Positions 1 to 64,000 of a DNA stretch of 64,000 nucleotides are shown one piece after another (position 1 is the stretch's first letter; each line of letters opens with the position of its first letter). Below the pieces are notes generated by a model. The model worked only from the letters and a program-made list of their open reading frames with translations, made no database searches and was not told the origin of the DNA. Source of the stretch: Lepidostoma basale (Eukaryota > Arthropoda > Insecta > Trichoptera > Lepidostomatidae); NCBI GenBank assembly GCA_022606425.2, contig JAHDVF020000164.1, forward strand, positions 62,001 through 126,000, written 5' to 3'. Made by a program: the position numbers and the translations under genes.

Positions 1-150
1 TGCTGAACGCGGTCTAGTCGATATCCGAAGCGATCATGTTCAAGCAGTTTGATTTCTCTCCCGATCGGCATTACCAGAGGCAGGTTGGTTCTGCACGTTG
101 GGAGATAAAACAGTCTGTGTTGACGCTGTTTAAGATAACCATCAAGACCT
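1..150 (-). mobile_element. CR1/Kiri-like non-LTR fragment, C-terminal end
   Basis: The minus strand reads LKQRQHRLFYLPTCRTNLPL then VMPIGREIKLLEHD, the C-x-R-T-N ending typical of CR1/jockey-type polyproteins (their usual form is PxxRTxxxxxSPxxRxxxLYN). Two more copies of the same family lie at 18187-18330 and 30586-30800. It is truncated by the window edge or at its 5' end. Confidence 0.55.
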
Positions 151-253
151 TAATATAATTCGATTCAGACAAATGTGATAAATTTTTGTGAATGTATACT
201 TATACCTGTATACGAAATCCTGGATTTACACCAAAGGGTGGTTAATTCAAATT

Positions 254-827
254 TTAATTGTATCTCAATAGAGACGAAGACGTAAACTGGAAACTGAACA
301 TGGATGATCAAGGTGTTTACAGGACTTATGACCTGTCATTGGTTGGGTTAAGCGCACGCTTTATGTAATTACAACATTCCCCATTCCACATTTGTTATTG
401 TGATCATGCATGACAAATTTTTGGAAGATGTATATATACTTCAAAATCCATATTTATCTTCACGTGTCAGTTTCAGTCAGCCATCTATGTAGATTTGGTT
501 GCACTTGTGAATTATTTCAAGAATTAACCTATACAACCGACCCACTAACGCCATCTATGGAGAATGATTTTCGGCATTTAGCAAACTACCTTATTAACAC
601 AATGCGAAGGCTGTCGCCTAACATATTGTTAGAAGCCGCCAGGAGTATTATTCCATTCTATATGCCAAAGAATTTGACCAGAATATTTGAAGAACAAATT
701 TTTGTGAATGTATTACATAAAGCGTGCGCTTAACCCAACCAATGACAGGTCGTAAGTCCTGTAAACACCTTGATCATCCATGTTCAGTTTCCAGTTTACG
801 TCTTCGTCTCTATTGAGATACAATTAA
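254..827. mobile_element. Foldback DNA element with ~117-bp inverted arms
   Basis: Arms at 254-370 and 711-827 are nearly perfect reverse complements and begin TTAATTGTATCTCAATAGAG. The loop holds a 107-codon ORF (410-733) without recognisable domains, which runs into the right arm and is probably chance. Related fragments occur at 19205-19680, 20972-21292 and 30338-30960. Superfamily unknown. Confidence 0.65.
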
Positions 828-1210
828 CAAATGTTATACATGGTTTAGAAATTCAAGCCTTATTCCATTCATTTTGAAACTTCACAAGTATTCGGGAGCA
901 TGGCTATATTCATATGTAACTAGGGAGTGGGGTTGTGAATTCTGATGAAATCCACTTCACAGCTAGTAGATAATTCATCCTCTCACGACGTCCCGTACTG
1001 TTTACAGTTCGATCTCATTTACTTATCATTTCATTACCATATACAGCAGGCGTACAAATGTGTAAGTCGTAAGCCACCTCTAGAAAGGGTCGTAAGCCTC
1101 TATTGGGATTGCCCCAGTGGCAGTTCGTGACATTTAAATCATTTTTCTAAACCAAATAAAATGAAATGTTTTCAATGAGACTTTTATTAACATATTTTTT
1201 ATTATTGATT

Positions 1211-1785
1211 GACTAAACTAACTAACTAACTAACCATCACGCCATTTCCCCGGAGGGGTAGGCAGAGAGGATGGATCGCCACACTGGCCTGTCCTGGCAC
1301 ACCTCTCGGGGTTCCTCCACATTCATACATCGCACCATGCACGCACGTCGATTATTCCGACTTCGAATTTGGCCGCCTTTTAGTAATTGGTTAATTTGGT
1401 CATGCCATGTTTTCCTCGGTCGTCCTCGGCTTCTTTTCCCACTCACACTACTTGTGTACAACTTTTTAACCATTCTACTCTCATCCATTCGTTCCATATG
1501 TCCGAACCATCTCAGGGATCCTTTCTTAATTTTATTCATGATGCAGTCATCTGTCTTACATTTCTTTCTTATTTCATCGTTCGGTATTCTATCATACAAC
1601 GTTTTCCCGCACATTCTTCTTAGTGATCTCATTTCTACGGCGTTTATCCTGCTTTCATCCTTCTTTTGCCAGCTCCAAGCTTCACTTCCATACATGAGGG
1701 TTGGCACTAGAACTCCATTGTGTACTGCCATCTTTGCTTCTGTGGATATATTTCTATTTGCAGTAATGACTTTGAGTGCGCCATT
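1211..1785 (-). mobile_element. LINE-A copy, subfamily c, (TTAG)n tail
   Basis: This is a 5'-truncated non-LTR retrotransposon 3' end. The 164-codon frame 1731-1237 carries the end of the reverse transcriptase ORF: VPTLMYGSEAWSWQKKDESR, a C-terminal RRMCGKTLYDRIPNDEIRKK segment, WFGHMERM, RGRPRKTWHDQINQ, and WRSILSAYPSGEMA just before the stop. The 3' untranslated part is only a few bases and is followed by (GTTA)n, read here as CTAACTAAC at 1211-1233. It is the most intact subfamily-c copy here. Confidence 0.85.
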
Positions 1786-2039
1786 GATTGATGAAGAACA
1801 AAAATTGTTACTTGAAATTTCATGGTAGAAGTTGCGAAAGAATGGTGCGAAAAATCATTTTAAAATGTAAATTTTGTTAAAATCCACTAATTAGTGTGTC
1901 TTCGACCAGTCTCGGCAGTTCACTGCTATCTTCTTCCATCATCTTAAGTAGTTGGCAGTAGAAGGATGAAATTACGACTATGAGTTAGTTGATTTAATTT
2001 TTATCATATTTTTCAAAATAAAACATGCTGATTATTAAG

Positions 2040-2165
2040 ATTTTTTTATGAATCCAAAAACTATTATTTTTCCACTTATTAAAGTAAAAAAACAGTGTTT
2101 TAATGCATAAAAAAATCATTTCACAGTGTTAACGCTTTAAGTTTATCTGTAATCAAATGTTCATT
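2040..2165 (+). repeat. Penelope-type repeat, PLE-2 family fragment
   Basis: It contains the 'cagtgttttaatgcataaaa' and 'cacagtgttaacgctttaag' blocks that also flank hammerhead-like motifs at 10975, 34484 and 61214. The ribozyme core itself is missing here. Confidence 0.45.
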
Positions 2166-2224
2166 ATTGTATTGTTTAATTGAATTTCTGTCTTAATTCA
2201 TGATACATATTACAGATTATAGTT

Positions 2225-2475
2225 GACGACCTTCGTAGTAGAGTGGCTAGAGACATGACTGCCATACCGAAGGTCCCGGGTTCGATTTCCGGCGATGGCA
2301 CTGTGATGGTCACACTGTCTTTGGTCTGGTGTAGACTTTAGGTGTAGAGAATAAAGGTCAGCGGAGTAGATACAGAAGAAGATACTGGAGGGACCGTGTA
2401 GCCAGAATGGTTACTGACGGACCCGCATATAAAGCTGCTTACGAAATCCCAACCTGACACCGTCCACTTGATCAT
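2225..2475 (+). mobile_element. tRNA-derived SINE (S1), most complete copy
   Basis: An A-box-like GTGGCTAGAG stretch is followed by a B box GGTTCGATTTCC (2279-2290) about 35 bp on, then by a body with 'cactgtctttggtctggtgt' and an (ATC)n tail near 2470. Copies are at 36600-36795, 45018-45116, 50205-50335 and 62630-62808. The pol III promoter boxes are what is seen; activity is not implied. Confidence 0.65.
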
Positions 2476-2559
2476 CATCATCCCAGTAGACGTGATTTCT
2501 GTACTACAGATCTACTAAAAGAACAAGAAAAAATATTGACTATTAGGGAAGAAAATATT

Positions 2560-3082
2560 GAAAACAAAAACCTATCCAAAAAATCTAAAATGTCAGTGCA
2601 CAATGGTGTTCTTGTACCGACCCTTATGTATGGAAGTGAAGCATGGAACTGGCAAATGAAGGATGAAAGTAGAATAAATGCAGTAGAAATGAGATCTCTT
2701 TGATGAACGTGTGTTACTATGTGTACGATATAGTGTCGAATGAAAATATTAAAAGTGAATGCGGTGCGAATGATGGTGTTATGAATAAAATAATAAAAGG
2801 ATCATTCAGATGGTTTGGACACATGGAAAGAATGAATGAAGACAAAATGGTAAAGAAGGTATATGTAAACGGCGTGAACGGAGCTAGAAATAGAGGAAGG
2901 CCGAGGAAAACGTGGCACGATCAAATCAATCAAATATTGAATGTCGGTCACGTGAGGAGTCAGAGAAATCGACGCGTGTGCACGAAAATGATGTATGAAT
3001 ATTAAGGAAGCGAGAGAAATTTGTCAGGAAAGAAAAGTGGGGCTACCTCTTCGGTGAGACGGCGTGATGGTTAGTTAGTTTA
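2560..3082 (+). mobile_element. LINE-A copy, (TTAG)n tail, frame broken
   Basis: It starts NKNLSKKSKMSVHNGVLVPT and runs through WQMKDESRINAVEMRSL, then a stop at 2701-2703 and a frameshift. It continues VYDIVSNENIKSECGAND, WFGHMERMNEDKMVKK, RGRPRKTWHDQINQI, and ends 'ggcgtgatggttagttagtt'. The reverse transcriptase tail is decayed. Confidence 0.8.
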
Positions 3083-4735
3083 TTTTTCTTTGGAAGTGAC
3101 TTGTTTCGCTTTTCTGGAAAATGAGCAAATGTAGCTGGACCTCATAATCTCAGGAAACATAACTTCTTTACCACAGATCGTCAAATCTATCAAAATAAAA
3201 AGAAGAAGAAGAAAAACATATTGTTGTTTTCGTCACAACCCGCCACTGTATCTTGGTTCACGAAGAAGCGTCAATACAAATATGTGAGGTGACATATTTT
3301 GAGAGCTGTCTGCCTCAAACGGGATCCGACATTACTTATTCAATGTTTGAGCGGGGAGCTGAATATTTTATGCTTCTTGATAAGCACGCCTTTGTGAGGA
3401 TTACCTTGGGACTAAGTATTTTTATGTGTCATCTGATATCGTGCGAGGATATTCCATTGGAGTTCCTACCGTTTCCGAAACCAACGAAACACCGGATTTT
3501 TTCACTTTGGAAACATTTCGGCTTGGAATAATTCCGCAGGGTAGCAGTTAACGAAGTTAGCTGTGGCTGCTTACACACTTGCACATAAAGCGCGTTCGTA
3601 TGATTGGAAAATGTTCAAATACGAACCCTACCTGTAAAGAATCTGGGATGCTCGGAAAAAGTTACACATTTATACAATCGAGAAACAAACATATATTGCT
3701 CATGATCAGTGGAGTGCCTAGGGTCAACCAGTTATCTAAACCCGTCAGAATTTTTTATTGTATAATATTAGTAGAGGATCACGATAATGTATTTTTCCGG
3801 ATTAGAATAATTTTAAAAATATTTTATGCGTCACCAAACTCATGTTTTTACATATACAAGAAGAAATACAACTAATAAGAAATATGCTGTAAATAGACAA
3901 TAATAATAAATTTGTTTACACTGAAACACGAATTATAAATAAATGTTCGTAAAGAAATCACATAATCTTTCTTTTCATAACATTTGTGCACATAACGTTA
4001 ATTACAGATAACATGTTGACAATAGAAATGATGTTCGTGACACAACTTATAAGTAACACACTTCAGAGTGATTAAGCCCCGCTTCAAATTCATACGAAAA
4101 ATTGTAGATATCTTCTGGTACATAGATGTACTTAGCTATATGATTACAAGCTAAAAATACATTAGTGCGACAAAGACCCTTTTACATTTTGCAAGCCTAT
4201 CGAAAACATGAAACAAAACATGTGGACGTAGGCGATTTCGCGGGCATCTTACTTACGGTACGTATGAGTGATATAAAATACGGCGCGTCTTAGTGAAACA
4301 AAATATACACGTAGGTAATTTCTGCGCATGTCAGCGGAGTCATTTGCAACGCAACGAATTAAATCGCTTTAGCTCGCGCGAAATTCAAAATATTTTTTTA
4401 GACGGCTCAAACGCGCAAAAAGTATCGTTTTATTATGATTTTTTTAAGGCAAGCCCGACTTCTCTGATATAGATTGTTGTTTATTAATATACGTATTAAG
4501 TGAGCCAGAGGATGGAACGCCAAAGATTTTGTCTAGATAGGTGCCGCGAGAAACGAGACCAAGAAAACTGTTGGGCGGATTGAGTGACTGAGACTGGAAA
4601 CTGGAAAGACATGGATAATGGAAAGAGATGGCCAGGGACTGCTGTGGAGTAGGCAAATTCCACATCGGGATATAGCGCCGAAAAGAAAAAGAATAATAGC
4701 TTTTTATTCCCCATCTTAACGACAGTTCGAAAGTT
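3083..4735. other. No gene seen; AT-rich intron with a less repetitive patch
   Basis: 3235-3560 is GC-richer, holds a 92-codon frame without domain signs, and does not recur elsewhere in the window. 4440-4690 also has short open frames of low meaning. I see no splice-flanked coding pattern. Confidence 0.4.
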
Positions 4736-4749
4736 TGTGTCAGTTCAAA

Positions 4750-4905
4750 TTTTCTAATTAATACGAATGAAAACGTCTGTTGTTTTCATAATTTATGTCA
4801 CATTTATAATGCATTAGACAGGCGAAACATTTCGTTCACATAAAATATTATATTACTTGTAGAAAACAGACGTTTTCATTCGCTATAATTATTCAATTGT
4901 TCAAT
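4750..4905. repeat. PLE-1 foldback
   Basis: 'acgaatgaaaacgtctg' at the left and its reverse complement at the right flank a degenerate hammerhead-like core 'gcattagacaggcgaaacat'. Same family as 57070-57240. Confidence 0.55.
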
Positions 4906-5204
4906 AAATATTAAATATTATTCGCTAACATTAAGATATTGTTTTATGGTGAAAAAAATAAATAAACACATATTTATAAATGATTAAAAATTGTTTACTA
5001 TATATTCAATTTACAATTAGTGATAATTTGATAAAACGATGTTTTTTAAACTAAAATCCAATAAGTAAATAAACAAAATTTAATTTCACAGATGATCATG
5101 GTAGATTTAAATTAACCCCTAAAGAAAATATCTGGAGAAGGCAAAGGGAAACCACGCAAAAAATCATCTGCTATAGTGAAGCAAATGTCGGGAGAACTAA
5201 CACA

Positions 5205-5445
5205 GGACTAAGAATGAAAACGTCTGTTTTTAGTTTATGGGAAAAACATGTTTCGTCTTTCTAATGCATTATCAAATTTAATATCAAGTATCAGTATCAT
5301 TATATTGCCTTAGAAAGGTGAAATATTTTATTCTCATAAACTTTATAAACGATATAAAACTTCTATTAAAGAGACGTTTAATTCGTATTAAATATTTAAT
5401 ATGGGGTTTTACATCATTGTTCAAAAAACAATAAATAGTTGGTAT
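5205..5445. repeat. PLE-1 foldback with two degenerate hammerhead cores
   Basis: A minus-strand core (about 5246-5280) and a plus-strand core (about 5300-5335) lie between 'gaaaacgtctgtttt' type ends. The right end reads into 'ggggttttacatcattgttc', the usual outer part of the family. Confidence 0.55.
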
Positions 5446-5824
5446 GAATGAAAACAAAGTACTTCGAAATACATTGTGAAGATTTCGTTGGTACAAAATA
5501 TGTGCTGCATGAAAATTAGCATACTGTTTTCCAGAAAACGCAGTGAATGACCCGACGTGGTGCGGAATTCGGGTCGTAAATCAAGCGCAGTGGAAAACGG
5601 CCATAAATCATATGCAGGGACATTCATACTGGGAAGTATAAATCTCCGCCAATAACATTCTTAACGGCTTATCGATTTATGGAATTCACCAGATATTTCC
5701 TGTCACGTGATGCGAAATTTGTTTATGAAATATATTTTTATTAATATGTAGAGAATACAATTTCATACCAAGATACATTACTATTTCTTAAACAAGTGTG
5801 TAAAACTCCATATTATAAACATTT

Positions 5825-6175
5825 ATTAAGAATAAAAACGTCTGTTTTCTAGAAGTTTTAATACATTTTAAGAGCATTTAGGTTATATCAGCAACCTTCA
5901 ACTTATTTATATTTTTTTGAACAATGATATTAAATGCTACATTCAAAATTTAACACCAATTAAAGCGTCTGTTTTCTAGAATTGAATAAAAATTGTTTAG
6001 GTTCAAGAAATAATAAACACGTTAAAAGTATAGGAATATTTTTCGGGGTGAAACCGTGTTCCCTCCACCAACGTTCTTTAAGTTCGTTTAAGTTCTTACT
6101 TGACGTTAAAAGTACCTACCCAAAGGCCCAAACAACAAATTTAAATTTCTATAAAACAGACGTTTTATAGAAATG
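5825..6175. repeat. PLE-1 fragments
   Basis: Three pieces of the 'cgtctgttttctagaagttt' end sequence occur at 5828, 5960 and (inverted) 6150, without a recognisable ribozyme core. Confidence 0.45.
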
Positions 6176-6392
6176 TAATTATTTATACTTTAACGAACCA
6201 TACCATTACTTATAACAATCTTTCTCATAATATTTATAATTTAATTTATTGCAAGCATATAAAAAATTACTTTATAAGTAAACGATAAAAAAATTAAAAA
6301 AATAATACACTTATTTTATGTTTTTTAAATATTGAGTATGTCTGTGATTCACAGCATCTCAATCGATCATAAGTCAGATCCCAAATAAATAA

Positions 6393-6458
6393 ATAAACTA
6401 ACTAACTATCACACTGTCTTCCCGAAGGGGTACGCAGAAAGAATGGACTGGTACACCT
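6393..6458 (-). mobile_element. LINE-A 3'-end scrap
   Basis: 'actaactaactatcacactg' plus 'cccgaaggggtacgcagaaa' is the last ~60 bp of LINE-A with its tetranucleotide tail. No more of the element follows. Confidence 0.6.
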
Positions 6459-6470
6459 CGTTGAAACCGG

Positions 6471-6510
6471 TAGCTGTCGATGCCAAAGAAACCCTGGCGA
6501 AATCGGTCGC
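6471..6510 (+). ncRNA. Hammerhead-like motif, PLE-A family
   Basis: The order is CTGTCGATGCC, then a loop, then GGCGAA and ATCGGT-C: box 1, stem II GCC/GGC, box 2 and a decayed stem III palindrome (ACCGGT in better copies). Best copies are at 44442-44484 and 46211-46252. Confidence 0.45.
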
Positions 6511-7254
6511 GGCAAAATTATTTTATTATTTATAATTTTACTAACGCGCCGCCACTGGCGTGTTTTCTTATTCAAAAGTTAAGCGCTAAAATATATAAGA
6601 TCCTGAAATTTAAAACACTCATCGACGCGATACAAAAAATCTCCCCGTTCGTTGAATTTTTATCGATTTCCCCGACATCGCGTTTCGATTAATCTCGATC
6701 CTTGGGTGCTCTAACCTCCACAGATTGACTCGACTTGGAGTCCGGGGATTAAACGACGCTCGTAATTTATATCGAAGGGCGTCGCGACGCCAAACTAAAC
6801 AAAATGTATTCGTGTACAAGGAGATGCATAAATTCAACGGTATTTGACCCCGAGAAAACATATATTTTTAAAAGTTATTACTAATAATATTTTTTTAAAT
6901 ATTCTTCGCTTTGCTAGTTTTAATCCAATGGTATCGTTTGCAGCAAAGCGTAACATTTCTTTTGCTGGTTCTTGGGATGCCACTTGGGTCTTTAATGTGG
7001 TAGTTTCCCGTTGCTTTCCACATTATTCGCTTTCCACACGAAAAATATTAACTATTCATATTTCTTCTTCTTCTATCTTCGTTTCCTCATTGCTGAGGGT
7101 CGTGATCTATGGAACTGCCCATGTATCCCTTTCCTATATTCAATGGATTATCCATTAATTATTTACAACAATGTATTAGGCCACGTAAATAACATTAAGT
7201 ACCCTATTTTGCTATTTTACCTCGTGTATAAAAAGAACAACGCATTTACGTAAA

Positions 7255-7435
7255 TTTATATTAATTAATATTAATGTCTGTTTTCTAGAAGTTTTTTTTA
7301 AATTTATGTGAAAGACCTGTTTCACCTGTATTAGGCATTGTGACACATTTAAAAATGCCTTAGACAGGCTAAACATGTCATTTTTATATCATATACCAAA
7401 ACTTCTAGAAAACATACGTTATTGTTCGTATTAAT
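7255..7435. repeat. PLE-1 foldback with inverted hammerhead-like cores
   Basis: 'gtctgttttctagaagtttt' at 7274 and its reverse complement near 7395 bound a minus core (7311-7345) and a plus core (7352-7383, 'gccttagacaggctaaacat', ending ACATGT-C). Another partial copy is at 7575-7710. Confidence 0.55.
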
Positions 7436-8164
7436 TATGTCATATTTCGCTAAATTTGGTTATCAAATTTTCATAAACATTTATTGTAGTTCATTAATTC
7501 ATAAATAATAAATACGACTTTTATAAAACGTACTTTATCATTTAAAATCAATCATTAATTTTTCATAAACATAATAATATAATTTGATAATGCCTTAGAA
7601 GGGTAAAACATTCATTTAATCTAAAAAAATATAAAAGAAGACAGACGTTTTCATTTTTATTAATTATTTTATTTGGAGTTTTACATAAATGTTAAAAAAC
7701 AATACGTACTTTACCTTTATTATTAAATTTTAAATACAGTTTTTTTATGCTTGAAAATGGTTTAAGCAATATAATTTTATAATTTTGCAGTCGGTTTACG
7801 TTCAAAATGTTTTGTTGTTCAGTGTACTCAGAGCGAAGTGTGTTCAGTAGCTATTTTGGTATTATTTATTCGCTGTAGCAACATGGCGTGTTTGCCTTGG
7901 TAATGTACGGTAATGTTTAACCGTCTATGACTTCAAATTTTCAAAGGAATGCCTACACAATGTCCTAATTAATTTAAAAGGTTGTGTAAACAGGGCTCTA
8001 TTTTTTTACTTCTGAATTAAACAACTGAAATAAAATAATAATGTTCGCTCAAAACATTGAAAGTTGTTTTCTTTCGTATGATTATATAAATAAATGTTTT
8101 CTCTATTGTTTTGTTACATTGCGCCCCTTTACACGTATTAAATAAAATATAAAATTTATTAATG

Positions 8165-8636
8165 GTTCCAAAATGGTCGTTGTAAATGGAGTTATAGTTC
8201 CAACCATTATATATAAAAGCGAAGCATGGAGCTGGCAGAAGAAGCATGAGAGCAGAAAACTGCGGTAGAGATGGGATCCCTTGTACGTATGTGTAGTAAA
8301 ACGATTTACGCCAGAGTTTCAAATGCTGATATTAGGAAGGAATTTACAGTCGAAGAAAATATAATGACAAAAAATATGAAAGGATCACTGCGTTGGTTTT
8401 CACATGAGGCGTATGGATGAATAGATAATGGTTAAGAAAGGACTGAGAAAAAAATGACAGAACCAAGTGAATAAAATATTAAAGGTCGGCCATGTTAGAA
8501 GTCGAAAGAATCGACGTAGGTGTATATAACTTGCTGTATAAATGTGGAGGAAGCTAGAGAGCTGTGTCAAGATAGAGTTGTGTGGCGGTTGATTCTCTCT
8601 GTCAACCCTTTCGGGAAAACGGTCTGATGCTTTGAT
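8165..8636 (+). mobile_element. LINE-A copy, strongly decayed
   Basis: It runs from 'aaaatggtcgttgtaaatgg' to 'cctttcgggaaaacggtctg', covering the whole C-terminal block with several frameshifts. This is one of the oldest LINE-A copies here. Confidence 0.7.
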
Positions 8637-8690
8637 GCTGTGTCTTTATTTCGATAACTTAAGACAATAAATGGAAATAGTAAACATGAC

Positions 8691-9079
8691 GGTATTATTT
8701 GCAAACCCGGCAAACTCCACCAACAATCAAAAGTGAGATATGAATTGGGTCTTATTCATAATACATTTGCACACAATTTTTATTGATTTTCGGTTTCAAA
8801 TTCGGCTTCATTCTGAAGAATTTTGCTATTTAAATATAGGGTTTGTTGCAAACACGGCAACCTCCACTTGACAAAGCTGGCAAACTCCAAAATGAAATTC
8901 ATCATTTTACTTTAATTATCAACAAAATGATGATTATTTCATGGCTGATTTCTTTTAAAATACTAACTGGTTGAGATGAAAAAAATAAATATCGTAATAA
9001 AGCGCACTTTATTAGCGTATCAGTTTTTTGCGATTTACTCAAAACATCTAATGATTTGCCAGGTTTGCAACTAATACCC
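8691..9079. mobile_element. MITE with ~26-bp inverted ends
   Basis: The left end GGTATTATTTGCAAACC and the right end (reversed) GGTATTAGTTGCAAACC match. 'cggcaaactccac'-like blocks recur inside at about 8850 and 8880. No coding sequence. Superfamily not assigned. Confidence 0.55.
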
Positions 9080-9359
9080 TCACATATCGATTTATTTAAT
9101 TATTATTTAAAATGATCTTCCATCAAGAGATTTCAATAAAATCACTTGATTATCTTAGTTACAATTATTTATTCCAAATGCTCAAACAAATATTATAAGA
9201 AAACCTTTTGGTATCCTGAACAATTCGGTTGTTTGGGGGCATGTTATTCTCGATACGGTGACAAAGCACCTACTCAGAAAATAAATGATAAGAGGTTTTT
9301 TCAATCCATTTCAAACGTCCACGTGAATTATCCAACATGGGTCCGGTGGAAATCAAAAT

Positions 9360-9650
9360 GTCAGATTAGGAACTAGATCAAGCTTCCCGGCGTCCATCTT
9401 GGACGGGCACTTGAAGGACTAATGTAATTACCGGAGGGATGAAACCATTACGGCGGTGGGCGGGGCGCTGACGGCGCTCGTACACCCGAGTCTGGCGTCG
9501 GCGCCGCGACGCTCTGAACAAACTTGCGAGTATGTGTGGCGCTGAAGGTTTAGTGTTACAAGTTTAATTATGCAACATGACTTAATTATTACTCTACAAA
9601 AATATAACAAACTTTTCACAAAGCTTGGTAAAATCTGACTTTTCATATAA
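9360..9650. other. GC-rich patch of unknown role
   Basis: 9375-9545 is clearly GC-richer than its neighbours and has open minus-strand frames (for example one ending PPTAVMVSSLR), but no recognisable domain or safe splice pair. It could be an unidentified exon, a regulatory patch or part of a GC-rich mobile element. Confidence 0.3.
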
Positions 9651-9689
9651 TTAATATATTTATTTTATTGAAGATGGCAATTAGATATA

Positions 9690-9785
9690 ATATGTGATAT
9701 TGTATATTTTGCCCATCCTTCAACCTATTCCTGTCCACTCCTGGACAAAGACCTCCTCCATTCGCTTTCACGCCAGTCTGTTGCC
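9690..9785 (-). mobile_element. LINE-B 3'-end scrap
   Basis: The minus strand matches the end of LINE-B at 45117-45686: R-M/W-x-E-x-x-F/L-V/S-Q-E-W-T-G, then the stop. It is followed by PLE-1 sequence (9810-9960). Confidence 0.55.
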
Positions 9786-9809
9786 ACTTTAGAGTTGATA
9801 TTGTGAATG

Positions 9810-9965
9810 ATAGATTTTTTATTGTTTCTTGAACAATGATGTAAAACTCCATATTAAATAATTAATACGAATAAAAACATTAGTTTTTTTTAGAAGTGAG
9901 AATAGAATTAATAATCTATTAAATTATATTCAATATGAAGTTTGACACCATTGTCAAATGAACAA
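9810..9965. repeat. PLE-1 fragment
   Basis: 'ttgtttcttgaacaatgatg' is followed by 'taaaactccatattaaataa' and 'acgaataaaaacattagttt', the outer end of PLE-1. No ribozyme core. Confidence 0.5.
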
Positions 9966-10563
9966 TTAATTAAATATAACTATTCTAATTGTAGTCTTAA
10001 CATAAACCTTATTATGTAATGTTTGGAATTAAAATGATATTTTTTTTACTAAGTTCGAATTAATTTTGCAGAATTGGGAACTTTTAGAATGATGTGAGAA
10101 ATATATTGAAGATAATGTATTAAGATTTGCTTGAAGATTACGATCTATGAAATCAATTTATTTTAATTATTTTTAAAGAGCTCAATTTAAGCAGTCCATA
10201 AACGGAAAGAAGTCTAAAAAGTCCAAAAATATTAGTTTTTAAACTTTTTTGGACAACTAACCCCTTTTACAAGAAAAATGTCCATCACCCCCTTTTTCTT
10301 AATACTGAAACCAAATATAAGAATACTGTTTCACAATATCTCTATTTTACCTCTTTATTTATTGAAACATGAGTTATTGTGAGATTTCCAAATAACGAAT
10401 AATACAAAATGCAGAGCCAAGATAGATGGAACTCACAGATAAACTCACGGTGTCACAGTCTTCTTTCAGTCAATCTTTATTCAAGAAATAAAATAAAAAA
10501 ACTGAAAGTATTAAATGTGTTATTCACAACATCAGTAAACTAGACGTGTTTAATTGTTTGTAA

Positions 10564-10608
10564 CACCCGATGATGCCAACATATGTTGGCAAAACAGCTG
10601 TCGCGACA
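10564..10608 (+). ncRNA. Hammerhead-like motif, PLE-6 family
   Basis: CCGATGA is followed by a 6-bp stem GCCAAC/GTTGGC, then AAA and the palindrome ACAGCTGT-C. Stem II is perfect; box 2 has GAA changed to AAA. Relatives are at 48324, 48482 and 59343. Confidence 0.6.
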
Positions 10609-10864
10609 CACTCATATGATTAAATTGTGATACGTAATGACAGTAACAAACTAACACATTTAATAAATACTCTTATGAACAAACGTTGTTTTTTTCACAT
10701 TTGTGTTTATTTTTCTTGACATCGCACGCTTAATAGAACACTGGCTTAACTCATTAAAGTTTTGCTCAATCCGACTTGAGTCGGTGTTTTAAAAAAACAG
10801 TCGAAAAACACCTACAAATGGATAGCGGTAACATTGTGAACGATTACCGTACGTATGAATGGTA

Positions 10865-11170
10865 GCGTTAACATTGTGAAAATTAGATGGATAGCGTTAA
10901 CACAAGCCTCTGTCTAATGTTAATTCAATTATGACCTAAACCATTATCGGTCAGTTTACTTTTAAGCATGTGATATGTTTCGAAGGCTTTAACATACACC
11001 TTCATCATCGGGAGAATGATTCAAATGTTTATATCTAAACTGAACTCAAAAGTGCAAAAAAACGGTGTTTTAATTCATAAAAATCGTCAATACTTTTAAA
11101 TAATCTTCCCATCCTTCAAATATTTTTATTAAACACGTTACGTTGCCCATCACAGCTGTCAAGCGTTAAA
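10865..11170 (-). repeat. PLE-2 repeat with hammerhead-like core
   Basis: The core at 10975-11013 (minus) reads CCCGATGATGAAGG, a longer loop, then GCCTTCGAAACATAT. Flanking 'tgaactcaaaagtgcaaaaa' and 'cggtgttttaattcataaaa' blocks match 34405-34710 and 61120-61350. Confidence 0.55.
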
Positions 11171-11199
11171 ATACAAAAAAGCTCGACTTAAAGCCCGGG

Positions 11200-11560
11200 A
11201 AACTTGATTACGCACTAAGCCAGTTTTTTCATTTGTTAAGCCCGCGCGTCAAATAAAATTGAAAGCGATACCTATTTCTGCGGGTACTTATTTTTTATCC
11301 TGAAGTAGTCTAAGCCAATAGCCGTGGATGCCTAACAACCTCAGATTGAGTTACCACAGGCAAACGGAAATTTTTGAATATTTGATTTTATTCCCGGGGC
11401 CTTCATAAAAAGGCGAATTGACTTTTATTTTAAACCGGAGAAAGCGTCCCCGACAGTTGACTTTAATGTTTCAAACATACGTTTGGCTGGTAGTTTAATA
11501 TTGATGAAATTTTCTGTTGCCGGGGAAAGAATAAGCGTATTCTTTTTACGTTAAACAAAT
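11200..11560. other. Apparently non-repetitive intron, no gene seen
   Basis: It is moderately GC-richer, with no match to other parts of the window and no splice-flanked frame. Confidence 0.35.
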
Positions 11561-11639
11561 AAAACCATCATCACGTTTCTAGAGCTGGTCACACTGTTTT
11601 GTTCTGAAATACTTTGTAAAATAAATTTAAATTAATAAC

Positions 11640-11880
11640 ATAGAGAAGGAAAATGGGTGTAAACGACGAAAACGGAACTAGACCTAGAAGAAGACCGACG
11701 AAAACATGAAAAGATCAAATCAATCATGTATAATGTTGGTCACGTGAGGAGTCGGAGAAATCGATGTACGTGCATGACACGATGTTGACAAAGCGAGAGA
11801 AGTATTACAGGAAAGAAGAATGTGGCGGTCCGTTATTTCAGCTTACCCCTTCGGGAAGATAGCGCGATGATTAGTTAGTT
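11640..11880 (+). mobile_element. LINE-A copy, decayed, (TTAG)n tail
   Basis: It covers only the last ~230 bp: decayed GRPRKTW.DQIN, VGHVRSRRNR, then 'cttaccccttcgggaagata' and 'gattagttagtt'. Confidence 0.7.
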
Positions 11881-11904
11881 ATTTAGCTGTTATCATAGAT
11901 ATAA

Positions 11905-12125
11905 TTACGTATTGTGTCTTAAACAATGATGTACAACTCCATATTAACTAATTAATATAAATAAAAACGTCCGTCTTCTATAAGCTTTATTAAGTTTTTT
12001 TTATGGAATGATATGTTTTGCCCTTCTATGACATTATCAAATATGATAATGCCTTAGTCATTACATATTCAGAACATGTCATTCCATAAAAAACTTTCAT
12101 AAATTCATCCCATAAATGAAAATCA
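11905..12125. repeat. PLE-1 foldback
   Basis: The left arm begins 'aacaatgatgtacaactcca' and includes 'aaaacgtccgtcttct'. A minus core lies at about 12006-12040 and a partial plus core at 12040-12060. Confidence 0.5.
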
Positions 12126-12223
12126 GAAAATTTTACATAATTATTTTAAGATTATTTTTGTTTATAATTATTTTTACCACCCCTGTTCTGCATGTATAAA
12201 AATGACTTAGTTTGTAATATTGT

Positions 12224-12266
12224 ATCCAGTCTGTCGATGCCAGCGAGCCTGGCGAAACGGGTCGAA
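12224..12266 (+). ncRNA. Hammerhead-like motif, PLE-A family
   Basis: CCAGT-CTGTCGAT is followed by the stem GCCAG/CTGGC and then GAAAC. Stem III has one change (ACGGGT for ACCGGT). The downstream block 'aatgaacttccatcaagaga' is shared with 44500-44600 and 48100, defining one repeat family. Confidence 0.6.
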
Positions 12267-12279
12267 GTAGTAAGTTTTA

Positions 12280-12955
12280 GTGGATCAACATTTTATTTAA
12301 TTTATTTGAAATGAACTTCCATCAAGAGATTTCTGTAAAATCATTTAATTCCTCTTAAAAATGCTGTTCTTCATGTGACTTATCAGTGAGACTTTTAGCA
12401 AATTCCACGATTCTATAGCATCTGTTTGTAATAACATTTTATCTTTCGTAAAAGCCGAAAAATATTAGTTTCGTTTTACATACTAATGTGGAACCGTCGA
12501 ATAAGGAGCGTGGGATTTTCATGATATGCAAACAGAAAATGGAAAATTTTGGTTCATAGCTTAGAAGGAGAAACAAAATATGTCGTATAATTTTATTATT
12601 ATCTTTCTTGCACGAAAATTGCTTCGGGAATCCTGAAATATATAACATCGTTATAACTGGGGAGGATAAATTGGTAGACATCTTGGTAACTTCTCTCATT
12701 CCACGGCTACGTGCTGCGAGGATACGGAGAACCCGAAGGAAAGGTGAAAAACATCCTTCGGAAACATTAAGCTTAATCTTAGAGTTTTTGCAGGTTAAAG
12801 CGACCCGATTAATAATTTAGTTCGCTGACAAGACAGCGTAAGAATGTTATTTTTACTGAAGGTGAATCTTGTGGATATTATATTAAAAAAAAGACGTATA
12901 TTTACAATCTGCGTTACGCAAATTCCGTTTTTATTCCGTAGTAAGTATGAGAACA
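12280..12955. other. PLE-A body then AT-rich intron, no gene seen
   Basis: 12280-12400 is PLE-A family sequence. 12600-12820 has a 70-codon plus frame without known motifs. Confidence 0.35.
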
Positions 12956-12959
12956 CGAT

Positions 12960-13040
12960 TACATTGCAAAATTGTGTTTCTGTACCGACTCTTATGTATG
13001 GATCTGAAGCATAGAAATGCCAAAATGCAAACAGATGAGA
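12960..13040 (+). mobile_element. LINE-A scrap
   Basis: 'tgtaccgactcttatgtatg' followed by 'tctgaagcatagaaatgcca' corresponds to VPTLMYGSEAW-W with a stop. Confidence 0.5.
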
Positions 13041-13049
13041 AACAGCACG

Positions 13050-13900
13050 TGGTTAACAATTTTTAGCCAACAAAATATCAGTGGTAAGCAATTAAAAATA
13101 ATCTTAATATTAAATACGCATGTAAAGCCAATGGATGGCGACCCGTGAAAAATTAAATCTGTGACATCGATAAGTATCCTTGTTATAATATAAAGATCCA
13201 TATTGAATTAAAAAACATTTCATTTTATTTCTAGTATGTTTTCTATGATGAAGAACATCTAATGTTGAATGTGTTAATAATATTATTTGTTCTTAATTTT
13301 GCTAGCTACGTTTGATTAAATATGAATATTTTGCTACATAAGTACAAACAACTGTCGATATGACAGCAAGTATCTGACAATAACACAAACACATTCAAAC
13401 AATGACGCCTCGGGCTGGAGGTGACATCTGCCGTTAGATCTCAACACTAGCTAACTAAATTCTCAAATCGATTCCAAGATGTCGCTATTGTTCCGAACTC
13501 AAGTGACAGGTCGCGAGTTGTATTATTGTTTGACTTGATGATATAAGAGGAAATGCAATAGTAAACGCGCAAACAAGCTTTGTGTATTTGCATTTTGAAC
13601 TTATAGATAATCCAAATATACGCCATGACTGACATCTACATAAATTTGAATTATAGTTTAAGTTATGCGGGAAGAAACTTCACACTAGAACCTCTTTGTC
13701 AAAATATCATGTGTTCTTTAACCTAAATTTTTTTTACAGCGTCTGAAAACTTGAGAATATTTAACTTGAGTATGAAGCACTTATTTTTTGGTGAAATATT
13801 TTAGAAATAATTTAAACACTTAAAAAATATTTTGTATTAAGACCACTATATTTTGTTACTTAACAACCGACCAATTCGGCTCCAAAAAGATTCAACAGGG
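13050..13900. other. AT-rich intron, no gene seen
   Basis: No repeat family of this window and no coding pattern recognised. Confidence 0.35.
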
Positions 13901-13914
13901 TAACTAAACAAATG

Positions 13915-14580
13915 TTTAAATAACCTTGGAATTAAATTATCAACGCTGATTTTATTCCACTTTAACGTATTAAATATTCTTATAAAATAAAAAAAAACAT
14001 CAAACACGTCTTTCGAAGGTGATTTCCATCATTAGGTGTAAATATATAATTAAAATCTAACCAAAAAAAATATTATTTAAATATACATTAAGTAAAATAT
14101 TACGACTACTCCTTAAAAGTACCAATTAAAGTGGGAAAAAAGCAATAATAATATATTTGAATTAAATTTTTTACCTGGAAATTATAATTGCTTTTAGAAC
14201 TATTAATTGATTTTGAACACAAATTTACACAGCAATACAATATTCAATTATAATTTGGAAAAAAAATATACATTAGAAAATAAACATATTGCCTGGATAT
14301 TAATTATACTTATTGATGAATGTGCAGTTAAAACTATTATTGTGTATGCTTGGAAGACTAAAAGTAGAAAGGGTATTTAAGGAGAAAGGAGGAATCTGAT
14401 TATTAACTATTTTCTCTCCCAACTTCATCGACTTAGACAAAGAGTTTAGTTATATATTTAGACCAGAAGATGGAGGCCACCTCTTAAACATGTTCTGTTT
14501 GTTATTTTCATTTTATAAAATAAAAAAATGAAGTGGAAAAATAAAGCGTTGTTAATTTAATTCCAAGGTTATAACAATTA
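13915..14580. repeat. PLE-3 inverted pair with hammerhead-like cores
   Basis: The minus core at 14004-14040 and the plus core at 14462-14494 (CAGAAGATGGAGGCCACCTC then ACATGTTC) lie between inverted 'accttggaattaaat' ends at 13923 and 14558. The inner block 14100-14250 recurs at 31080-31260. Both cores are degenerate. Confidence 0.5.
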
Positions 14581-14716
14581 TTGCACAGTGTTAACGCCTT
14601 AACCTGAAAACCAATGTTTAATAAAATTATCGTATGAAGCATTCACTTTGTGGTTAGACATTTAAAAAATATATTATTTGTATTTCAAATAAAATAAAAT
14701 ATAATAAAATTACTCA

Positions 14717-14825
14717 ACTTTGTTTTTTCACCACTATGCGGCTATATTAATTGCCGACTAGTTTCGCTTGTACCCAAGCTTCCTCAGGGCTTTATATAAC
14801 CGCATAGTGGTGAAAAACAAAGTAC
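14717..14825 (-). ncRNA. Complete hammerhead ribozyme fold in a long hairpin
   Basis: The minus strand core (14790-14753) reads GCC-CTGAGGA-A-GCTTG-GGTA-CAAGC-GAA-ACTAGT-C-GGC. Every hammerhead part is there: box 1 CTGANGA, a 5-bp stem II with a 4-nt loop, box 2 GAA, palindromic stem III ACTAGT, the cleavage-site C and a GCC/GGC stem I. Stem I extends for roughly 20 more bp through arms 14731-14752 and 14791-14810 with a few mismatches, and the inverted repeat reaches 14717 and 14825. One extra A separates box 1 from stem II, as in the other families here. Cleavage would fall after the C at plus position 14756. Hammerheads with very short stem III are known from Penelope-like retroelements. 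Activity is inferred, not shown. Confidence 0.72.
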
Positions 14826-14829
14826 AGTG

Positions 14830-15875
14830 TTCTTATTTTATTTTATTTTAAATACAAATAATAATGTTTATTGACAAAAAAACTGCTTAAAAGCAAACTA
14901 TAATTGTGTGGATTAATTTTTTTTTTCTAGTAACATCTCTATAATATAATTCATTTTATAATATTGTAGGAATCTCTAAATATAATACTACGGAAGTTAG
15001 GTTAAAAACTTGGGCATAAAAAAATAGTGGAATGCCGAGGCGTAAATATGAGAAATATATTAAATACATGAAAGTTTCAAATTCTGACAAGTTGTCAAAA
15101 GAAGGTACATAGTTAAGGTATTTCATATCCGTAATAAACTCGTACGAGTCTGCTTTTATATATTATATCTGAATGGTTCATTTCTTGTTCTATGAACATA
15201 AAACAAACCTTTCCGCTGATGGACACATTGACACGCCACGAGATACCTCGGGTGTACCTCAGGGACACGTTTTGGTTCACTTAGTTTTATTAAAAAAAAC
15301 TTTCGAAACAGGATGAATGGTGGCGGTTTCAATGATAAACGACTTTAGATGGAAGCTGTTTGTAAAAACATCCTTTTACGAAATGATAATAGATTTACTT
15401 TAGATGATTTATCATTAGAGAACCCCGGGAGCTTAAATATATCTACCTAAAAGTTTAAATGTTGTGTTAAGAAACAATTTTTAGATATTGAAGCATTCAT
15501 TTTATAGGCACATCAAATACTGGTATAAAATTAAGTTAGATCATTTGCCAACAAACCAATTTTAGTACTTTCGTAATATTGGAGTAAAATTTTGATCAAT
15601 AACTCAAATCAGAAAATTAATATCTCATAATTTTCGAGGAACGAAAGTACACGATGGTATATAATCAAGTTTATAAATTTTATCATTCATCAATAACATG
15701 GATCAAAGTAGTTTTAAATATGTTGAAATATATTTTTGAAAAATAACATTTGAATCAAAAAATAAAAAAATATGTACAGATGTCTCTGAAGAATTAATTT
15801 AATCATAGCCTCATAATAAAAAGGCCCATTTTAAATTGAATAAATATTTTAAAACTTGATTAAATCATAAACAAC
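14830..15875. other. AT-rich intron, no gene seen
   Basis: Short frames only; no splice-flanked coding pattern and no obvious element ends. Confidence 0.35.
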
Positions 15876-15879
15876 AACA

Positions 15880-16205
15880 AGAACAAACCATCACGCCGTT
15901 TCCCTTTAAGGGTAGGTAGAGAGAATGGACCGCCACACTACTCTATACTGGTACACCTCTCTAGCTTCCTCCATATTCATATAGCGAGTCATACACATAC
16001 GTCGATTCTTCCGACTTCTAACATGACCAACCCTTAAAATTTGATTGATTTGGTCATGCCATCCATGCGCTCCATATGTCCAAATCAACGCAGCGATCTT
16101 TTCATAATTTTGTTCATAGTACCTTCTTCCGCTCTACGTTCCTGTCTTATATCAGCATTTGAAATTCTGTCATATATCGTTCTACTACACATATATTAGG
16201 GACCT
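15880..16205 (-). mobile_element. LINE-A copy, subfamily b, (TTG)n tail
   Basis: It begins with a CAACAACAAG tail instead of CTAACTAAC, then the usual 3' signature. The minus frame 16088-15906 reads WHDQINQILRVGHVRSRKNR, then EEAREVYQYRVVWRSILSTY. Sequence like 59691-60550, which also has a TTG tail. Confidence 0.75.
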
Positions 16206-16239
16206 GATATCCTTCGGAAAGTCATAAAAATTTGTTTGG

Positions 16240-16475
16240 TCCTGACTGTGTCTGCCCTTGCTTCAACGCATATGTTATTATTGGTTTTACATTCTCATCT
16301 TACTCTTAACAGCCATGTCTTTGTTTTTCCATAGCGAGGATTTCATAACTTCAGCCGCTTTGTTGACTTGGGCTTCTTCCCGCAGATCAGCTCCTCCAAC
16401 CAGGTCTATGCTTAGATATCTGAAGGTTCTGACCTGTTCTATGGGTTGATTCTCTACAGTCGTTTGCAATTTGCG
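16240..16475 (-). mobile_element. LINE-E fragment (reverse transcriptase palm/thumb)
   Basis: The minus frame 16469-16287 reads NQPIEQVRTFRYLSIDLVGG, then DLREEAQVNKAAEVMKSSLW and KNKDMAVKSKMRM. This F-x-Y-L-G-x-x-hydrophobic segment follows the reverse transcriptase catalytic motif in several non-LTR clades. It overlaps in homology with 27728-28215. Confidence 0.6.
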
Positions 16476-16588
16476 TTTAAAATCTTAAAATATCATAATT
16501 ATGGAATTGAACAGTGTCAATACCTAAAATTTACAATGTATTATGAGATTAGTTAAAAAGTTTCTGAATTTCATGCTGTTATTTATTT

Positions 16589-17308
16589 AAAACTAACTAA
16601 CTAACTAACCATCACGCCGTCTCCCCGAAGGGGTAGGTAGAAAGAATGGACTGCCACACTTTTCTTTCCTAGCATATTTCTCTCGATTCCTCAACATTCA
16701 TACATCGTGCCATACACGCGCGTCGATTTCTCTGACTCCTCACATGGCCGACATTCAATATTTGATTTATTTGATTGTGCCACGTTTTCCTCGGTCTTCC
16801 TCTATTTCTCGTTCCATTTACATCATTAACATATAATTTTTTTACCATTCTTTCTTCATTCATTATTTCCACATGTCCAAACCATCTTAACCACTTAATG
16901 CTCGGTTTTTTTTACGACAATAGAATCAGAAATATCAGGTGATTTTATTTTTTAATTAAAGAATTTATATAATTTAAAAATAGTCCAGTTCCAAAAAGAG
17001 GCGAACTCTGTTTGTTAGTTTACCTTATGTAACACACACAAGTCGAAACGCGCGAGCAGTGCTCGGTTTGGCGCGATACGATACATGCGCCGCGCGCGAA
17101 CACTGCTCGTTCAAAAGCATTAAGTGGTTAATGATCCTTTCATTATTTTGTTCATGACACCATCATTCGCACCGCATTCACTTATAATTTCATTCGATAC
17201 TCTATCATACACAGAGTATCCACACATTCGTCTAAGAGATCTCATTTCTACTGCATTTATTTTACTTTCATCCTTCTTTTGCCAATTCCATGCTTCGTTA
17301 TTTATTTA
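16589..17308 (-). mobile_element. LINE-A copy split by a piggyBac-type MITE
   Basis: Tail CTAACTAAC at 16592. The 3' half (16612-16890) ends at TTAA and the 5' half resumes at 17128. Removing 16891-17127 plus one TTAA restores the uninterrupted LINE-A reading seen at 24285 ('accatcttaatgatcctttc'). Confidence 0.85.
16891..17127. mobile_element. piggyBac-type MITE nested in LINE-A, TTAA target
   Basis: A 237-bp insert between TTAA copies (16887-16890 and 17128-17131). Ends are CCACTTAATGCTCGG and, reversed, CCACTTAATGCTTTTG. The interior has a GC-rich patch (17040-17105) including inverted 'gagcagtgctcg'/'cgaacactgctcg' blocks. TTAA duplication is the hallmark of piggyBac transposition. No transposase remains. 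Confidence 0.85.
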
Positions 17309-17389
17309 AGTTTGACAAAAAACTAATTGACTTTGATTCATTAGTTCAAAACTCACTTTGAGTGTGATCTCGCCTTAGATTTGTGAAAT

Positions 17390-17785
17390 GTATTATTTGA
17401 GGAGACAGACGCTCGTAGGCCTAATATCCAGCCAATTACAAACTCCTATAAAGATGATTCCGATCTCAGCAGCGGGAACAATGTACTAAGTAGGACAATT
17501 AATTGCAGGAGCGGTTAATTAGGAATTTCCTCCAGCAGTGAGCTACACGTCATTTATCTTCCCATAACATGCAGACCTTACTGAACCTATGAAATGTAAT
17601 ACATCCAAAGAGGCCCATTAATGGGGACCGCTTCCTCTCCATAAATTGACACTTTGTGCGAGTATAATGGAAAGCCGTTCATTCATTGGGCGGGCCGGTC
17701 TGACAGCCCGCGATACCTACAGTCGAACTGTGTTCCAGCTACGTTATGTGTCGGGAACGTTAACTGTAAATTAATCCACCCTTAA
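17390..17785. promoter_or_regulatory. Candidate conserved non-coding element
   Basis: This GC-richer patch is free of window repeats and has closely spaced homeodomain-type cores: ATTAATTG near 17498, GGTTAATTAGG near 17513, and CCCATTAATGGGG near 17617. It lacks a usable frame in either direction. Function is inferred; an unrecognised exon is less likely. Confidence 0.35.
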
Positions 17786-17884
17786 CAGATTAATAACACA
17801 ACGAAACAATGTACGCTACAATATTTTTTTACATACAAACAGAGCAACCGGTAATTTAATAGAATGAAAACATCAACGATTTTT

Positions 17885-18183
17885 ACATTAGAATATTGTA
17901 AAAATGCCTGACCCAATTGTACTTATGCCGATCCATGTATAGAAGTGAAGCATGGAACTGGTAAAAAAGTATGAAAAATATAATAAATGCAGTAGAAATA
18001 TGATCTCTAAGACGAATGTGTGATAAATCTGTATACGATTGAGTGTCAAATGCAAATATAAGAAGTAAATGTGGTGCAAATGAAAGTGTTATGAACAAAA
18101 TAATTAAAGGGTCGTCTGGACACATGGAAAAAACGAATGAAGACTGAATGGTGAAGAAGGTATATGTAAATGACGTGAACTGA
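17885..18183 (+). mobile_element. LINE-A internal fragment, decayed
   Basis: It reads from 'aatgcctgacccaattgtac' through the RSL.RMCDKSVYD, SNANIRSKCGANESVMNKI and HMEKTNED region and stops abruptly at 18183 against a CR1-like fragment. The 3' end is missing. Confidence 0.65.
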
Positions 18184-18186
18184 GGC

Positions 18187-18330
18187 AACTCATTATTTAT
18201 TATATCACGATTAAGCAATGATATTGCTGTACCCACAGGCATAACCATTGGCTGGTTGGTTATGCAGCGTGGGAAATAAATCAATATGTGATGTCTTCGA
18301 CGAAGGTCAGGGACGATCAGGGAGGAAGAT
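18187..18330 (-). mobile_element. CR1-like fragment
   Basis: The minus strand reads RRRHHILIYFPRCITNQPM then VMPVGTAISLLNRD, the same C-terminal block as 1-150 and 30586-30800. Confidence 0.55.
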
Positions 18331-18407
18331 CAGGGACAAATATACCTAAATAACTTAGGACATCCGAGTTATGTATACGGCCGCCAATTACCTGAAAAAA
18401 GTGAACT

Positions 18408-18830
18408 CCCATGTGGATATTCCTCCTTCTTAACAATAATTGGTAGATATACTAGTGTATACTAGATCTTAAAATAAATACAAAATATTACTTTATTTGT
18501 TTCCACATGCCACCTCTGCCCAGTGCCTCCTATGTGGATATTTCTCCGTCTTAACAATAATTGGTAGATATACTTATGTAAGAAGTAACTTATGTAACTT
18601 ATGTATGTCAAGGTTTGCAACCCATCACACCGCGTCTCCCGCGGAGCAAAAAGAGAAGGATGGAGTGCCGCATCAGTAAAAGTGTGACAGTCCATTCTTT
18701 CTGCCTACCCTTTCGGGGAGACGGCGTGATGGTTAGTTAGTTAGTTACTTACTTATGTATACTAGATCTTAAAATAAATACAAAATATAACTTTATTTAT
18801 GTCCACATGCCGCCTATGCACGGTGCCCTT
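18408..18830 (+). repeat. Tandem duplicate of a ~115-bp unit, second copy interrupted
   Basis: 'atgtggatattcctccttct' at 18410 recurs as 'atgtggatatttctccgtct' at 18532. The rest of the unit ('actagatcttaaaataaata') is at 18463 and 18762. The second copy is split by the N-element at 18581-18749. Confidence 0.75.
18581..18749 (+). mobile_element. N-element (LINE-A 3'-end parasite), 10-bp TSD
   Basis: A 169-bp insert between two TACTTATGTA copies (18571-18580 and 18750-18759). It reads 'caacccatcacaccgcgtct', 'agagaaggatggagtgccgc', then the last ~60 bp of LINE-A and (TTAG)n. The exact duplication shows it moved as a unit. Longer copies are at 22100-22436, 54478-54851 and 57241-57508. It probably uses LINE-A enzymes in trans. 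Confidence 0.8.
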
Positions 18831-19204
18831 TATTCTATTTATTGCGTAAAACACCCATTTATCTCTATGTAAAGAGTCGTCAAATATTTGTTTGTGTAAT
18901 ATGAACAAGAAACCCTGCTTATTTGTAAATAAAATGCTTAATACGCCGACTCTTGGAACAAATTAAATTCTCATTGCTCTAACTTCCCTTTGTGTTAACA
19001 TTAAACTATATAATATTAAAAGCCCCGTTTTGAAGCTATGCGGCGTGGGGTGGGGGAGTATTTCAATATTGTCAAATAAGTATACGTACATTCAATATAC
19101 AAGACATACAAAATTAAATCTATTCATTAGTTAAGAGGGTATTATATAACATACAAAATAAACGTAAAGTTTTTTACTGGCTAGTAAATATCGTTTTGTT
19201 TTTT

Positions 19205-19690
19205 GAATGTATACAAATACTTGTAGACAAATACTGTATTTTTACCCATTGCGGGTTAATCATTTTTCAAGGATTAATTGTATCTCAATAGAGACGAAGA
19301 TGTTTATTTTTTTAAAAAACTGGTAAAGTTAAAAGCATAAAAATTGGAGATTGGATCTCCAGGCGTTATCTAGCAGTGGGATAATTGCGTAAGCCTTTCA
19401 CATTTTATTAATAAAGATTTTCTGCTTAATGCTTACAAATAATCTTAATAGATGGCGCTAGTGTAGATTGACCTAAAAAAATGTGAAGTTATTTGAAATA
19501 GTAGCATATATACAAGTTCCAAAAAAATTGTCAGACGTGGTGGTCGTAAGAAGGGCGGTACGGGCTGGAATGTTGTTAACATAAAACGATCGCTTAACTC
19601 AACCAATAATAAGTCCTGTAAGCGCCACGACCACCATATTCTGTTCCCAGAAAACAATTTACATCTTATTAAATAATTAGCGATTTTAAA
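19205..19690. mobile_element. Copy of the 254-827 DNA-element family, arm-eroded
   Basis: It has 'gaatgtatacaaatacttgt', 'attgtatctcaatagagacg' (about 19280) and, at 19560-19680, a decayed right arm with 'gcttaactcaaccaataa'. It shares 'agatggcgctagtgtagatt' with 30870. Confidence 0.5.
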
Positions 19691-20039
19691 TCGGAAAAAT
19701 AAGAACATTCATACCTAATCCCCTTAATTAATTATATTTGAAGTCAAAAATTATAATAATTGAGATTTATTTGCTGAAAATATTTAAAAAAACATCTGGC
19801 AACGCTCACGGAACGGGCATAGATCCACTCTGGTTGCAAGCCCGAGAGCTACTGCCGGCGGCAGTGAGAACATTGAGCTCCTCGCGCTTTCACAGTGAAG
19901 TATGCAAGAGTGAGATGCGAATATAGTGTGCTATACGCAAATTTGTTTCCGATGTTCACAAAATACCTCCGATGTACCCGATAAATTCTGATTATTATTA
20001 TTATTTTTGAAATCAACGCGTAAATATATTATTGGAGCA

Positions 20040-20235
20040 GACAGCAAAAAAGGAACTGGTACGGTCATGTTCAAAGAACTCCACCAGACTCCCCTATATT
20101 GCATTGCATAATTAACCTCATGGGACTCGTCCTCGTGGAAGACCTCCTAAAAGATGGAAGGACAGCTGGGAATTTACCTCACAGGAGGAGCAACTCCCTG
20201 GAGAACAGACCACATAGGTCTACAATAAGGAAGAA
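20040..20235 (+). mobile_element. Non-LTR 3'-end fragment with (GAA)n tail
   Basis: The order NWYGHV...RTPP, decayed PRGRPPKRWKDSWE, and a tail 'aataaggaagaagaagaaaa' is the RGRPxKxW C-terminal signature shared by several non-LTR families here. Two frameshifts. Confidence 0.5.
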
Positions 20236-20273
20236 GAAGAAAAAGTAAATATATTATGGAGGTATACCTTAAA

Positions 20274-20482
20274 GGCAGAAACATTCTATTAAGACGCGAC
20301 GTGGCGTGTTTACTCCCACCATCGGCAACACGTCGATCTAACTCGGGTGGCGTGTGCGCGCATGGCGTCGCGTCGAGTGTTCATAGTGTGATTCTGTCCA
20401 TAGAAAACAATACAATTTGATTCGACTCAACACGCATCACGTGGCATCGGGTGGCGTGGCGTGTTAATAGTATGTTTCTGCC
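20274..20482. mobile_element. MITE with GGCAGAAACAT inverted ends
   Basis: A 209-bp element with ends GGCAGAAACATTCTATTAA and, reversed, GGCAGAAACATACTATTAA, flanked by TTAAA on both sides (20269-20273 and 20483-20487). The GC-rich core has repeated 'cgtggcgtg' blocks. No coding sequence. It lies 142 bp downstream of the neuroligin exon end. Confidence 0.7.
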
Positions 20483-20623
20483 TTAAACCTTAACCTTGTA
20501 TTTATTATATTTATAGAGATATTGATGGTTATTAGAAGCAACGTGTAGAAGATACCCATCATAGGGAAGGAAGGGTTAGCATCATCTAATTTCAAAATTA
20601 ATTATTTATACATTTGGACTTAC

Positions 20624-20742
20624 CAATCTCGAGATATTTCTGATGCACCGAGTCATATTCGTCCCAAACGATGCTCCTGAAGCGGTTTCTCTCCCGGGAT
20701 GCTGCAAGGATTGTCTCTTGGCGGAAGTGGTCATTCGGGTTC
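20624..20742 (-). CDS. Neuroligin, next coding exon
   Basis: This is the 3'-ward partner of the exon at 61072-60921. On the minus strand ATTATTCACAG precedes 20742 and GTAAGT follows 20624. Its first G completes the split Gly codon, giving TGNPNDHFRQETI, and the exon continues through ASRERNRFRSIVWDEYDSVH to QKYLEIG, with one base of the last Gly codon carried over. Length is 119 nt with no stop. The N-R-F-x-x-I-V-W-x-E-Y-D and H-x-K/Q-Y-L-x-I-G pattern belongs to the end of the neuroligin esterase-like domain, before the stalk, membrane segment and PDZ-binding tail. Those later parts should start downstream (lower coordinates). I found no convincing match to them in 1-20623, so the next intron probably runs off the window. 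Confidence 0.87.
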
Positions 20743-20971
20743 CTGTGAATAATGTAATACGTCTTGATTAGATCAGGATTTCAAAGCTTGAGAAGATATC
20801 ATAAATGTTAAATGGTTTAAGACAGTGGATTTACAGCTTCAACCTAATGTAAATGCATGAATAATCTTATTTTATTTAGAAAATCCATTGGCGGAAACAC
20901 TTTGATATTTCAACATTTTTTACTGTTTAATTGAAACACTGTTATAATATCACAATTGATTTATACAACAT

Positions 20972-21292
20972 TTTGAATGTATACAAATACCTGTAGACGT
21001 ATACTGGATTTTATTTACCCATTGCGGGTCATCAATTCAAGGATTAATTTAATTTTCATAGATGGCGCATTGAAACTGACATGTGAATTGTGGTGTTGGA
21101 TATTAACATATATACAACTTCCAAAATGTGTCAGACATGGTGGTCATAAGAAAGGTGGAAATGGGAATGTTGTAATTACATAAAGTGTGCGCTTAACCCA
21201 ACCAATGACAGGTCATAAGTCCTGTAAACATCTCGATCACCATATTCAGTTTCCAGTTTGCATCTTCGTCTCTATTGAGATAAAATTAATCC
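20972..21292. mobile_element. DNA element of the 254-827 family
   Basis: Starts 'gaatgtatacaaatacctgt' and ends with the right arm 'cataaagtgtgcgcttaacc' through 'tcgtctctattgagataaaa'. It lacks the matching left arm, so it is not a full foldback. Confidence 0.6.
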
Positions 21293-21311
21293 TACAATTG
21301 ATTTAATTTGC

Positions 21312-21850
21312 ATGAAATTATCATGCCGTTTTCCCGTAGGGGTAGGCAGAGAGAATCGACCGCCACACTACTCAATCCTGGCACACCTCTCTAACTTCCT
21401 CCGCATTCATACAGCGAGTCATACATGCACGTCGATTCTTCCGACTTCAAACATGACCAACCTTTAAAATTTGAATTATTTATTCACGCCATGTTTTCCT
21501 CGGTCTGCCTCGACTCCGTACTCCATTTACATCATTAACTTATACTTTCTCCATCCATGCGCACCATATGTCCGAACCAACGCAGCGATCCTTTCATTTA
21601 TTTTTATTTATTTAAAAAAAAAGATTATAGATATTAGATACGAGTATTACATATTAGAATTTAGATATTAGATATTAGAGATAAGATATTAGAATTTAAT
21701 TAATAATCTTCAATGTGAGCAGAAAATAGCTCATTATTATGAAGAAGGAATCTGGTCGTCTCCAGGTTCGAACCCAAGTCCCCTGGATCACTAGACCACC
21801 ACCCGATTACCTTTTGTTCATAATACCTGCTTCCGCTCTACATTCCTTTC
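21312..21850 (-). mobile_element. LINE-A subfamily b copy, interrupted
   Basis: The 3' part 21312-21600 matches 59691-60010. The reading resumes at about 21818 ('ttttgttcataatacctgct'). The ~215 bp between hold AT-rich sequence and a tRNA-like SINE piece. Confidence 0.7.
21735..21812 (-). mobile_element. tRNA-like SINE head
   Basis: The minus strand reads GGTGGTCTAGTGATCC, about 12 nt, then GGTTCGAACCTGG: A-box-like and B-box sequences at tRNA spacing. It is not the S1 family, and it sits inside the LINE-A copy around it. Confidence 0.45.
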
Positions 21851-22099
21851 TTTTAATTATTAGATCTTTTAATATTTTATATTTCTATTTAATATTTCTT
21901 TTAATTATTTAATCGCTCTACATTCTTTTTTCGTTTATAAAAATAATTTTGACAGATGTAAAAATAAATTTTTCATTTGTTCCAATGACAATTTGAATAA
22001 ATTCTTCAATGATATTTTTAAGTTCTTGCTGGTGTTGGATTGTTTTAAGTGCCTAATTACAGTAAATAAAATAAAAACAGTGGATAACGTGGAATAAAA

Positions 22100-22436
22100 A
22101 TTAAATAAACACAAATGTCCGGATCGTCCAGCTGATGACAAGTGCACCATCTAAAAGAACATTATGTGTTAAATTATATTTGTTTGTTATTTTATTTTAT
22201 ATCATTGTATTTCAGATAATTTGTTTTAGATTTATTATGTAGACGTTGAACGATCGAACTGTGCGCGGGAGATGCCTGTTGGTGGCGATGAGGTTCGCAA
22301 CCCATCACACCGCGTCTCTCGCGATGGCGAAAAGAGAAGGATGGAGTGCCGCATCGATTAAAGTGTGGCAATCCATTCTTTCTGCCTACCCCTTCGGGGA
22401 GACGGCGTGATGGTTAGTTAGTTAGTTAGTTAGTTA
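22100..22436 (+). mobile_element. N-element, long form
   Basis: It starts near 'cacaaatgtccggatcgtcc', has an AT-rich middle, then 'gatcgaactgtgcgcgggag', 'gaggttcgcaacccatcaca' and the LINE-A 3' signature with five TTAG units. Either an internally deleted LINE-A (5' end joined to 3' end) or a SINE-like parasite. Confidence 0.7.
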
Positions 22437-22574
22437 ATTATTAGAAATTGAATAAATTGTGATATTATAACAGTATTTCAATTAAATAGTCGATAATGAT
22501 TTTATTTAATTTAAACGCATAAACATACTTATAAGTTCATTTCAAATTCAGAATTAATTAAATTTCGGGAATAA

Positions 22575-22705
22575 TCTCAGCAGTAAGATACTATTGGGAA
22601 GGCCGCCGAAGAGATGAAGGAAATTCTGGACGTCATCGTCCGGACAAATCACGGTCATAAACAGATAATACCTAAACCAAGAGGAAGAAGAAGCAGAAGA
22701 AGTAT
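22575..22705 (+). mobile_element. Non-LTR 3'-end fragment with (GAA)n tail
   Basis: Decayed LGRPPKR.RKFW.SSSGQI, then NR.YLNQEEEEAEE from 'ccaagaggaagaagaagcag'. Only the terminal ~120 bp survive. Confidence 0.5.
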
Positions 22706-22876
22706 TTGTGATGATCTCTACACATTAATACTGTGAAAATACATGAATATGATTTTTTATGGTTCAAAACATTGTAATTCTTTCGAAATACGTATAGATA
22801 TAAGTCAATAAAGCGAAATAGAAAAAAAATACGAAAAACTGCACCTGATGTGGGGTTGACCTGACCAAAGGGTTGA

Positions 22877-22916
22877 ATGACATGTTTCGCCTTGCTAGGC
22901 ACTATCAAATCAAATA
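22877..22916 (-). ncRNA. Hammerhead-like motif, PLE-1 family
   Basis: The minus strand reads TTTGATAGTGCC, the loop TAGCAA, GGCGAA, then ACATGT-C. Stem II GCC/GGC and the stem III palindrome are intact. Box 1 has TTGATAG instead of CTGATGA. Confidence 0.5.
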
Positions 22917-22944
22917 TTTTGTGTATTTGCAAAATCAGAATCAA

Positions 22945-23975
22945 ACCTTGGTTCCCCTTTAGATCATAATCAAATGGTGGTTACGTTTAAATAACATTTT
23001 AATTAGGTTACACATTTTAAATCAAAATACACAAAATAAAACTATTAATTGAAACAAAAGTTTAAAAAAATTTATATATATTATTATTTTATTTTACTTT
23101 TTAGCGTAAAACAAATTGATATAATGGATATAGATATCACATCAATTTTCATGATATGCAATAAGTAGCTACTTTATCACCTGTCACCATACTAAAGATT
23201 CCCATACTGTCGTCGCCGGGAATCGAGGGATTTTTAGAACAATTTACATTTTTGTGTAAGTTCACTTCTTAAACTACAAGAAGAATATATTAAATATAAT
23301 AATATTAACATTTTTATTTATAAACTTTTGAACATTCATATATACTATAATATTTAATTTGAAGTACATTAAAATTTCACGAAATTTGAATTTATTTACA
23401 AAGGCGCCATCTTTGAAATGACTTTCTAGTTTAACGTTTTCGATTACATAAATTCGTAAGAAGCCTAATACTTTAGTAAATTTATCTTCGAATCTCATTG
23501 TTTGTATAAAGAAACTTCCTTACAAAAACACGCAGAATAACTTGAATCGAGGACACCTACTTCCAACATGATTGATAAAAAAAATAGAAAAAATAAACTT
23601 TCTTCCTTCCAGGTCTCTGTTCTGTTGATACTAAATTAAAAACTTTGCGGTGGGGTATAATTTCACTTAGAAAAGAAGACATGAAGACTGATGTACGCCC
23701 AACTTTCCAAATCGTATACCAGGCGAAATAGAAAAATTTTCTACGTTTCTGTTTACTTACCCTGAAAACTTTAGCGATCTGTAAATTGTTTTTCTTTTGT
23801 CTAGTTTCCTACAGTTATGAAATAAAGTATCCACTTTTTGTAGCTTCTATACTGGTATCTAAGTTAAAAGTACGGTATGTCCCAACAAAATTAAAATGTT
23901 AAAATGTTAATTTATTGCTTCTTGAACAATAATCTAAAACTCCGTTAAATAATTAATACTAATAATAACTTCTGA
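22945..23975. other. AT-rich intron, no gene seen
   Basis: It includes a SINE-like scrap ('gtcgtcgccgggaatcgagg', about 23210) and a 'cttcttgaacaataatctaa' PLE-1 end at 23918-23965. Confidence 0.35.
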
Positions 23976-23977
23976 AT

Positions 23978-24695
23978 TCTAACTAACTAACTAACTAACC
24001 ATCACGCCGTCTCCCCGAAGGGGTAGGCAGAAAGAATGGACTGCCACACTTTTCTTTCCTGACATATTTCTCTCGCTTCCTCAACATTCATACATCGTGT
24101 CATGCACGCGCGTCGATTTCTCTGACTCCTCACATGGCCGACATTCAATATTTGATTTATTTGATCGCGCCACGTTTTCCTCGGTCTTCCTCTATTTCTG
24201 GTTCCATTTAAATCATTAACATATAATTTTTTTACCATTCTTTCTTCATTCATTCTTTCCATATGTCCAAACCATCTTAATGATCCTTTCATTATTTTGT
24301 TCATGACACCATCATTCGCACCGCATTCACTTCTTATATTTTCATTCGACACTCTATCATACACAGAGTATCCACACATTCGTCTAAGAGATCTCATTTC
24401 TACTGCATTTATTCTACTTTCATCCTTCTTTTGCCAGTTCCATGCTTCGCTTCCATACATAAGGGTCGGTAGAAGAACACCATTGTGCACTGCCATTCTA
24501 GCTTTTTTGGATAGGTTTTTGTTTGCGATGACAACTTTAAGTGCACCATTCACTTTGTTGCCTGCCCCAACCCTTCTTTCAATATCCCTCTCCACTCGCC
24601 CATCTCTTGTAAACATACTACCTAAATACTCGTACACAAACTCAACTACTTGCTCCAAGTTTTCACCATTCACGCTAATGTTGCAGACTGTCGAA
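23978..24695 (-). mobile_element. LINE-A copy with the longest continuous frame
   Basis: The frame 24673-24002 (223 codons) covers the part after the reverse transcriptase catalytic site: MNGENLEQVVEFVYEYLGSM, RDIERRV-AGNKVNGALKVV, ARMAVHNGVLLPTLMYGSEA, RRMCGYSVYDRVSNENIRSE, WFGHMERMNEERMVKKLY, RGRPRKTWRDQINQI, and WQSILSAYPFGETA. A two-residue insertion sits in EFVYeyLGSMF. The palm motif itself is absent (5' truncation). The tail is (TTAG)n. It is the reference for subfamily a. Confidence 0.88.
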
Positions 24696-24744
24696 TTCTA
24701 CATTTGTATTTTAGTTTATGAGATTGAAATGGGTCGCATTTATA

Positions 24745-24905
24745 AATATTTGATAATGCCGTAGAAAGGCAAAACTTTTCATTCCCATTAACAATATCAA
24801 TACTTTTAGAAAACAGACGTTTTCATTCGTATTAATTAATACGAATAAAAACGTCTAATACTTTCATACGAATCAGTTAATTTGAAGTGTGACATTAAAA
24901 AATAT
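24745..24905 (+). repeat. PLE-1 repeat with hammerhead-like core
   Basis: Core 24749-24785 reads TTTGATAATGCC, GTAGAAA, GGCAAA. The stem III palindrome is lost (AAAACTTTTC). Followed by 'gaaaacagacgttttcattc'. Confidence 0.5.
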
Positions 24906-25785
24906 ACAAACTACTTTGCTTTTTATGACGAATGTCGTTTAATAAATTATTTGAACAGATCGTTTTAAATTTTTATTGATTGATTATAATTAATCTATAG
25001 CTAATGTTTAAAATAAATAAAAATTTATAATATAGTAGCAAAATTTCAACAAATAACATATAACGTAATCAATGAAAAAAATATACTAGTTGTTTTTGTA
25101 TACAAAAAAACAGTGTTATTCTTCCCAAATAAAAATAGTTAAATTAAATGGATTGTACTTTAAAAATATCAGATGAATGTATACTAGCTTTCGGAAAGAA
25201 AAAAAAACAAAATTCTATTCAACGTTGAATTTATTAAGTTAAAATCTTGGCAAGAGAAATTTTAGAGGCAAACTTTTGCAACCACCTAGCTATTGAAACT
25301 AGTGGCAATTTTCAAATATATTAGCAACGGTGAAAAATTTCAAGTTTTTATTTTTAAAAAGCTGGGTTTTGCGCTTTTTTTTTACTTTGTTATCGATGAC
25401 TCTTAGGGGGTGCTACAATCTGGCAAAATCTCACCCCGAAGTCAATTTCCTATATTTAGCCCTTATCTTGTTGGTCTTGAACGATTGGTAACCGTTAAGT
25501 GATGACAGAAAAATTAAAATAAATTTATTAAAATACTGCTAGATCAATATTCAAAACCAGAAAAATCGTCTTGCGACTTGTTTGAGATGCTCTTTGAAAA
25601 ATTTGAATATAAGTTTTTCCTTTCCACTTCATTCTGACGTAAATACTTTCAAAGAAGAATATATTTTCTGTTAGTTCAAGATTGGTATGTTGTTAGGACA
25701 AGGGTAAATTTGTAACAAAACAATTGAGAATTAACTGTAAAAAAAAAACGACGGTGTGTGAAAAAATCATGCTCTCTATGGTATT
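24905..25785. other. AT-rich intron, no gene seen
   Basis: No known element ends or coding pattern. Confidence 0.35.
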
Positions 25786-26029
25786 GTAGAATTCACGCGA
25801 CAATAAAAATTGCGACAGACTAGTTGACCATCACAAGTCATGAGAAGCAATAGTTTAAAATGTGTATACGGTAATTGGGTTCAAACGATCTATTGTATAC
25901 AATAAAAACAAATAAATAAATACATCCAAATCCATTAAGGTTCAACAAATCTGTGTAGCCAAGTCGCTCGCAGCTCTGGTGATAGATGGATAAAACGCCT
26001 CTTTTGCTGGTGTCCTTTAACCCAGGAAC

Positions 26030-26175
26030 CCAGGATATTCTCAAATAAGATGGAGGGAAGATGTTAAAGAGACCACCGGTACGACATGTATGCGTGTTGC
26101 CCAGGATAGACAGACGTGGAAACAGATCGGCACTTATTTGGCAAAAGGTCCCAGATGCGTTTTTTTGTTGTTGTG
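26030..26175 (+). mobile_element. Non-LTR 3'-end fragment
   Basis: 'RWREDVKETTG' is followed by 'TCMRVAQDRQTWKQIGTYL', the W-x-x-D-V...A-x-D-R-x-x-W-K signature of RTE-like C-termini. A related scrap is inverted at 26460-26520. Confidence 0.55.
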
Positions 26176-26179
26176 AAAT

Positions 26180-27020
26180 TGAGTTAAATATATCATCAGA
26201 ATTATTTTTGCACACTTAATGTTTTAATAAAACGTTAGAGCTGTACTTTTTTTATTACATTTATTTAATGTATTTTTTTATGTACAATTGCATTCAACCC
26301 CTATTTTTTTAAAAACATTTTTATTCATTTAGTTACTAATATATCTTGTAGATAACGTTATACTACGTAAATTGACATTTGAAATAAACAATTTGAAACA
26401 CAAATAACATTTTTATAAATAATTCAAATAACGTAAAAATCTTATTATTGCTCTCCTGTAAAATTAATAAAAAAGCAGTTGGGACCTTTTGCCAAATCGG
26501 TACCGAAATAAAGGAGGTCTACGACGGATATAGACTGATGATGGTGACGAAATCTGCGTTTAGTAATTATAAAGTGACTATATTAATAGTTGTTTCTCTA
26601 TAAATAAAACACTTCAACAAGAAACGACTGTTATTTTACCAATGTACTTGCCGATAGCAAAAATGTAATATAATAAGCATTATTTATTTGTTGTTTCACC
26701 TCCACCTTTCTCTAAGGAATTTATGTAACGATTTTCATAGAAAATAAATATCTGATACCCAGTTTTATTGATAAAATGAAATATATTGGGGTAAATGGGG
26801 GAAGTTGGTAAGCTATGACCAATGTCAAGAGAGTAAAATAGGAATTTATTCCATTTTCAAAATTTTACACATCCTTGTAAAACGATGCTATGCAATTTAG
26901 CCTGATTTATATTATAATATCTTATATATACGCCATACTTTGTATTGTTATGATGCTTTATGTCTCTTTTTCTTTTTTAATATACTTTGTATAAACAACA
27001 CTTATATTTAAAAAAAAATT
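26180..27020. other. AT-rich intron, no gene seen
   Basis: Only an inverted non-LTR scrap at 26460-26520 is recognised. Confidence 0.35.
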
Positions 27021-27024
27021 ACAT

Positions 27025-27062
27025 ACACATGTTTCGGACAATCAGTCCTTCAGTGATTCATA
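27025..27062 (-). ncRNA. Decayed hammerhead-like motif beside Penelope endonuclease
   Basis: The minus strand reads CACTGA, the stem GGAC/GTCC, GAA, and the palindrome ACATGT, then G instead of C. Box 1 is incomplete. It lies about 180 bp after the endonuclease relic in the same orientation, as expected in a Penelope-like terminal repeat. Confidence 0.4.
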
Positions 27063-27239
27063 CATAAAGATACATAGGTATTTAAAATATTATGAAATTG
27101 TTTTAAAATGTTATAATGATTTATTTTGGAACATTAATGCTTTTGTTGTAACAAATATTATGATTCAATCTAAAATTTTAAATAATAAATTAAAGTTCTT
27201 ATTGGGGTTCAGGTAATTACTTACAACAAAGGAAATAAA

Positions 27240-27490
27240 TCAAAGATTGGACTTGACGTTTAATTTATTTGATTATTTATAATATATTCTTTATTTTTAA
27301 TTGCTTTTTTAATTTCTAAAATTTCGAGATTGCTCAAAGTTATACTCGTATATCTTTATTAAATGAATGATATTTTTCAATGAGGTGGTTAGCAAATTCA
27401 GAAAAAATATTATTAGACACATCTTATGTGCTCTTTTATTCTCATTTAAAATTACGCCTTGTTTTACCAATACAAAAAGATTTATAATAA
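27240..27490 (-). pseudogene. Penelope-like GIY-YIG endonuclease relic
   Basis: Penelope-like elements carry a reverse transcriptase plus a C-terminal GIY-YIG endonuclease. The minus strand, in three frames, reads SFCIGKTRRNFK, LRIKEHIR or its equivalent, NNIFSEFANHLIEKYHSFNK, and then TLSNLEILEIKKAIKNK. The I-G-K-T-x-R-x-F-K...R-x-x-E-H...N-H-L-I-E-x-x-H-S-F order is that of the Penelope endonuclease. At least two frameshifts. It parallels 31503-31680. Confidence 0.7.
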
Positions 27491-27727
27491 GTTAATAAGT
27501 AAGAAAGAGTCCGAGAATATTTTAAAAGCAAAAGAGCTGTTCGTGGAGCACCAGCTGCAAATTAATTATGTGATGTTGAAAAACAGAAAAGAAAGGGACG
27601 AATTATTGTAATGGATATAGTTCGTGTTATGAAGATATAAAAGGTGAAAAATATGTGTTAATTATTATAATGTCATAAATATCTCCTGTAAAATTACAGC
27701 TCTAAATACAATTGTACACTGAACGAG

Positions 27728-28215
27728 GTTCTTCTTCTTCTTCTTCTTTCCTTATATACTTTTGGTCTGCTCCTGAAATTATGATGGCCTCTCTTGAGAG
27801 GTTGATTCCCAACTATCTCTCCATCTCTTCGGCGGTCTTCCGGGGGAACTGATGCGCCTATGTGGGATTCTGGTGGGATCTGTCCTCTGCACGTGCGCAT
27901 TCCAATATCTTCTTGCGTTGTCTGCCCCATCTCACGACATCCTCCACCTTGCAGATCTCGCAGATAGCCGCGTTCCTCACCCTTTCTCGAATCGTCTTTC
28001 CTGCTATCATCCTCAGCATCTCTACCACCCGTACTCTAGCCTCTGCTCTTGTGGTATCCGCTCTGGTCTCAATGATATATGTCAGTATAGGCCTTACGCA
28101 GGTTTTATACATTCTGACCTTACTGTCAGTTCTCATATACTTGTTTTTCCATATTATGTCCTTGAGACAACCTGATACCGCCGAAGCCTTGTTGACTTCA
28201 ATTCACTTTGAAAGT
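27728..28215 (-). mobile_element. LINE-E copy, (GAA)n tail
   Basis: The minus strand reads KYMRTDSKVRMYKTCVRPIL then TYIIETRADTTRAEARVRVV, GKTIRERVRNAAICEICKVE, DVVRWGRQR, and a decayed end before (GAA)n at 27729-27748. ETRADT is the usual Y-G-x-E-x-W position in related LINEs. A second copy of the upstream part is at 16240-16475. Confidence 0.7.
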
Positions 28216-28219
28216 TATT

Positions 28220-28925
28220 CGAAATTCACACGATGTGCATGCCCGAGAACGTTTCTGGATTATTTTTTAAAACATTCTGATTATTGTTGTTTCTACACTA
28301 TGACAGCAGTGTAGAATACAAAAGGAAAACAATTTGTTATAGTTACCTGTAAAAATTTAAAATGTGTGAAAAAAAAAGATTTACATTAAAAGTTAAAACG
28401 ATTGTAATGTGAACCAAGTATTTAAATGGCATGAAATCTTTACTTTCCTAAATATTTCGCGGGTTGCAACTAGTTTTCAGTATTTTGCAAATATAAGTTC
28501 TTGTACGCATTTAATTATTTTTTTGTTTAAAATATGCGATTGAACAGAAAAAAATTAGGGGCGCGTTTAGATTTTCTTCTAACTTCTATCAAGTCGAATT
28601 TCTTTGTAATATTTAATGGAATTTAAATATTGGAATGGAATATAAAATATATACTTTTACTTGTGAGGGTTGGCCTTTTCAATTCCTTCTAATTAAGTTA
28701 TTTTTCTTTTCACAAAAATAAATCGAATACTTACGTTGATTTAAAAAGTTGGATTTAAGCGAGTAAAATGTGAATATTTAGTATTGACAAAATCAGTTTA
28801 TTTTTCAGGAGTGAAATATTTTGCCTATTTGATATATATTATGGAGTAAGAATTTGTTATTCAAAAGCATTTCATAAAATTATTGAAAAATAAATAAAAA
28901 TTCGATTTTCTTTTGGCATGGTGAC
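28220..28925. other. AT-rich intron, no gene seen
   Basis: No element or coding pattern recognised. Confidence 0.35.
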
Positions 28926-28929
28926 AAGT

Positions 28930-29455
28930 AAAGGGTAGGCAGACATAATGGACGGCCACAATGTTCTTGCCTGACACACTTTTCTCACTTCCTCAACATT
29001 CATTCACCGTGTAACGCACACAAGTCGATTTCTACGACTCCTCGATATTAAAAAAAAATTTAATTGATCATGCTACGTTTTCCACTATTTCTAGTTCTGT
29101 TTATGTCGTTTAGATACCCTTTTTTACCATAATATCTTCATTTAATCTTTCCATATGTTCAAACCATATTATTGATGCATTCATTATTTTATTCATAACA
29201 CTTTCATTCGCACTGCATTCACTTCTTATATTTGAATTTGATTACTCTATCATATACCGATTTGCACATATTTGTCTAAGAGATTTAATTTTCTTCTGAA
29301 TTTATCATACTTTCATACTTGCCAGTTCCATGCTTCACTGCCTTACATGAGGTTTGGTACAAGAACGCCATTGTGAACTGCCATTTTTGATTTTTTTATA
29401 AAGGTTTTTATTTGCGATGACAACTTCAAGCGCACCATTCACTTTGCTGAAATTT
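28930..29455 (-). mobile_element. LINE-A copy, decayed
   Basis: The full C-terminal block is recognisable from 'aaagggtaggcagacataat' to 'cattcactttgctgaaattt', with many indels. The TTAG tail is gone. Confidence 0.7.
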
Positions 29456-29459
29456 TTTT

Positions 29460-30180
29460 TGGGTAGTATTGGGAATTTTTTTTATCTAGTTGGTGCCCGG
29501 TATGATAAAAATAGTTGATGCTTTTCTATAGTCAATGTATACATTATCATAGTTCAGTATGCATTTTTGTTGATTTCTATTATATATGTTTATAGAATTG
29601 ACCTATCACGGAGAGCCGTTTTACCCCAGCCTCCCCTATCGGTTGTCTTGTAAATTTAAGGAAACAAATATTCCATAAACATCGGATATAATCCAAAACC
29701 TCGCAACTCACCTAAAAAGGTGCGCGTAAATAACGGTTTGCGTTACGTGTATTTTTACCGTTTACGTAAATTACCGAAACGTATACGAGAATTTTCTCGG
29801 CTGGAAGTGGGTTTTTTTTTATCGGACAGTTTATTTTTCCGAAGCATCTCTACACAAATTTACTTCGTTTTTATTTTTACAGTCAAGATAGATTATGCGG
29901 AAAAGGTGGAGGTTATTTATGATCATCCTGTATTTATGTTATAGTCTCCGCCAGAGCACGGTCAGAGCTGCCGTTCAGAAAGCAAGACACGTCGTTAAAA
30001 ACTACAGGTTGTTTTTTTTTTATTACGAAAATTATTTTTGTGTTTTATACAAAGTTATCATTAAATTAAAATTAGATGAGCTTAATGATTGTTTTGAATA
30101 CATCATTTTAAATATTTTATTTTATCTTGAATAATGACTTAGATTTAATATGTAATGAAATATGCGTTGCAAAATGTGAT
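29460..30180. other. Intron, partly non-repetitive, no gene seen
   Basis: 29600-29990 is somewhat GC-richer with frames of 74-79 codons that lack domain signs. Confidence 0.35.
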
Positions 30181-30214
30181 AAAGCCTTAATGAGGTGTTA
30201 TCAAATTTAAAAAC

Positions 30215-30335
30215 CTTGGAATTGAAAGCTGTTTATGTTCCACTTCAAGTTGTTAAATATTGTTATAGAATAAAAATATTGACCACGACGTGTTTCGGAG
30301 GTGACCTCCATCCACAGGTGTAAATGTATGACAAA
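30215..30335 (-). ncRNA. Hammerhead-like motif, PLE-3 family
   Basis: Core 30285-30322 on the minus strand: CAC-CTGTGGATGGAGG, loop, CCTCC-GAA, then ACACGT-C and GTG. Stem II is 5 bp or more, and stem I is CAC/GTG. The adjoining 'accttggaattgaaagctg' block is shared with 13923 and 14560. Confidence 0.55.
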
Positions 30336-30337
30336 AT

Positions 30338-30960
30338 AATTAATTGTATCTCAATAGAGACGAAGATGTAAATTATTTGGAAACAGAATTCAATTCAATT
30401 TATTTTTAAATCATAAACATTACAGTATATAATCAAAGCGCTTAAGACTATACAGGTAGGTAAAAAAAAACTATTTTAAACAGTCAATACAATAAAGAAA
30501 TTTAAAAATAGACAAAAACACAAAAAAACACGAGATAATTAAAAAATAAAGACCAAATAAATAATTAGAAACAATAAGAAGAACAACACATTATTTAAGA
30601 GATAGATGTTTTCTGAGGAAAGCCTCACTATCGTGGAAGATGTCCACATCCGAAGAGATGCGGTTTAGAAGGATTATTGCCCTGCCCACGGGCATAACTT
30701 TAGGTAAATTGGTTCTACACAGTGGCAGGTGAAATAATCTATGTTGCCTTTGTCGCAGATAATTGTCAGGGACAAACAAAGTCAAGTCATTCAAAATATC
30801 CGAGTTGTATACGAGTATATGCTACATGTTGAGAGTTGTGCACATTTCACATATTTTAGTTCAATCTACACTAGCGCCATCTATTGAGATTAGATGTAAG
30901 CATTAAGCAGAAAACCTTTATTAATGTAATGTGAAAGGTTATCAACCCAATGACACATAG
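30338..30960. mobile_element. 254-827-type DNA element pieces around a CR1-like fragment
   Basis: 'aattgtatctcaatagagac' at 30341 and 'ctacactagcgccatctatt' at 30870 are family pieces. Between them a CR1-like C-terminal end lies on the minus strand (30794-30591: FVPDNYLRQRQHRLFHLPLC, RTNLPKVMPVGRAIILLNR, VDIFHDSEAFLRKHL). Confidence 0.5.
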
Positions 30961-31331
30961 ACAACCCCTGGAGAAAACTCTCCAAATTTTATATGCTTTT
31001 AACTAAAAAACTACTTTTAACTTAAGTTAACTAAACTTCAAAACACGAAAGATTTATTATATAAAGATAAAATATTATGACTCATTCTTAAAATTTCAAG
31101 TACCAATTACAGTGGGGAAAACACACATTTACATATCAATACAATACACTGGAAAAATAAATTTGAATTAAAAAAAATACCAATACTAATAGTTTTTTGA
31201 ACTAATAATTGATTTTAAACACATATTTACAAAGAGTTTATTCAATTGCAAGGTTATTTCAATAGAAATACACAGGTGTAACCATCAATAAAGTGAAAAA
31301 AAATCTAATAAATAGTATTTCATAATTTAAG

Positions 31332-31405
31332 AGGCGAAAAGAGAAGGATGGAGTGCCGCATCTGTTAAAGTGTGGCAGTCCATTAGTTAATTTAGTTAGT
31401 TATTT
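31332..31405 (+). mobile_element. N-element fragment
   Basis: 'gcgaaaagagaaggatggag', 'tgccgcatctgttaaagtgt', then a shortened LINE-A end. Confidence 0.55.
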
Positions 31406-31502
31406 ATAAATTGAATATTTCTTCTAAAAGACAAGGAAGATAAATTTTCTCATTCAAGGAAGATAAACTTATAAACTGAAATGTAATGATCGCTCATTTT
31501 TT

Positions 31503-31680
31503 TATATAGGGAAAACATGGCGAAATTTTAAATTAAGAATAAAAGAGCACATAAGATGTCTCTCTAATAATATGTTTCTAATTTGCTAATCACCTCATTG
31601 AAAAAGATCATTCATTTAATATTGAAAATGGCGTTGAAATTTTGCATGTATAGTAAATTCGAATGACGGAGTTATAAGCG
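31503..31680 (+). pseudogene. Penelope-like GIY-YIG endonuclease relic
   Basis: Frame one reads FYIGKTWRNFKLRIKEHIRC then LSNN. After a frameshift it reads FANHLIEKDHSFNIENGVEI then LHV. Y-I-G-K-T, R-x-K-E-H and N-H-L-I-E-x-x-H are the conserved endonuclease positions of Penelope-like elements. It is immediately followed by decayed sequence and the LINE-A copy at 31735. Confidence 0.78.
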
Positions 31681-31734
31681 TACATACATAAATGATTATT
31701 ATATAATAATAAAAGAATATCGAGTAAAACGTGA

Positions 31735-32430
31735 CACGATAAAATAAATCTAATATTAAATGTCGTGCATGTGAGGAGTGCGAAGAACCACAAAAACACT
31801 ATTGTACAAGACCCTGATCAAACCAGTCCTCACATATGCCTCTGAAACCTGGGTGATGACAAAACACACTGAAAGGTCCATCGCAGCATTTGAAAGAAGG
31901 GTTCTTAGGACAATATATGGCCCAGTGAGAGACCACAATGGTTGGCGTCGTCGATATAACCGAGAGCTATATGATATCTATAAAGAGCCCGATGTGATCA
32001 GATCCATCAAAGTAGGGCGCTTGAGATGGGCTGGTCACATAATCAGAATGGACGACGACAACCCTACAAAACGCCTCACGCTCTCAGTACCACAGGGACG
32101 TAGAAGACCAGGAAGGCCCAAAATGCGATGGATGGACAGTGTCAACACGGATGCATCGGTGTTGCAAGTGAGAAATTGGAGAATAAGGGCATCAAACAGA
32201 CAAGAATGGAGGAAGCTCCTGGATTCAGCCAAGGCCCACCCAGGGCTGTCGAGCTTAGGATGATGGATGATGATGTGAGGAGTCCAAGAAATCCACGAGG
32301 GTGCATAACATGATATATGAATGTTGAAGAATCAAGAGAAATGTGTGAGAAAACAGTGTGGTAGTTCGTTCTTTCTGCTTCCACCTTCGAGGAGATGGCG
32401 TGATTGTAAGGTTAGGTTAGGCTAGTTAGT
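31735..32430 (+). mobile_element. LINE-A copy split by LINE-C
   Basis: Left part 31735-31779 ends at 'gtgaggagt'. Right part from 32273 repeats it and continues to 'gagatggcgtgattgtaagg'. The tail is decayed. Confidence 0.8.
31780..32272 (+). mobile_element. LINE-C insertion, intact C-terminal frame, 11-bp TSD
   Basis: A 493-bp 5'-truncated non-LTR element flanked by ATGTGAGGAGT at 31769-31779 and 32273-32283. The frame to the stop at 32261 is open: LLYKTLIKPVLTYASETWVM, FERRVLRTIYGPVRDHNGW, RWAGHIIRMDDDN, RRRPGRPKMRWMDSV. It ends in a (GAT)n-like tail. The clean duplication and uninterrupted frame make it one of the youngest insertions here. Confidence 0.88.
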
Positions 32431-32673
32431 TTAGTAAATAAATCTAGGGAAGTAATTAAAAAATATATTTTTTATAGGAAATAGCAGGAAAGATAATAAC
32501 ATAATTATTTTGGATAACGCAAATACTCTTTTAACCCTTTGCATTATTATTTTTTTACGTGCCTCAATTTTGTTATTAATTTACAAAAAAGGCACAAGGT
32601 AGGAAGTCCCTTAAAATTCCGTATTAAAATAGTCGAGTCTAGGTCAAGATAGAAGTTGGTGTAAGGTATACTA

Positions 32674-33048
32674 CATATCGTCACCTGAGAGTAAGAAGGT
32701 TCCAACTGTCAGAAGTAAAAAGCTGAGAAAAATTAAGTCAAAGTTTTATTGGTTTCGGGTGTGTATCTTGGAATAAAAGGATTCCATCTGAAGCAGATGA
32801 AATTCTTGAAACGTGTAAATTTTATCTGGCAACAGTTGGAATAATAAAGATCTGAGTTTAAGTGAATCGTGTGTTTTGAATGATCAGATGGTACATGATT
32901 CCTTTCTTACCATCAAAATGACGATACTATTATATGTTTTTTATAATTGTATATATAGATATGGTTAGTAAGAACCCTTTTCACGAAAAAAGCCAAATGT
33001 GACATTTTGTTAGTTGGAACCCTCTTACTCTCAGGTGACGATATGTCG
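32674..33048. mobile_element. MITE with inverted arms
   Basis: The left arm 'atatcgtcacctgagagtaa' (32686) and the right arm 'ttactctcaggtgacgatat' (33025) are inverted copies of about 36 bp. No coding content. Superfamily unassigned. Confidence 0.6.
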
Positions 33049-33059
33049 AATCACACTCG

Positions 33060-33880
33060 ACATTATTGTGGTAAAGGTTAATGCAATTATTATTTTATCC
33101 TCAATAATATTATTTGTTAGATATAAATTGCTTGATTTCAGTACAATTACGTATTTAAAAACATGCATATAATTTGAGAAATATCATTACATATGTGTTT
33201 CCAAATTAAATATACTCGCACATACAAATGTGTTCAAATCGTTGTCGATAAAAAAAATACTTAATCCTAGGTAATGTCCGCAGACTCGGCGTGGACATAT
33301 CTAGTTTACTGACTTCTTTTGGTATTCGGATAGTCATCAACACATGTCACTTTTACTGAATATAAAATCTTATTTAGCTATTAATAAGAAAATATTTTCA
33401 ATTTACCAAATTCTTTCTTATCAAAATATGTAATACAAAAATAGCATCAAATTGTATTTTTTATTTACATGACAATATTAGGTGCGTTTAAAGAAATTTA
33501 AGAAAATTGAAAGTTATTTTTTGATTAAATAAACCGAGATATTTTTTCCGAGATTGTCCCGGTCCGCGTTCCATTGGACAGCTCGGAAGTGACAAAATCA
33601 GGAAATTTTACGAAAATAAACACGTTCCGGCGTATCAAGATCTGAATTTCTCAAACCTTTGGCAAGGGTATTGGGAGGGTAGTCGAGCGGGAAAAAGAAG
33701 AAATAAAGTGATCTAGAAATTGGCTAATGGAGCCTGTAATGACGTAGCCCAGGCACAGTTTGGAAATGTTTGGTAAAGTGTTTGGGGAAAAAATTACGTA
33801 GAATTGTTAAATTGTTTGTAAAACAATACAAGTGTATATATAAAAATAAAACTGTGTTCTTAAACTTCATGTAATATAAA
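33060..33880. other. Intron, no gene seen; GC-richer patch 33540-33800
   Basis: The patch does not recur in the window and has no clear frame. It is a possible conserved non-coding stretch. Confidence 0.3.
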
Positions 33881-34404
33881 CCAAATACATTTAAAACAAT
33901 CTAATGATTTTGCTGAAATCTCTTTTGCAAACAATGACTTTTTTATTAAACACTTCCACTTAGTGTATTTATTTCGACAGCTATACAAAAATATATCTAG
34001 AAGTACGAGTAGTTAGTAAAAAAACATCGTTTTATTTCATTATTATTTCTAATACATTTATTTATAATAGTTTAAAGTTATCTCAAATAATGTTCCTACA
34101 TATCCAAAGTTATAGGTTATACATTGAATTTTAAATTCTAAATCACTAAAAAAATAACAGTTTATTATTTAAAAAAACAAATTACCATACGGTGTATTTG
34201 TGATTTCATTATTCACTTGTAAATTAAATAATATTGATGAAATCGTAGGTTTTCAAAAGTTTCAAAATGAGTCATACGTTTTGCCTTTTCCATGGCAATA
34301 CAAAATGGGTATGAGAATGCTTTCATTCAAGAAACTACATATTATTATTTTTACAGCAAAACGTACAAAAAATATTATATTATTTTACACGTGTGTATCT
34401 TCCA

Positions 34405-34710
34405 CTTCAACGAAGCTTATTCCAGAATGAAACACTTCAAAATTAAAATAAATATGTTATCCATTTTTGAGTTTATTTTTCTTGACATGTTTCGAAGGCT
34501 ACCTTCATCATCGGGAGACCGATATAATCTAACCAAAATTATGATAAACAGACTGCAAGAACCTAGAATTATATATAACATGTGTTAGTTTACTTGGCAA
34601 GTACTAGGGTGTTAGCAATGGACATATCAATGATTCACTATTCATAAAATATCGTCATTATGGAATTCCACAGTGTTAACACCTTCAGTTTATCTAAATT
34701 AAATATTTTC
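34405..34710 (-). repeat. PLE-2 repeat with hammerhead-like core
   Basis: Core 34484-34517 on the minus strand: CCCGATGA-T-GAAGG-TA-GCCTTC-GAA-ACATGT-C. Stem II has 5 bp and stem III is a perfect palindrome. The outer blocks 'tggaattccacagtgttaac' and 'gagtttatttttcttgacat' define the family. Confidence 0.65.
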
Positions 34711-34889
34711 TTTACAAAATAGTAAAATTAAATTATCAAGAAAGGATATTGACAATGTTGAGTATATTTTAAAATAAAAATAGCACAAGCTTTGTCATAT
34801 TTTGTCAACGAAACGCTACGAAAATTTAAAGTACGGTATTATGGCGAAGTTAAGTTGAAGAGCCTTGTTTATTTAAATAATGTTTATGG

Positions 34890-35035
34890 TCGGTAGACTT
34901 AGACTCTGACGGGAGGATGAGACGAGGAAGATTGCTGCGTAACTTCTGCATGCGAGAAACCGGAAGGCTACAGCAGGTGCAGAAGAGCTTTGAGGCGAGG
35001 ATTGATGAGGGCCATGGGTCGATATGAGCTGAAGA
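34890..35035 (+). mobile_element. Non-LTR-like scrap
   Basis: 'RMRRGRLLRNFCMRETGRLQ' then 'QVQKSFEAR' has the basic RGR feel of LINE C-termini but no full motif. Confidence 0.3.
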
Positions 35036-35084
35036 GCCATAAAAAAAAAAGATTTTAAAATTGAATTAAAAACTTTTCAATACT

Positions 35085-35255
35085 TTGTTTAAAATCCACT
35101 TTATTTCAAGGCAGTAGCGCCAACCGGTTTTACTTTGTAGTGAGCTTCTTCAGGGCTATACAAAAAATAGTCTGTATAGCCCTAAGGAAGCTCGCTAAAG
35201 AGTGAAACCGATCGGTTTTACTTATTTTTAATAAAGTGGTTTTTAAACAAATTAT
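35085..35255. ncRNA. PLE-4 foldback with two opposed hammerhead-like cores
   Basis: Minus core 35160-35113: AGCC-CTGAAGA-AGCTC...AGT-AAA-ACCGGT-T-GGC. Plus core 35174-35220: GCCCTAAGGAAGCTC...GAGTGAA-ACCGAT-C. They lie head to head between inverted 'aaaatccactttatt'/'aataaagtggtttt' ends. The same family is at 61520-61700. Confidence 0.6.
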
Positions 35256-35439
35256 AAAAAAAAATATTTAATTAAATTTGAAAATACGTCAAACCACCAA
35301 GTATTGGCTTCTTATTTAAGTTTAAAAATAAGATTATTGTAATACTTTTGTTCACATAAACTTGAAATTAGAAGAATTGATCAAAATCATTTAAATAATA
35401 TTAATAATCATTGACGATTCATCTTTATTTCAAAAGACA

Positions 35440-35665
35440 TAAACAGATGTCAAATATATTATATTAACTGTTTTATCAATCGACGCCGTATAAGAGTACT
35501 AAATAGTAATAATATTTTTGACAGTAGATGTCTCTTGTAATTAATACATTTTAAACAACAGATGTCACTAAGTGTTCAACAGTTTTAAGGATTTGAGCAA
35601 CAGATGTCACTGTAAATAAACGTGTAGTAGTAATACTTTTTTAAGAACAGATGTCACTTAATGTT
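35440..35665 (+). repeat. Irregular repeats of ACAGATGTCACT
   Basis: 'acagatgtca' occurs at about 35449, 35560, 35600 and 35646, with a variant 'gtagatgtctc' at 35524, each in a different AT-rich context. The spacing is uneven (about 35-75 bp). Next to it (35745-35795, minus) is a degenerate PLE-6 core. Confidence 0.5.
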
Positions 35666-36396
35666 AGTAATTTCAATAACATAAAATTTTGAAATAATGT
35701 TGTTATTATTATATATAAATGGGAATATTTTTTATGAAATTATCGAGACAGTTATTTCTCCAACCGACGTTGGAATTAACAGGTGTTACAACCAACCCCA
35801 GTTGATCATAACACACTTTAATTACCAGCACTCGGTATTTGGCGACATGGGGATCATCTATCGAGGCTAGTCTAAAAAATATGCTGGTAGAGTACACATC
35901 TTTTTTCAGAAAGCAGAATCACGACAGAGCTGGTGAAATCCTGGAGAAACTAGTTAGGAAGCCGACTCCACTTAAAATGGGAAATGGCAAAATAAAAAAA
36001 GAAGAAATGCCAACTAATTTTGAATAGTTTAAATAGTTCATCATTAATTTTTTTTTATAAAAATAGCATCTTATTTGTTAGATATTTTTCTTTAAGTTAT
36101 TTTGGCACATTCTTCAGGATGAAGCGTGGTTTACTTTCAAACAATCTAAATGACTCTCCGTTTATCTGTATGGCAAGAATAACTCTATACGCTATTTGAG
36201 TCCGTACTGCCAAATCAATATTCAGCCGACGTTTCGACTATATTGCGTTATGAGCCATTTACTTCGGATATTGTCTATACGTCTAAAGGCGAGGGATACC
36301 AAACAAGTGACATTGAAACAAAGAAATCGTTTTCAACATCAGATGGCTCTTGTGAAAACATTTATAGTTTTCACAAAATTAAAAAAAATGTTTTCT

Positions 36397-37030
36397 AACC
36401 ATCACGCCGTTTCTTCAAAGGGGTAGGCAGAATCAGGAAGGAATGTAGACCGGAAGAAAATATTATGAACACAATTATGAAAGGATCACTACATTGATAT
36501 GGATACATAGAACGCATGGACGAAGAAAGATTGGTTAAGGAAGTATACGGAAGCAATGTTTTTTTGTTTTATTTTTTTGCTTGTATACAACAGCAATTAC
36601 TGTATACAATTTTATTTTAGCCATTATATTGATTCTTATGACATGTGATAGGTAGCCAATCTAGCACCAGATTATTGTCACGAGAATTCTACACCAGACC
36701 AAAGACAGTGTGACAATCACACTGCCAACGCTGGGAATCGAACCGGACCTACGGTATGGAAGTCAGAGCTCTTACCACTCTGCCCCGAAGGTTGACAATA
36801 ATGTTAATGGAGTACGGAGTTGAGGAAGATCAAGGAAAACATGGCATGACCTAATTAATAAAAAAAATAAAGTCGGTCATGTTAGAAGTCGGTAGAACCG
36901 ACGCGACGTTGACTCGGTGTATATATGTAGAGGAATCTAGAGAGGTAAATCAGGATTGAGTAGTGTGTAATGTGGCAGTCCATTCTATCTTCCTACCCTT
37001 CCGGAGAAATGGCGTGATGGTGTGTTGTTG
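36397..37030 (+). mobile_element. LINE-A subfamily b copy, rearranged and split by a SINE
   Basis: 36397-36432 is the LINE-A 3' end on the minus strand. It abuts plus-strand coding sequence (KECRPEENIMNTIMKGSLH) to 36560. After the SINE the plus reading resumes at 36800 (VNGVRS, RSRKTWHDLINK) and ends 'ggcgtgatggtgtgttgttg', a TTG-type tail. Confidence 0.65.
36561..36795 (-). mobile_element. tRNA-derived SINE (S1 family) nested in LINE-A
   Basis: B box GGTTCGATTCC on the minus strand (about 36728-36738) and the 'cagtgtgacaatcacactgc' body. A possible 6-bp duplication AATGTT flanks it. T-rich at the left, its 3' end. Confidence 0.6.
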
Positions 37031-37059
37031 TAAATGTATCTTTTTATTTTCGTTAATGA

Positions 37060-37205
37060 AATAACAGTTAACGTCAGTTCCGGGTGGACGAAGAACTGGC
37101 CTAAGAAGTAAATGAGTGAGGTTGTCGAAAGGGTGCCGCTGCGTCCTATAACTGCCTTGGGTAAGCGGTGGGTACCCTCTTTTCTATTGTTGTTGTTGAG
37201 TATTA
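37060..37205 (+). other. Unclassified repeat-like end
   Basis: 'gggtgccgctgcgtcctata' and 'ccttgggtaagcggtgggta' end in a short (TTG)n run near 37188. It resembles a LINE or SINE end but no motif is certain. Confidence 0.25.
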
Positions 37206-37209
37206 CGAG

Positions 37210-37990
37210 TAGCCATATTATAGTTAGTTTTCAGCAACTCTTATAAAATATCTCGCAGTATAAATTCACCAGGTTATATATATTTCCCAGAATATTATAA
37301 TTGACTAATTTGTATCAATTTTTATATATTTATTTTTATGGACTAAAGGTCAGAGCGTTTCGTTCCTGATCTTTGTGACTAGGGTTCAATCCTCGACACG
37401 CTCGGTTACATCTTTATTATAACTTGTTATGGGCTTTATATTTGTTTACATTAGAGATCTTATAAAAAATCTAATTCCATAAATTGAAATTGGTATTATT
37501 ATTTAAAAACGTACATAGGATAAAAGGCTTAGAGGTAACATTTAGGATGATAGGTTAAATTTTTTTACACTGAAGAAGGATGCCAGTCAATCAAAAAAGG
37601 TGATCTGAAATCTGGAATCTGAGCAATATCAGTGTAATATTACGTAATATTCCGAAGGTTGGCGACCACTGCAAAAGACAGTATAGATTTAATATGGTGT
37701 AAAACAGTTATAAGAATCGGTTATAAATATTTATACATTACATAATATTAAAGGGCGCTTAAGGCATTTGCCTTACCCCATTGAATTATATTTTGTGACA
37801 GCCCATAAATATATTAATGGGAAAAATTCTCGGAGATTAAATATAGCTAGAAGGAGCGTTAGGATGTAAATGTGAAACCAGTTTCAAAGTATTAAATTGT
37901 TGTTAAATTTTCTGCTCGCAGGAAACACGATTAATATCTTGTCTCTATCGCACTTACGAATACAGTAGTAGCGAAAGCATGGCGTAAAGA
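37210..37990. other. Intron, no gene seen
   Basis: 37335-37405 holds a tRNA-like B box (GGTTCAATCCTC). Otherwise AT-rich. Confidence 0.3.
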
Positions 37991-38000
37991 AAGTATGAGA

Positions 38001-38524
38001 TATACGAGTATATTGTTTAATATTTACAGTAGAGTACACGATAGTACGACACACCAGTTTGCTTTTATTTTGTTGTTAAAAAGTTCTTTACATCATTACA
38101 AAAATGTTCACAGGTCTCATCAATAGTAACGCGCCGATCTTTTTTTCTTTCTAACGGCCGTTCCGAATGCTCGTCATCATGGGTGTTCTCTCTTCTAAAT
38201 TTGAAATTACGACACCAGCGCCGAAAATCATTCATAACATTGTCTCCATACAGCTCCTTCCATTGCCTGTGAATATCCCAAGGTCGTACATTTCTTGCTT
38301 TGAGAAATTTAATCACAGCTCTAACTTCACAACTATTGGCGTTCTCTATTTTCTTGATCATTATAAACACTCACAGAAACAACACAGTCAATACCAGAGA
38401 GTCGTTACGTTGCACACAGACAGCTATAATACTACTTAACGTGTTAGTACTTGTCCGGCGGCTACTCAATTCGCCAGTGCTCCGCACGGCGTTAACGGGT
38501 ACTACTATACGGATGACCCTCGTA
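38001..38524 (-). pseudogene. mariner transposase N-terminus, internally deleted element
   Basis: The minus frame 38370-38065 (101 codons) reads SCEVRAVIKFLKARNVRPWD, IHRQWKELYGDNVMN, RWCRNFK, HDDEHSERP. This is the paired helix-turn-helix DNA-binding half of a mariner transposase (full length is near 345 residues); the DDD catalytic half is missing. The likely 5' inverted terminal repeat is at 38501-38524 (reversed: TACGAGGGTCATCCGTATAG), next to TA. A weak counterpart TATACGAG is near 37999. Confidence 0.72.
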
Positions 38525-38650
38525 TATTAGGGTGAGATATTACAGTGATAATAAGCAATACGTACTAGCTAAGCAGCGCCGGTAAAGATAGGTTTATGAA
38601 AATTATTTTTAAAGTAATAACTGTGTTCTGTGTTCTGCCAGAATTCACGT

Positions 38651-38908
38651 CAATGGCGGTACTCTCATAGAAGCCCAGAAACCCGGCTTGCCTAATAATT
38701 TTTTAATCAAAACCCCCAAATCTAAGTAATCATACCCCCGCATAAACCAAAAACCCACCAAATCACTTTCCAACAATGTTACCACCAGTAGTAAGAGGAA
38801 TAGCCACAAGAGCTGAACCTCTACGAGCCGTATAAGCCAGAAGAGGTTTTGATTCAAAATTTCTTACGCAAGCAGGGCTTCTGGGCTTCTATGGGAGTAC
38901 CGCCACGG
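38651..38908. mobile_element. hAT-like MITE, 8-bp target duplication
   Basis: A 258-bp element between ATTCACGT copies (38643-38650 and 38909-38916). Ends are CAATGGCGGTACTCTCATAG and, reversed, CCGTGGCGGTACTCCCATAG, with the inverted arms running on through AAGCCCAGAA. An 8-bp duplication fits hAT or P transposases. No coding sequence. Confidence 0.8.
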
Positions 38909-38929
38909 ATTCACGTATTGTATTAAGAC

Positions 38930-39300
38930 AGTCACAATTTCACAAAAAAGTGTCAACAAGCTGAGAGTCACACAGAGAGCAATGGAGAGAGCCATGTTGG
39001 GTATAAGCTTGCGGGACAGATTCAGGAATGAGAACATATGAACCAGGACAAAGGTCTCCGACGTCATCAAGTTGGTCGCAACCCATGAATGGACAACGCG
39101 GACATGGCGACTACTGTGCTGATGCCCGAGAACGGCAAAGCGTGGAGTTGGGCATCCACAGTTGCGTTGGCCGACGACATTCGGTGCGGAAAGTGCCTGG
39201 ATGCAGATCGCTCAGGATAGAAGGGAGTGTAAAATATGAGAGGAGACCTACGTCCAGGAGTGGACGGCCACAACGGGCCGAAGAAGTATAATAAGATGAT
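38930..39300 (+). mobile_element. LINE-B copy, decayed
   Basis: LRVTQRAMERAMLGISLRDR is followed by TKVSDVIKLVA, a frameshift, GRRPTSRSGRPQ, and a GAAGAAGTATAA end. The same region of 45117-45686 reads VTQRAMERAMLGISLRQSL. Confidence 0.75.
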
Positions 39301-39654
39301 GAAGATATAACATAAATTGTGAGTTGTTAGATAAAATAAGGAGCCATTTTTCTAGAGTAAAAACACAGTACTCGACATGACTCCGAACCAGTTGCTATTT
39401 TCCCTAAAGACTTAAGAGGAACGTTTGTGCATGTTGTGCCTTCTGAATATAACACTAGTTCACTATGCGGCGAACTTATTACGCAGTTTAAACTAAAATA
39501 ATCTTAAATGGAGGAGTAAAATATATCCAGATACTTTTATTTCGCATTATAACTTACCTTCTGGATTTTTTTAAATTAACTAACCATCGCGTCGATTTGG
39601 CTCGCGCTGTAATGATGTAAAGAGCTTTTTAACAAAATAATAATATAAAAAAAT

Positions 39655-39960
39655 AAAAAATAATAATAATAATAACAACAATAACAACAACAACAACAAC
39701 AACAACAATAACAACAACAACAACAACAACAACAATAATAACAATAATCAAGCCGTTTCCCCGGAGGAGTAGGCGGAACGGATGGACCGCCACACTTTTA
39801 TCCTGACATTTTATCGTTGGTTTTATAATGAACTCTCGCGCCTCTTCTACATTCACAAAATGTGATACGTCCGATCGTCGATTATTTTTCTCCTCTGCTT
39901 TTTCCATTTTCACTACTTCTGCAATGTGAAAAAACCCAATATATTGTAGAATCAAGAGTT
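39655..39960 (-). mobile_element. LINE-A subfamily b scrap with long (TTG/TTA)n tail
   Basis: The 39655-39748 run of AAT/AAC trinucleotides leads straight into 'caagccgtttccccggagga'. The short coding stretch after it has lost most residues. The tail is the longest trinucleotide tract in the window. Confidence 0.6.
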
Positions 39961-40044
39961 CGAAGAGTCTAATTAGAACAGCAAAGTATGCTGTTTACGT
40001 ATGTGGATTTATAACATAATCAATAAGGCGTTTAATTTTTCACT

Positions 40045-40245
40045 ATATTTAATAATGCCTTAGGCAGGCAAAACATGTCTTTCTAATAAAATATAATAAA
40101 ACTTTTAGAAAACAGACGTTTTCATTCGTATTAATAATATTTTATGTGAATGGCACGTTTCTTTTGTAAAACAGGCGTTTTCATTCTTATAAGTTATAGA
40201 ACATCTAGTTTCACATTATTGTTCAAGAAATATACAATAATTTTA
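40045..40245 (+). repeat. PLE-1 repeat with hammerhead-like core
   Basis: Core 40048-40080: TAATAATGCC-TTAG-GCAGGC-AAA-ACATGT-C. Followed by 'aaaacagacgttttcattcg' and a second, partial copy of the end. Confidence 0.5.
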
Positions 40246-40249
40246 AATC

Positions 40250-41090
40250 AAAATAAGAATATTACAACAAATATATGAATTTATATAAGCATTCATATTT
40301 TTATCATGTAAAAATAGCTTCAATTGCTGTCGTATAAAACTAATCTAATACTCCCTTTTACGCCAGTTATAAAACTCTTTTTAGATTCGATAAACTATTA
40401 AAAAAAACTTTTACGATCATTACTATGTTTGTTGCGAAGTTTATGATACTCTGAAATCCAGTACTTAAAATTTTATTCAAACTATTAGAGTTTCTTAACA
40501 AAAAATAAACGCGAAATTGAATATTTGAACGTGCTTAAAAGTTGGAATAGCTAGTTTTGAATTCGTGCAAATATTTTATGTTAAAACATCGTTGGTTTTA
40601 TAATGAATTTCTTTCGAATCAAATACATTTTAATTCAAAATATCACGTAAAGTAAAATTAATTAGTTCTGAAAATTGGTATGAAAGTTTCATATAAAAAA
40701 AAAACATAATTAAAATATTTCGTCTGGAAAAGCTCGGGAAAAATAAAGAATTTCACGTTCAATTAAGAATTTTTGATATTTTTTTTTAAAACGTTCATAT
40801 AATCTTTATATACTTAAAAGTTTAAACAAATTCACTTTGAGGTAGTAAAAAAAAAATACATTACACGTGATTGTTGTTTTACTAAAAACGATTATAAAAT
40901 TTACGGTTGACGGTTGACCGATTTAGATTTTTTTCATATTACTATAGGATCAGAGTGATAACTAAAAGAAAAGTTTTTTTTGAATATCTCTTCATTTAAA
41001 AATAGCCCTTGTAAATTTATTTTTATTAGGACCGGAATTAAATATTAAAAATCATTTTACATCTAATTGTAAAATAAATATTAAACATTT
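40250..41090. other. AT-rich intron, no gene seen
   Basis: No element ends or coding pattern recognised. Confidence 0.35.
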
Positions 41091-41097
41091 GTCTTAT

Positions 41098-41365
41098 TTA
41101 TTGTTTCTTGAACTTTGATGTAAAAATGCATATGAAATAAATAATACATATTAAAGCGTCTGTTTTCCAAAAGTTTTTGATAACTTATGAAAATGACACG
41201 TTTTGCCTGTCTAAGGCATTATCAAATGTCCAATTGGAGACAACTGGCCTGTAGATACATTTGATAATACATTATACATTCGACACGTGTCATTATCATA
41301 AATTATAATAAAACTTCTAATAAATATATGATTCATTCGTATTAACATTCTGTGTGCAAATAAGG
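41098..41365. repeat. PLE-1 foldback
   Basis: The minus core 41189-41226 (TTTGATAATGCC-TTAGAC-AGGC-AAA-ACGTGT-C) is followed by a decayed inverted arm ending 'atgattcattcgtattaaca'. Confidence 0.5.
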
Positions 41366-41369
41366 CGAT

Positions 41370-41940
41370 GAAACCGCTTACAAAAATAAAAATTATGTAA
41401 TACATTTAAAATAATCTTTAAAATATGCGATCAATTAATTTACATTGTAAATAAAAGCAGTACATACTTTTTTTATAGATCAAATATTTTTATATTTTAT
41501 ATTTTATGGATTGGTCTCTTAATGTGTAATATATGTTTAAAATATTATACACATTTTCCTTGCTGTTAATTTACATTTGTTATCGATAAATACATGAATG
41601 TCAATTTAATATTTATTAGGTATTTATTAATTTAAGATATATAAAACATATTAATATGTTTATTCAAAATATCATACCGATGGGAGAAGAACTAGCGTAT
41701 TGATATACTCATTAATTTTAAATGTTTATTATTATAAAAAAATTCATCGTGCATACTTAAAGATTTTTCCTATAACAAAATTAGTGCCATTTTGGTTTAA
41801 GCATATTAAAATATTTTTAGGTGCATCTTAAAAAAAATGCACCGCCTAATTAATATAAAATAAACACACATAATGGAAATTTACGGGGTTTCAACATTAC
41901 CACATTACCGTGTCGAAATGGCGTCTTAATTTCAGCGGGT
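41370..41940. other. AT-rich intron, no gene seen
   Basis: No recognised features. Confidence 0.35.
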
Positions 41941-41944
41941 AACA

Positions 41945-42135
41945 TTGAGATAGTCTCAAGTGCCTCTATACGCGGTACATGGCCAGGGGTGGTATCTGGT
42001 TAGAGGTTTCCTGAGGGAGGATCCCCACTCGAGGGCTGCTGTATACTGCCCCTTACTTAGGCAGATACGTCGGTAATACTAGAACGCTTGGAGTACCACA
42101 AGGATGGCGCTGCGGTCCTAAATTCCCTATTTTAT
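41945..42135 (+). mobile_element. Possible R1/jockey-like reverse transcriptase scrap
   Basis: 'TLGVPQGWRC' before 'GPKFPILLF' resembles the (G/R)xPQGxxLxPxLF block of non-LTR reverse transcriptases, with upstream LVRGFLREDPHSRA in another frame. Short and degenerate. Confidence 0.4.
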
Positions 42136-42414
42136 TATTTTTATCTTGCTGGAGTATAGATACTGACTTTCGCAAACTTTTTAAAATGAAATGAGAACAT
42201 TTACTATCCGGATTTTAAGACATCATAATTTATAATGATATAATATACTGAAAAATATATATGATTTTTTAGACTACCTTCAGAAAGCATCTATAGTAGG
42301 TATATTTAATGTATTTCGTTTGTGTTATTTTTTTTGTTTGTTTTATAATTTCTTTTTATAGGGTTGGCTTTTTCTTGTCCCTATTTACTAATTATTCTTA
42401 AATTTTAATTGTAC

Positions 42415-42668
42415 TCACTCACTTCTAAAATTTTCGTTCGACATTCTATCACAGACAGATTTTCCACACATTCGTCTAAGAAATCTATTTATTCTGCTTT
42501 TGCCAGTTCCATGCTTCACTTCCATACATAAGGGATGGTACAAGAACACCATTGTGCGCTGCCATTTAAGCTTTTTTGGATAGGCTTTTGTTTGCGATGA
42601 CAACTTTAAGAACACCATTCACATTGTTGCCTGCTCAAACCCTTGATTCAATATCCCTCATCACTTGT
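42415..42668 (-). mobile_element. LINE-A internal fragment
   Basis: RRMCGKSVCDRMSNENFRSE and upstream KVVIANKSLSKKA are recognised, with indels. It lacks the 3' end and tail. Confidence 0.65.
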
Positions 42669-42724
42669 ACATTGCATACAACCATTTGTATATAAAAATA
42701 CAACAGACCATTTGTATTGAGTAT

Positions 42725-42930
42725 TCACGAATTTACTATAACTGCATCCATAGAGGTCTATCCCCGTTGCCACCTCGTTTAGAAGACGAATCGCTATCGA
42801 TTCAGGAGAACCTCGAAGCCATTCTGTGCAGCAATTTGGGGCGTAAAATAAAATATGCCCCATTATTATGCTATAGCTGTGGAAAAAGCATAGATGGAAA
42901 CCCCTGGATTTTAAATACATCGGGATGACA
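42725..42930 (+). repeat. Unclassified dispersed repeat (copy 1)
   Basis: PPRLEDESLSIQENLEAILC, then GRKIKYAPLLCYSCGKS. A second copy on the minus strand at 50935-50745 reads APRLKDGSPSIQENFEAHLC and GHKIIFGHLLCCCGE. Similarity at the protein level suggests a once-coding or tRNA-free repeat. No family recognised. Confidence 0.5.
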
Positions 42931-42935
42931 ATTAA

Positions 42936-43730
42936 CCGTCGCGTTGCCATGTGGTCAATTGAGTTTCCACTGCCAATTTAAAGTTGATTTTCTTAAAACC
43001 TATGGACCCTAATATTATATAAAAATTGTAATCCTCCATTGAAGCGTTCTCAATATTTCGTAATAAAAAAAAAGCAAAAAATTACTTCCTTCATCCTAAA
43101 AAAATATATTTTCTAAGACTGCCCTCGCCTTCATTCGTGTTAAGGTAGAATTTGTTTTGCTAATATTTACAACTTTATCAAAAGTGACAAATACTTACTC
43201 GCTGTTTTGAACGTATTATAAATTATATGTTTGGCCTTTTCAATAGGTACGTAATAATACCGACTGTGGACGAAAACGCAGCACGCAACTTAATAATATC
43301 AGAACTGTGAAAATATTAACACTTTACCAAAAGGGACAAATATTAATACGTACTCGTTGTCTTGAACGTACTATACATTTTGCCTAGGTGCCTTTATCAT
43401 ACGTAAAGTCTCGTAAAGTCTCGCCCCGCCGGCCGCGGCGCGGCAAGCGGCGCGGAGACAAGTTTATACTTGGTGTCAGTTGCTCGTATGCTGTGACGCA
43501 TTCCATATCAGAAATCGCATGGTTCCAGAAAAAAATTAATAATGATATGTTTTCAAATAATCCATGTATGTTATAGATATCGATCTATTCCTAATGAAAT
43601 TCCCTACAAGATGACATAAATTAAATTTTGATTCATCGAGTCATATGCTTGATATTTAGATAAAGTTAGCGGTAAACTGAATTGACCACATGGGAGCGAG
43701 CGTTTTGTTTTGAACACGGTACGTTAAGGG
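42936..43730 (+). mobile_element. piggyBac-type MITE, copy 1 (795 bp)
   Basis: Flanked by TTAA at 42932-42935 and 43731-43734. The subterminal block CCATGTGGTCAATTGAG is inverted at the other end as CCATGTGGTCAATTCAG. It is nearly identical, in reverse orientation, to 49238-50024. A GC-rich patch lies at 43420-43460. No transposase. Confidence 0.85.
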
Positions 43731-43899
43731 TTAAAAGGAATGCTTCAATAGAAAGATCATTCGACGGGTTTCGAGAATTAATATCTATTGTAATATTAAG
43801 GAAAAAATAAATCCAGGATTTGATTGAATGCTTAAGGACAGCGGAAAATCTGATTTTAAAATATGTTAAATAAAACGATATTTTTTTAAGATACTTTCA

Positions 43900-44335
43900 C
43901 TTTTGTCATTATTATAACGTTTGAAAAAATGGTACTTTTGTTTTTATAATTACTAAATTTAAATATAATATTTTAAATCCTGAATCGTGCAGAAGTAAAT
44001 AGTGAGCTGCTGACATTGATCAAAGTCCGCAAGATTTCATATATGGGTAACGTTCTACGAGGAGAAAAATATCGTCTGCTGCATCTAATTTTGAAGGGAA
44101 AAATAGAGGGCCGCAGGGAGGCAGGGAGAAGGCGGATCTCTTAGCTGCGCAATATGAGGGAATGGACGGGAATTGGAACTGTGGAGGAGCTATTCCGGAC
44201 AGAGCAGGATAAGGAAGAGTTGACCAGAGTGATCGCTAACGTCGCGGTCGGGGGGACCTGACAGGGCACTTTAAGAAGAAGAAATTCAATAATAATAAAA
44301 CAAAATTACCATTTTTTCAAACGTTATATATTATA
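43900..44335 (+). mobile_element. LINE-F 3' end inside an inverted-repeat context
   Basis: 44000-44285 reads ELLTLIKVRKISYMGNVLRG, EKYRLLHLILKGKIEGRREA, GRRRIS.LRNMREWTGIGTV, EELFRTEQDKEELTRVIANV, then (GAA)n. The YMGxxxR..KYxLL..IxxGKIEGxRxxGRRR block is a common RTE/CR1-type C-terminus. Inverted 'acgtttgaaaaaatggtac' blocks flank it at 43917 and 44309. Confidence 0.7.
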
Positions 44336-44441
44336 TAAATGTGTAATCTATAATAAAATTTAAAAGGCATTGTATTGAATATGAATCTTCTTGATTACCT
44401 GTAATACCAATATTTAAATTCAGCAAATTTTGCTATAGTGT

Positions 44442-44484
44442 CACCAGTCTGCCGATGCCTGCGAGCCTGGCGAAACCGGTCGCT
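44442..44484 (+). ncRNA. Hammerhead-like motif, PLE-A family
   Basis: CCAGT-CTGCCGAT-GCCTG-CGAGC-CTGGC-GAA-ACCGGT-C-GCTG. Stem I CAGT/GCTG, stem II and stem III ACCGGT are all paired (stem II with one mismatch). Box 1 is off consensus (CTGCCGA). Confidence 0.65.
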
Positions 44485-45017
44485 GTTTAAATAAAGACAA
44501 AAGTGGAAGTAGTAAAAAAAACATCGTTTTATTTAATCATTATTTCAAATGAACTTCCATTAAGAAATTTCAGTAAAATCATTTGATAATCTTAAAAACA
44601 TGTTTTTAATAGCAATGAACTAACTGTTGGGATGCTGAAATCTTTCCAAAATGTTACGATTTTATAACATCTGCATATAGTATGGTATTCAGTAAATATA
44701 ATTTTACTCGTCAATAAGCATACCCTACTCTGCGATAACAAGTTGGAGTCGTGAAGCGGAACTGATAAAAAGGAATAAACATGGAAATTTGTATATTGCT
44801 CGGCGCATAAATAAAGGACGCTAGCGGAAAATGTGCAAGTTGCAGTGCCGACTCGAGAAAATTATTATTAAAAAATATCATATAGTCGCATATATGTCCC
44901 AGTTACGTTTCGCTACAATAGTTAATCTAAAAATAGAACCAGACGGGCGGAAATGCGTAATTCGTACAATTAAAAAAAAAATAACTGAGCCAAATTGGTC
45001 ATTATTAACGCATAAGT

Positions 45018-45116
45018 AGTGAACAGCTTTGACTGTCGCACCGAAGGTCCCGGGTTCGATTCGCTGTCGCTGGTAGAATTCACGTGACAATACAAATTGG
45101 TACATATCATTAGAAT
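45018..45116 (+). mobile_element. tRNA-derived SINE (S1), split by LINE-B
   Basis: B box GGTTCGATTCG at 45052-45062. The body reads 'agaattcacgtgacaataca'. The element is interrupted after ATCATTAGAAT by the LINE-B copy and may resume at 45698. Confidence 0.65.
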
Positions 45117-45686
45117 CTTCTTCTTCTTCTTTTGCTTTCTCAACCTATTCCTATCCACTCCTGGACAAAGGCCTTCTCCATTCGCTTCCATGTCACTCTG
45201 TCCTGTGCAGACTGCATCCAGATTATTCCGACGTGTGTGTTCAGATCATCCTTCCACCGTAGTTGCGGTCGCCCTGCACTTCTCTTTGCCTTCCACGATC
45301 TCCAAGTCAGCAATCTTCTTGTCCACTTTTCATCTGGGCTTCTGGCCACGTGACCTGCCCATTGCCATTTTAAAGCCGCCACCCGGTGGATGATGTCAGT
45401 GACCTTTGTTTTTTCTCTCACCGTTTGGTTTAGACTCTGTCTTAGGCTTATTCCTAACATGGCTCTTTCCATGGCTCTTTGGGTCACTTGTAGTTTCTCG
45501 GCACTTTGTTTAGACAGTGGAACAGTATCAAGACCATAAGTACCAACTGACAGAACGCAGGCTTCATAGACCTTTCATTTCAGGTTGATAGGTATTTTCC
45601 GGTTTTTAAGGGTGTAACTCATGTTTCCGAAAGCTGCCCAGCTTAGTCCAATTCTTCTTTTTAGCTCTGCGGTTTTATCTCGGCCC
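45117..45686 (-). mobile_element. LINE-B copy, (GAA)n tail, 11-bp TSD
   Basis: A 570-bp insertion between ATCATTAGAAT at 45106-45116 and 45687-45697. The minus strand frame: AELKRRIGLSWAAFGNMSYT, one in-frame stop (INLK.KVYEACV), SVGTYGLDTVPLSKQSAEKL, VTQRAMERAMLGISLRQSLN, LKWQWAGHVARSPDEKW, RSAGRPQLRWKDDL, then FVQEWIGIG and the stop. This is an RTE-like reverse transcriptase C-terminus. 5'-truncated, with only minor decay. Confidence 0.88.
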
Positions 45687-45834
45687 ATCATTAGAATTGA
45701 TAGTTATAAAATAATATTTAGTAATTCTGTTCAAATCACCTGTTGTATACATGTGAAACTATTATATAAAAGGTCCAAGTGGCATCCCAAGAACCAGCAA
45801 AGTTATTAGACTTTGCTGCAAACCAATCCCTCTA

Positions 45835-45940
45835 TTGCTTCTTGAACAATGATGTAAAACTTCGTAAATAATAAATAGGAATTAGAACGTCTGTATTCTA
45901 AAAGTTTTATTATTATTTATGGGAATAACATTTTAAACCT
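45835..45940. repeat. PLE-1 fragment
   Basis: 'gcttcttgaacaatgatgta' followed by 'agaacgtctgtattctaaaa'. The core is missing. Confidence 0.5.
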
Positions 45941-45949
45941 CGACATTTT

Positions 45950-46180
45950 ATAATGGTTTCATCTTCTTTTTTTCACCAAAATAGAATAGACTGGTCTTGC
46001 ATAAAAGTTTCTAACGTTATTTTAAGTTCGTCCGTAGGTATGTTGGTAAACCAACTAACTACGTCGAAGGATACTAGTATGGCATTTCTAGGAATTTTAA
46101 AGATTTTATGTTCATTAATGAGTTCAAGGGATTTTTTAATACTGAATTTAGGTATGAATTATAAAGTATTTTTTTAGTAA
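45950..46180 (-). pseudogene. Penelope-like reverse transcriptase relic
   Basis: On the minus strand one frame reads IPRNAILVSFDVVSWFTNIP then TDELKITLETFM. V-S-F-D-V-V-S-x-F-T-N-I-P is the diagnostic reverse transcriptase motif of Penelope-like elements, with the first catalytic Asp in FDVV. Only about 70 residues remain, with stops at both ends. A PLE-A hammerhead-like motif begins 31 bp away at 46211 on the opposite strand. Confidence 0.82.
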
Positions 46181-46210
46181 ATTGTTGCCGAATTTTGCAA
46201 GTTTGGAGTA

Positions 46211-46330
46211 GGACCAGTCTGTCGATGTCAGCGAGCCTGGCGAAAACGGTCAATTTTCAAAATAAAGACAAAAGTGAAAGTTGTTAAAAAACATCGTTTT
46301 ATTTAATAATTATTTAAGATAAAAACTGTT
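46211..46330 (+). ncRNA. Hammerhead-like motif, PLE-A family, beside Penelope RT
   Basis: Core 46211-46252: CCAGT-CTGTCGAT-GTCAG-CGAGC-CTGGC-GAA-AACGGT-C. Then 'aagacaaaagtgaaagttgt' and 'aacatcgttttatttaataa', the shared family body. It ties this motif family to a Penelope-like element. Confidence 0.65.
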
Positions 46331-46814
46331 AAACTTTTAATAATTCGTACTTTCCTAATTATCACGTAGAAAGTTTATTATGTATTTATTCTTCTTTCTT
46401 ACTTTTTATGTAAATAAGTTAAAACATTTGTTAGAACAAACGCCAGGTTATTAAACGAAAGATTTTTTTAAACATTAATATAAAAATAAAATTATATATA
46501 ATATTTCTGGAGACTACGTTCAGCCAATGAAGGCTCGCCTTATTTGAGTATAACCAACAGGGATTTTATGTGCATTTTATGTTGGATACTGACGTCTGCT
46601 GATACAGACTGATTCCTCGCCGTCATTCCCCTGCTATAATAAAACAAAAACATCAACCTTGTTACTGCTAAACATGGTCGGGGTAGAAACGGTTATTATA
46701 GTATGATAATTTATCACTTCATCACTATGCACATAATCATACGTTTCTCATAAAACAGGAACCTGTGTTTACTATATAGAAGGACCAAAGAGTTTGAATG
46801 TATTTAATATGAAT

Positions 46815-46883
46815 GAAAAAGAACGGTCCTTTGATAATGCCTTAGACAGGCGAAACATGTCATTTACATAAAATATAATACAC
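46815..46883 (+). ncRNA. Hammerhead-like motif, PLE-1 family
   Basis: Core 46829-46866: TTTGATAAT-GCCT-TAGAC-AGGC-GAA-ACATGT-C. Stems II and III are intact; box 1 is TTGATAA. The LINE-A copy at 46884 begins directly after the family end. Confidence 0.62.
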
Positions 46884-47280
46884 ATGAATATAGACGAATG
46901 TGTGGATACTCTGTGCATGATAGAGTGTCGAATGAAAATATAAGAAGTGAATGCGGTGCGAATGATGGTGTCATGAACAAAATAATGAAAGGATCATTTA
47001 GATGGTTTGGACACATGGAAAGAATGAATGAAGAAAGAATGGTAAAAAAATTGTATGCTTATGATGTAAATAGAACCAGAAATTGGGAAGACCGAAGAAA
47101 ACGTGGCACGATCAAAAAAATCAAATATTGAATGTCGGCCATGTGAGGAGTCAGAGAAATCGACGCGCGTGCATGACACGATGTATGAATGTTGAGGAAT
47201 CGAGAGAAATATGTCAGGAAAAAAAAGTGTGGCAGTCCATTCTTTCTGCCTACCCCTTCAGGGAGACGGCGTGATGGTAT
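46884..47280 (+). mobile_element. LINE-A copy, no tail left
   Basis: RRMCGYSVHDRVSNENIRSE, WFGHMERMNEERMVKKLYAY, a frameshift at 47083, GRPKKTWHDQKNQI, and WQSILSAYPFRETA. The end is 'ggcgtgatggtataaaa', so the TTAG tail is lost. Confidence 0.8.
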
Positions 47281-47329
47281 AAAAATATATAATTTTTTAT
47301 GTTTTTTTTATTGTTGTCTATATTTTAAA

Positions 47330-47445
47330 GTGTTACGCTGGGCTCGCTGGCATTGATAGACTCGACTGTTCGGTCTGTCGATGCCAGCAAACCTATCGAA
47401 ACCGGTTACTCTCGAAATAAAGATAAATATGGAAGTATTTATATT
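47330..47445 (+). ncRNA. PLE-A hammerhead-like motifs, opposed
   Basis: Plus core 47371-47408 (CTGTCGAT-GCCAG-CAAAC-CTATC-GAA-ACCGGT-T) and a partial minus copy at 47335-47360 ('gggctcgctggcattgatag'). Stem II of the plus copy is damaged. Confidence 0.5.
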
Positions 47446-47449
47446 ACTT

Positions 47450-47680
47450 TTATGATTTATAAATACGAAAGAAAACGTCTGTTTTCTAGAAGTTTATTTT
47501 AATTTGATGGCAATGTGTACCTTGCTAAGGCATAATACGAGTACTTTAGAACGGCAAAACATGTCATTCACAATAAATATATATAAACTTCTATAAAACA
47601 GGCGTTTCATTCGTATTAAATATTTAAATGGAGTTTTATATTAATGTTCAAGAAACAATTAATATGTTCTGAATATATTT
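47450..47680. repeat. PLE-1 foldback, decayed core
   Basis: 'cgtctgttttctagaagttt' (47473) and inverted 'aacttctataaaacaggcgt' (47586) flank a decayed core. Confidence 0.5.
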
Positions 47681-47794
47681 TAGATTAGAATAAAATAAAT
47701 GTTTTTTTATTGTGTTTTATTTTCCCTGCAAGTCAACATTAAACATTAAATAGGTTATGTATAACAATAATACACTGGTTAAATTTGTATATTA

Positions 47795-47955
47795 AGTACC
47801 TTACTGTTTACAACCACAAACCGGTTTCGCCCCCAACAGGGCTACGTCAGGGTTACAAAATATACTAAACTAACTAGGTTTAGTTTATTTTGTAACCCTG
47901 ACGAGCTCCGGCGGGAGCGAAGCCGGTTGGTGGTTGTAAACGATAAAGTTGTATA
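47795..47955. ncRNA. PLE-5 foldback with two opposed hammerhead-like cores
   Basis: Minus core 47856-47821: ACC-CTGACGT-A-GCCC...GGGGC-GAA-ACCGGT-T. Plus core 47891-47932: ACC-CTGACGA-GCTCC-GGC-GGGAGC-GAA-GCCGGT-T-GGT. The plus copy has the canonical CTGACGA box 1 followed directly by a 5-bp stem II. The arms are inverted repeats joined by 'aaactaactaggtttagttt'. Confidence 0.65.
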
Positions 47956-48049
47956 CCATATATCCAAATTTTACCAGTGTATTATTACAATATTTGCGAC
48001 ACCACAAATTAAGTGCATCATACGAAACTATATTAGATAGATTGCTGAA

Positions 48050-48265
48050 ACTACAAATTAACAAGTTAAATTTATAAAGATAATCAAATGATTTTACTGA
48101 AATCTCTTGATGGAAGTTCATTTTAAATAATAATTAAATAAAATGATGTTTTTTAACTACTTCCACTTTTGTCTTTATTTAGACAGAGACCGGTTTCTAA
48201 TTAAGACAAAAGTGGAAGTAGTTAAAAAACATCGTTTTATTTAATTATTATTTAAATTTAAAAAA
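48050..48265. repeat. PLE-A body in inverted arrangement
   Basis: 'acttccacttttgtctttat' and 'aagacaaaagtggaagtagt' face each other across 48180-48205. Only a partial core ('gagaccggtttctaat') is left between. Confidence 0.55.
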
Positions 48266-48284
48266 GCTTAAAACCGTTAAATTA

Positions 48285-48560
48285 AATAACTTTGTTTTTG
48301 TATCACAATTGTATTTTATTTTACGCGACATCTGTTTTATCAACCTATGTTGACATCATCAGGTGTTGCAATAATATATTAAATGTCAAATTTTCGTGAT
48401 TTTTCGAATCTTTATATGTATGAACAAATATACATAAAGATTCGAAAAATCACGAAAATTTGACATTTCATATATTATTCTAACATCTTCTGATGTCAAC
48501 ATAGGTTGATGAAACAGCTGTCGCGTAAAATAAAATACAATTGTGATACAAAACAAATTA
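48285..48560. ncRNA. PLE-6 foldback with two opposed hammerhead-like cores
   Basis: Near-perfect inverted arms meet at about 48425. Minus core 48366-48324: CCTGATGA-T-GTCAAC-ATA-GGTTGAT-AAA-ACAGATGT-C. Plus core 48482-48526: TCTGATG-TCAAC-ATA-GGTTGA-T-GAA-ACAGCTGT-C. Each arm keeps what the other has lost. Confidence 0.68.
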
Positions 48561-48689
48561 ATTTAATTAAACAGTTTTAATATGTTAAGGTATCATAGTG
48601 TATCGGCCAAAACAATGGACTATTTATAAAAGTTTGTTTACTATAAATTGTTGATTGATAATACCTTCCAACTCGTTTTCTAACCTTCA

Positions 48690-48745
48690 ATCCGTTTCAT
48701 AAATGGGAAGACAGAGATGATGAACCGCAACATTCTTTGATAACT
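48690..48745 (-). mobile_element. LINE-A 3' scrap, very old
   Basis: 'tctaaccttcaatccgtttc' and 'ggaagacagagatgatgaac' align with the LINE-A end only loosely. Confidence 0.3.
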
Positions 48746-49237
48746 TTGAACCAGACCAGAACCACAAGAGTTTGTTACCCTTCATAATAATAATAATAAT
48801 TCACAATATTTATTAATGTTTCTTATACATAAATGAGACACTAACGAAAAACATTTAGGCGACTCATTTGGACCCAAAACAGTTAACAAAAATACAATAT
48901 CGACATGAAACTAGGAAATAACATACGAGTATCTCAGAAAGATCCTAATTATGTCGACCCCTACACCGATGCCTATGAAAAATTCATGGCACCATGTGTA
49001 TAAAAATGATAATTGCATTCCTCGGGTGTGTTTCTAAAGAATTGTGCAAGTCTGACAATTTTTTTTCAAAATAAATATTATTATTGTGTAGTTTCCCACG
49101 GTTGGTTGAAATATGTTATTTGGGATCTTGAAGAAATCGCTTCTCAGTCTTGATTGACCTTTCGAAATTTGCTGGTCTCTCCATCTTCAGGGTAGTCGAG
49201 TAATTGCCCCGAAGATTATTATAATTACTTTTTTTAA

Positions 49238-50024
49238 CCCTTAACGTACCGTGTTCAAAACAAAACGCTCGCTCCCATGTGGTAAATTCAGTTTACCGCT
49301 AACTTTATCTAAATATCAAGCATATGACTCGATGAATCAAAATTTAATTTATGTCATCTTGTAGGGAATTTTATTAGAAATAGATCGATATCTATAACAT
49401 ACATGGATTATTTGAAAAACATATCATTATTAATTTTTTTCTGGAACCATGCGATTTCTGATATGGAATGCGTCACAGCATACGAGCAACTGGACACCAA
49501 GTATAAACTTGTCTTGCGGCCGGCGGCCGGCGGGGCGAAACTTTACGAGATTTTACGTATGATAAAGGCACCTAGGCAAAATGTATAGTACGTTCAAGAC
49601 AACGAGTACGTATTAATATTTGTCCCTTTTGGTAAAGTGTTAATATTTTCACAGTTCTGATATTATTAAGTTGCGTGCTGCGTTTTCATCCACAGTCGGT
49701 ATTATTACGTACCTATTGAAAAGGCCAGACATATAATTTATAATACGTTCAAAACAGCGAGTAAGTATTTGTCACTTTTGATAAAGTTGTAAATATTAGC
49801 AAAACAAATTCTACCTTAACACGAATGAAGGTGAGGGCAGTCTTAGAAAATATTTTTTTTTTGGGATGAAGGAAGTAATTTTTTGCTTTTTTTTATTACG
49901 AAATATTGAGAACACTTCAATGGAGGATTACAATTTTTTTTATAATACTAGGGTCCATAGGTTTTAAGAAAATCAACTTTAAATTGGCAGTGGAAACTCA
50001 ATTGACCACATGGCAACGCGACGG
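49238..50024 (-). mobile_element. piggyBac-type MITE, copy 2 (787 bp)
   Basis: TTAA at 49234-49237 and 50025-50028. It is the inverted near-copy of 42936-43730, including the shared 'catacgagcaactg' and 'aaggcacctaggcaaaatgt' blocks. The small frame 49403-49588 is not in a coding-like context. Confidence 0.85.
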
Positions 50025-50204
50025 TTAAACAAGTCTCAATGGGCCCTTGATTACATCATGAAAACGGCTTTATTATTATTTATTATTATTATTTTTTTAA
50101 TATTAATATTTTTATTCTTAATAATTTTATTGCTATTACATTTATTTTGTTTGAATACTCTTACGACTATTAGAGCGCGAGATTAATCGATGTTATGGGT
50201 ATAG

Positions 50205-50335
50205 CTATTATATTGATTCTCATGACATGACATGATAGATAGCTACAAATTCTACACCAGACCAATGACATCGTGAAAATCACACTGTCATCACGAATAA
50301 TTGAACCTGGGACCTTCGGTTGAGAATTCAATAAA
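50205..50335 (-). mobile_element. tRNA-derived SINE (S1 family)
   Basis: The minus strand has GAAGGTCCCAGGTTCAATT (B box), then 'gacagtgtgattttcacgat'. The 5' third is missing. Confidence 0.55.
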
Positions 50336-50744
50336 TAATCAAGAAACTTCTTACCTCCCCCCCTTGTATATCGGAACTTGAACAAAAATCTAATAATTGA
50401 AATATAAAACCTAAGTGGCATACACTGTAGGCCGAAATTCCATTTCCCTGAAATGTAATAACAATAGAGCTAACAAGACCTAAAAGGGTTGAATCTTCAC
50501 TCTTGTAAATAAATATACGAGGGTAGGTACTATCATCAACCCTTAAAAAAAGAAGTTTTTAATGGAAAAGTTCGCATTGCTGGACCGTGAACGACACCGT
50601 AGCTTACAAGTATTTGCTTTTAAAAATAAAATTGCTTTAAAAGCACAGTGACGTCCTAATATAATCTTTCAAGCAAAAATTACTACAATATAAATAATTT
50701 TAAAATCTGTAATTTATGATAATATATAGTATTATTTTTTTAAT

Positions 50745-50938
50745 GTTATCCGGGAGTATTTACAATCCAGGAATACTGAAATAACTATATCTGCACATGT
50801 ACGTTCCCCACAGCAGCACAATAAATGGCCAAATATTATTTTATGCCCCCAATTGCCGCACAGATGCGCTTCAAAGTTCTCCTGTATTGATGGCGATCCG
50901 TCTTTTAAACGAGGTGCCAACAGATGCAGTTATATAAA
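50745..50938 (-). repeat. Unclassified dispersed repeat (copy 2)
   Basis: Partner of 42725-42930 on the opposite strand. It abuts the LINE-A tail at 50941, so LINE-A probably inserted at or near its end. Confidence 0.5.
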
Positions 50939-50940
50939 TA

Positions 50941-51472
50941 ATAACTAACTAACTTACTAACCATCACGCCGTCTCACCGTAGTGGTAGGCAGAAATAATG
51001 GACTGCCACACTTTTCTTTCCTGACGTATTTCCTCTCGATTCCTCAACATTCATACATCGTGTCAAGCACGCGCGTCGAATTCTCTGACTCCTCACATGG
51101 CCGACATTCAATATTTGATGTATTTGATCATGCCACGTTTTCCTCGGTCTTCGTCTATTTCTGGTTCCATTTACATCGTTAACATTATACTTTTTTACCA
51201 TTCTTTCTTCATTCATTCTTTCCATGTGTCCGAACCGTCTAAATGAACCTTTCATTATTTTGTTCATAACACCATCATTCGCACCGCGTTCACTTATTAT
51301 ATTTTCATTCGACACTCTATCATACACAGAGTATCCACACATTCGTCTATATTCATGTGTAATTCCACACATTCGCCTAAGAGAACTCATTTCTACTGCA
51401 TGTATTCTACTTTCATCCTTCGTTTGCCAGTTCCATGCTTAGCTTCCATACATAAGGGTCGGTAGAAGAACA
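50941..51472 (-). mobile_element. LINE-A copy with an internal duplication
   Basis: The 138-codon minus frame 51390-50974 begins SSLRRMCGITHEYRRMCGYS: the RRMCG block is duplicated, with 'attcatgtgtaattc' between the copies. The remainder is subfamily a (RVSNENIISERGANDGVMNK, HMERMNEERMVKKYNVNDVN). (TTAG)n tail. Confidence 0.8.
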
Positions 51473-51633
51473 CTTCTATAAAGTGTTTAATAAGGTGTTA
51501 AATATGTCCAACCACCAAGTAATAGTTTCTTATCAAAGTAAGTCATCATATATGGCTCAATTACCTAGGATAACTTAATACTCACTACAAAATATTAAAG
51601 TCTCATATAACTATACAATAACATTACTATTAA

Positions 51634-52141
51634 CCCCTTACAGCATGATTTTTTTTAAATTTGTAAAAAAAATATATGATGTGTAAATGATGAAAAAAAA
51701 GACGTTTTTTTTATTTTTTCAGATAAATTATTTTTCCTATGTTAAAAAAAAAAAATATTTCTAGGTCTTCCACTTTTTATCCCTAGATTTAACACAATAT
51801 TACCCATAATTTTATATAAAAGTGATCATGTTATTTCTTACCTAATGAAAATAATGTTAAGTCAGTGTAATATAATTATTTATAGCGTTTTACAAACAAA
51901 AAAAAAATAACACTTTTGAATATCACGTTTGTACAGAAAATCATAAACCGACAGTTGGAAACAGTCGAACGCACGTCTAGTACAACCAGATACATCTAGC
52001 AAGAAGTTTGACAACTAGTAACGCGGATCGTAGATAAAACTTTAGTATTATTGCTGGAAGCATGACATATTTTATTATTTTGTTGTTTTTTATGGCGAAA
52101 GATTATTTTGGATCATATATGAGCTTGTATGCGGTAAGGGG
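51634..52141. mobile_element. piggyBac-type MITE, 508 bp
   Basis: TTAA at 51630-51633 and 52142-52145. The ends CCCCTTACAGCATGA and, reversed, CCCCTTACCGCATAC are inverted. The interior is AT-rich. Different family from 42936-43730. Confidence 0.75.
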
Positions 52142-52503
52142 TTAATAGCAAATTTCTAAGAATTTTCCAGGTATGAAAATTAACGTAATAAGCTTTTGTC
52201 AATAACAAGTAAATACTAATACAAACAATCACAATAAACGGAAGGGAATACCGGATGCAGAATAACTAACTTCGCTGAAAATACTCGCACATTAAGAATA
52301 GGACTTAATGTTAATTTGATTTTTGCTATAATATGGGTTGCTGTTTATGACTTTCTTTATCTCTAGAGCTTCCAAATTATTTAGTCTATTGCCTATACAG
52401 TTTTTATGAATAAGTTGAATGAATGATCAGATTCTACAAGGTGGTTGGAATTTTTTCTTCTCTAGTTCTAGCTTTGTATATTTTATTACGAGTATAAAGA
52501 ACA

Positions 52504-53036
52504 TAACTAACTAAACTAACTTACCATCACGCCGTCTCCCCGGAGGGGTAGGTAGAAAGAATGGAACGACACACTGTTCTGTCCTGACATACGTCTCTCG
52601 CTTCCTCTACATTCATACATCTTGTCATGCACGCACGTCGATTTTTCCGACTCCTCACGTGACCGACATTCAATATTTGATTGATTTGATGGTGCCACGT
52701 TTTCCTCGGCCTTCCTCTATTTCTAGCTCCGTTCACGCCGTTTACATATACCTTCTTTACCATTCTGTCTTCACTCATTCTTTCCATGTGTCCAAACCAT
52801 CTTAATGACCCTTTCCTTATTTTGTTCATAACACTTTCATTCGCACCACATTCACTTCTTATACTTGCATTTGTCACTCTATAATAAACAGATTTGTCAC
52901 ACATTCGTCTTAGAGATCTCATTTCTACTGCATTTATTCTACTTTCATCCTTCTTTTGCCAGTTCCATGCTTCACTTCCATACATAAGGGTCGGCACAAG
53001 AACACCATTGTGCACTGCCATCTTAGCTTTTTACTA
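52504..53036 (-). mobile_element. LINE-A copy with continuous 164-codon frame
   Basis: Frame 53021-52527: MAVHNGVLVPTLMYGSEAWN, RRMCDKSVYYRVTNASIRSE, CGANESVMNKIRKGSLRWFG, RGRPRKTWHHQINQI, and CRSILSTYPSGETA. (TTAG)n tail, one of the better-kept copies. Truncated 5' at 'ctaaaaag'. Confidence 0.86.
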
Positions 53037-53423
53037 ACAAACAAAACAAAACAAAAGCCTATAAAGAACATATAAATAAAATAACAATAAAGTACGCCAC
53101 TGCGGAACAGTATAGATAACCCCCCACCAAAAGTAAAGGAAATTGTCGATTAAGTCAGGAGACACTGAACAGAACAAATTTAATTGTTCCATATTATTTT
53201 CCGTGTTTTCCCTCTCCGAATTCGCTCGGCACAAAATCTAATAATATTCCATTTAATAAGCAGTGACCTAATTTATAAGATAAATATGATTCATAATTTA
53301 ACATTTAGGTTTCGAAAAAGCTGTGAATTAAGAGACTTTTTACGTCGTAGAAAAGAAGAAAATATGAGTTTTGTATTGATTTTCGAATGATTTTAGCCAT
53401 TCTTCAAAATGAAAAAAATATAT

Positions 53424-53835
53424 AACTAACTAACTAACTGACCATCCCGTCTTCTCTCCGAAGGGGTAGGCAGAAATAATGGACTGCCACACTTTTCTTT
53501 CCTGGTATATTTCTCTCGCTTCCTCAACATTCAAACATCGTGTCATGCACGCGCGTCGATTTCTCTGACTCTTCATGTGGCCAATATTGAATATTTGATT
53601 TATTTGATCATGCAACGTTTTCCTCGGTATTCCTCTATTTCTAGTTCCAATTAAATCGTTAACATATACTATTTTTAGCATTCTTTCTTCATTCATTCTT
53701 TCCATGTGTCTAAACCATCTTAATGATCCATTCATTATTTTGTTCATAACACCATCATTCGCACCGCATTCACTTCTTATATTTTCATTCGACATTCTAT
53801 CAGACACAGAGTATCCAAGTATTTGTCTAAGAGAT
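53424..53835 (-). mobile_element. LINE-A copy, subfamily a
   Basis: Frame 53807-53430 covers MSDRMSNENIRSECGANDGV to WQSIISAYPFGEKTG, running past the usual stop. 5'-truncated, with a TTAG tail. Confidence 0.82.
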
Positions 53836-53984
53836 AGAAAAATAATGATAATAACATTATTTACAAAAAAAATATGATAATGACATTGTTTACATTTTGT
53901 AACTCTCTAGAAAAGGGGAATCATGTCACCTCATAACATATAATAAAAATACCAAAAAAATGACATTTTAATCAATAATATATA

Positions 53985-54240
53985 TTTACATCGTTAAAAT
54001 ATACTTTATTAACCATTCTTTCCACGTGTCCCAACCATCTCAACGACCCTTTCATTATTTTGGTCGTAACACCATCATTCCCACCGCATTCACTTCTTTT
54101 ATTTTCATTCGACACTCTATCATATACAGATTTACCACACATTCGTCTTAGAGATCTCATTTCTACTGCATTCATCATTCTTTTGCCAATTCCATGCTTC
54201 ACTTCCATACATAAGGGCCGGCACAAAAGTATCTTTTGAA
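53985..54240 (-). mobile_element. LINE-A fragment without 3' end
   Basis: Frame 54226-53972: EVKHGIGKRMMNAVEMRSLR, RMCGKSVYDRVSNENKRSEC, GSLRWLGHVERM. A plus-strand subfamily-c scrap follows at 54290-54390 ('cctgagatggtttggacgta'). Confidence 0.7.
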
Positions 54241-54477
54241 AAGGGTCTTTTTATTTATTTTTTATTTATAAGTAAAATTAAAAATATGATCCCTGAGATG
54301 GTTTGGACGTATTGAACGAATGGACGAATAGTTAAATTTTTGTATACAAGCAATAGTGTAAGTGGAAAGAGAAGCCGCAAATCAAATCAGTTTATTAACT
54401 CATTACAAACAGCATAAATGTTTAAGGCATCTATTGAGTACAGGTCAAATATTATATAGATACAACATATTTGTTTT

Positions 54478-54851
54478 AGATTTATTTTGTGGGTGTTGGT
54501 CGATCGAAGTGTGCGCGGGAGATGCCTAAAAAACCATAAACACAAATGTACGGATCGTCCAGCTGACTACAAGTGCACCATCTAAAAGAACATTATGTGT
54601 TCAATTATTTTTATTATTTCATTTTATATCATTGTATTTTAGAGAATTTGTTTCAGATTTATTTTGTGGACGTTGGACGATCGAAATGTGCGCGGGATAT
54701 GGTGGCGATGAGGTTCGCAACCCATCACGCCGCGTCTCCCGCGGAGCGAAAAGAGAAGGATGGAGTGCCGCATCAGTAAAAGTGTGACAGTCCATTCTTT
54801 CTGCCTACCCTTTCGGGGAGACGGCGTGATGGTTAGTTAGTTAGTTAGTTA
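54478..54851 (+). mobile_element. N-element with partly duplicated head
   Basis: 'gcgcgggagatgcc' appears at 54518, followed by a second start 'acacaaatgtacggatcgtc' (54540). The complete unit then runs to the LINE-A 3' signature and (TTAG)n. Two heads in a row suggest a copy inserted into a copy, or template switching. Confidence 0.7.
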
Positions 54852-54859
54852 TATATATT

Positions 54860-55750
54860 TAAAAGTAAATTTGACAAAATTCTTCAAGAAATGATAAATC
54901 AACTAATTATATTTTTATAATCTTTAAGTGTTAACCCTATAGAATTCCTTAACATTGATATTGTATATCGTTCCTCTGAAGATTAGAGTATAAAATCGTA
55001 TCTAGAAAAACAAAATTTAAAAAAGATTAAAACAGTGATTTAAATTCCAAAAAAAAAACAATTGAAAGTCACGTGCATTAAATTTAAAAAATCGAATGAA
55101 ATACAAGTAGTATATGCATAACTTATTTGTCAGCGATGTCAAATGATGTTAAACAGTTGGCAAACCAAATATAAGTTGTTTTGAAGTTTTATTTTTGAGA
55201 TTGTTGTATTTAAATCGATGTTTTGGCTAGATATTTGAAAAGTTTCAAAACTGTGTGGTGAATTTATATGCTTTTTGACCTCTCTATAAAATTTCCATTA
55301 TAACTTTCTCGTTAAATAAACGTAAATGTCACTGTATTTTAGTGATACTTTCACAATGCATATTGTCATACACATGGAAGGAATGAGAACGGTGGTTCCC
55401 TCCTTGTTTTATCACAGAGAGGGTATAAACAGTGATAAATGGGGTATTCAAAACACCATTTTCTTTTGTTTGATGGGTCAAAATATACGTGAGTTACATT
55501 ATATTGTCCGTCTTAGTAGCGGATGGCTCCATAAAAAGTATACACAGACTTGTTATATGAGTTCAACATTACTTGTCTCTTTAAAAAATAGTAGAAAATG
55601 ATATAAACCGATGAATTTTATTACACTACTTTATTTTGCTTATCAAACTACCAACTACAATAGTTTCGCTCTAAATTTCATTTATAAGAAAACTAAATAT
55701 ACTTATAATTGTTTTACGATGTATCTCTAAAATCATTTTCTTGTAATTAT
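54860..55750. other. AT-rich intron, no gene seen
   Basis: The 91-codon frame 55326-55601 has no domain sign. Confidence 0.35.
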
Positions 55751-55754
55751 TCGA

Positions 55755-56460
55755 ATAGGTCTAAAAATTAACATGTCCAAGACAGTAAACCTACGAGTGT
55801 TCACAAATGACTCCACCCCAATCCTGCTCCACGGTGTCCTTCTTGTGGCCACGACCAGATTTTGCTACCTCGGTAATATGATAGCAGGCTTGGGAGGTAC
55901 GGAGGAAGATGTAGCCAGCAGACTCAACAAGCCAAGGGGAGCTTTCGCTATGCTTCGCCCTGTATGGCGTTCCGGTATCATTTCGAGAAAGCTCAAGCTC
56001 CAAATATTCAGCAGTAGCGTTAAAGCGTACTGCTGTACGGATGTGAAACTTGGAAATCTACCGCGGACGTCATTGCAAAACTCCAGGTGTTTATAAATAC
56101 ATAGGTGCCTTTGCTCAATATTAAAGATCTATTGGCCCCAAACAGTGTCAAATACCGTTCTCTGGACCATGGCAGGCGAAAAACCAATTAGAGGACAAGT
56201 CGCTAAACGCAAATGGCAGTGGATCGGTCACACTCTGAGACGGAACCCAGCCTGCATCACTCAGGGCGCACTAAACTGGTCCCCTATGGGGAGAAAGAGG
56301 AAGCGAGGCAGACCTAGAGCCACCTGGAGAAGAGCCCTACAGGACGAGGTTAAAGCAAAGGGCCTCACTTGGGATGATGTTAGGCATCAGGTATGCGATA
56401 GAGTCAGGTAGAGAAAATTACTTGGGGGACAATTATGACAGGACAAAATGAATAAGAAGA
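55755..56460 (+). mobile_element. LINE-D copy (RTE-like)
   Basis: 'GLKINMSKTVNLRVFTN' follows the missing catalytic motif. Then TTRFCYLGNMIAGLGGTEED, ASRLNKPRGAFAMLRPVWRS, a frameshift, KRKWQWIGHTLRRNPACITQ, RKRGRPRATWRRALQDEVKA, and GLTWDDVRHQVCDRVR to the stop at 56411. This is the standard order of an RTE-type C-terminus. A second scrap (KRGRPRANCRRIVQEDV) is at 56785-56915. Confidence 0.8.
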
Positions 56461-56638
56461 AATTCAAAAAGTGTATCATATGCTCGTATTTTTGATTTTT
56501 TAAATAAAATTTCACGTTAAATCGCCGTACCCTGAATAATATTATAAAAAGTTATAATATATAAGAAAATTATTGAAAAAATTTACTACAGTTCGTTTGA
56601 ACCCAAGTACTGAATACACTTTGTTTTTAGCCCTTACC

Positions 56639-56682
56639 CCCCCCTCTCTCTCTCTCTCTCTTTTCTTTCTCCCTCTCTAAAA
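56639..56682 (+). repeat. (CT)n microsatellite
   Basis: A pure CT run after a C tract, then CTTT/CCCT variants. It lies between the two LINE-D pieces. Confidence 0.85.
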
Positions 56683-57069
56683 TTTAAAATATTATTTTTT
56701 TTACTTCGCTGGCATCAAAGCCGAGGAGGCCAGTAATAATTAGGTAAATAAAAAGAATCGATTAAAAATGTAATATATGATTTAGAAGATAAAGCGAGGC
56801 AGACCTAGAGCCAACTGCAGAAGAATTGTACAGGAAGATGTAAAATCGGGTTTACTTAGATTATTGTAATGGTATCAAGCCTGTGGTAGAGTTTGGCGAA
56901 GAAGAATAATTCTGGATGCATCAAGACATTCTTGTGTTTAAATTTGAAACGCAGTATCGAATCGCGAATATCATGTTATTTATTTTGTTATGTTAACATT
57001 TGTATTAATTATTATTAAATGCTATGATCAGGTTTGATACTTAACTATTGTTTAACATCACAAGTCAAG

Positions 57070-57240
57070 AAACAGTTTATAATTAATACGAATGAAAACG
57101 TCAGTTTTCTTGAAGATTTATTAAATTTTATGGGAATGACATGTTTCGTCCTTCGAAGGCATTATCAAATGATGATGTTTAACATTTGATAATGCTTTAG
57201 AAGGACGAAACATGTCATTCTCATAAAATATAATAAATTT
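57070..57240. ncRNA. PLE-1 foldback, the best-kept hammerhead-like pair of its family
   Basis: Minus core 57170-57134: TTTGATAAT-GCCTT-CG-AAGGAC-GAA-ACATGT-C. Plus core 57184-57220: TTTGATAAT-GCTTT-AG-AAGGAC-GAA-ACATGT-C. Near-perfect arms meet around 57175. Confidence 0.65.
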
Positions 57241-57508
57241 ACCAACTAACTAACCATTACGCCGTCTCCCCGAAAGGGTAGGCAGAATGAATGAAATGTC
57301 ACACTTTTACTCATACGGCACTCCATCCTTCTCTTTTCGCCCCGCGGGAGACGCGGTGTGATGGGTTGCGAACCTCATCGTCACCCACCTCACCGTCCAA
57401 CACCCACAAAATAAATCTTAAACAAATAATATAAAATACAATGATATAAAATAAAATAACAAAATAAAAATAATTTAACACAAAATGTTCTTTTTAGATG
57501 GTGCACAT
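57241..57508 (-). mobile_element. N-element, minus strand
   Basis: 'actaactaaccattacgccg', then 'ggcactccatccttctcttt', 'gggttgcgaacctcatcgtc' and 'tgttctttttagatggtgca'. It is inserted within PLE-1 sequence, which resumes at about 57540. Confidence 0.72.
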
Positions 57509-57769
57509 ATTGTCTATTTAATTTATGTTCCACGAATCCACCGTAAAACATAATAAAACTTCTATAAACTGACGTTTTCATTCGTATTAATTATTTAATA
57601 TGGAGTTTTACATCATTGAGATGATTAATTCATAAAAACGGCGCTCTATAAATTATCCAATTTATTATTATATTATTGTTCAAGTAACGATAAGTAAACA
57701 GTTTATATATTATGCATATTCATATTATAATTTAAATGGGCCACTCTATAGCGTGGACCCTCTTCCCTA

Positions 57770-58110
57770 TGATGGACACTAGATAGATATTTCATAGCCC
57801 GGAGGAATCTGAAAAACATGCCCGGAATGCCGAGCGGGCGGACGGCCCTAAAGAGATATTGACAGACCCTAAAAGTTAAAATTCTTGAGAATTTTCCAAA
57901 TTGTCCGAAGTTCGGGAGGAGCGTGAAGCGAATATATTGCCCGACGTTCGTCTTTCATCTATGAATCCTATTTTGCTCTTACAGTGAACCACACCAAGTT
58001 ACAAACATTTTGTTTCCTTGAGGGTGCATACAAATAAGTGTAAGGTAATAATTTTCAGAGAAAACTATAAGTTTCTTCTATATTGATCTTCACATTGTTT
58101 TTTGGGTTCG
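57770..58110. other. GC-richer non-repetitive patch, no gene seen
   Basis: 'atgccgagcgggcggacggc' and neighbours do not recur in the window. No frame with splice signals. Confidence 0.3.
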
Positions 58111-58174
58111 CATTTGTAGAACTACACTTTGTATTTTTTTTTTAAATTGAATATTCCAATCACCTTTGGTAAGC

Positions 58175-58682
58175 AAGCAAAGATGGCAGTACACAATGGA
58201 GTACTAGTGCCAACTCTCATGTATGGAAGTGAAGTTTCGAGCTGGCAAAAGAAGAATGAAAGCAGGATAAACGCCGTAGAAATGAGATCACTAAGAAGAA
58301 TGTGCGGGAAAACGTTGTGTGATAGAATACCGGGCGATGAAATAAGAAAGAAATGCAAGGCAGATGACTGCATAATGGGATAAAATTAAAAAAGGATCCC
58401 TGAGATGGTTTGGACACAAAAAACGATTGGATGAAAGTAAAATATGTAAAAAGTTGTACACTAGCAGCGTGAGTGGAAAAAGAAGCCGAGGACGACCGAG
58501 AAAAACATGGCATGACCAAATTAATCAATTACTAAAAGGTGGTCACTTTCGAAGTCGGAATAATCGACGTAGTGAATGTAGATGAAGCCCGAGAGGTATG
58601 CCAGGACAGAGCATTGTGGCGATCCATCTTCTCTGCCTACCCTTCCGGAGAAATGGTGTGATGGTTAGTTAGTTAGTTAGTT
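58175..58682 (+). mobile_element. LINE-A subfamily c copy, (TTAG)n tail
   Basis: MAVHNGVLVPTLMYGSEVSS, RRMCGKTLCDRIPGDEIRKK, a frameshift at 58380, KGSLRWFGHK, RGRPRKTWHDQINQLLKGGH, then 'ctacccttccggagaaatgg'. Nearest to 1211-1785. Confidence 0.82.
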
Positions 58683-58721
58683 ACCTTTGGTAAAGGAAAT
58701 TTCAAGAAGTATTATTACATT

Positions 58722-59220
58722 TTAACTAACTAACCATCACGCCGTCTCCCCGGAGGGATAGGCAGAAATAATGGACCGCCACACTGTTCTGTCCTGACAT
58801 ACTTCTCTTACTTCCTCTACATTCATACATCTTGTCATGCACGCACGTCTATTTGCATTTCATATTTGATTGATTTGATCGTGCCACGTATTCCTCGGCC
58901 TTTCCCTATTTTTAGCTGCTTTAACGTCGTTTACATATATTTTCTTCACCATTCTCTCTTCACTCATTCTTTCCATGTGTCCAAACCATCTTATTCACTC
59001 TTTCATTATTTTGTTCATAATACTTTCATTCGCACCGCATTCACTTCTTGCATTTGACACTCTATCATATACAGATTTATCACACATTCGTCTTAGAGAT
59101 ATCATTTCTACTACATTTATTCTACTTTCATCTTTATTTTGCCAGTTCCATACTTCTCTTCCATACATAAGAAAGAACACCATTATGCACTGCCATATTA
59201 GCTTTTTTGTATAAGCTTTC
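58722..59220 (-). mobile_element. LINE-A copy
   Basis: From the (TTAG) tail to MYGREVWNWQNKDESRINVV, with several small indels (GTLM missing). Close to 52504-53036. Confidence 0.78.
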
Positions 59221-59342
59221 CATTAAATTTATTGGTTAGGCTATCTATTGTTTTGTCTTAAAGATTATGATACTTCAACATTTTAAAATCTTTAAATCAA
59301 AAATAATGTTTTACTTATCACGATTTATTTTAATGAGTTTGT

Positions 59343-59390
59343 CACGACAGCTGTTTCGCCAACCTATGTTGCCGTCATCAGATGTTACAA
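59343..59390 (-). ncRNA. Hammerhead-like motif, PLE-6 family, consensus core
   Basis: CAT-CTGATGA-C-GGCAAC-ATA-GGTTGGC-GAA-ACAGCTGT-C-GTG. Box 1, box 2, the stem III palindrome and stem I (CAT/GTG, then TTGT/ACAA) are all present. Stem II has one G-T-type irregularity. Confidence 0.68.
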
Positions 59391-59499
59391 TCAAGAGTTG
59401 TTGTTGAATCCTAGCAAGAGTGGAAGTAATTCTTTAAAAACACTTTGTTATAAACCATATCCAACCTACGTGGTTGAGAAAAATTCAGCTATCTAAATG

Positions 59500-59670
59500 G
59501 TAAAAATTAAAATGCGGTATTATACCTCTGAGCTATGTTATGTATTATACGTAAATTAGTTGGCAGAGCAGTAAAGTAAACATGAGCTTGGCGAAACCGG
59601 TCGCTGTGGAAATAAAGAAAAAAGTGGAAGTAGTCCTTAAAAAAAACATTATTTTAAACAGCTTTCAACC
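59500..59670 (+). repeat. PLE-A fragment with half core
   Basis: 'gagcttggcgaaaccggtcg' keeps box 2 and stem III, while box 1 is lost. Similar fragments are at 60585-60740 and 60760-60900 ('tttacctctgaggta' blocks). Confidence 0.5.
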
Positions 59671-59690
59671 TACTTGGGTTGTGAAAAATT

Positions 59691-60550
59691 CAACAACAAC
59701 AACAACAAACCATCACGCCGTTTCCCCGCAGGGGTAGGCAGAGAGAATGGACCGCCACACTACTCTATCCTGGCACACCTCTCTAGATTCCTCCACATTC
59801 ATACATCGAGTCATACACGCACGTCGATTCTTCCGGCTTTTGACATGACCAACTTTTAATATTTGATTAATTTGGTCATGCCATGTTTTCCTCAGTCTAC
59901 CTCGACTCCTTACTCCATTTACATTGTTAACGTATACTTTTTTAACCATTCTTTCTTCACCCATGCGCTCCATATGTCCGAACCAACGAAGCGAACCTTT
60001 CATAATTTTGTTCATAATATCTTCTTTCGCTCTACACTCCTTCCTAATATCAGCATTTGAGATTCTGTCGTACATCGTTCTACCACACATACGTCTTAGG
60101 GACCTCATCTCTACCGCATTTATTCTGCTCTCATCTTTCTTCTGCCAGTTCCATGCTTCACTTCCATACATAAGGGTTGGAACCAGAACTCCATTGTGAA
60201 CGGCCATTTTCGCTTTCATTGATAAATTCTTGTTTCCAATAACTACTTTACTACTTTAAAGCTCCATTCACTTTGTTACCCGCATCAACCCTTCTTTCAA
60301 TATCACTGTTCGTTCGGCCATTCGCTGTGAACATGCTACCTAAATACACAAATTCTCTCACCTGTTCCAAGTTCTCTTCATTTACACTTATATTACAAAC
60401 TGTCATTTGCTCTTCCCTTTCAAAAACTAACACCTTTGACTTTCCGACATTCATCATTAAATCGTTCGACTTGCATACCTCATACCTTCTCGTCACCAAG
60501 ACTTGTAATTCGTCCGCACTATCCGCAACGAGAACGGTATCGTCCGCGTG
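59691..60550 (-). mobile_element. LINE-A subfamily b, longest copy, keeps RT catalytic motif
   Basis: It starts with a (CAA)n tail. Frame 60219-59713: MAVHNGVLVPTLMYGSEAWN, RRMCGRTMYDRISNADIRKE, CRAKEDIMNKIMKGSLRWFG, TWHDQINQILKVGHVKSRKN, WRSILSAYPCGETA. Past a small duplication/frameshift at 60220-60250, frame 60499-60251 gives MVTRRYEVCKSNDLMMNVGK, QVREFVYLGSMFTANGRTNS. Upstream the same frame reads ADDTVLVADSADELQ (about 60547), the A/YxDD catalytic motif of reverse transcriptase. Truncated just upstream of it. It shows what the shorter copies derive from. Confidence 0.88.
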
Positions 60551-60920
60551 TCCGGCCGCAATGGCCGCGTCCGCGTGTGAAAAATTCAGCGATCTAAATA
60601 ATAAAAATGCAAATGCGGTGTTTTACCTCTGAGGTACGTTATGAATTATACGTACATTAATTTGTTGGCAGCATTTACGTTAACACGAAACCGGCAAAAC
60701 CGGTCACTGTCGGAATTAAGATAAAAACGAAAGTAGTTCTTAATTTTTTTTATAATTAATATGGTGGCTGTGAAAAGTTCCACCATCTAAATAGTAAAAT
60801 TGTATGTGCGGTGTTTTACCTCTGAGGTATGTTGTGTACGTACAGCAGTTACGTAAACACGAGCCTCGCCACATCCTGAAAGTAGTTGGTTTGGAATAAG
60901 AGCAAGTTTGACAAACTCAC

Positions 60921-61072
60921 CCCGTCCTCGCGAAGTTGGCGATGTAGAGAATAAAAGCTTCGGATAGAGCCACTTCCGACTTTGTGTAATTCTTAGGAAA
61001 GTGGTTGAAGCCCTCCACGAGGGGCGCCCCGAATAGGTAAGGCAGCTCCTCTCCGTGTACTGTGCCCATCCG
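60921..61072 (-). CDS. Neuroligin, internal coding exon (esterase-like domain)
   Basis: Neuroligins are postsynaptic adhesion proteins with a catalytically dead cholinesterase-like ectodomain that binds neurexin. Read on the minus strand, a pyrimidine tract and CAG precede 61072 and a GTGAGT donor follows 60921. The 152-nt exon opens in frame with RMGTVHGEELPYLFGAPL and ends in YIANFARTG, with the last Gly codon split after two bases. The His of VHGEELPYLFG is at the position of the catalytic-triad His of cholinesterases and is retained in neuroligins. NYT (about residues 28-30) is an N-glycosylation sequon. The frame is uninterrupted and much GC-richer than its surroundings, so it looks functional. 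It joins in phase to the exon at 20742-20624. Neighbours on both sides are intronic repeats. A different cholinesterase-like adhesion protein is possible, but the HGEELPY-FGAPL string is most like neuroligins. No symbol is given because the paralogue cannot be told. Confidence 0.87.
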
Positions 61073-61119
61073 CTGAAAGAAGAAGAATAAAACGTTAGGT
61101 AATGATATATTTTAATTTT

Positions 61120-61350
61120 AGATAAACTTTAAGGCATTACCACTGTGGAATTCCATAATGACGAATTTTTATGAATTAAAACACTGTTTTTTCCACTTTT
61201 AAGTTTATTTTTCTCGAAATGTTTCTAAGGCTTACACATTCATCATCGGGAGAACGATATAAACTCATACTCGAAACATAAACGAGAAAAATAAACTCAA
61301 AAGAAAAATAAACTCAAAAGTGGAAAAAACAGTGTTTTCATTCATAAAAA
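61120..61350 (-). repeat. PLE-2 repeat with hammerhead-like core
   Basis: Core 61252-61214 on the minus strand: CCCGATGATGAA..., loop, CCTTA-GAA-ACATTT-C. Flanks 'gtggaattccataatgacga' and 'tgaattaaaacactgttttt' match 34405-34710. It lies 48 bp upstream of the neuroligin exon (61072). Confidence 0.6.
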
Positions 61351-61519
61351 TTCGATATATTTTATTTTGAGAACACAAGGTTCTATCTACAGTTCAAGTA
61401 TATTTTTAAAATATATAATAATTCTGTATATCAAAATATTCTAATTTATTTATTTATCCGTGATGCGAAGCAATTACTTGGTGGTTTGACATATTTAAAA
61501 ATAAAATTAAACGCTTTTT

Positions 61520-61700
61520 CACTTAGTATAAACCACTTTATTTGAGTTAGTAGCGCCAACCGGTTTCACTCTGAAGCGAGCTTCTTCGGAGCTACCTATA
61601 CACAAACTGTCTGTATAATACTGAGGTAAATATATAAGCTCGCTACAGAATAAAACCCGGATGGTGCTACTTACTCAAATTAAGTGGTTTATACTCCATG
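61520..61700. ncRNA. PLE-4 foldback with hammerhead-like core
   Basis: Minus core 61600-61553: AGCTC-CGAAGA-AGCTC-GCTTCA-GAGT-GAA-ACCGGT-T-GGC. The plus arm (61620-61665) is damaged. Ends 'ataaaccactttatttgagt' are inverted at 61677-61695. Confidence 0.58.
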
Positions 61701-61724
61701 AAAAAGTGATAAATTTAAAATAAT

Positions 61725-62400
61725 TAATTCGAAAAAAAACGTCAGTTTTTTAGAAGTTTTATTATATTTTATGAGAATGACATGTTTCACCCTTATGAGT
61801 CATTATCAAATGTGACGATACCTAAACTCGTTTCAGTTTATATACACTAGTAAATGGAGCAGAATATGGTAATTAACGAAAATTGATGTGAATTTGTAGA
61901 TTTTTAACAAAGAATTATTGGGTAGGTCCAGAAATATTGGAAAGTGTTTCTTGGAATTCGTTAAGAAATATTATGACAATGATATTATATAAATCAAAAA
62001 TGAATTATTGGAGGTAGGACGAAATATGAAAACAAATTCTAAGAATAACGTATTTTTACAAATTGTTTACAAATGATTTTACACATTTCAAGGTGACTAA
62101 TGATTCTAAGTATTTAATACAAAACAAAATCCAATGTTTCAGGACCTACCCATATAATTCTTTGTTCAAAATGTATAAAATCACATCAATTTTCGTTAAT
62201 TACCATATTTTGCTCCGTTTACTAGTTTATATAAACTGCAACGAGTTGAATTTTCGTCACATTTGATAATGCCTTAGAAGGACGAAACATGTCATTTCCA
62301 TAAAATATAATAAGAATTCTAGAAATTTATATTAAATTTCATTCGTATTAATTATTTAATATGGAGTTTTACATCATCGTTCAAGAAACAATAAACATTA
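61725..62400. repeat. Large PLE-1 foldback (~675 bp)
   Basis: Arms run outward from about 61960/62130. Inner parts 'ggtaattaacgaaaattgat' (61869) and 'atcaattttcgttaattacc' (62186) pair. A minus core is at 61817-61778 (decayed) and a plus core at 62260-62297 (TTTGATAAT-GCCTT-AG-AAGGAC-GAA-ACATGT-C). The ~170-bp loop has no recognised content. Confidence 0.62.
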
Positions 62401-62629
62401 TTAATTTTATTTATTTATCTATTAGTTTTTGAGACAATAATAATTATTTAAAACTCCATTTCAAAAATTTCTTTGTTTGTTAACCTTTAACCCTAAGGAT
62501 TGATTCTCAGCAAAGTATATTAACATATTTTACAGGTTCTTGGGATGAAAATTGTGGTAGATTCCAATTGTTTTCTACATTTGTATATACATCACGGTAT
62601 TTGTACTCAATTACTGCATACATTTTTAG

Positions 62630-62808
62630 ATTTTGATTCTCATGACATGCGTTAGATAGCTAATCTATTGCCATTTTTATTATCACTTGAATTCTACCAG
62701 ACAAGAGTCAGTATAATTTATTTTTATAACTATCATCCTCGGAATCAAGCCCGGGGCCTTCGGTGTTGCAGTCGTAGCTGTCGCCACTCTGTCACGAAGC
62801 CCGTTCAA
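62630..62808 (-). mobile_element. tRNA-derived SINE (S1 family), decayed
   Basis: The minus strand has 'gtgacagagtggcgacagct' then GGGCTTGATTCC in B-box position. The body is interrupted by AT-rich sequence. Confidence 0.55.
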
Positions 62809-62904
62809 TATTTTCGATGGTTAAAAACGAGATTATGTTTATTTTTACGACATGTTTCCCCATGCAAGTGTATAATCTTATTACAATCGTCAGCTTTGTA
62901 GGTT

Positions 62905-63044
62905 GTAATGTTTGAAGTCGGAATAATCGACGAGCCGGTATGTCACAATATATGAGAATAAAAAGGAAACTCGAGAGGCATTTCAGGATTAAAAGGTGTG
63001 GGATTAATTAATTAATTAATTAATTAATTAATTAATTAATTAAT
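62905..63044 (+). mobile_element. LINE-A scrap ending in (ATTA)n
   Basis: 'gaagtcggaataatcgacga' to 'aaaaggtgtgg' is LINE-A coding sequence. At the point where the last ~50 bp should come, a perfect 42-bp (ATTA)n run starts (63003-63044). Confidence 0.6.
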
Positions 63045-63156
63045 ATGTAGTTTAATAAATTGATATCTTTCTCACGATGATAAATGTGTATTACTCGTAT
63101 ACTCGTACTTCATGTGAAACAAATTAACTTAAGCATGTAAATCTATCACGCCTAAA

Positions 63157-63712
63157 CAAACTATCACGCCGTATCCCCAAAGGAGTAGACATATTTCTCT
63201 CGCTTCCTCGATATTCATACATCGTATCATGTCAGTGTGTCGATTTCTCCGACTCCTCACGTGGCCGAATATTTTGTATTTAATCGTACCACGTTTTCCT
63301 CGGTCTTTCTCTATTTCACGTTCCATTTACATCTTTAACCTGCACTTTTTTTACTATTCTTTCTTCATTGATTCTTTACATGTGTCCAAACCATCCAAAT
63401 GATCCTTTTCTTTATTTTGTTCATTACACTATCATTCGCACCGCATTCACTTCTTACATTTTAATGCGACACTCTATCATACACATTCATCTAAGTGATT
63501 CTATTTCTACTGCATTTATTCTACTTTCATCCTTAATATCCTAGTTCCATGCATCGCTTCCATACATAAGGGTCGGTATAAGAATACCATTTTAGCTTTT
63601 TTGTATAGGCTTTTGTTTGCAATGACAACTTTAACACCATTACCTTTGTTGTCTGCCCCAATTTATATTTTAATATCCCTCACCATTCGCCAATCTTTTG
63701 TGAACATACGTA
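63157..63712 (-). mobile_element. LINE-A copy, decayed
   Basis: The whole C-terminal block is recognisable (HVRSRRNRHTDMIRCMNIEE near the 3' end; GANDSVMNK-like and RVSNENVRSE-like segments), with many indels. PLE-1 sequence follows at 63720-63830. Confidence 0.72.
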
Positions 63713-63719
63713 TAATAAT

Positions 63720-64000
63720 CATTAAAAATAATCAACTTTGGATAAAGCCTTAGGTGAAACTTGTCATTCCCATAAAAAATAATAATACCTCGAGAAAACA
63801 TACGTTTTCATTTGTATTCATTATATAATAAACGTTATTTCTCGTCTTGAATGGTCCGATTGCTCTTCTATTCGGCATCACAATAAACATCGATGTAAGA
63901 TAAAGCTCTTTCTGAAAAATACTAACGAGATCAAAAATATAAGTAAGGTTATAAAATGAAAGAACATTACCAACCATTGTAATGTTCGTATATTTGTCTT
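63720..64000. other. PLE-1 fragment then AT-rich intron
   Basis: 'ggataaagccttaggtgaaa' is a PLE-1 core with a deletion in stem II, followed by 'acatacgttttcatttgtat'. Nothing recognised after 63830. Confidence 0.4.

Follow-up and report, generated by a model that had tools for sequence, protein, structure and literature searches.

Minimal type I hammerhead motifs, probably of several Penelope-like retrotransposon lineages, in the genome of the caddisfly Lepidostoma basale

The 64,000-nucleotide stretch of Lepidostoma basale contig JAHDVF020000164.1 analysed here (the window) carries hammerhead-like motifs, some of them in head-to-head pairs within palindromes, and remnants of Penelope-like element (PLE) coding sequence (Table 1). 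The descriptor and covariance searches that a preliminary description of this DNA had proposed were carried out. The covariance model detected 22 motifs of eight families at E<0.01 and a ninth family (F) at E 0.016, which brings the window total to nine (A, B, C, D, E, F, G, H and K), where at least seven had been announced. This model was built from 19 hand-chosen representatives, eight of them window copies, and 14 of the 22 matches are absent from the model-building set. In an IMG/VR control that took 40 of the 80 listed stretches, which had been preselected for containing the motif letters, its best match was at E 0.03. The descriptor scan gave 16 window sites scoring at least 14, against a mean of 0.98 and a maximum of 4 in 40 dinucleotide shuffles; 22009-, 49825+ and 34739- are probably chance sites among the 16. 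Weak covariance-model matches are found slightly beyond the range described earlier, at 5239-5281 (E 0.56) and 62843-62899 (E 0.059). The Rfam hammerhead models have no match in the window, either at the gathering threshold or with E values as high as 10. As a practical point, Rfam scores these palindromes as weak microRNA precursors. In the host genome the core pattern CTGANGA-N8..24-GAAACNNGTC has 16,880 exact matches versus 23 for the reversed pattern. The hammerhead-like families, as first reported, are real. Chance resemblance within AT-rich repeats, which probably accounts for some low-scoring window sites, is contradicted by this excess and by the covariation controls described below, and is vanishingly improbable as a general explanation.

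Table 1. Hammerhead-like motifs, ORF-start tails and PLE coding remnants in the window.
Feature	Position	Strand	Score and context
Family D hammerhead, CTGAGGA-a-GCTTG ggta CAAGC-GAA-ACTAGT-C, stem I GCC/GGC	14750..14793	-	47.1 bits, E 1.9e-11; within palindrome 14672-14863
Family D ORF-start tail MSNHKVNASYDN, ATG 95 nt past predicted cleavage C	14626..14661	-	
Family K, box CTGACGT, stem II GCCCT/GGGGC, left of head-to-head pair	47813..47856	-	E 3.1e-8; palindrome 47766-47986
Family K, stem II GCTCC/GGAGC, right of head-to-head pair, without extra base	47892..47934	+	E 1.4e-4
Family A, U3-A8 core, left of head-to-head pair	57132..57174	-	E 4.8e-4
Family A, right of head-to-head pair with 57132..57174	57180..57222	+	E 0.0017
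Family A, left of longer pair, TATA-like upstream sequence	61773..61815	-	E 0.028; palindrome 61718-62357
Family A, right of longer pair with 61773..61815	62257..62299	+	E 1.5e-5
Family A	46825..46867	+	E 1.6e-4
Family A, TTGATAG core	22873..22914	-	E 0.0061
Family A, decayed	41189..41231	-	E 6.5e-4
Family H, CCGAAGA-a-GCTC/GAGT-GAA-ACCGGT-T	61552..61595	-	E 4.4e-8; palindrome 61504-61716
Family H ORF-start tail MSNHQVIASHHG	61457..61492	-	
Family H, left of head-to-head pair	35116..35159	-	E 1.2e-4
Family H, right of head-to-head pair with 35116..35159	35176..35219	+	E 4.4e-5
Family E, CCGATGA-t-GAAGG/CCTTC-GAA-ACATGT-C	34478..34520	-	E 5.3e-9
Family E, within inverted repeat 61162-61354	61210..61255	-	E 0.0082
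Family C, left of head-to-head pair	48321..48368	-	E 1.9e-4
Family C, right of head-to-head pair with 48321..48368	48481..48528	+	E 0.0017
Family C, 8-nt palindrome ACAGCTGT	59340..59387	-	E 3.2e-7
Family C, stem II GCCAAC/GTTGGC	10561..10608	+	E 1.3e-5
Family B, A6 changed (CTGCCGA)	44443..44487	+	E 9.5e-9
Family B, CTGTCGA, stem II GCCAG/CTGGC; ORF-start tail MNFHQEISVKSF from 12311	12225..12269	+	E 1.5e-8
Family B, decayed	46213..46257	+	E 4.4e-4
Family B, decayed	47369..47413	+	E 0.026
Family B remnant, weak, at start of range described earlier	6468..6514	+	E 0.16
Family G, CTGTGGA, stem II GGAGG/CCTCC, stem I ACAC/GTGG	30281..30323	-	E 2.5e-9
Family F remnant, directly downstream of PLE coding remnant	27018..27059	-	E 0.016
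PLE C-terminal coding remnant, projected frame end ~158 nt before family F motif	27227..27480	-	tblastn E 6.6e-19
PLE GIY-YIG coding remnant; motif absent from next 600 nt	31449..31650	+	E 1.7e-17
PLE C-terminal coding remnant; motif absent from next 600 nt	52256..52449	-	E 0.002; 1.9e-8 with P0003

The motifs belong to the minimal type I hammerheads and have a palindromic helix III without a loop. The four palindromes previously listed after GAA (ACATGT, ACCGGT, ACAGCTGT and ACTAGT) are all present in the window, and the stem II pairs named with them were located as well (GCCAG/CTGGC at 12225+, GCTTG/CAAGC at 14750-, GCTCC/GGAGC at 47892+, GCCAAC/GTTGGC at 10561+). Stems I and II are paired with compensatory changes and both covary. 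Across the 19 chosen representatives, 84.6% of cells are paired versus 57.1 ± 2.4 when shuffled, and the covariation score is 0.673 versus 0.183 ± 0.029 for shuffles, which do not respect relatedness, and at most 0.141 for slid controls, which do. In stem I, 102 of 152 cells are paired versus 61.6 ± 6.2, with none of 2000 shuffles reaching that count. Since pairing and covariation exceed their controls and the genome holds vastly more copies of the core than of its reversal, the selected RNA fold proposed at the outset is supported.

In nearly all copies A9 and stem II are separated by an extra nucleotide, usually A or U. Among the first 100 genome matches listed, a stem II of 4 bp or more begins one base past the box in 70 and immediately past it in none, while a 4-bp stem is missing from 30; the base after the box is A in 58, T in 39, C in 2 and G in 1, and 92 of the 100 are palindromic. 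Of the 80 IMG/VR letter matches, 10 are palindromic and none forms a 4-bp stem at either of these two positions. The motifs depart in this from the typical hammerhead arrangement, with stem II directly after A9, the right K copy of the window (47892+) being an exception; the paired stem II after box 1 had been recognised correctly, but the near-universal additional base had been overlooked. A15.1-U16.1 is present in 19 of the 19 chosen rows, followed in every one by C or T (H17).

The strict core CUGANGA ... GAA is found in representatives of families C, D, F, G, I, J and M, in H of L173 and in the K-like copy L171. Departures from it are the U3-A8 pair of A, the changed A6 of B, a U4-to-C change in E and window H, a change at A9 in left window K, and CTGTGGA in window G. 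Only some window families keep the CTGANGA box of the preliminary description; TTGATAA takes its place in A, CTGTCGA or CTGCCGA in B, CCGANGA in E and window H, and CTGACGT in left K. In the abundant family A, whose stem I is only ~2 bp, U3-A8 replaces C3-G8 in 22 of 23 copies; such a joint change keeps the pair, occurs in natural hammerheads and is active in vitro. Family B lacks A6 and retains the fold, and a change at the A6 position is weakly active in a phage hammerhead. Decay is evident in many motif copies and, like the A6 loss, the short stem I of family A and the listed matches that lack a 4-bp stem II, weighs against the ribozyme reading given below.

These details bear on function rather than identity, as in the same elements the fold could be maintained because the element's protein or reverse transcriptase binds it, with self-cleavage vestigial. 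The Anolis Poseidon hammerhead was reported to cut only with protein, and its cleavage mutants still inserted (PMC11167929); the A6-less fold of family B points the same way. However, catalytic residues are kept here, beyond the stems alone, family A exchanged C3 and G8 jointly for a pair active elsewhere, and the additional base is one of two, A or U, in 97 of the first 100 matches listed, both reported as tolerated or favourable for cleavage rate. We consider a purely binding role rather unlikely.

What carries the motifs? Our reading, to which we give a probability of about 90%, is that they are hammerhead ribozymes of the minimal type I, belonging to several PLE lineages and seen as many copies that are 5'-truncated or consist of the pseudo-LTR (pLTR) only. 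The PLE link, which had been anticipated, is direct and supported for families F, G and I, where the motif follows, on the same strand, 98-268 nt after the end of a GIY-YIG coding remnant. The search of 59 genome loci turned up same-strand PLE coding at this distance in 10 separate places (L015, L019, L026/L027, L028, L029, L030/L031/L039 both arms, L034, L035/L036, L169 both arms and L177), and the window has it once; as counter-evidence, at L010 the PLE coding is on the opposite strand only. L031 is a head-to-head repeat of 662 bp whose arms are 99.85% identical and which is flanked by a pair of identical motifs, with one match per arm to the GIY-YIG endonuclease domain PF01541 (23.3 and 24.8 bits, cutoff 22.6). 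A reverse transcriptase domain was found in homologues, the best of which, P0007, has RVT_1 above and GIY-YIG below cutoff, with P0002 matching weakly. For A, B, D, E and H the link is suggested by anatomy together with ORF-start peptides read by eye, and for C and K by anatomy. Peptides after the ATG recur within families, and many copies show none. As read from the copies, the element order would be a TATA-like promoter (seen in family A), the hammerhead, a leader of ~48-110 nt, and the ATG with the first codons; in F, G and I a second hammerhead would be placed 98-268 nt past the end of the GIY-YIG frame.

Among neighbours within 500 bp, 20 of 25 are divergent, three are same-strand copies of the same family, and one plus-plus and one convergent arrangement join different families. 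This divergent head-to-head pairing of many copies had escaped the preliminary description. Direct repeats of at least 10 bp flank 10 of 29 spans, compared with 5.3% of mismatched pairs, and in seven of these 10 the two repeat copies are placed unevenly, at most 2 bp from one arm but 35-43 bp from the opposite one. The clear duplications are 10 to 15 bp long, with a tail outside one arm only, and inverted pLTRs, a one-sided tail and a target-site duplication occur together in part of the pairs. A flank repeat longer than 7 bp is missing from 13 of the 29 spans, including four of the five window palindromes. In the few copies inspected by eye, the centre is not the same from one to another. Short copies that are mostly palindromes, some with end duplications, would also be expected of DNA palindromes (foldback elements or MITEs) copied whole by a transposase, the hammerhead likeness being incidental. 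But stems I and II covary within one arm, something not required of a DNA palindrome, and the differing centres, the one-sided tail, the variable length of the duplications and the PLE coding within arms all speak against such an origin, which we regard as very improbable.

Similarly small is the probability of animal retrozymes, short non-coding tandem repeats spread via circular RNA. Type I hammerheads in repeats of a few hundred bp are shared with them, and a lone three-copy direct array with 249-bp spacing does exist (L166, C2:1099383-1099881). However, retrozymes are described as direct tandem repeats (PMC7229834), and against the expected direct repeats of 150-450 bp stand the predominance of divergent neighbours over same-strand ones and the attached PLE coding.

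If the PLE reading holds, the RNA would, judging from the literature, have its cleavage site after the C or U that follows the palindrome. A palindromic helix III without a loop can pair only between copies, so cutting would probably need two copies joined through it, perhaps with help from the element's protein. Because of this geometry and its fit with the literature, we think that cleavage as a dimer in cells is probable. The energy folds are ambiguous on this point: in minimum-energy dimers of seven families, clean palindrome pairing appears in family I only. Following published PLE work, reverse transcription would start inside the ORF-start tail and prime on both target strands, yielding head-to-head twins. 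A bolder version, which we consider improbable, is that the loop-free helix III also pairs two template RNAs in one particle, priming both strands of one target at once, so that the dimeric hammerhead causes the twins. If true, a job in integration would fall to these ribozymes, whose role is a mystery according to reviews. Weighing against the main reading, a PLE test in vitro has reported cleavage to be unnecessary for insertion (PMC11167929).

According to the review PMC7761336, minimal type I hammerheads occur by thousands in many metazoan genomes, some in PLE pseudo-LTRs, and may cleave as dimers. The small PLE variants it covers (Cervera and de la Pena 2014; Lunse, Weinberg and Breaker 2017; see also PMC6155905) share the type I core, a reduced or absent helix III, the pseudo-LTR location and proposed dimeric cleavage. 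PLE hammerheads without helix III being already published, most of the novelty initially claimed for the range of families falls. Possibly new details are the extra A/U before stem II, the abundant U3-A8 family and the link of the ribozyme to twin insertions. With a dozen diverging families and more than 16,000 core matches, one genome offers natural mutational data, including the additional base, the U3-A8 and A6-less families and covarying stems, on ribozyme units tied to countable head-to-head twin insertions.

Adineta vaga Penelope (PMC3846280) likewise has inverted head-to-head pLTRs, one tailed into the ORF start, and 8-10 bp duplications, but at low copy number, in contrast to the thousands of motif copies here, and the word 'ribozyme' is absent from that text. 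In Anolis Poseidon PAc (PMC11167929) the hammerhead is also near the ORF start, reverse transcription is reported to begin inside the element near the ORF start, and both target strands are cut and extended; the available account describes a tandem arrangement and does not mention head-to-head twins. Newt and axolotl satellite hammerheads, which are animal retrozymes (PMC7229834), resemble ours in a weak helix III (with a palindromic tetraloop in one axolotl class) and reportedly cleave better as dimers, but are described as direct tandem repeats with circular RNA and without PLE coding. The plus-strand hammerhead of the viroid CChMVd (PMC3705267) also has an additional base, A10, separating A9 from stem II, and the extra A/U seen here fits the kinetics reported for it; CChMVd is a single viroid RNA, whereas in L. 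basale the additional base recurs across families.

The hammerhead motifs in this stretch are real; they are selected and belong to a kind already known. The preliminary description had reported repeat families built of a CTGANGA-like box (box 1), then a stem II that pairs, then GAA, a palindrome and lastly C or T. Such motifs, including the palindromes following GAA (a loop-free helix III), are present in the window. A descriptor search that required stem I as well as box, stem II and palindrome found 16 sites at its score cut, against a mean of 0.98 and a maximum of 4 in 40 dinucleotide shuffles. In a covariance search with a 44-position model, 22 matches in the window reached E<0.01, 14 of which are not among the training rows of the model. 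Over 40 of the 80 IMG/VR stretches listed, 353 kb in all and chosen for holding the letters of the pattern, the best E of this model was 0.03; IMG/VR matches to these letters are background and were used as the control. No Rfam hammerhead model matched the motifs in the window. Below gathering score, Rfam microRNA-precursor models matched at three window places, all of them palindromes bearing hammerhead motifs (see table), and such palindromes are a trap for microRNA annotation. A site on the minus strand at window 62843-62899 (CTGACGA ... GAA ACATGT C; E 0.059), whose stem II is long and imperfect, possibly represents a further family, and a family with an imperfect stem II (GGCAG/CTGAC) and ACCGGT lies at 1495-1538 (-) of genome locus L021, with no copy seen in the window.

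Exact matches to the pattern CTGANGA-N8..24-GAAACNNGTC number 16,880 over the whole assembly (768.8 Mb, 1572 contigs), against 23 for the backwards pattern, and the family A tail has 7,669 exact copies, the reversed tail 0. The earlier claim of a selected hammerhead fold is borne out, as stems I and II pair and covary beyond shuffled controls. Among the first 100 listed matches of the core pattern (all on contigs 1 and 2 and not randomly drawn), a stem II of 4 bp or more starts one base past the box in 70, directly at the box in 0 and is absent in 30. In the 59 distinct strings whose length allowed the test, 207 of 236 stem II cells are paired compared with 157 +/- 5 after re-dealing the 3' halves, and 0 of 2000 shuffles reach 207. 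In stem I, 102 of 152 cells are paired against 61.6 +/- 6.2 in shuffles, over 38 sites with an intact or near-intact core and a stem II of at least 3 bp, related copies included. A representative alignment of 19 rows from twelve families (one to three per family, hand-chosen and not a random sample) has 84.6% paired cells (57.1 shuffled, 27-43 slid), 66 cells changed on both sides (26.4 shuffled) and a covariation score of 0.673 (0.183 shuffled). Two of the five measures do not clearly stand out in these representatives: pairs with any double change are not in excess (9 of 12, shuffles 8.7; 367/500 shuffles) and pair types are weakly so (29 vs 24.7 +/- 2.3; 31/500 shuffles). Within the same rows the inner pairs of stem II vary among CG, AU, UA and GC, and the middle of the palindrome among AU, CG and UA.

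A strict pattern without an extra base left a single good site in the window (47898+), and this led us to recognise an extra nucleotide before stem II. In nearly all copies this single unpaired base separates A9 from the stem; it is absent from the right window copy of family K. The first base past the box is A in 58, T in 39, C in 2 and G in 1 of the first 100 listed matches. Data on an extra base at the same place exist for the CChMVd viroid, their original source reportedly being De la Pena and Flores 2001. There, the rate falls moderately with A and rises 3-4 fold with U, and both C and G are severely detrimental (available part of PMC3705267). Since the preference for A and T agrees with these kinetics, it offers an independent hint that catalysis, beyond the fold alone, was selected. 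When both positions are left free in the search, 22 of 23 family A copies have U3 and A8. Covariation of C3/G8 to U3/A8 is reported from several hammerheads found in nature, and pairs of this type show activity in vitro; for A6C low activity is reported (PMC3088659, in the sections available). The A6 position is U or C in family B, and the ribozyme of this family may therefore be weak or dead.

Copies that lie close together are mostly arranged as head-to-head pairs, or twins. Orientation is divergent in 20 of 25 close neighbours among the genome matches listed, and all 30 stretches examined (a set outside which L020, L022, L026 and L038 fall) contain a palindrome or an inverted repeat, 123 bp to 1.6 kb in span, that of L166 belonging to a tandem array. 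An exception to the head-to-head arrangement is L166 497-1037, where three family A units follow each other in direct tandem at a spacing of 249 bp. The clearest copies have one end ~40 bp longer, the ORF-start tail, and a 10-15 bp direct repeat brackets the whole. With L166 left out, flanking direct repeats of at least 10 bp occur in 10 of 29 stretches against 5.3% of mismatched flank pairs, and of at least 11 bp in 7 of 29 against 1.7%; 13 of the 29 have none above 7 bp. In the tail, an ATG ~48-110 nt past the hammerhead opens a short peptide recurring within a family (MSNHKVNAS and MSNHQVIAS in D and H, MNFHQEIS in B, MEFYIIVQE in A, MEFHSVN in G, MANIEE in F and I), and many loci show none. 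Twin centres differ among the few copies inspected by eye. Family A units (window 61718-62357; L036), also read by eye, have a TATATAAA box ~27-28 nt upstream of box 1, which would place their hammerhead near the expected RNA start.

Coding sequence of Penelope-like elements (PLEs) is linked to the motif. The head-to-head inverted repeat at L031 (662 bp, 99.85% identical) carries an identical hammerhead at each end, and a GIY-YIG C-terminus is encoded in either arm (PF01541, 23.3 and 24.8 bits, cutoff 22.6). Eleven protein relatives were found, one with RVT_1 above and GIY-YIG below cutoff (P0007) and one with GIY-YIG above cutoff (P0004); the PLE C-terminus had no sequence match among solved structures. 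A tblastn search with the L031 protein against 59 genome loci and the window found PLE matches in 15 of the 59 loci, and in 14 of these a motif follows the coding on the same strand; L010 has PLE coding only on the strand opposite to its motif. After merging of duplicates the 14 loci represent 10 separate places (two with coding in both arms), at which the coding ends 98-268 nt before a same-strand hammerhead of family F, G or I. Several window copies share one LINE-like C-terminal frame (RGRPRKTWHDQINQI...CMTRCMNVEE...), four of them tabulated, and a weak RVT_1 match, below cutoff, was noted with these at 60251-60622.

Coding fragments and microRNA-precursor matches in the window
Feature	Position	Strand	Relation to motif
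PLE coding (tblastn)	27480-27227	same as remnant	before family F remnant, 27059-27018
PLE fragment (tblastn)	31449-31650		no motif behind
PLE fragment (tblastn)	52256-52449		no motif behind
microRNA-precursor match, below gathering	35128-35207		coincides with family H pair
microRNA-precursor match, below gathering	48365-48484		coincides with family C pair
microRNA-precursor match, below gathering	61180-61336		coincides with family E inverted repeat
LINE-like C-terminal frame	1237-1854	-	
LINE-like C-terminal frame	24002-24697	-	
LINE-like C-terminal frame	52527-53030	-	
LINE-like C-terminal frame	59713-60255	-	

Motif, covariation, PLE linkage and twin structure are the directly observed parts of the picture, to which we add a likely mechanism. 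The RNA would be cleaved after the base following the palindrome. As no hairpin can form from a palindrome of six bases, the hammerheads would act as dimers; folding of dimers by energy gave no information for six of seven families. Poseidon offers an analogy: in vitro its protein makes cuts in both strands and extends them (PMC11167929, available portion), and priming may likewise take place on both target strands. Reverse transcription would start in the ORF-start region, and such initiation with the 5' pseudo-LTR (pLTR) as template would yield short twins. Readings of the hammerhead repeats as chance, as MITEs or as retrozymes were rejected.

PLEs carry minimal type I hammerheads without helix III, which number thousands in many metazoan genomes, are mostly dispersed and may cleave as dimers, with a role described as unknown (reviews PMC7761336 and PMC6155905, as far as their text was available). 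Neither a published link between PLE hammerheads and head-to-head twins nor a published treatment of PLE hammerheads in moth or butterfly was found in the literature listings and text passages searched, a weak negative since the primary descriptions lie outside that search. A monarch butterfly survey counts 9,901 copies in one PLE family, and the words 'ribozyme' and 'hammerhead' do not occur in its available text (PMC8848866). The interest of the finding lies in the depth of this natural data set and in the link to twin insertions. The anatomy described for Adineta Penelope is that of the copies here, and head-to-head is there called the most frequently observed arrangement (PMC3846280, accessible excerpt).
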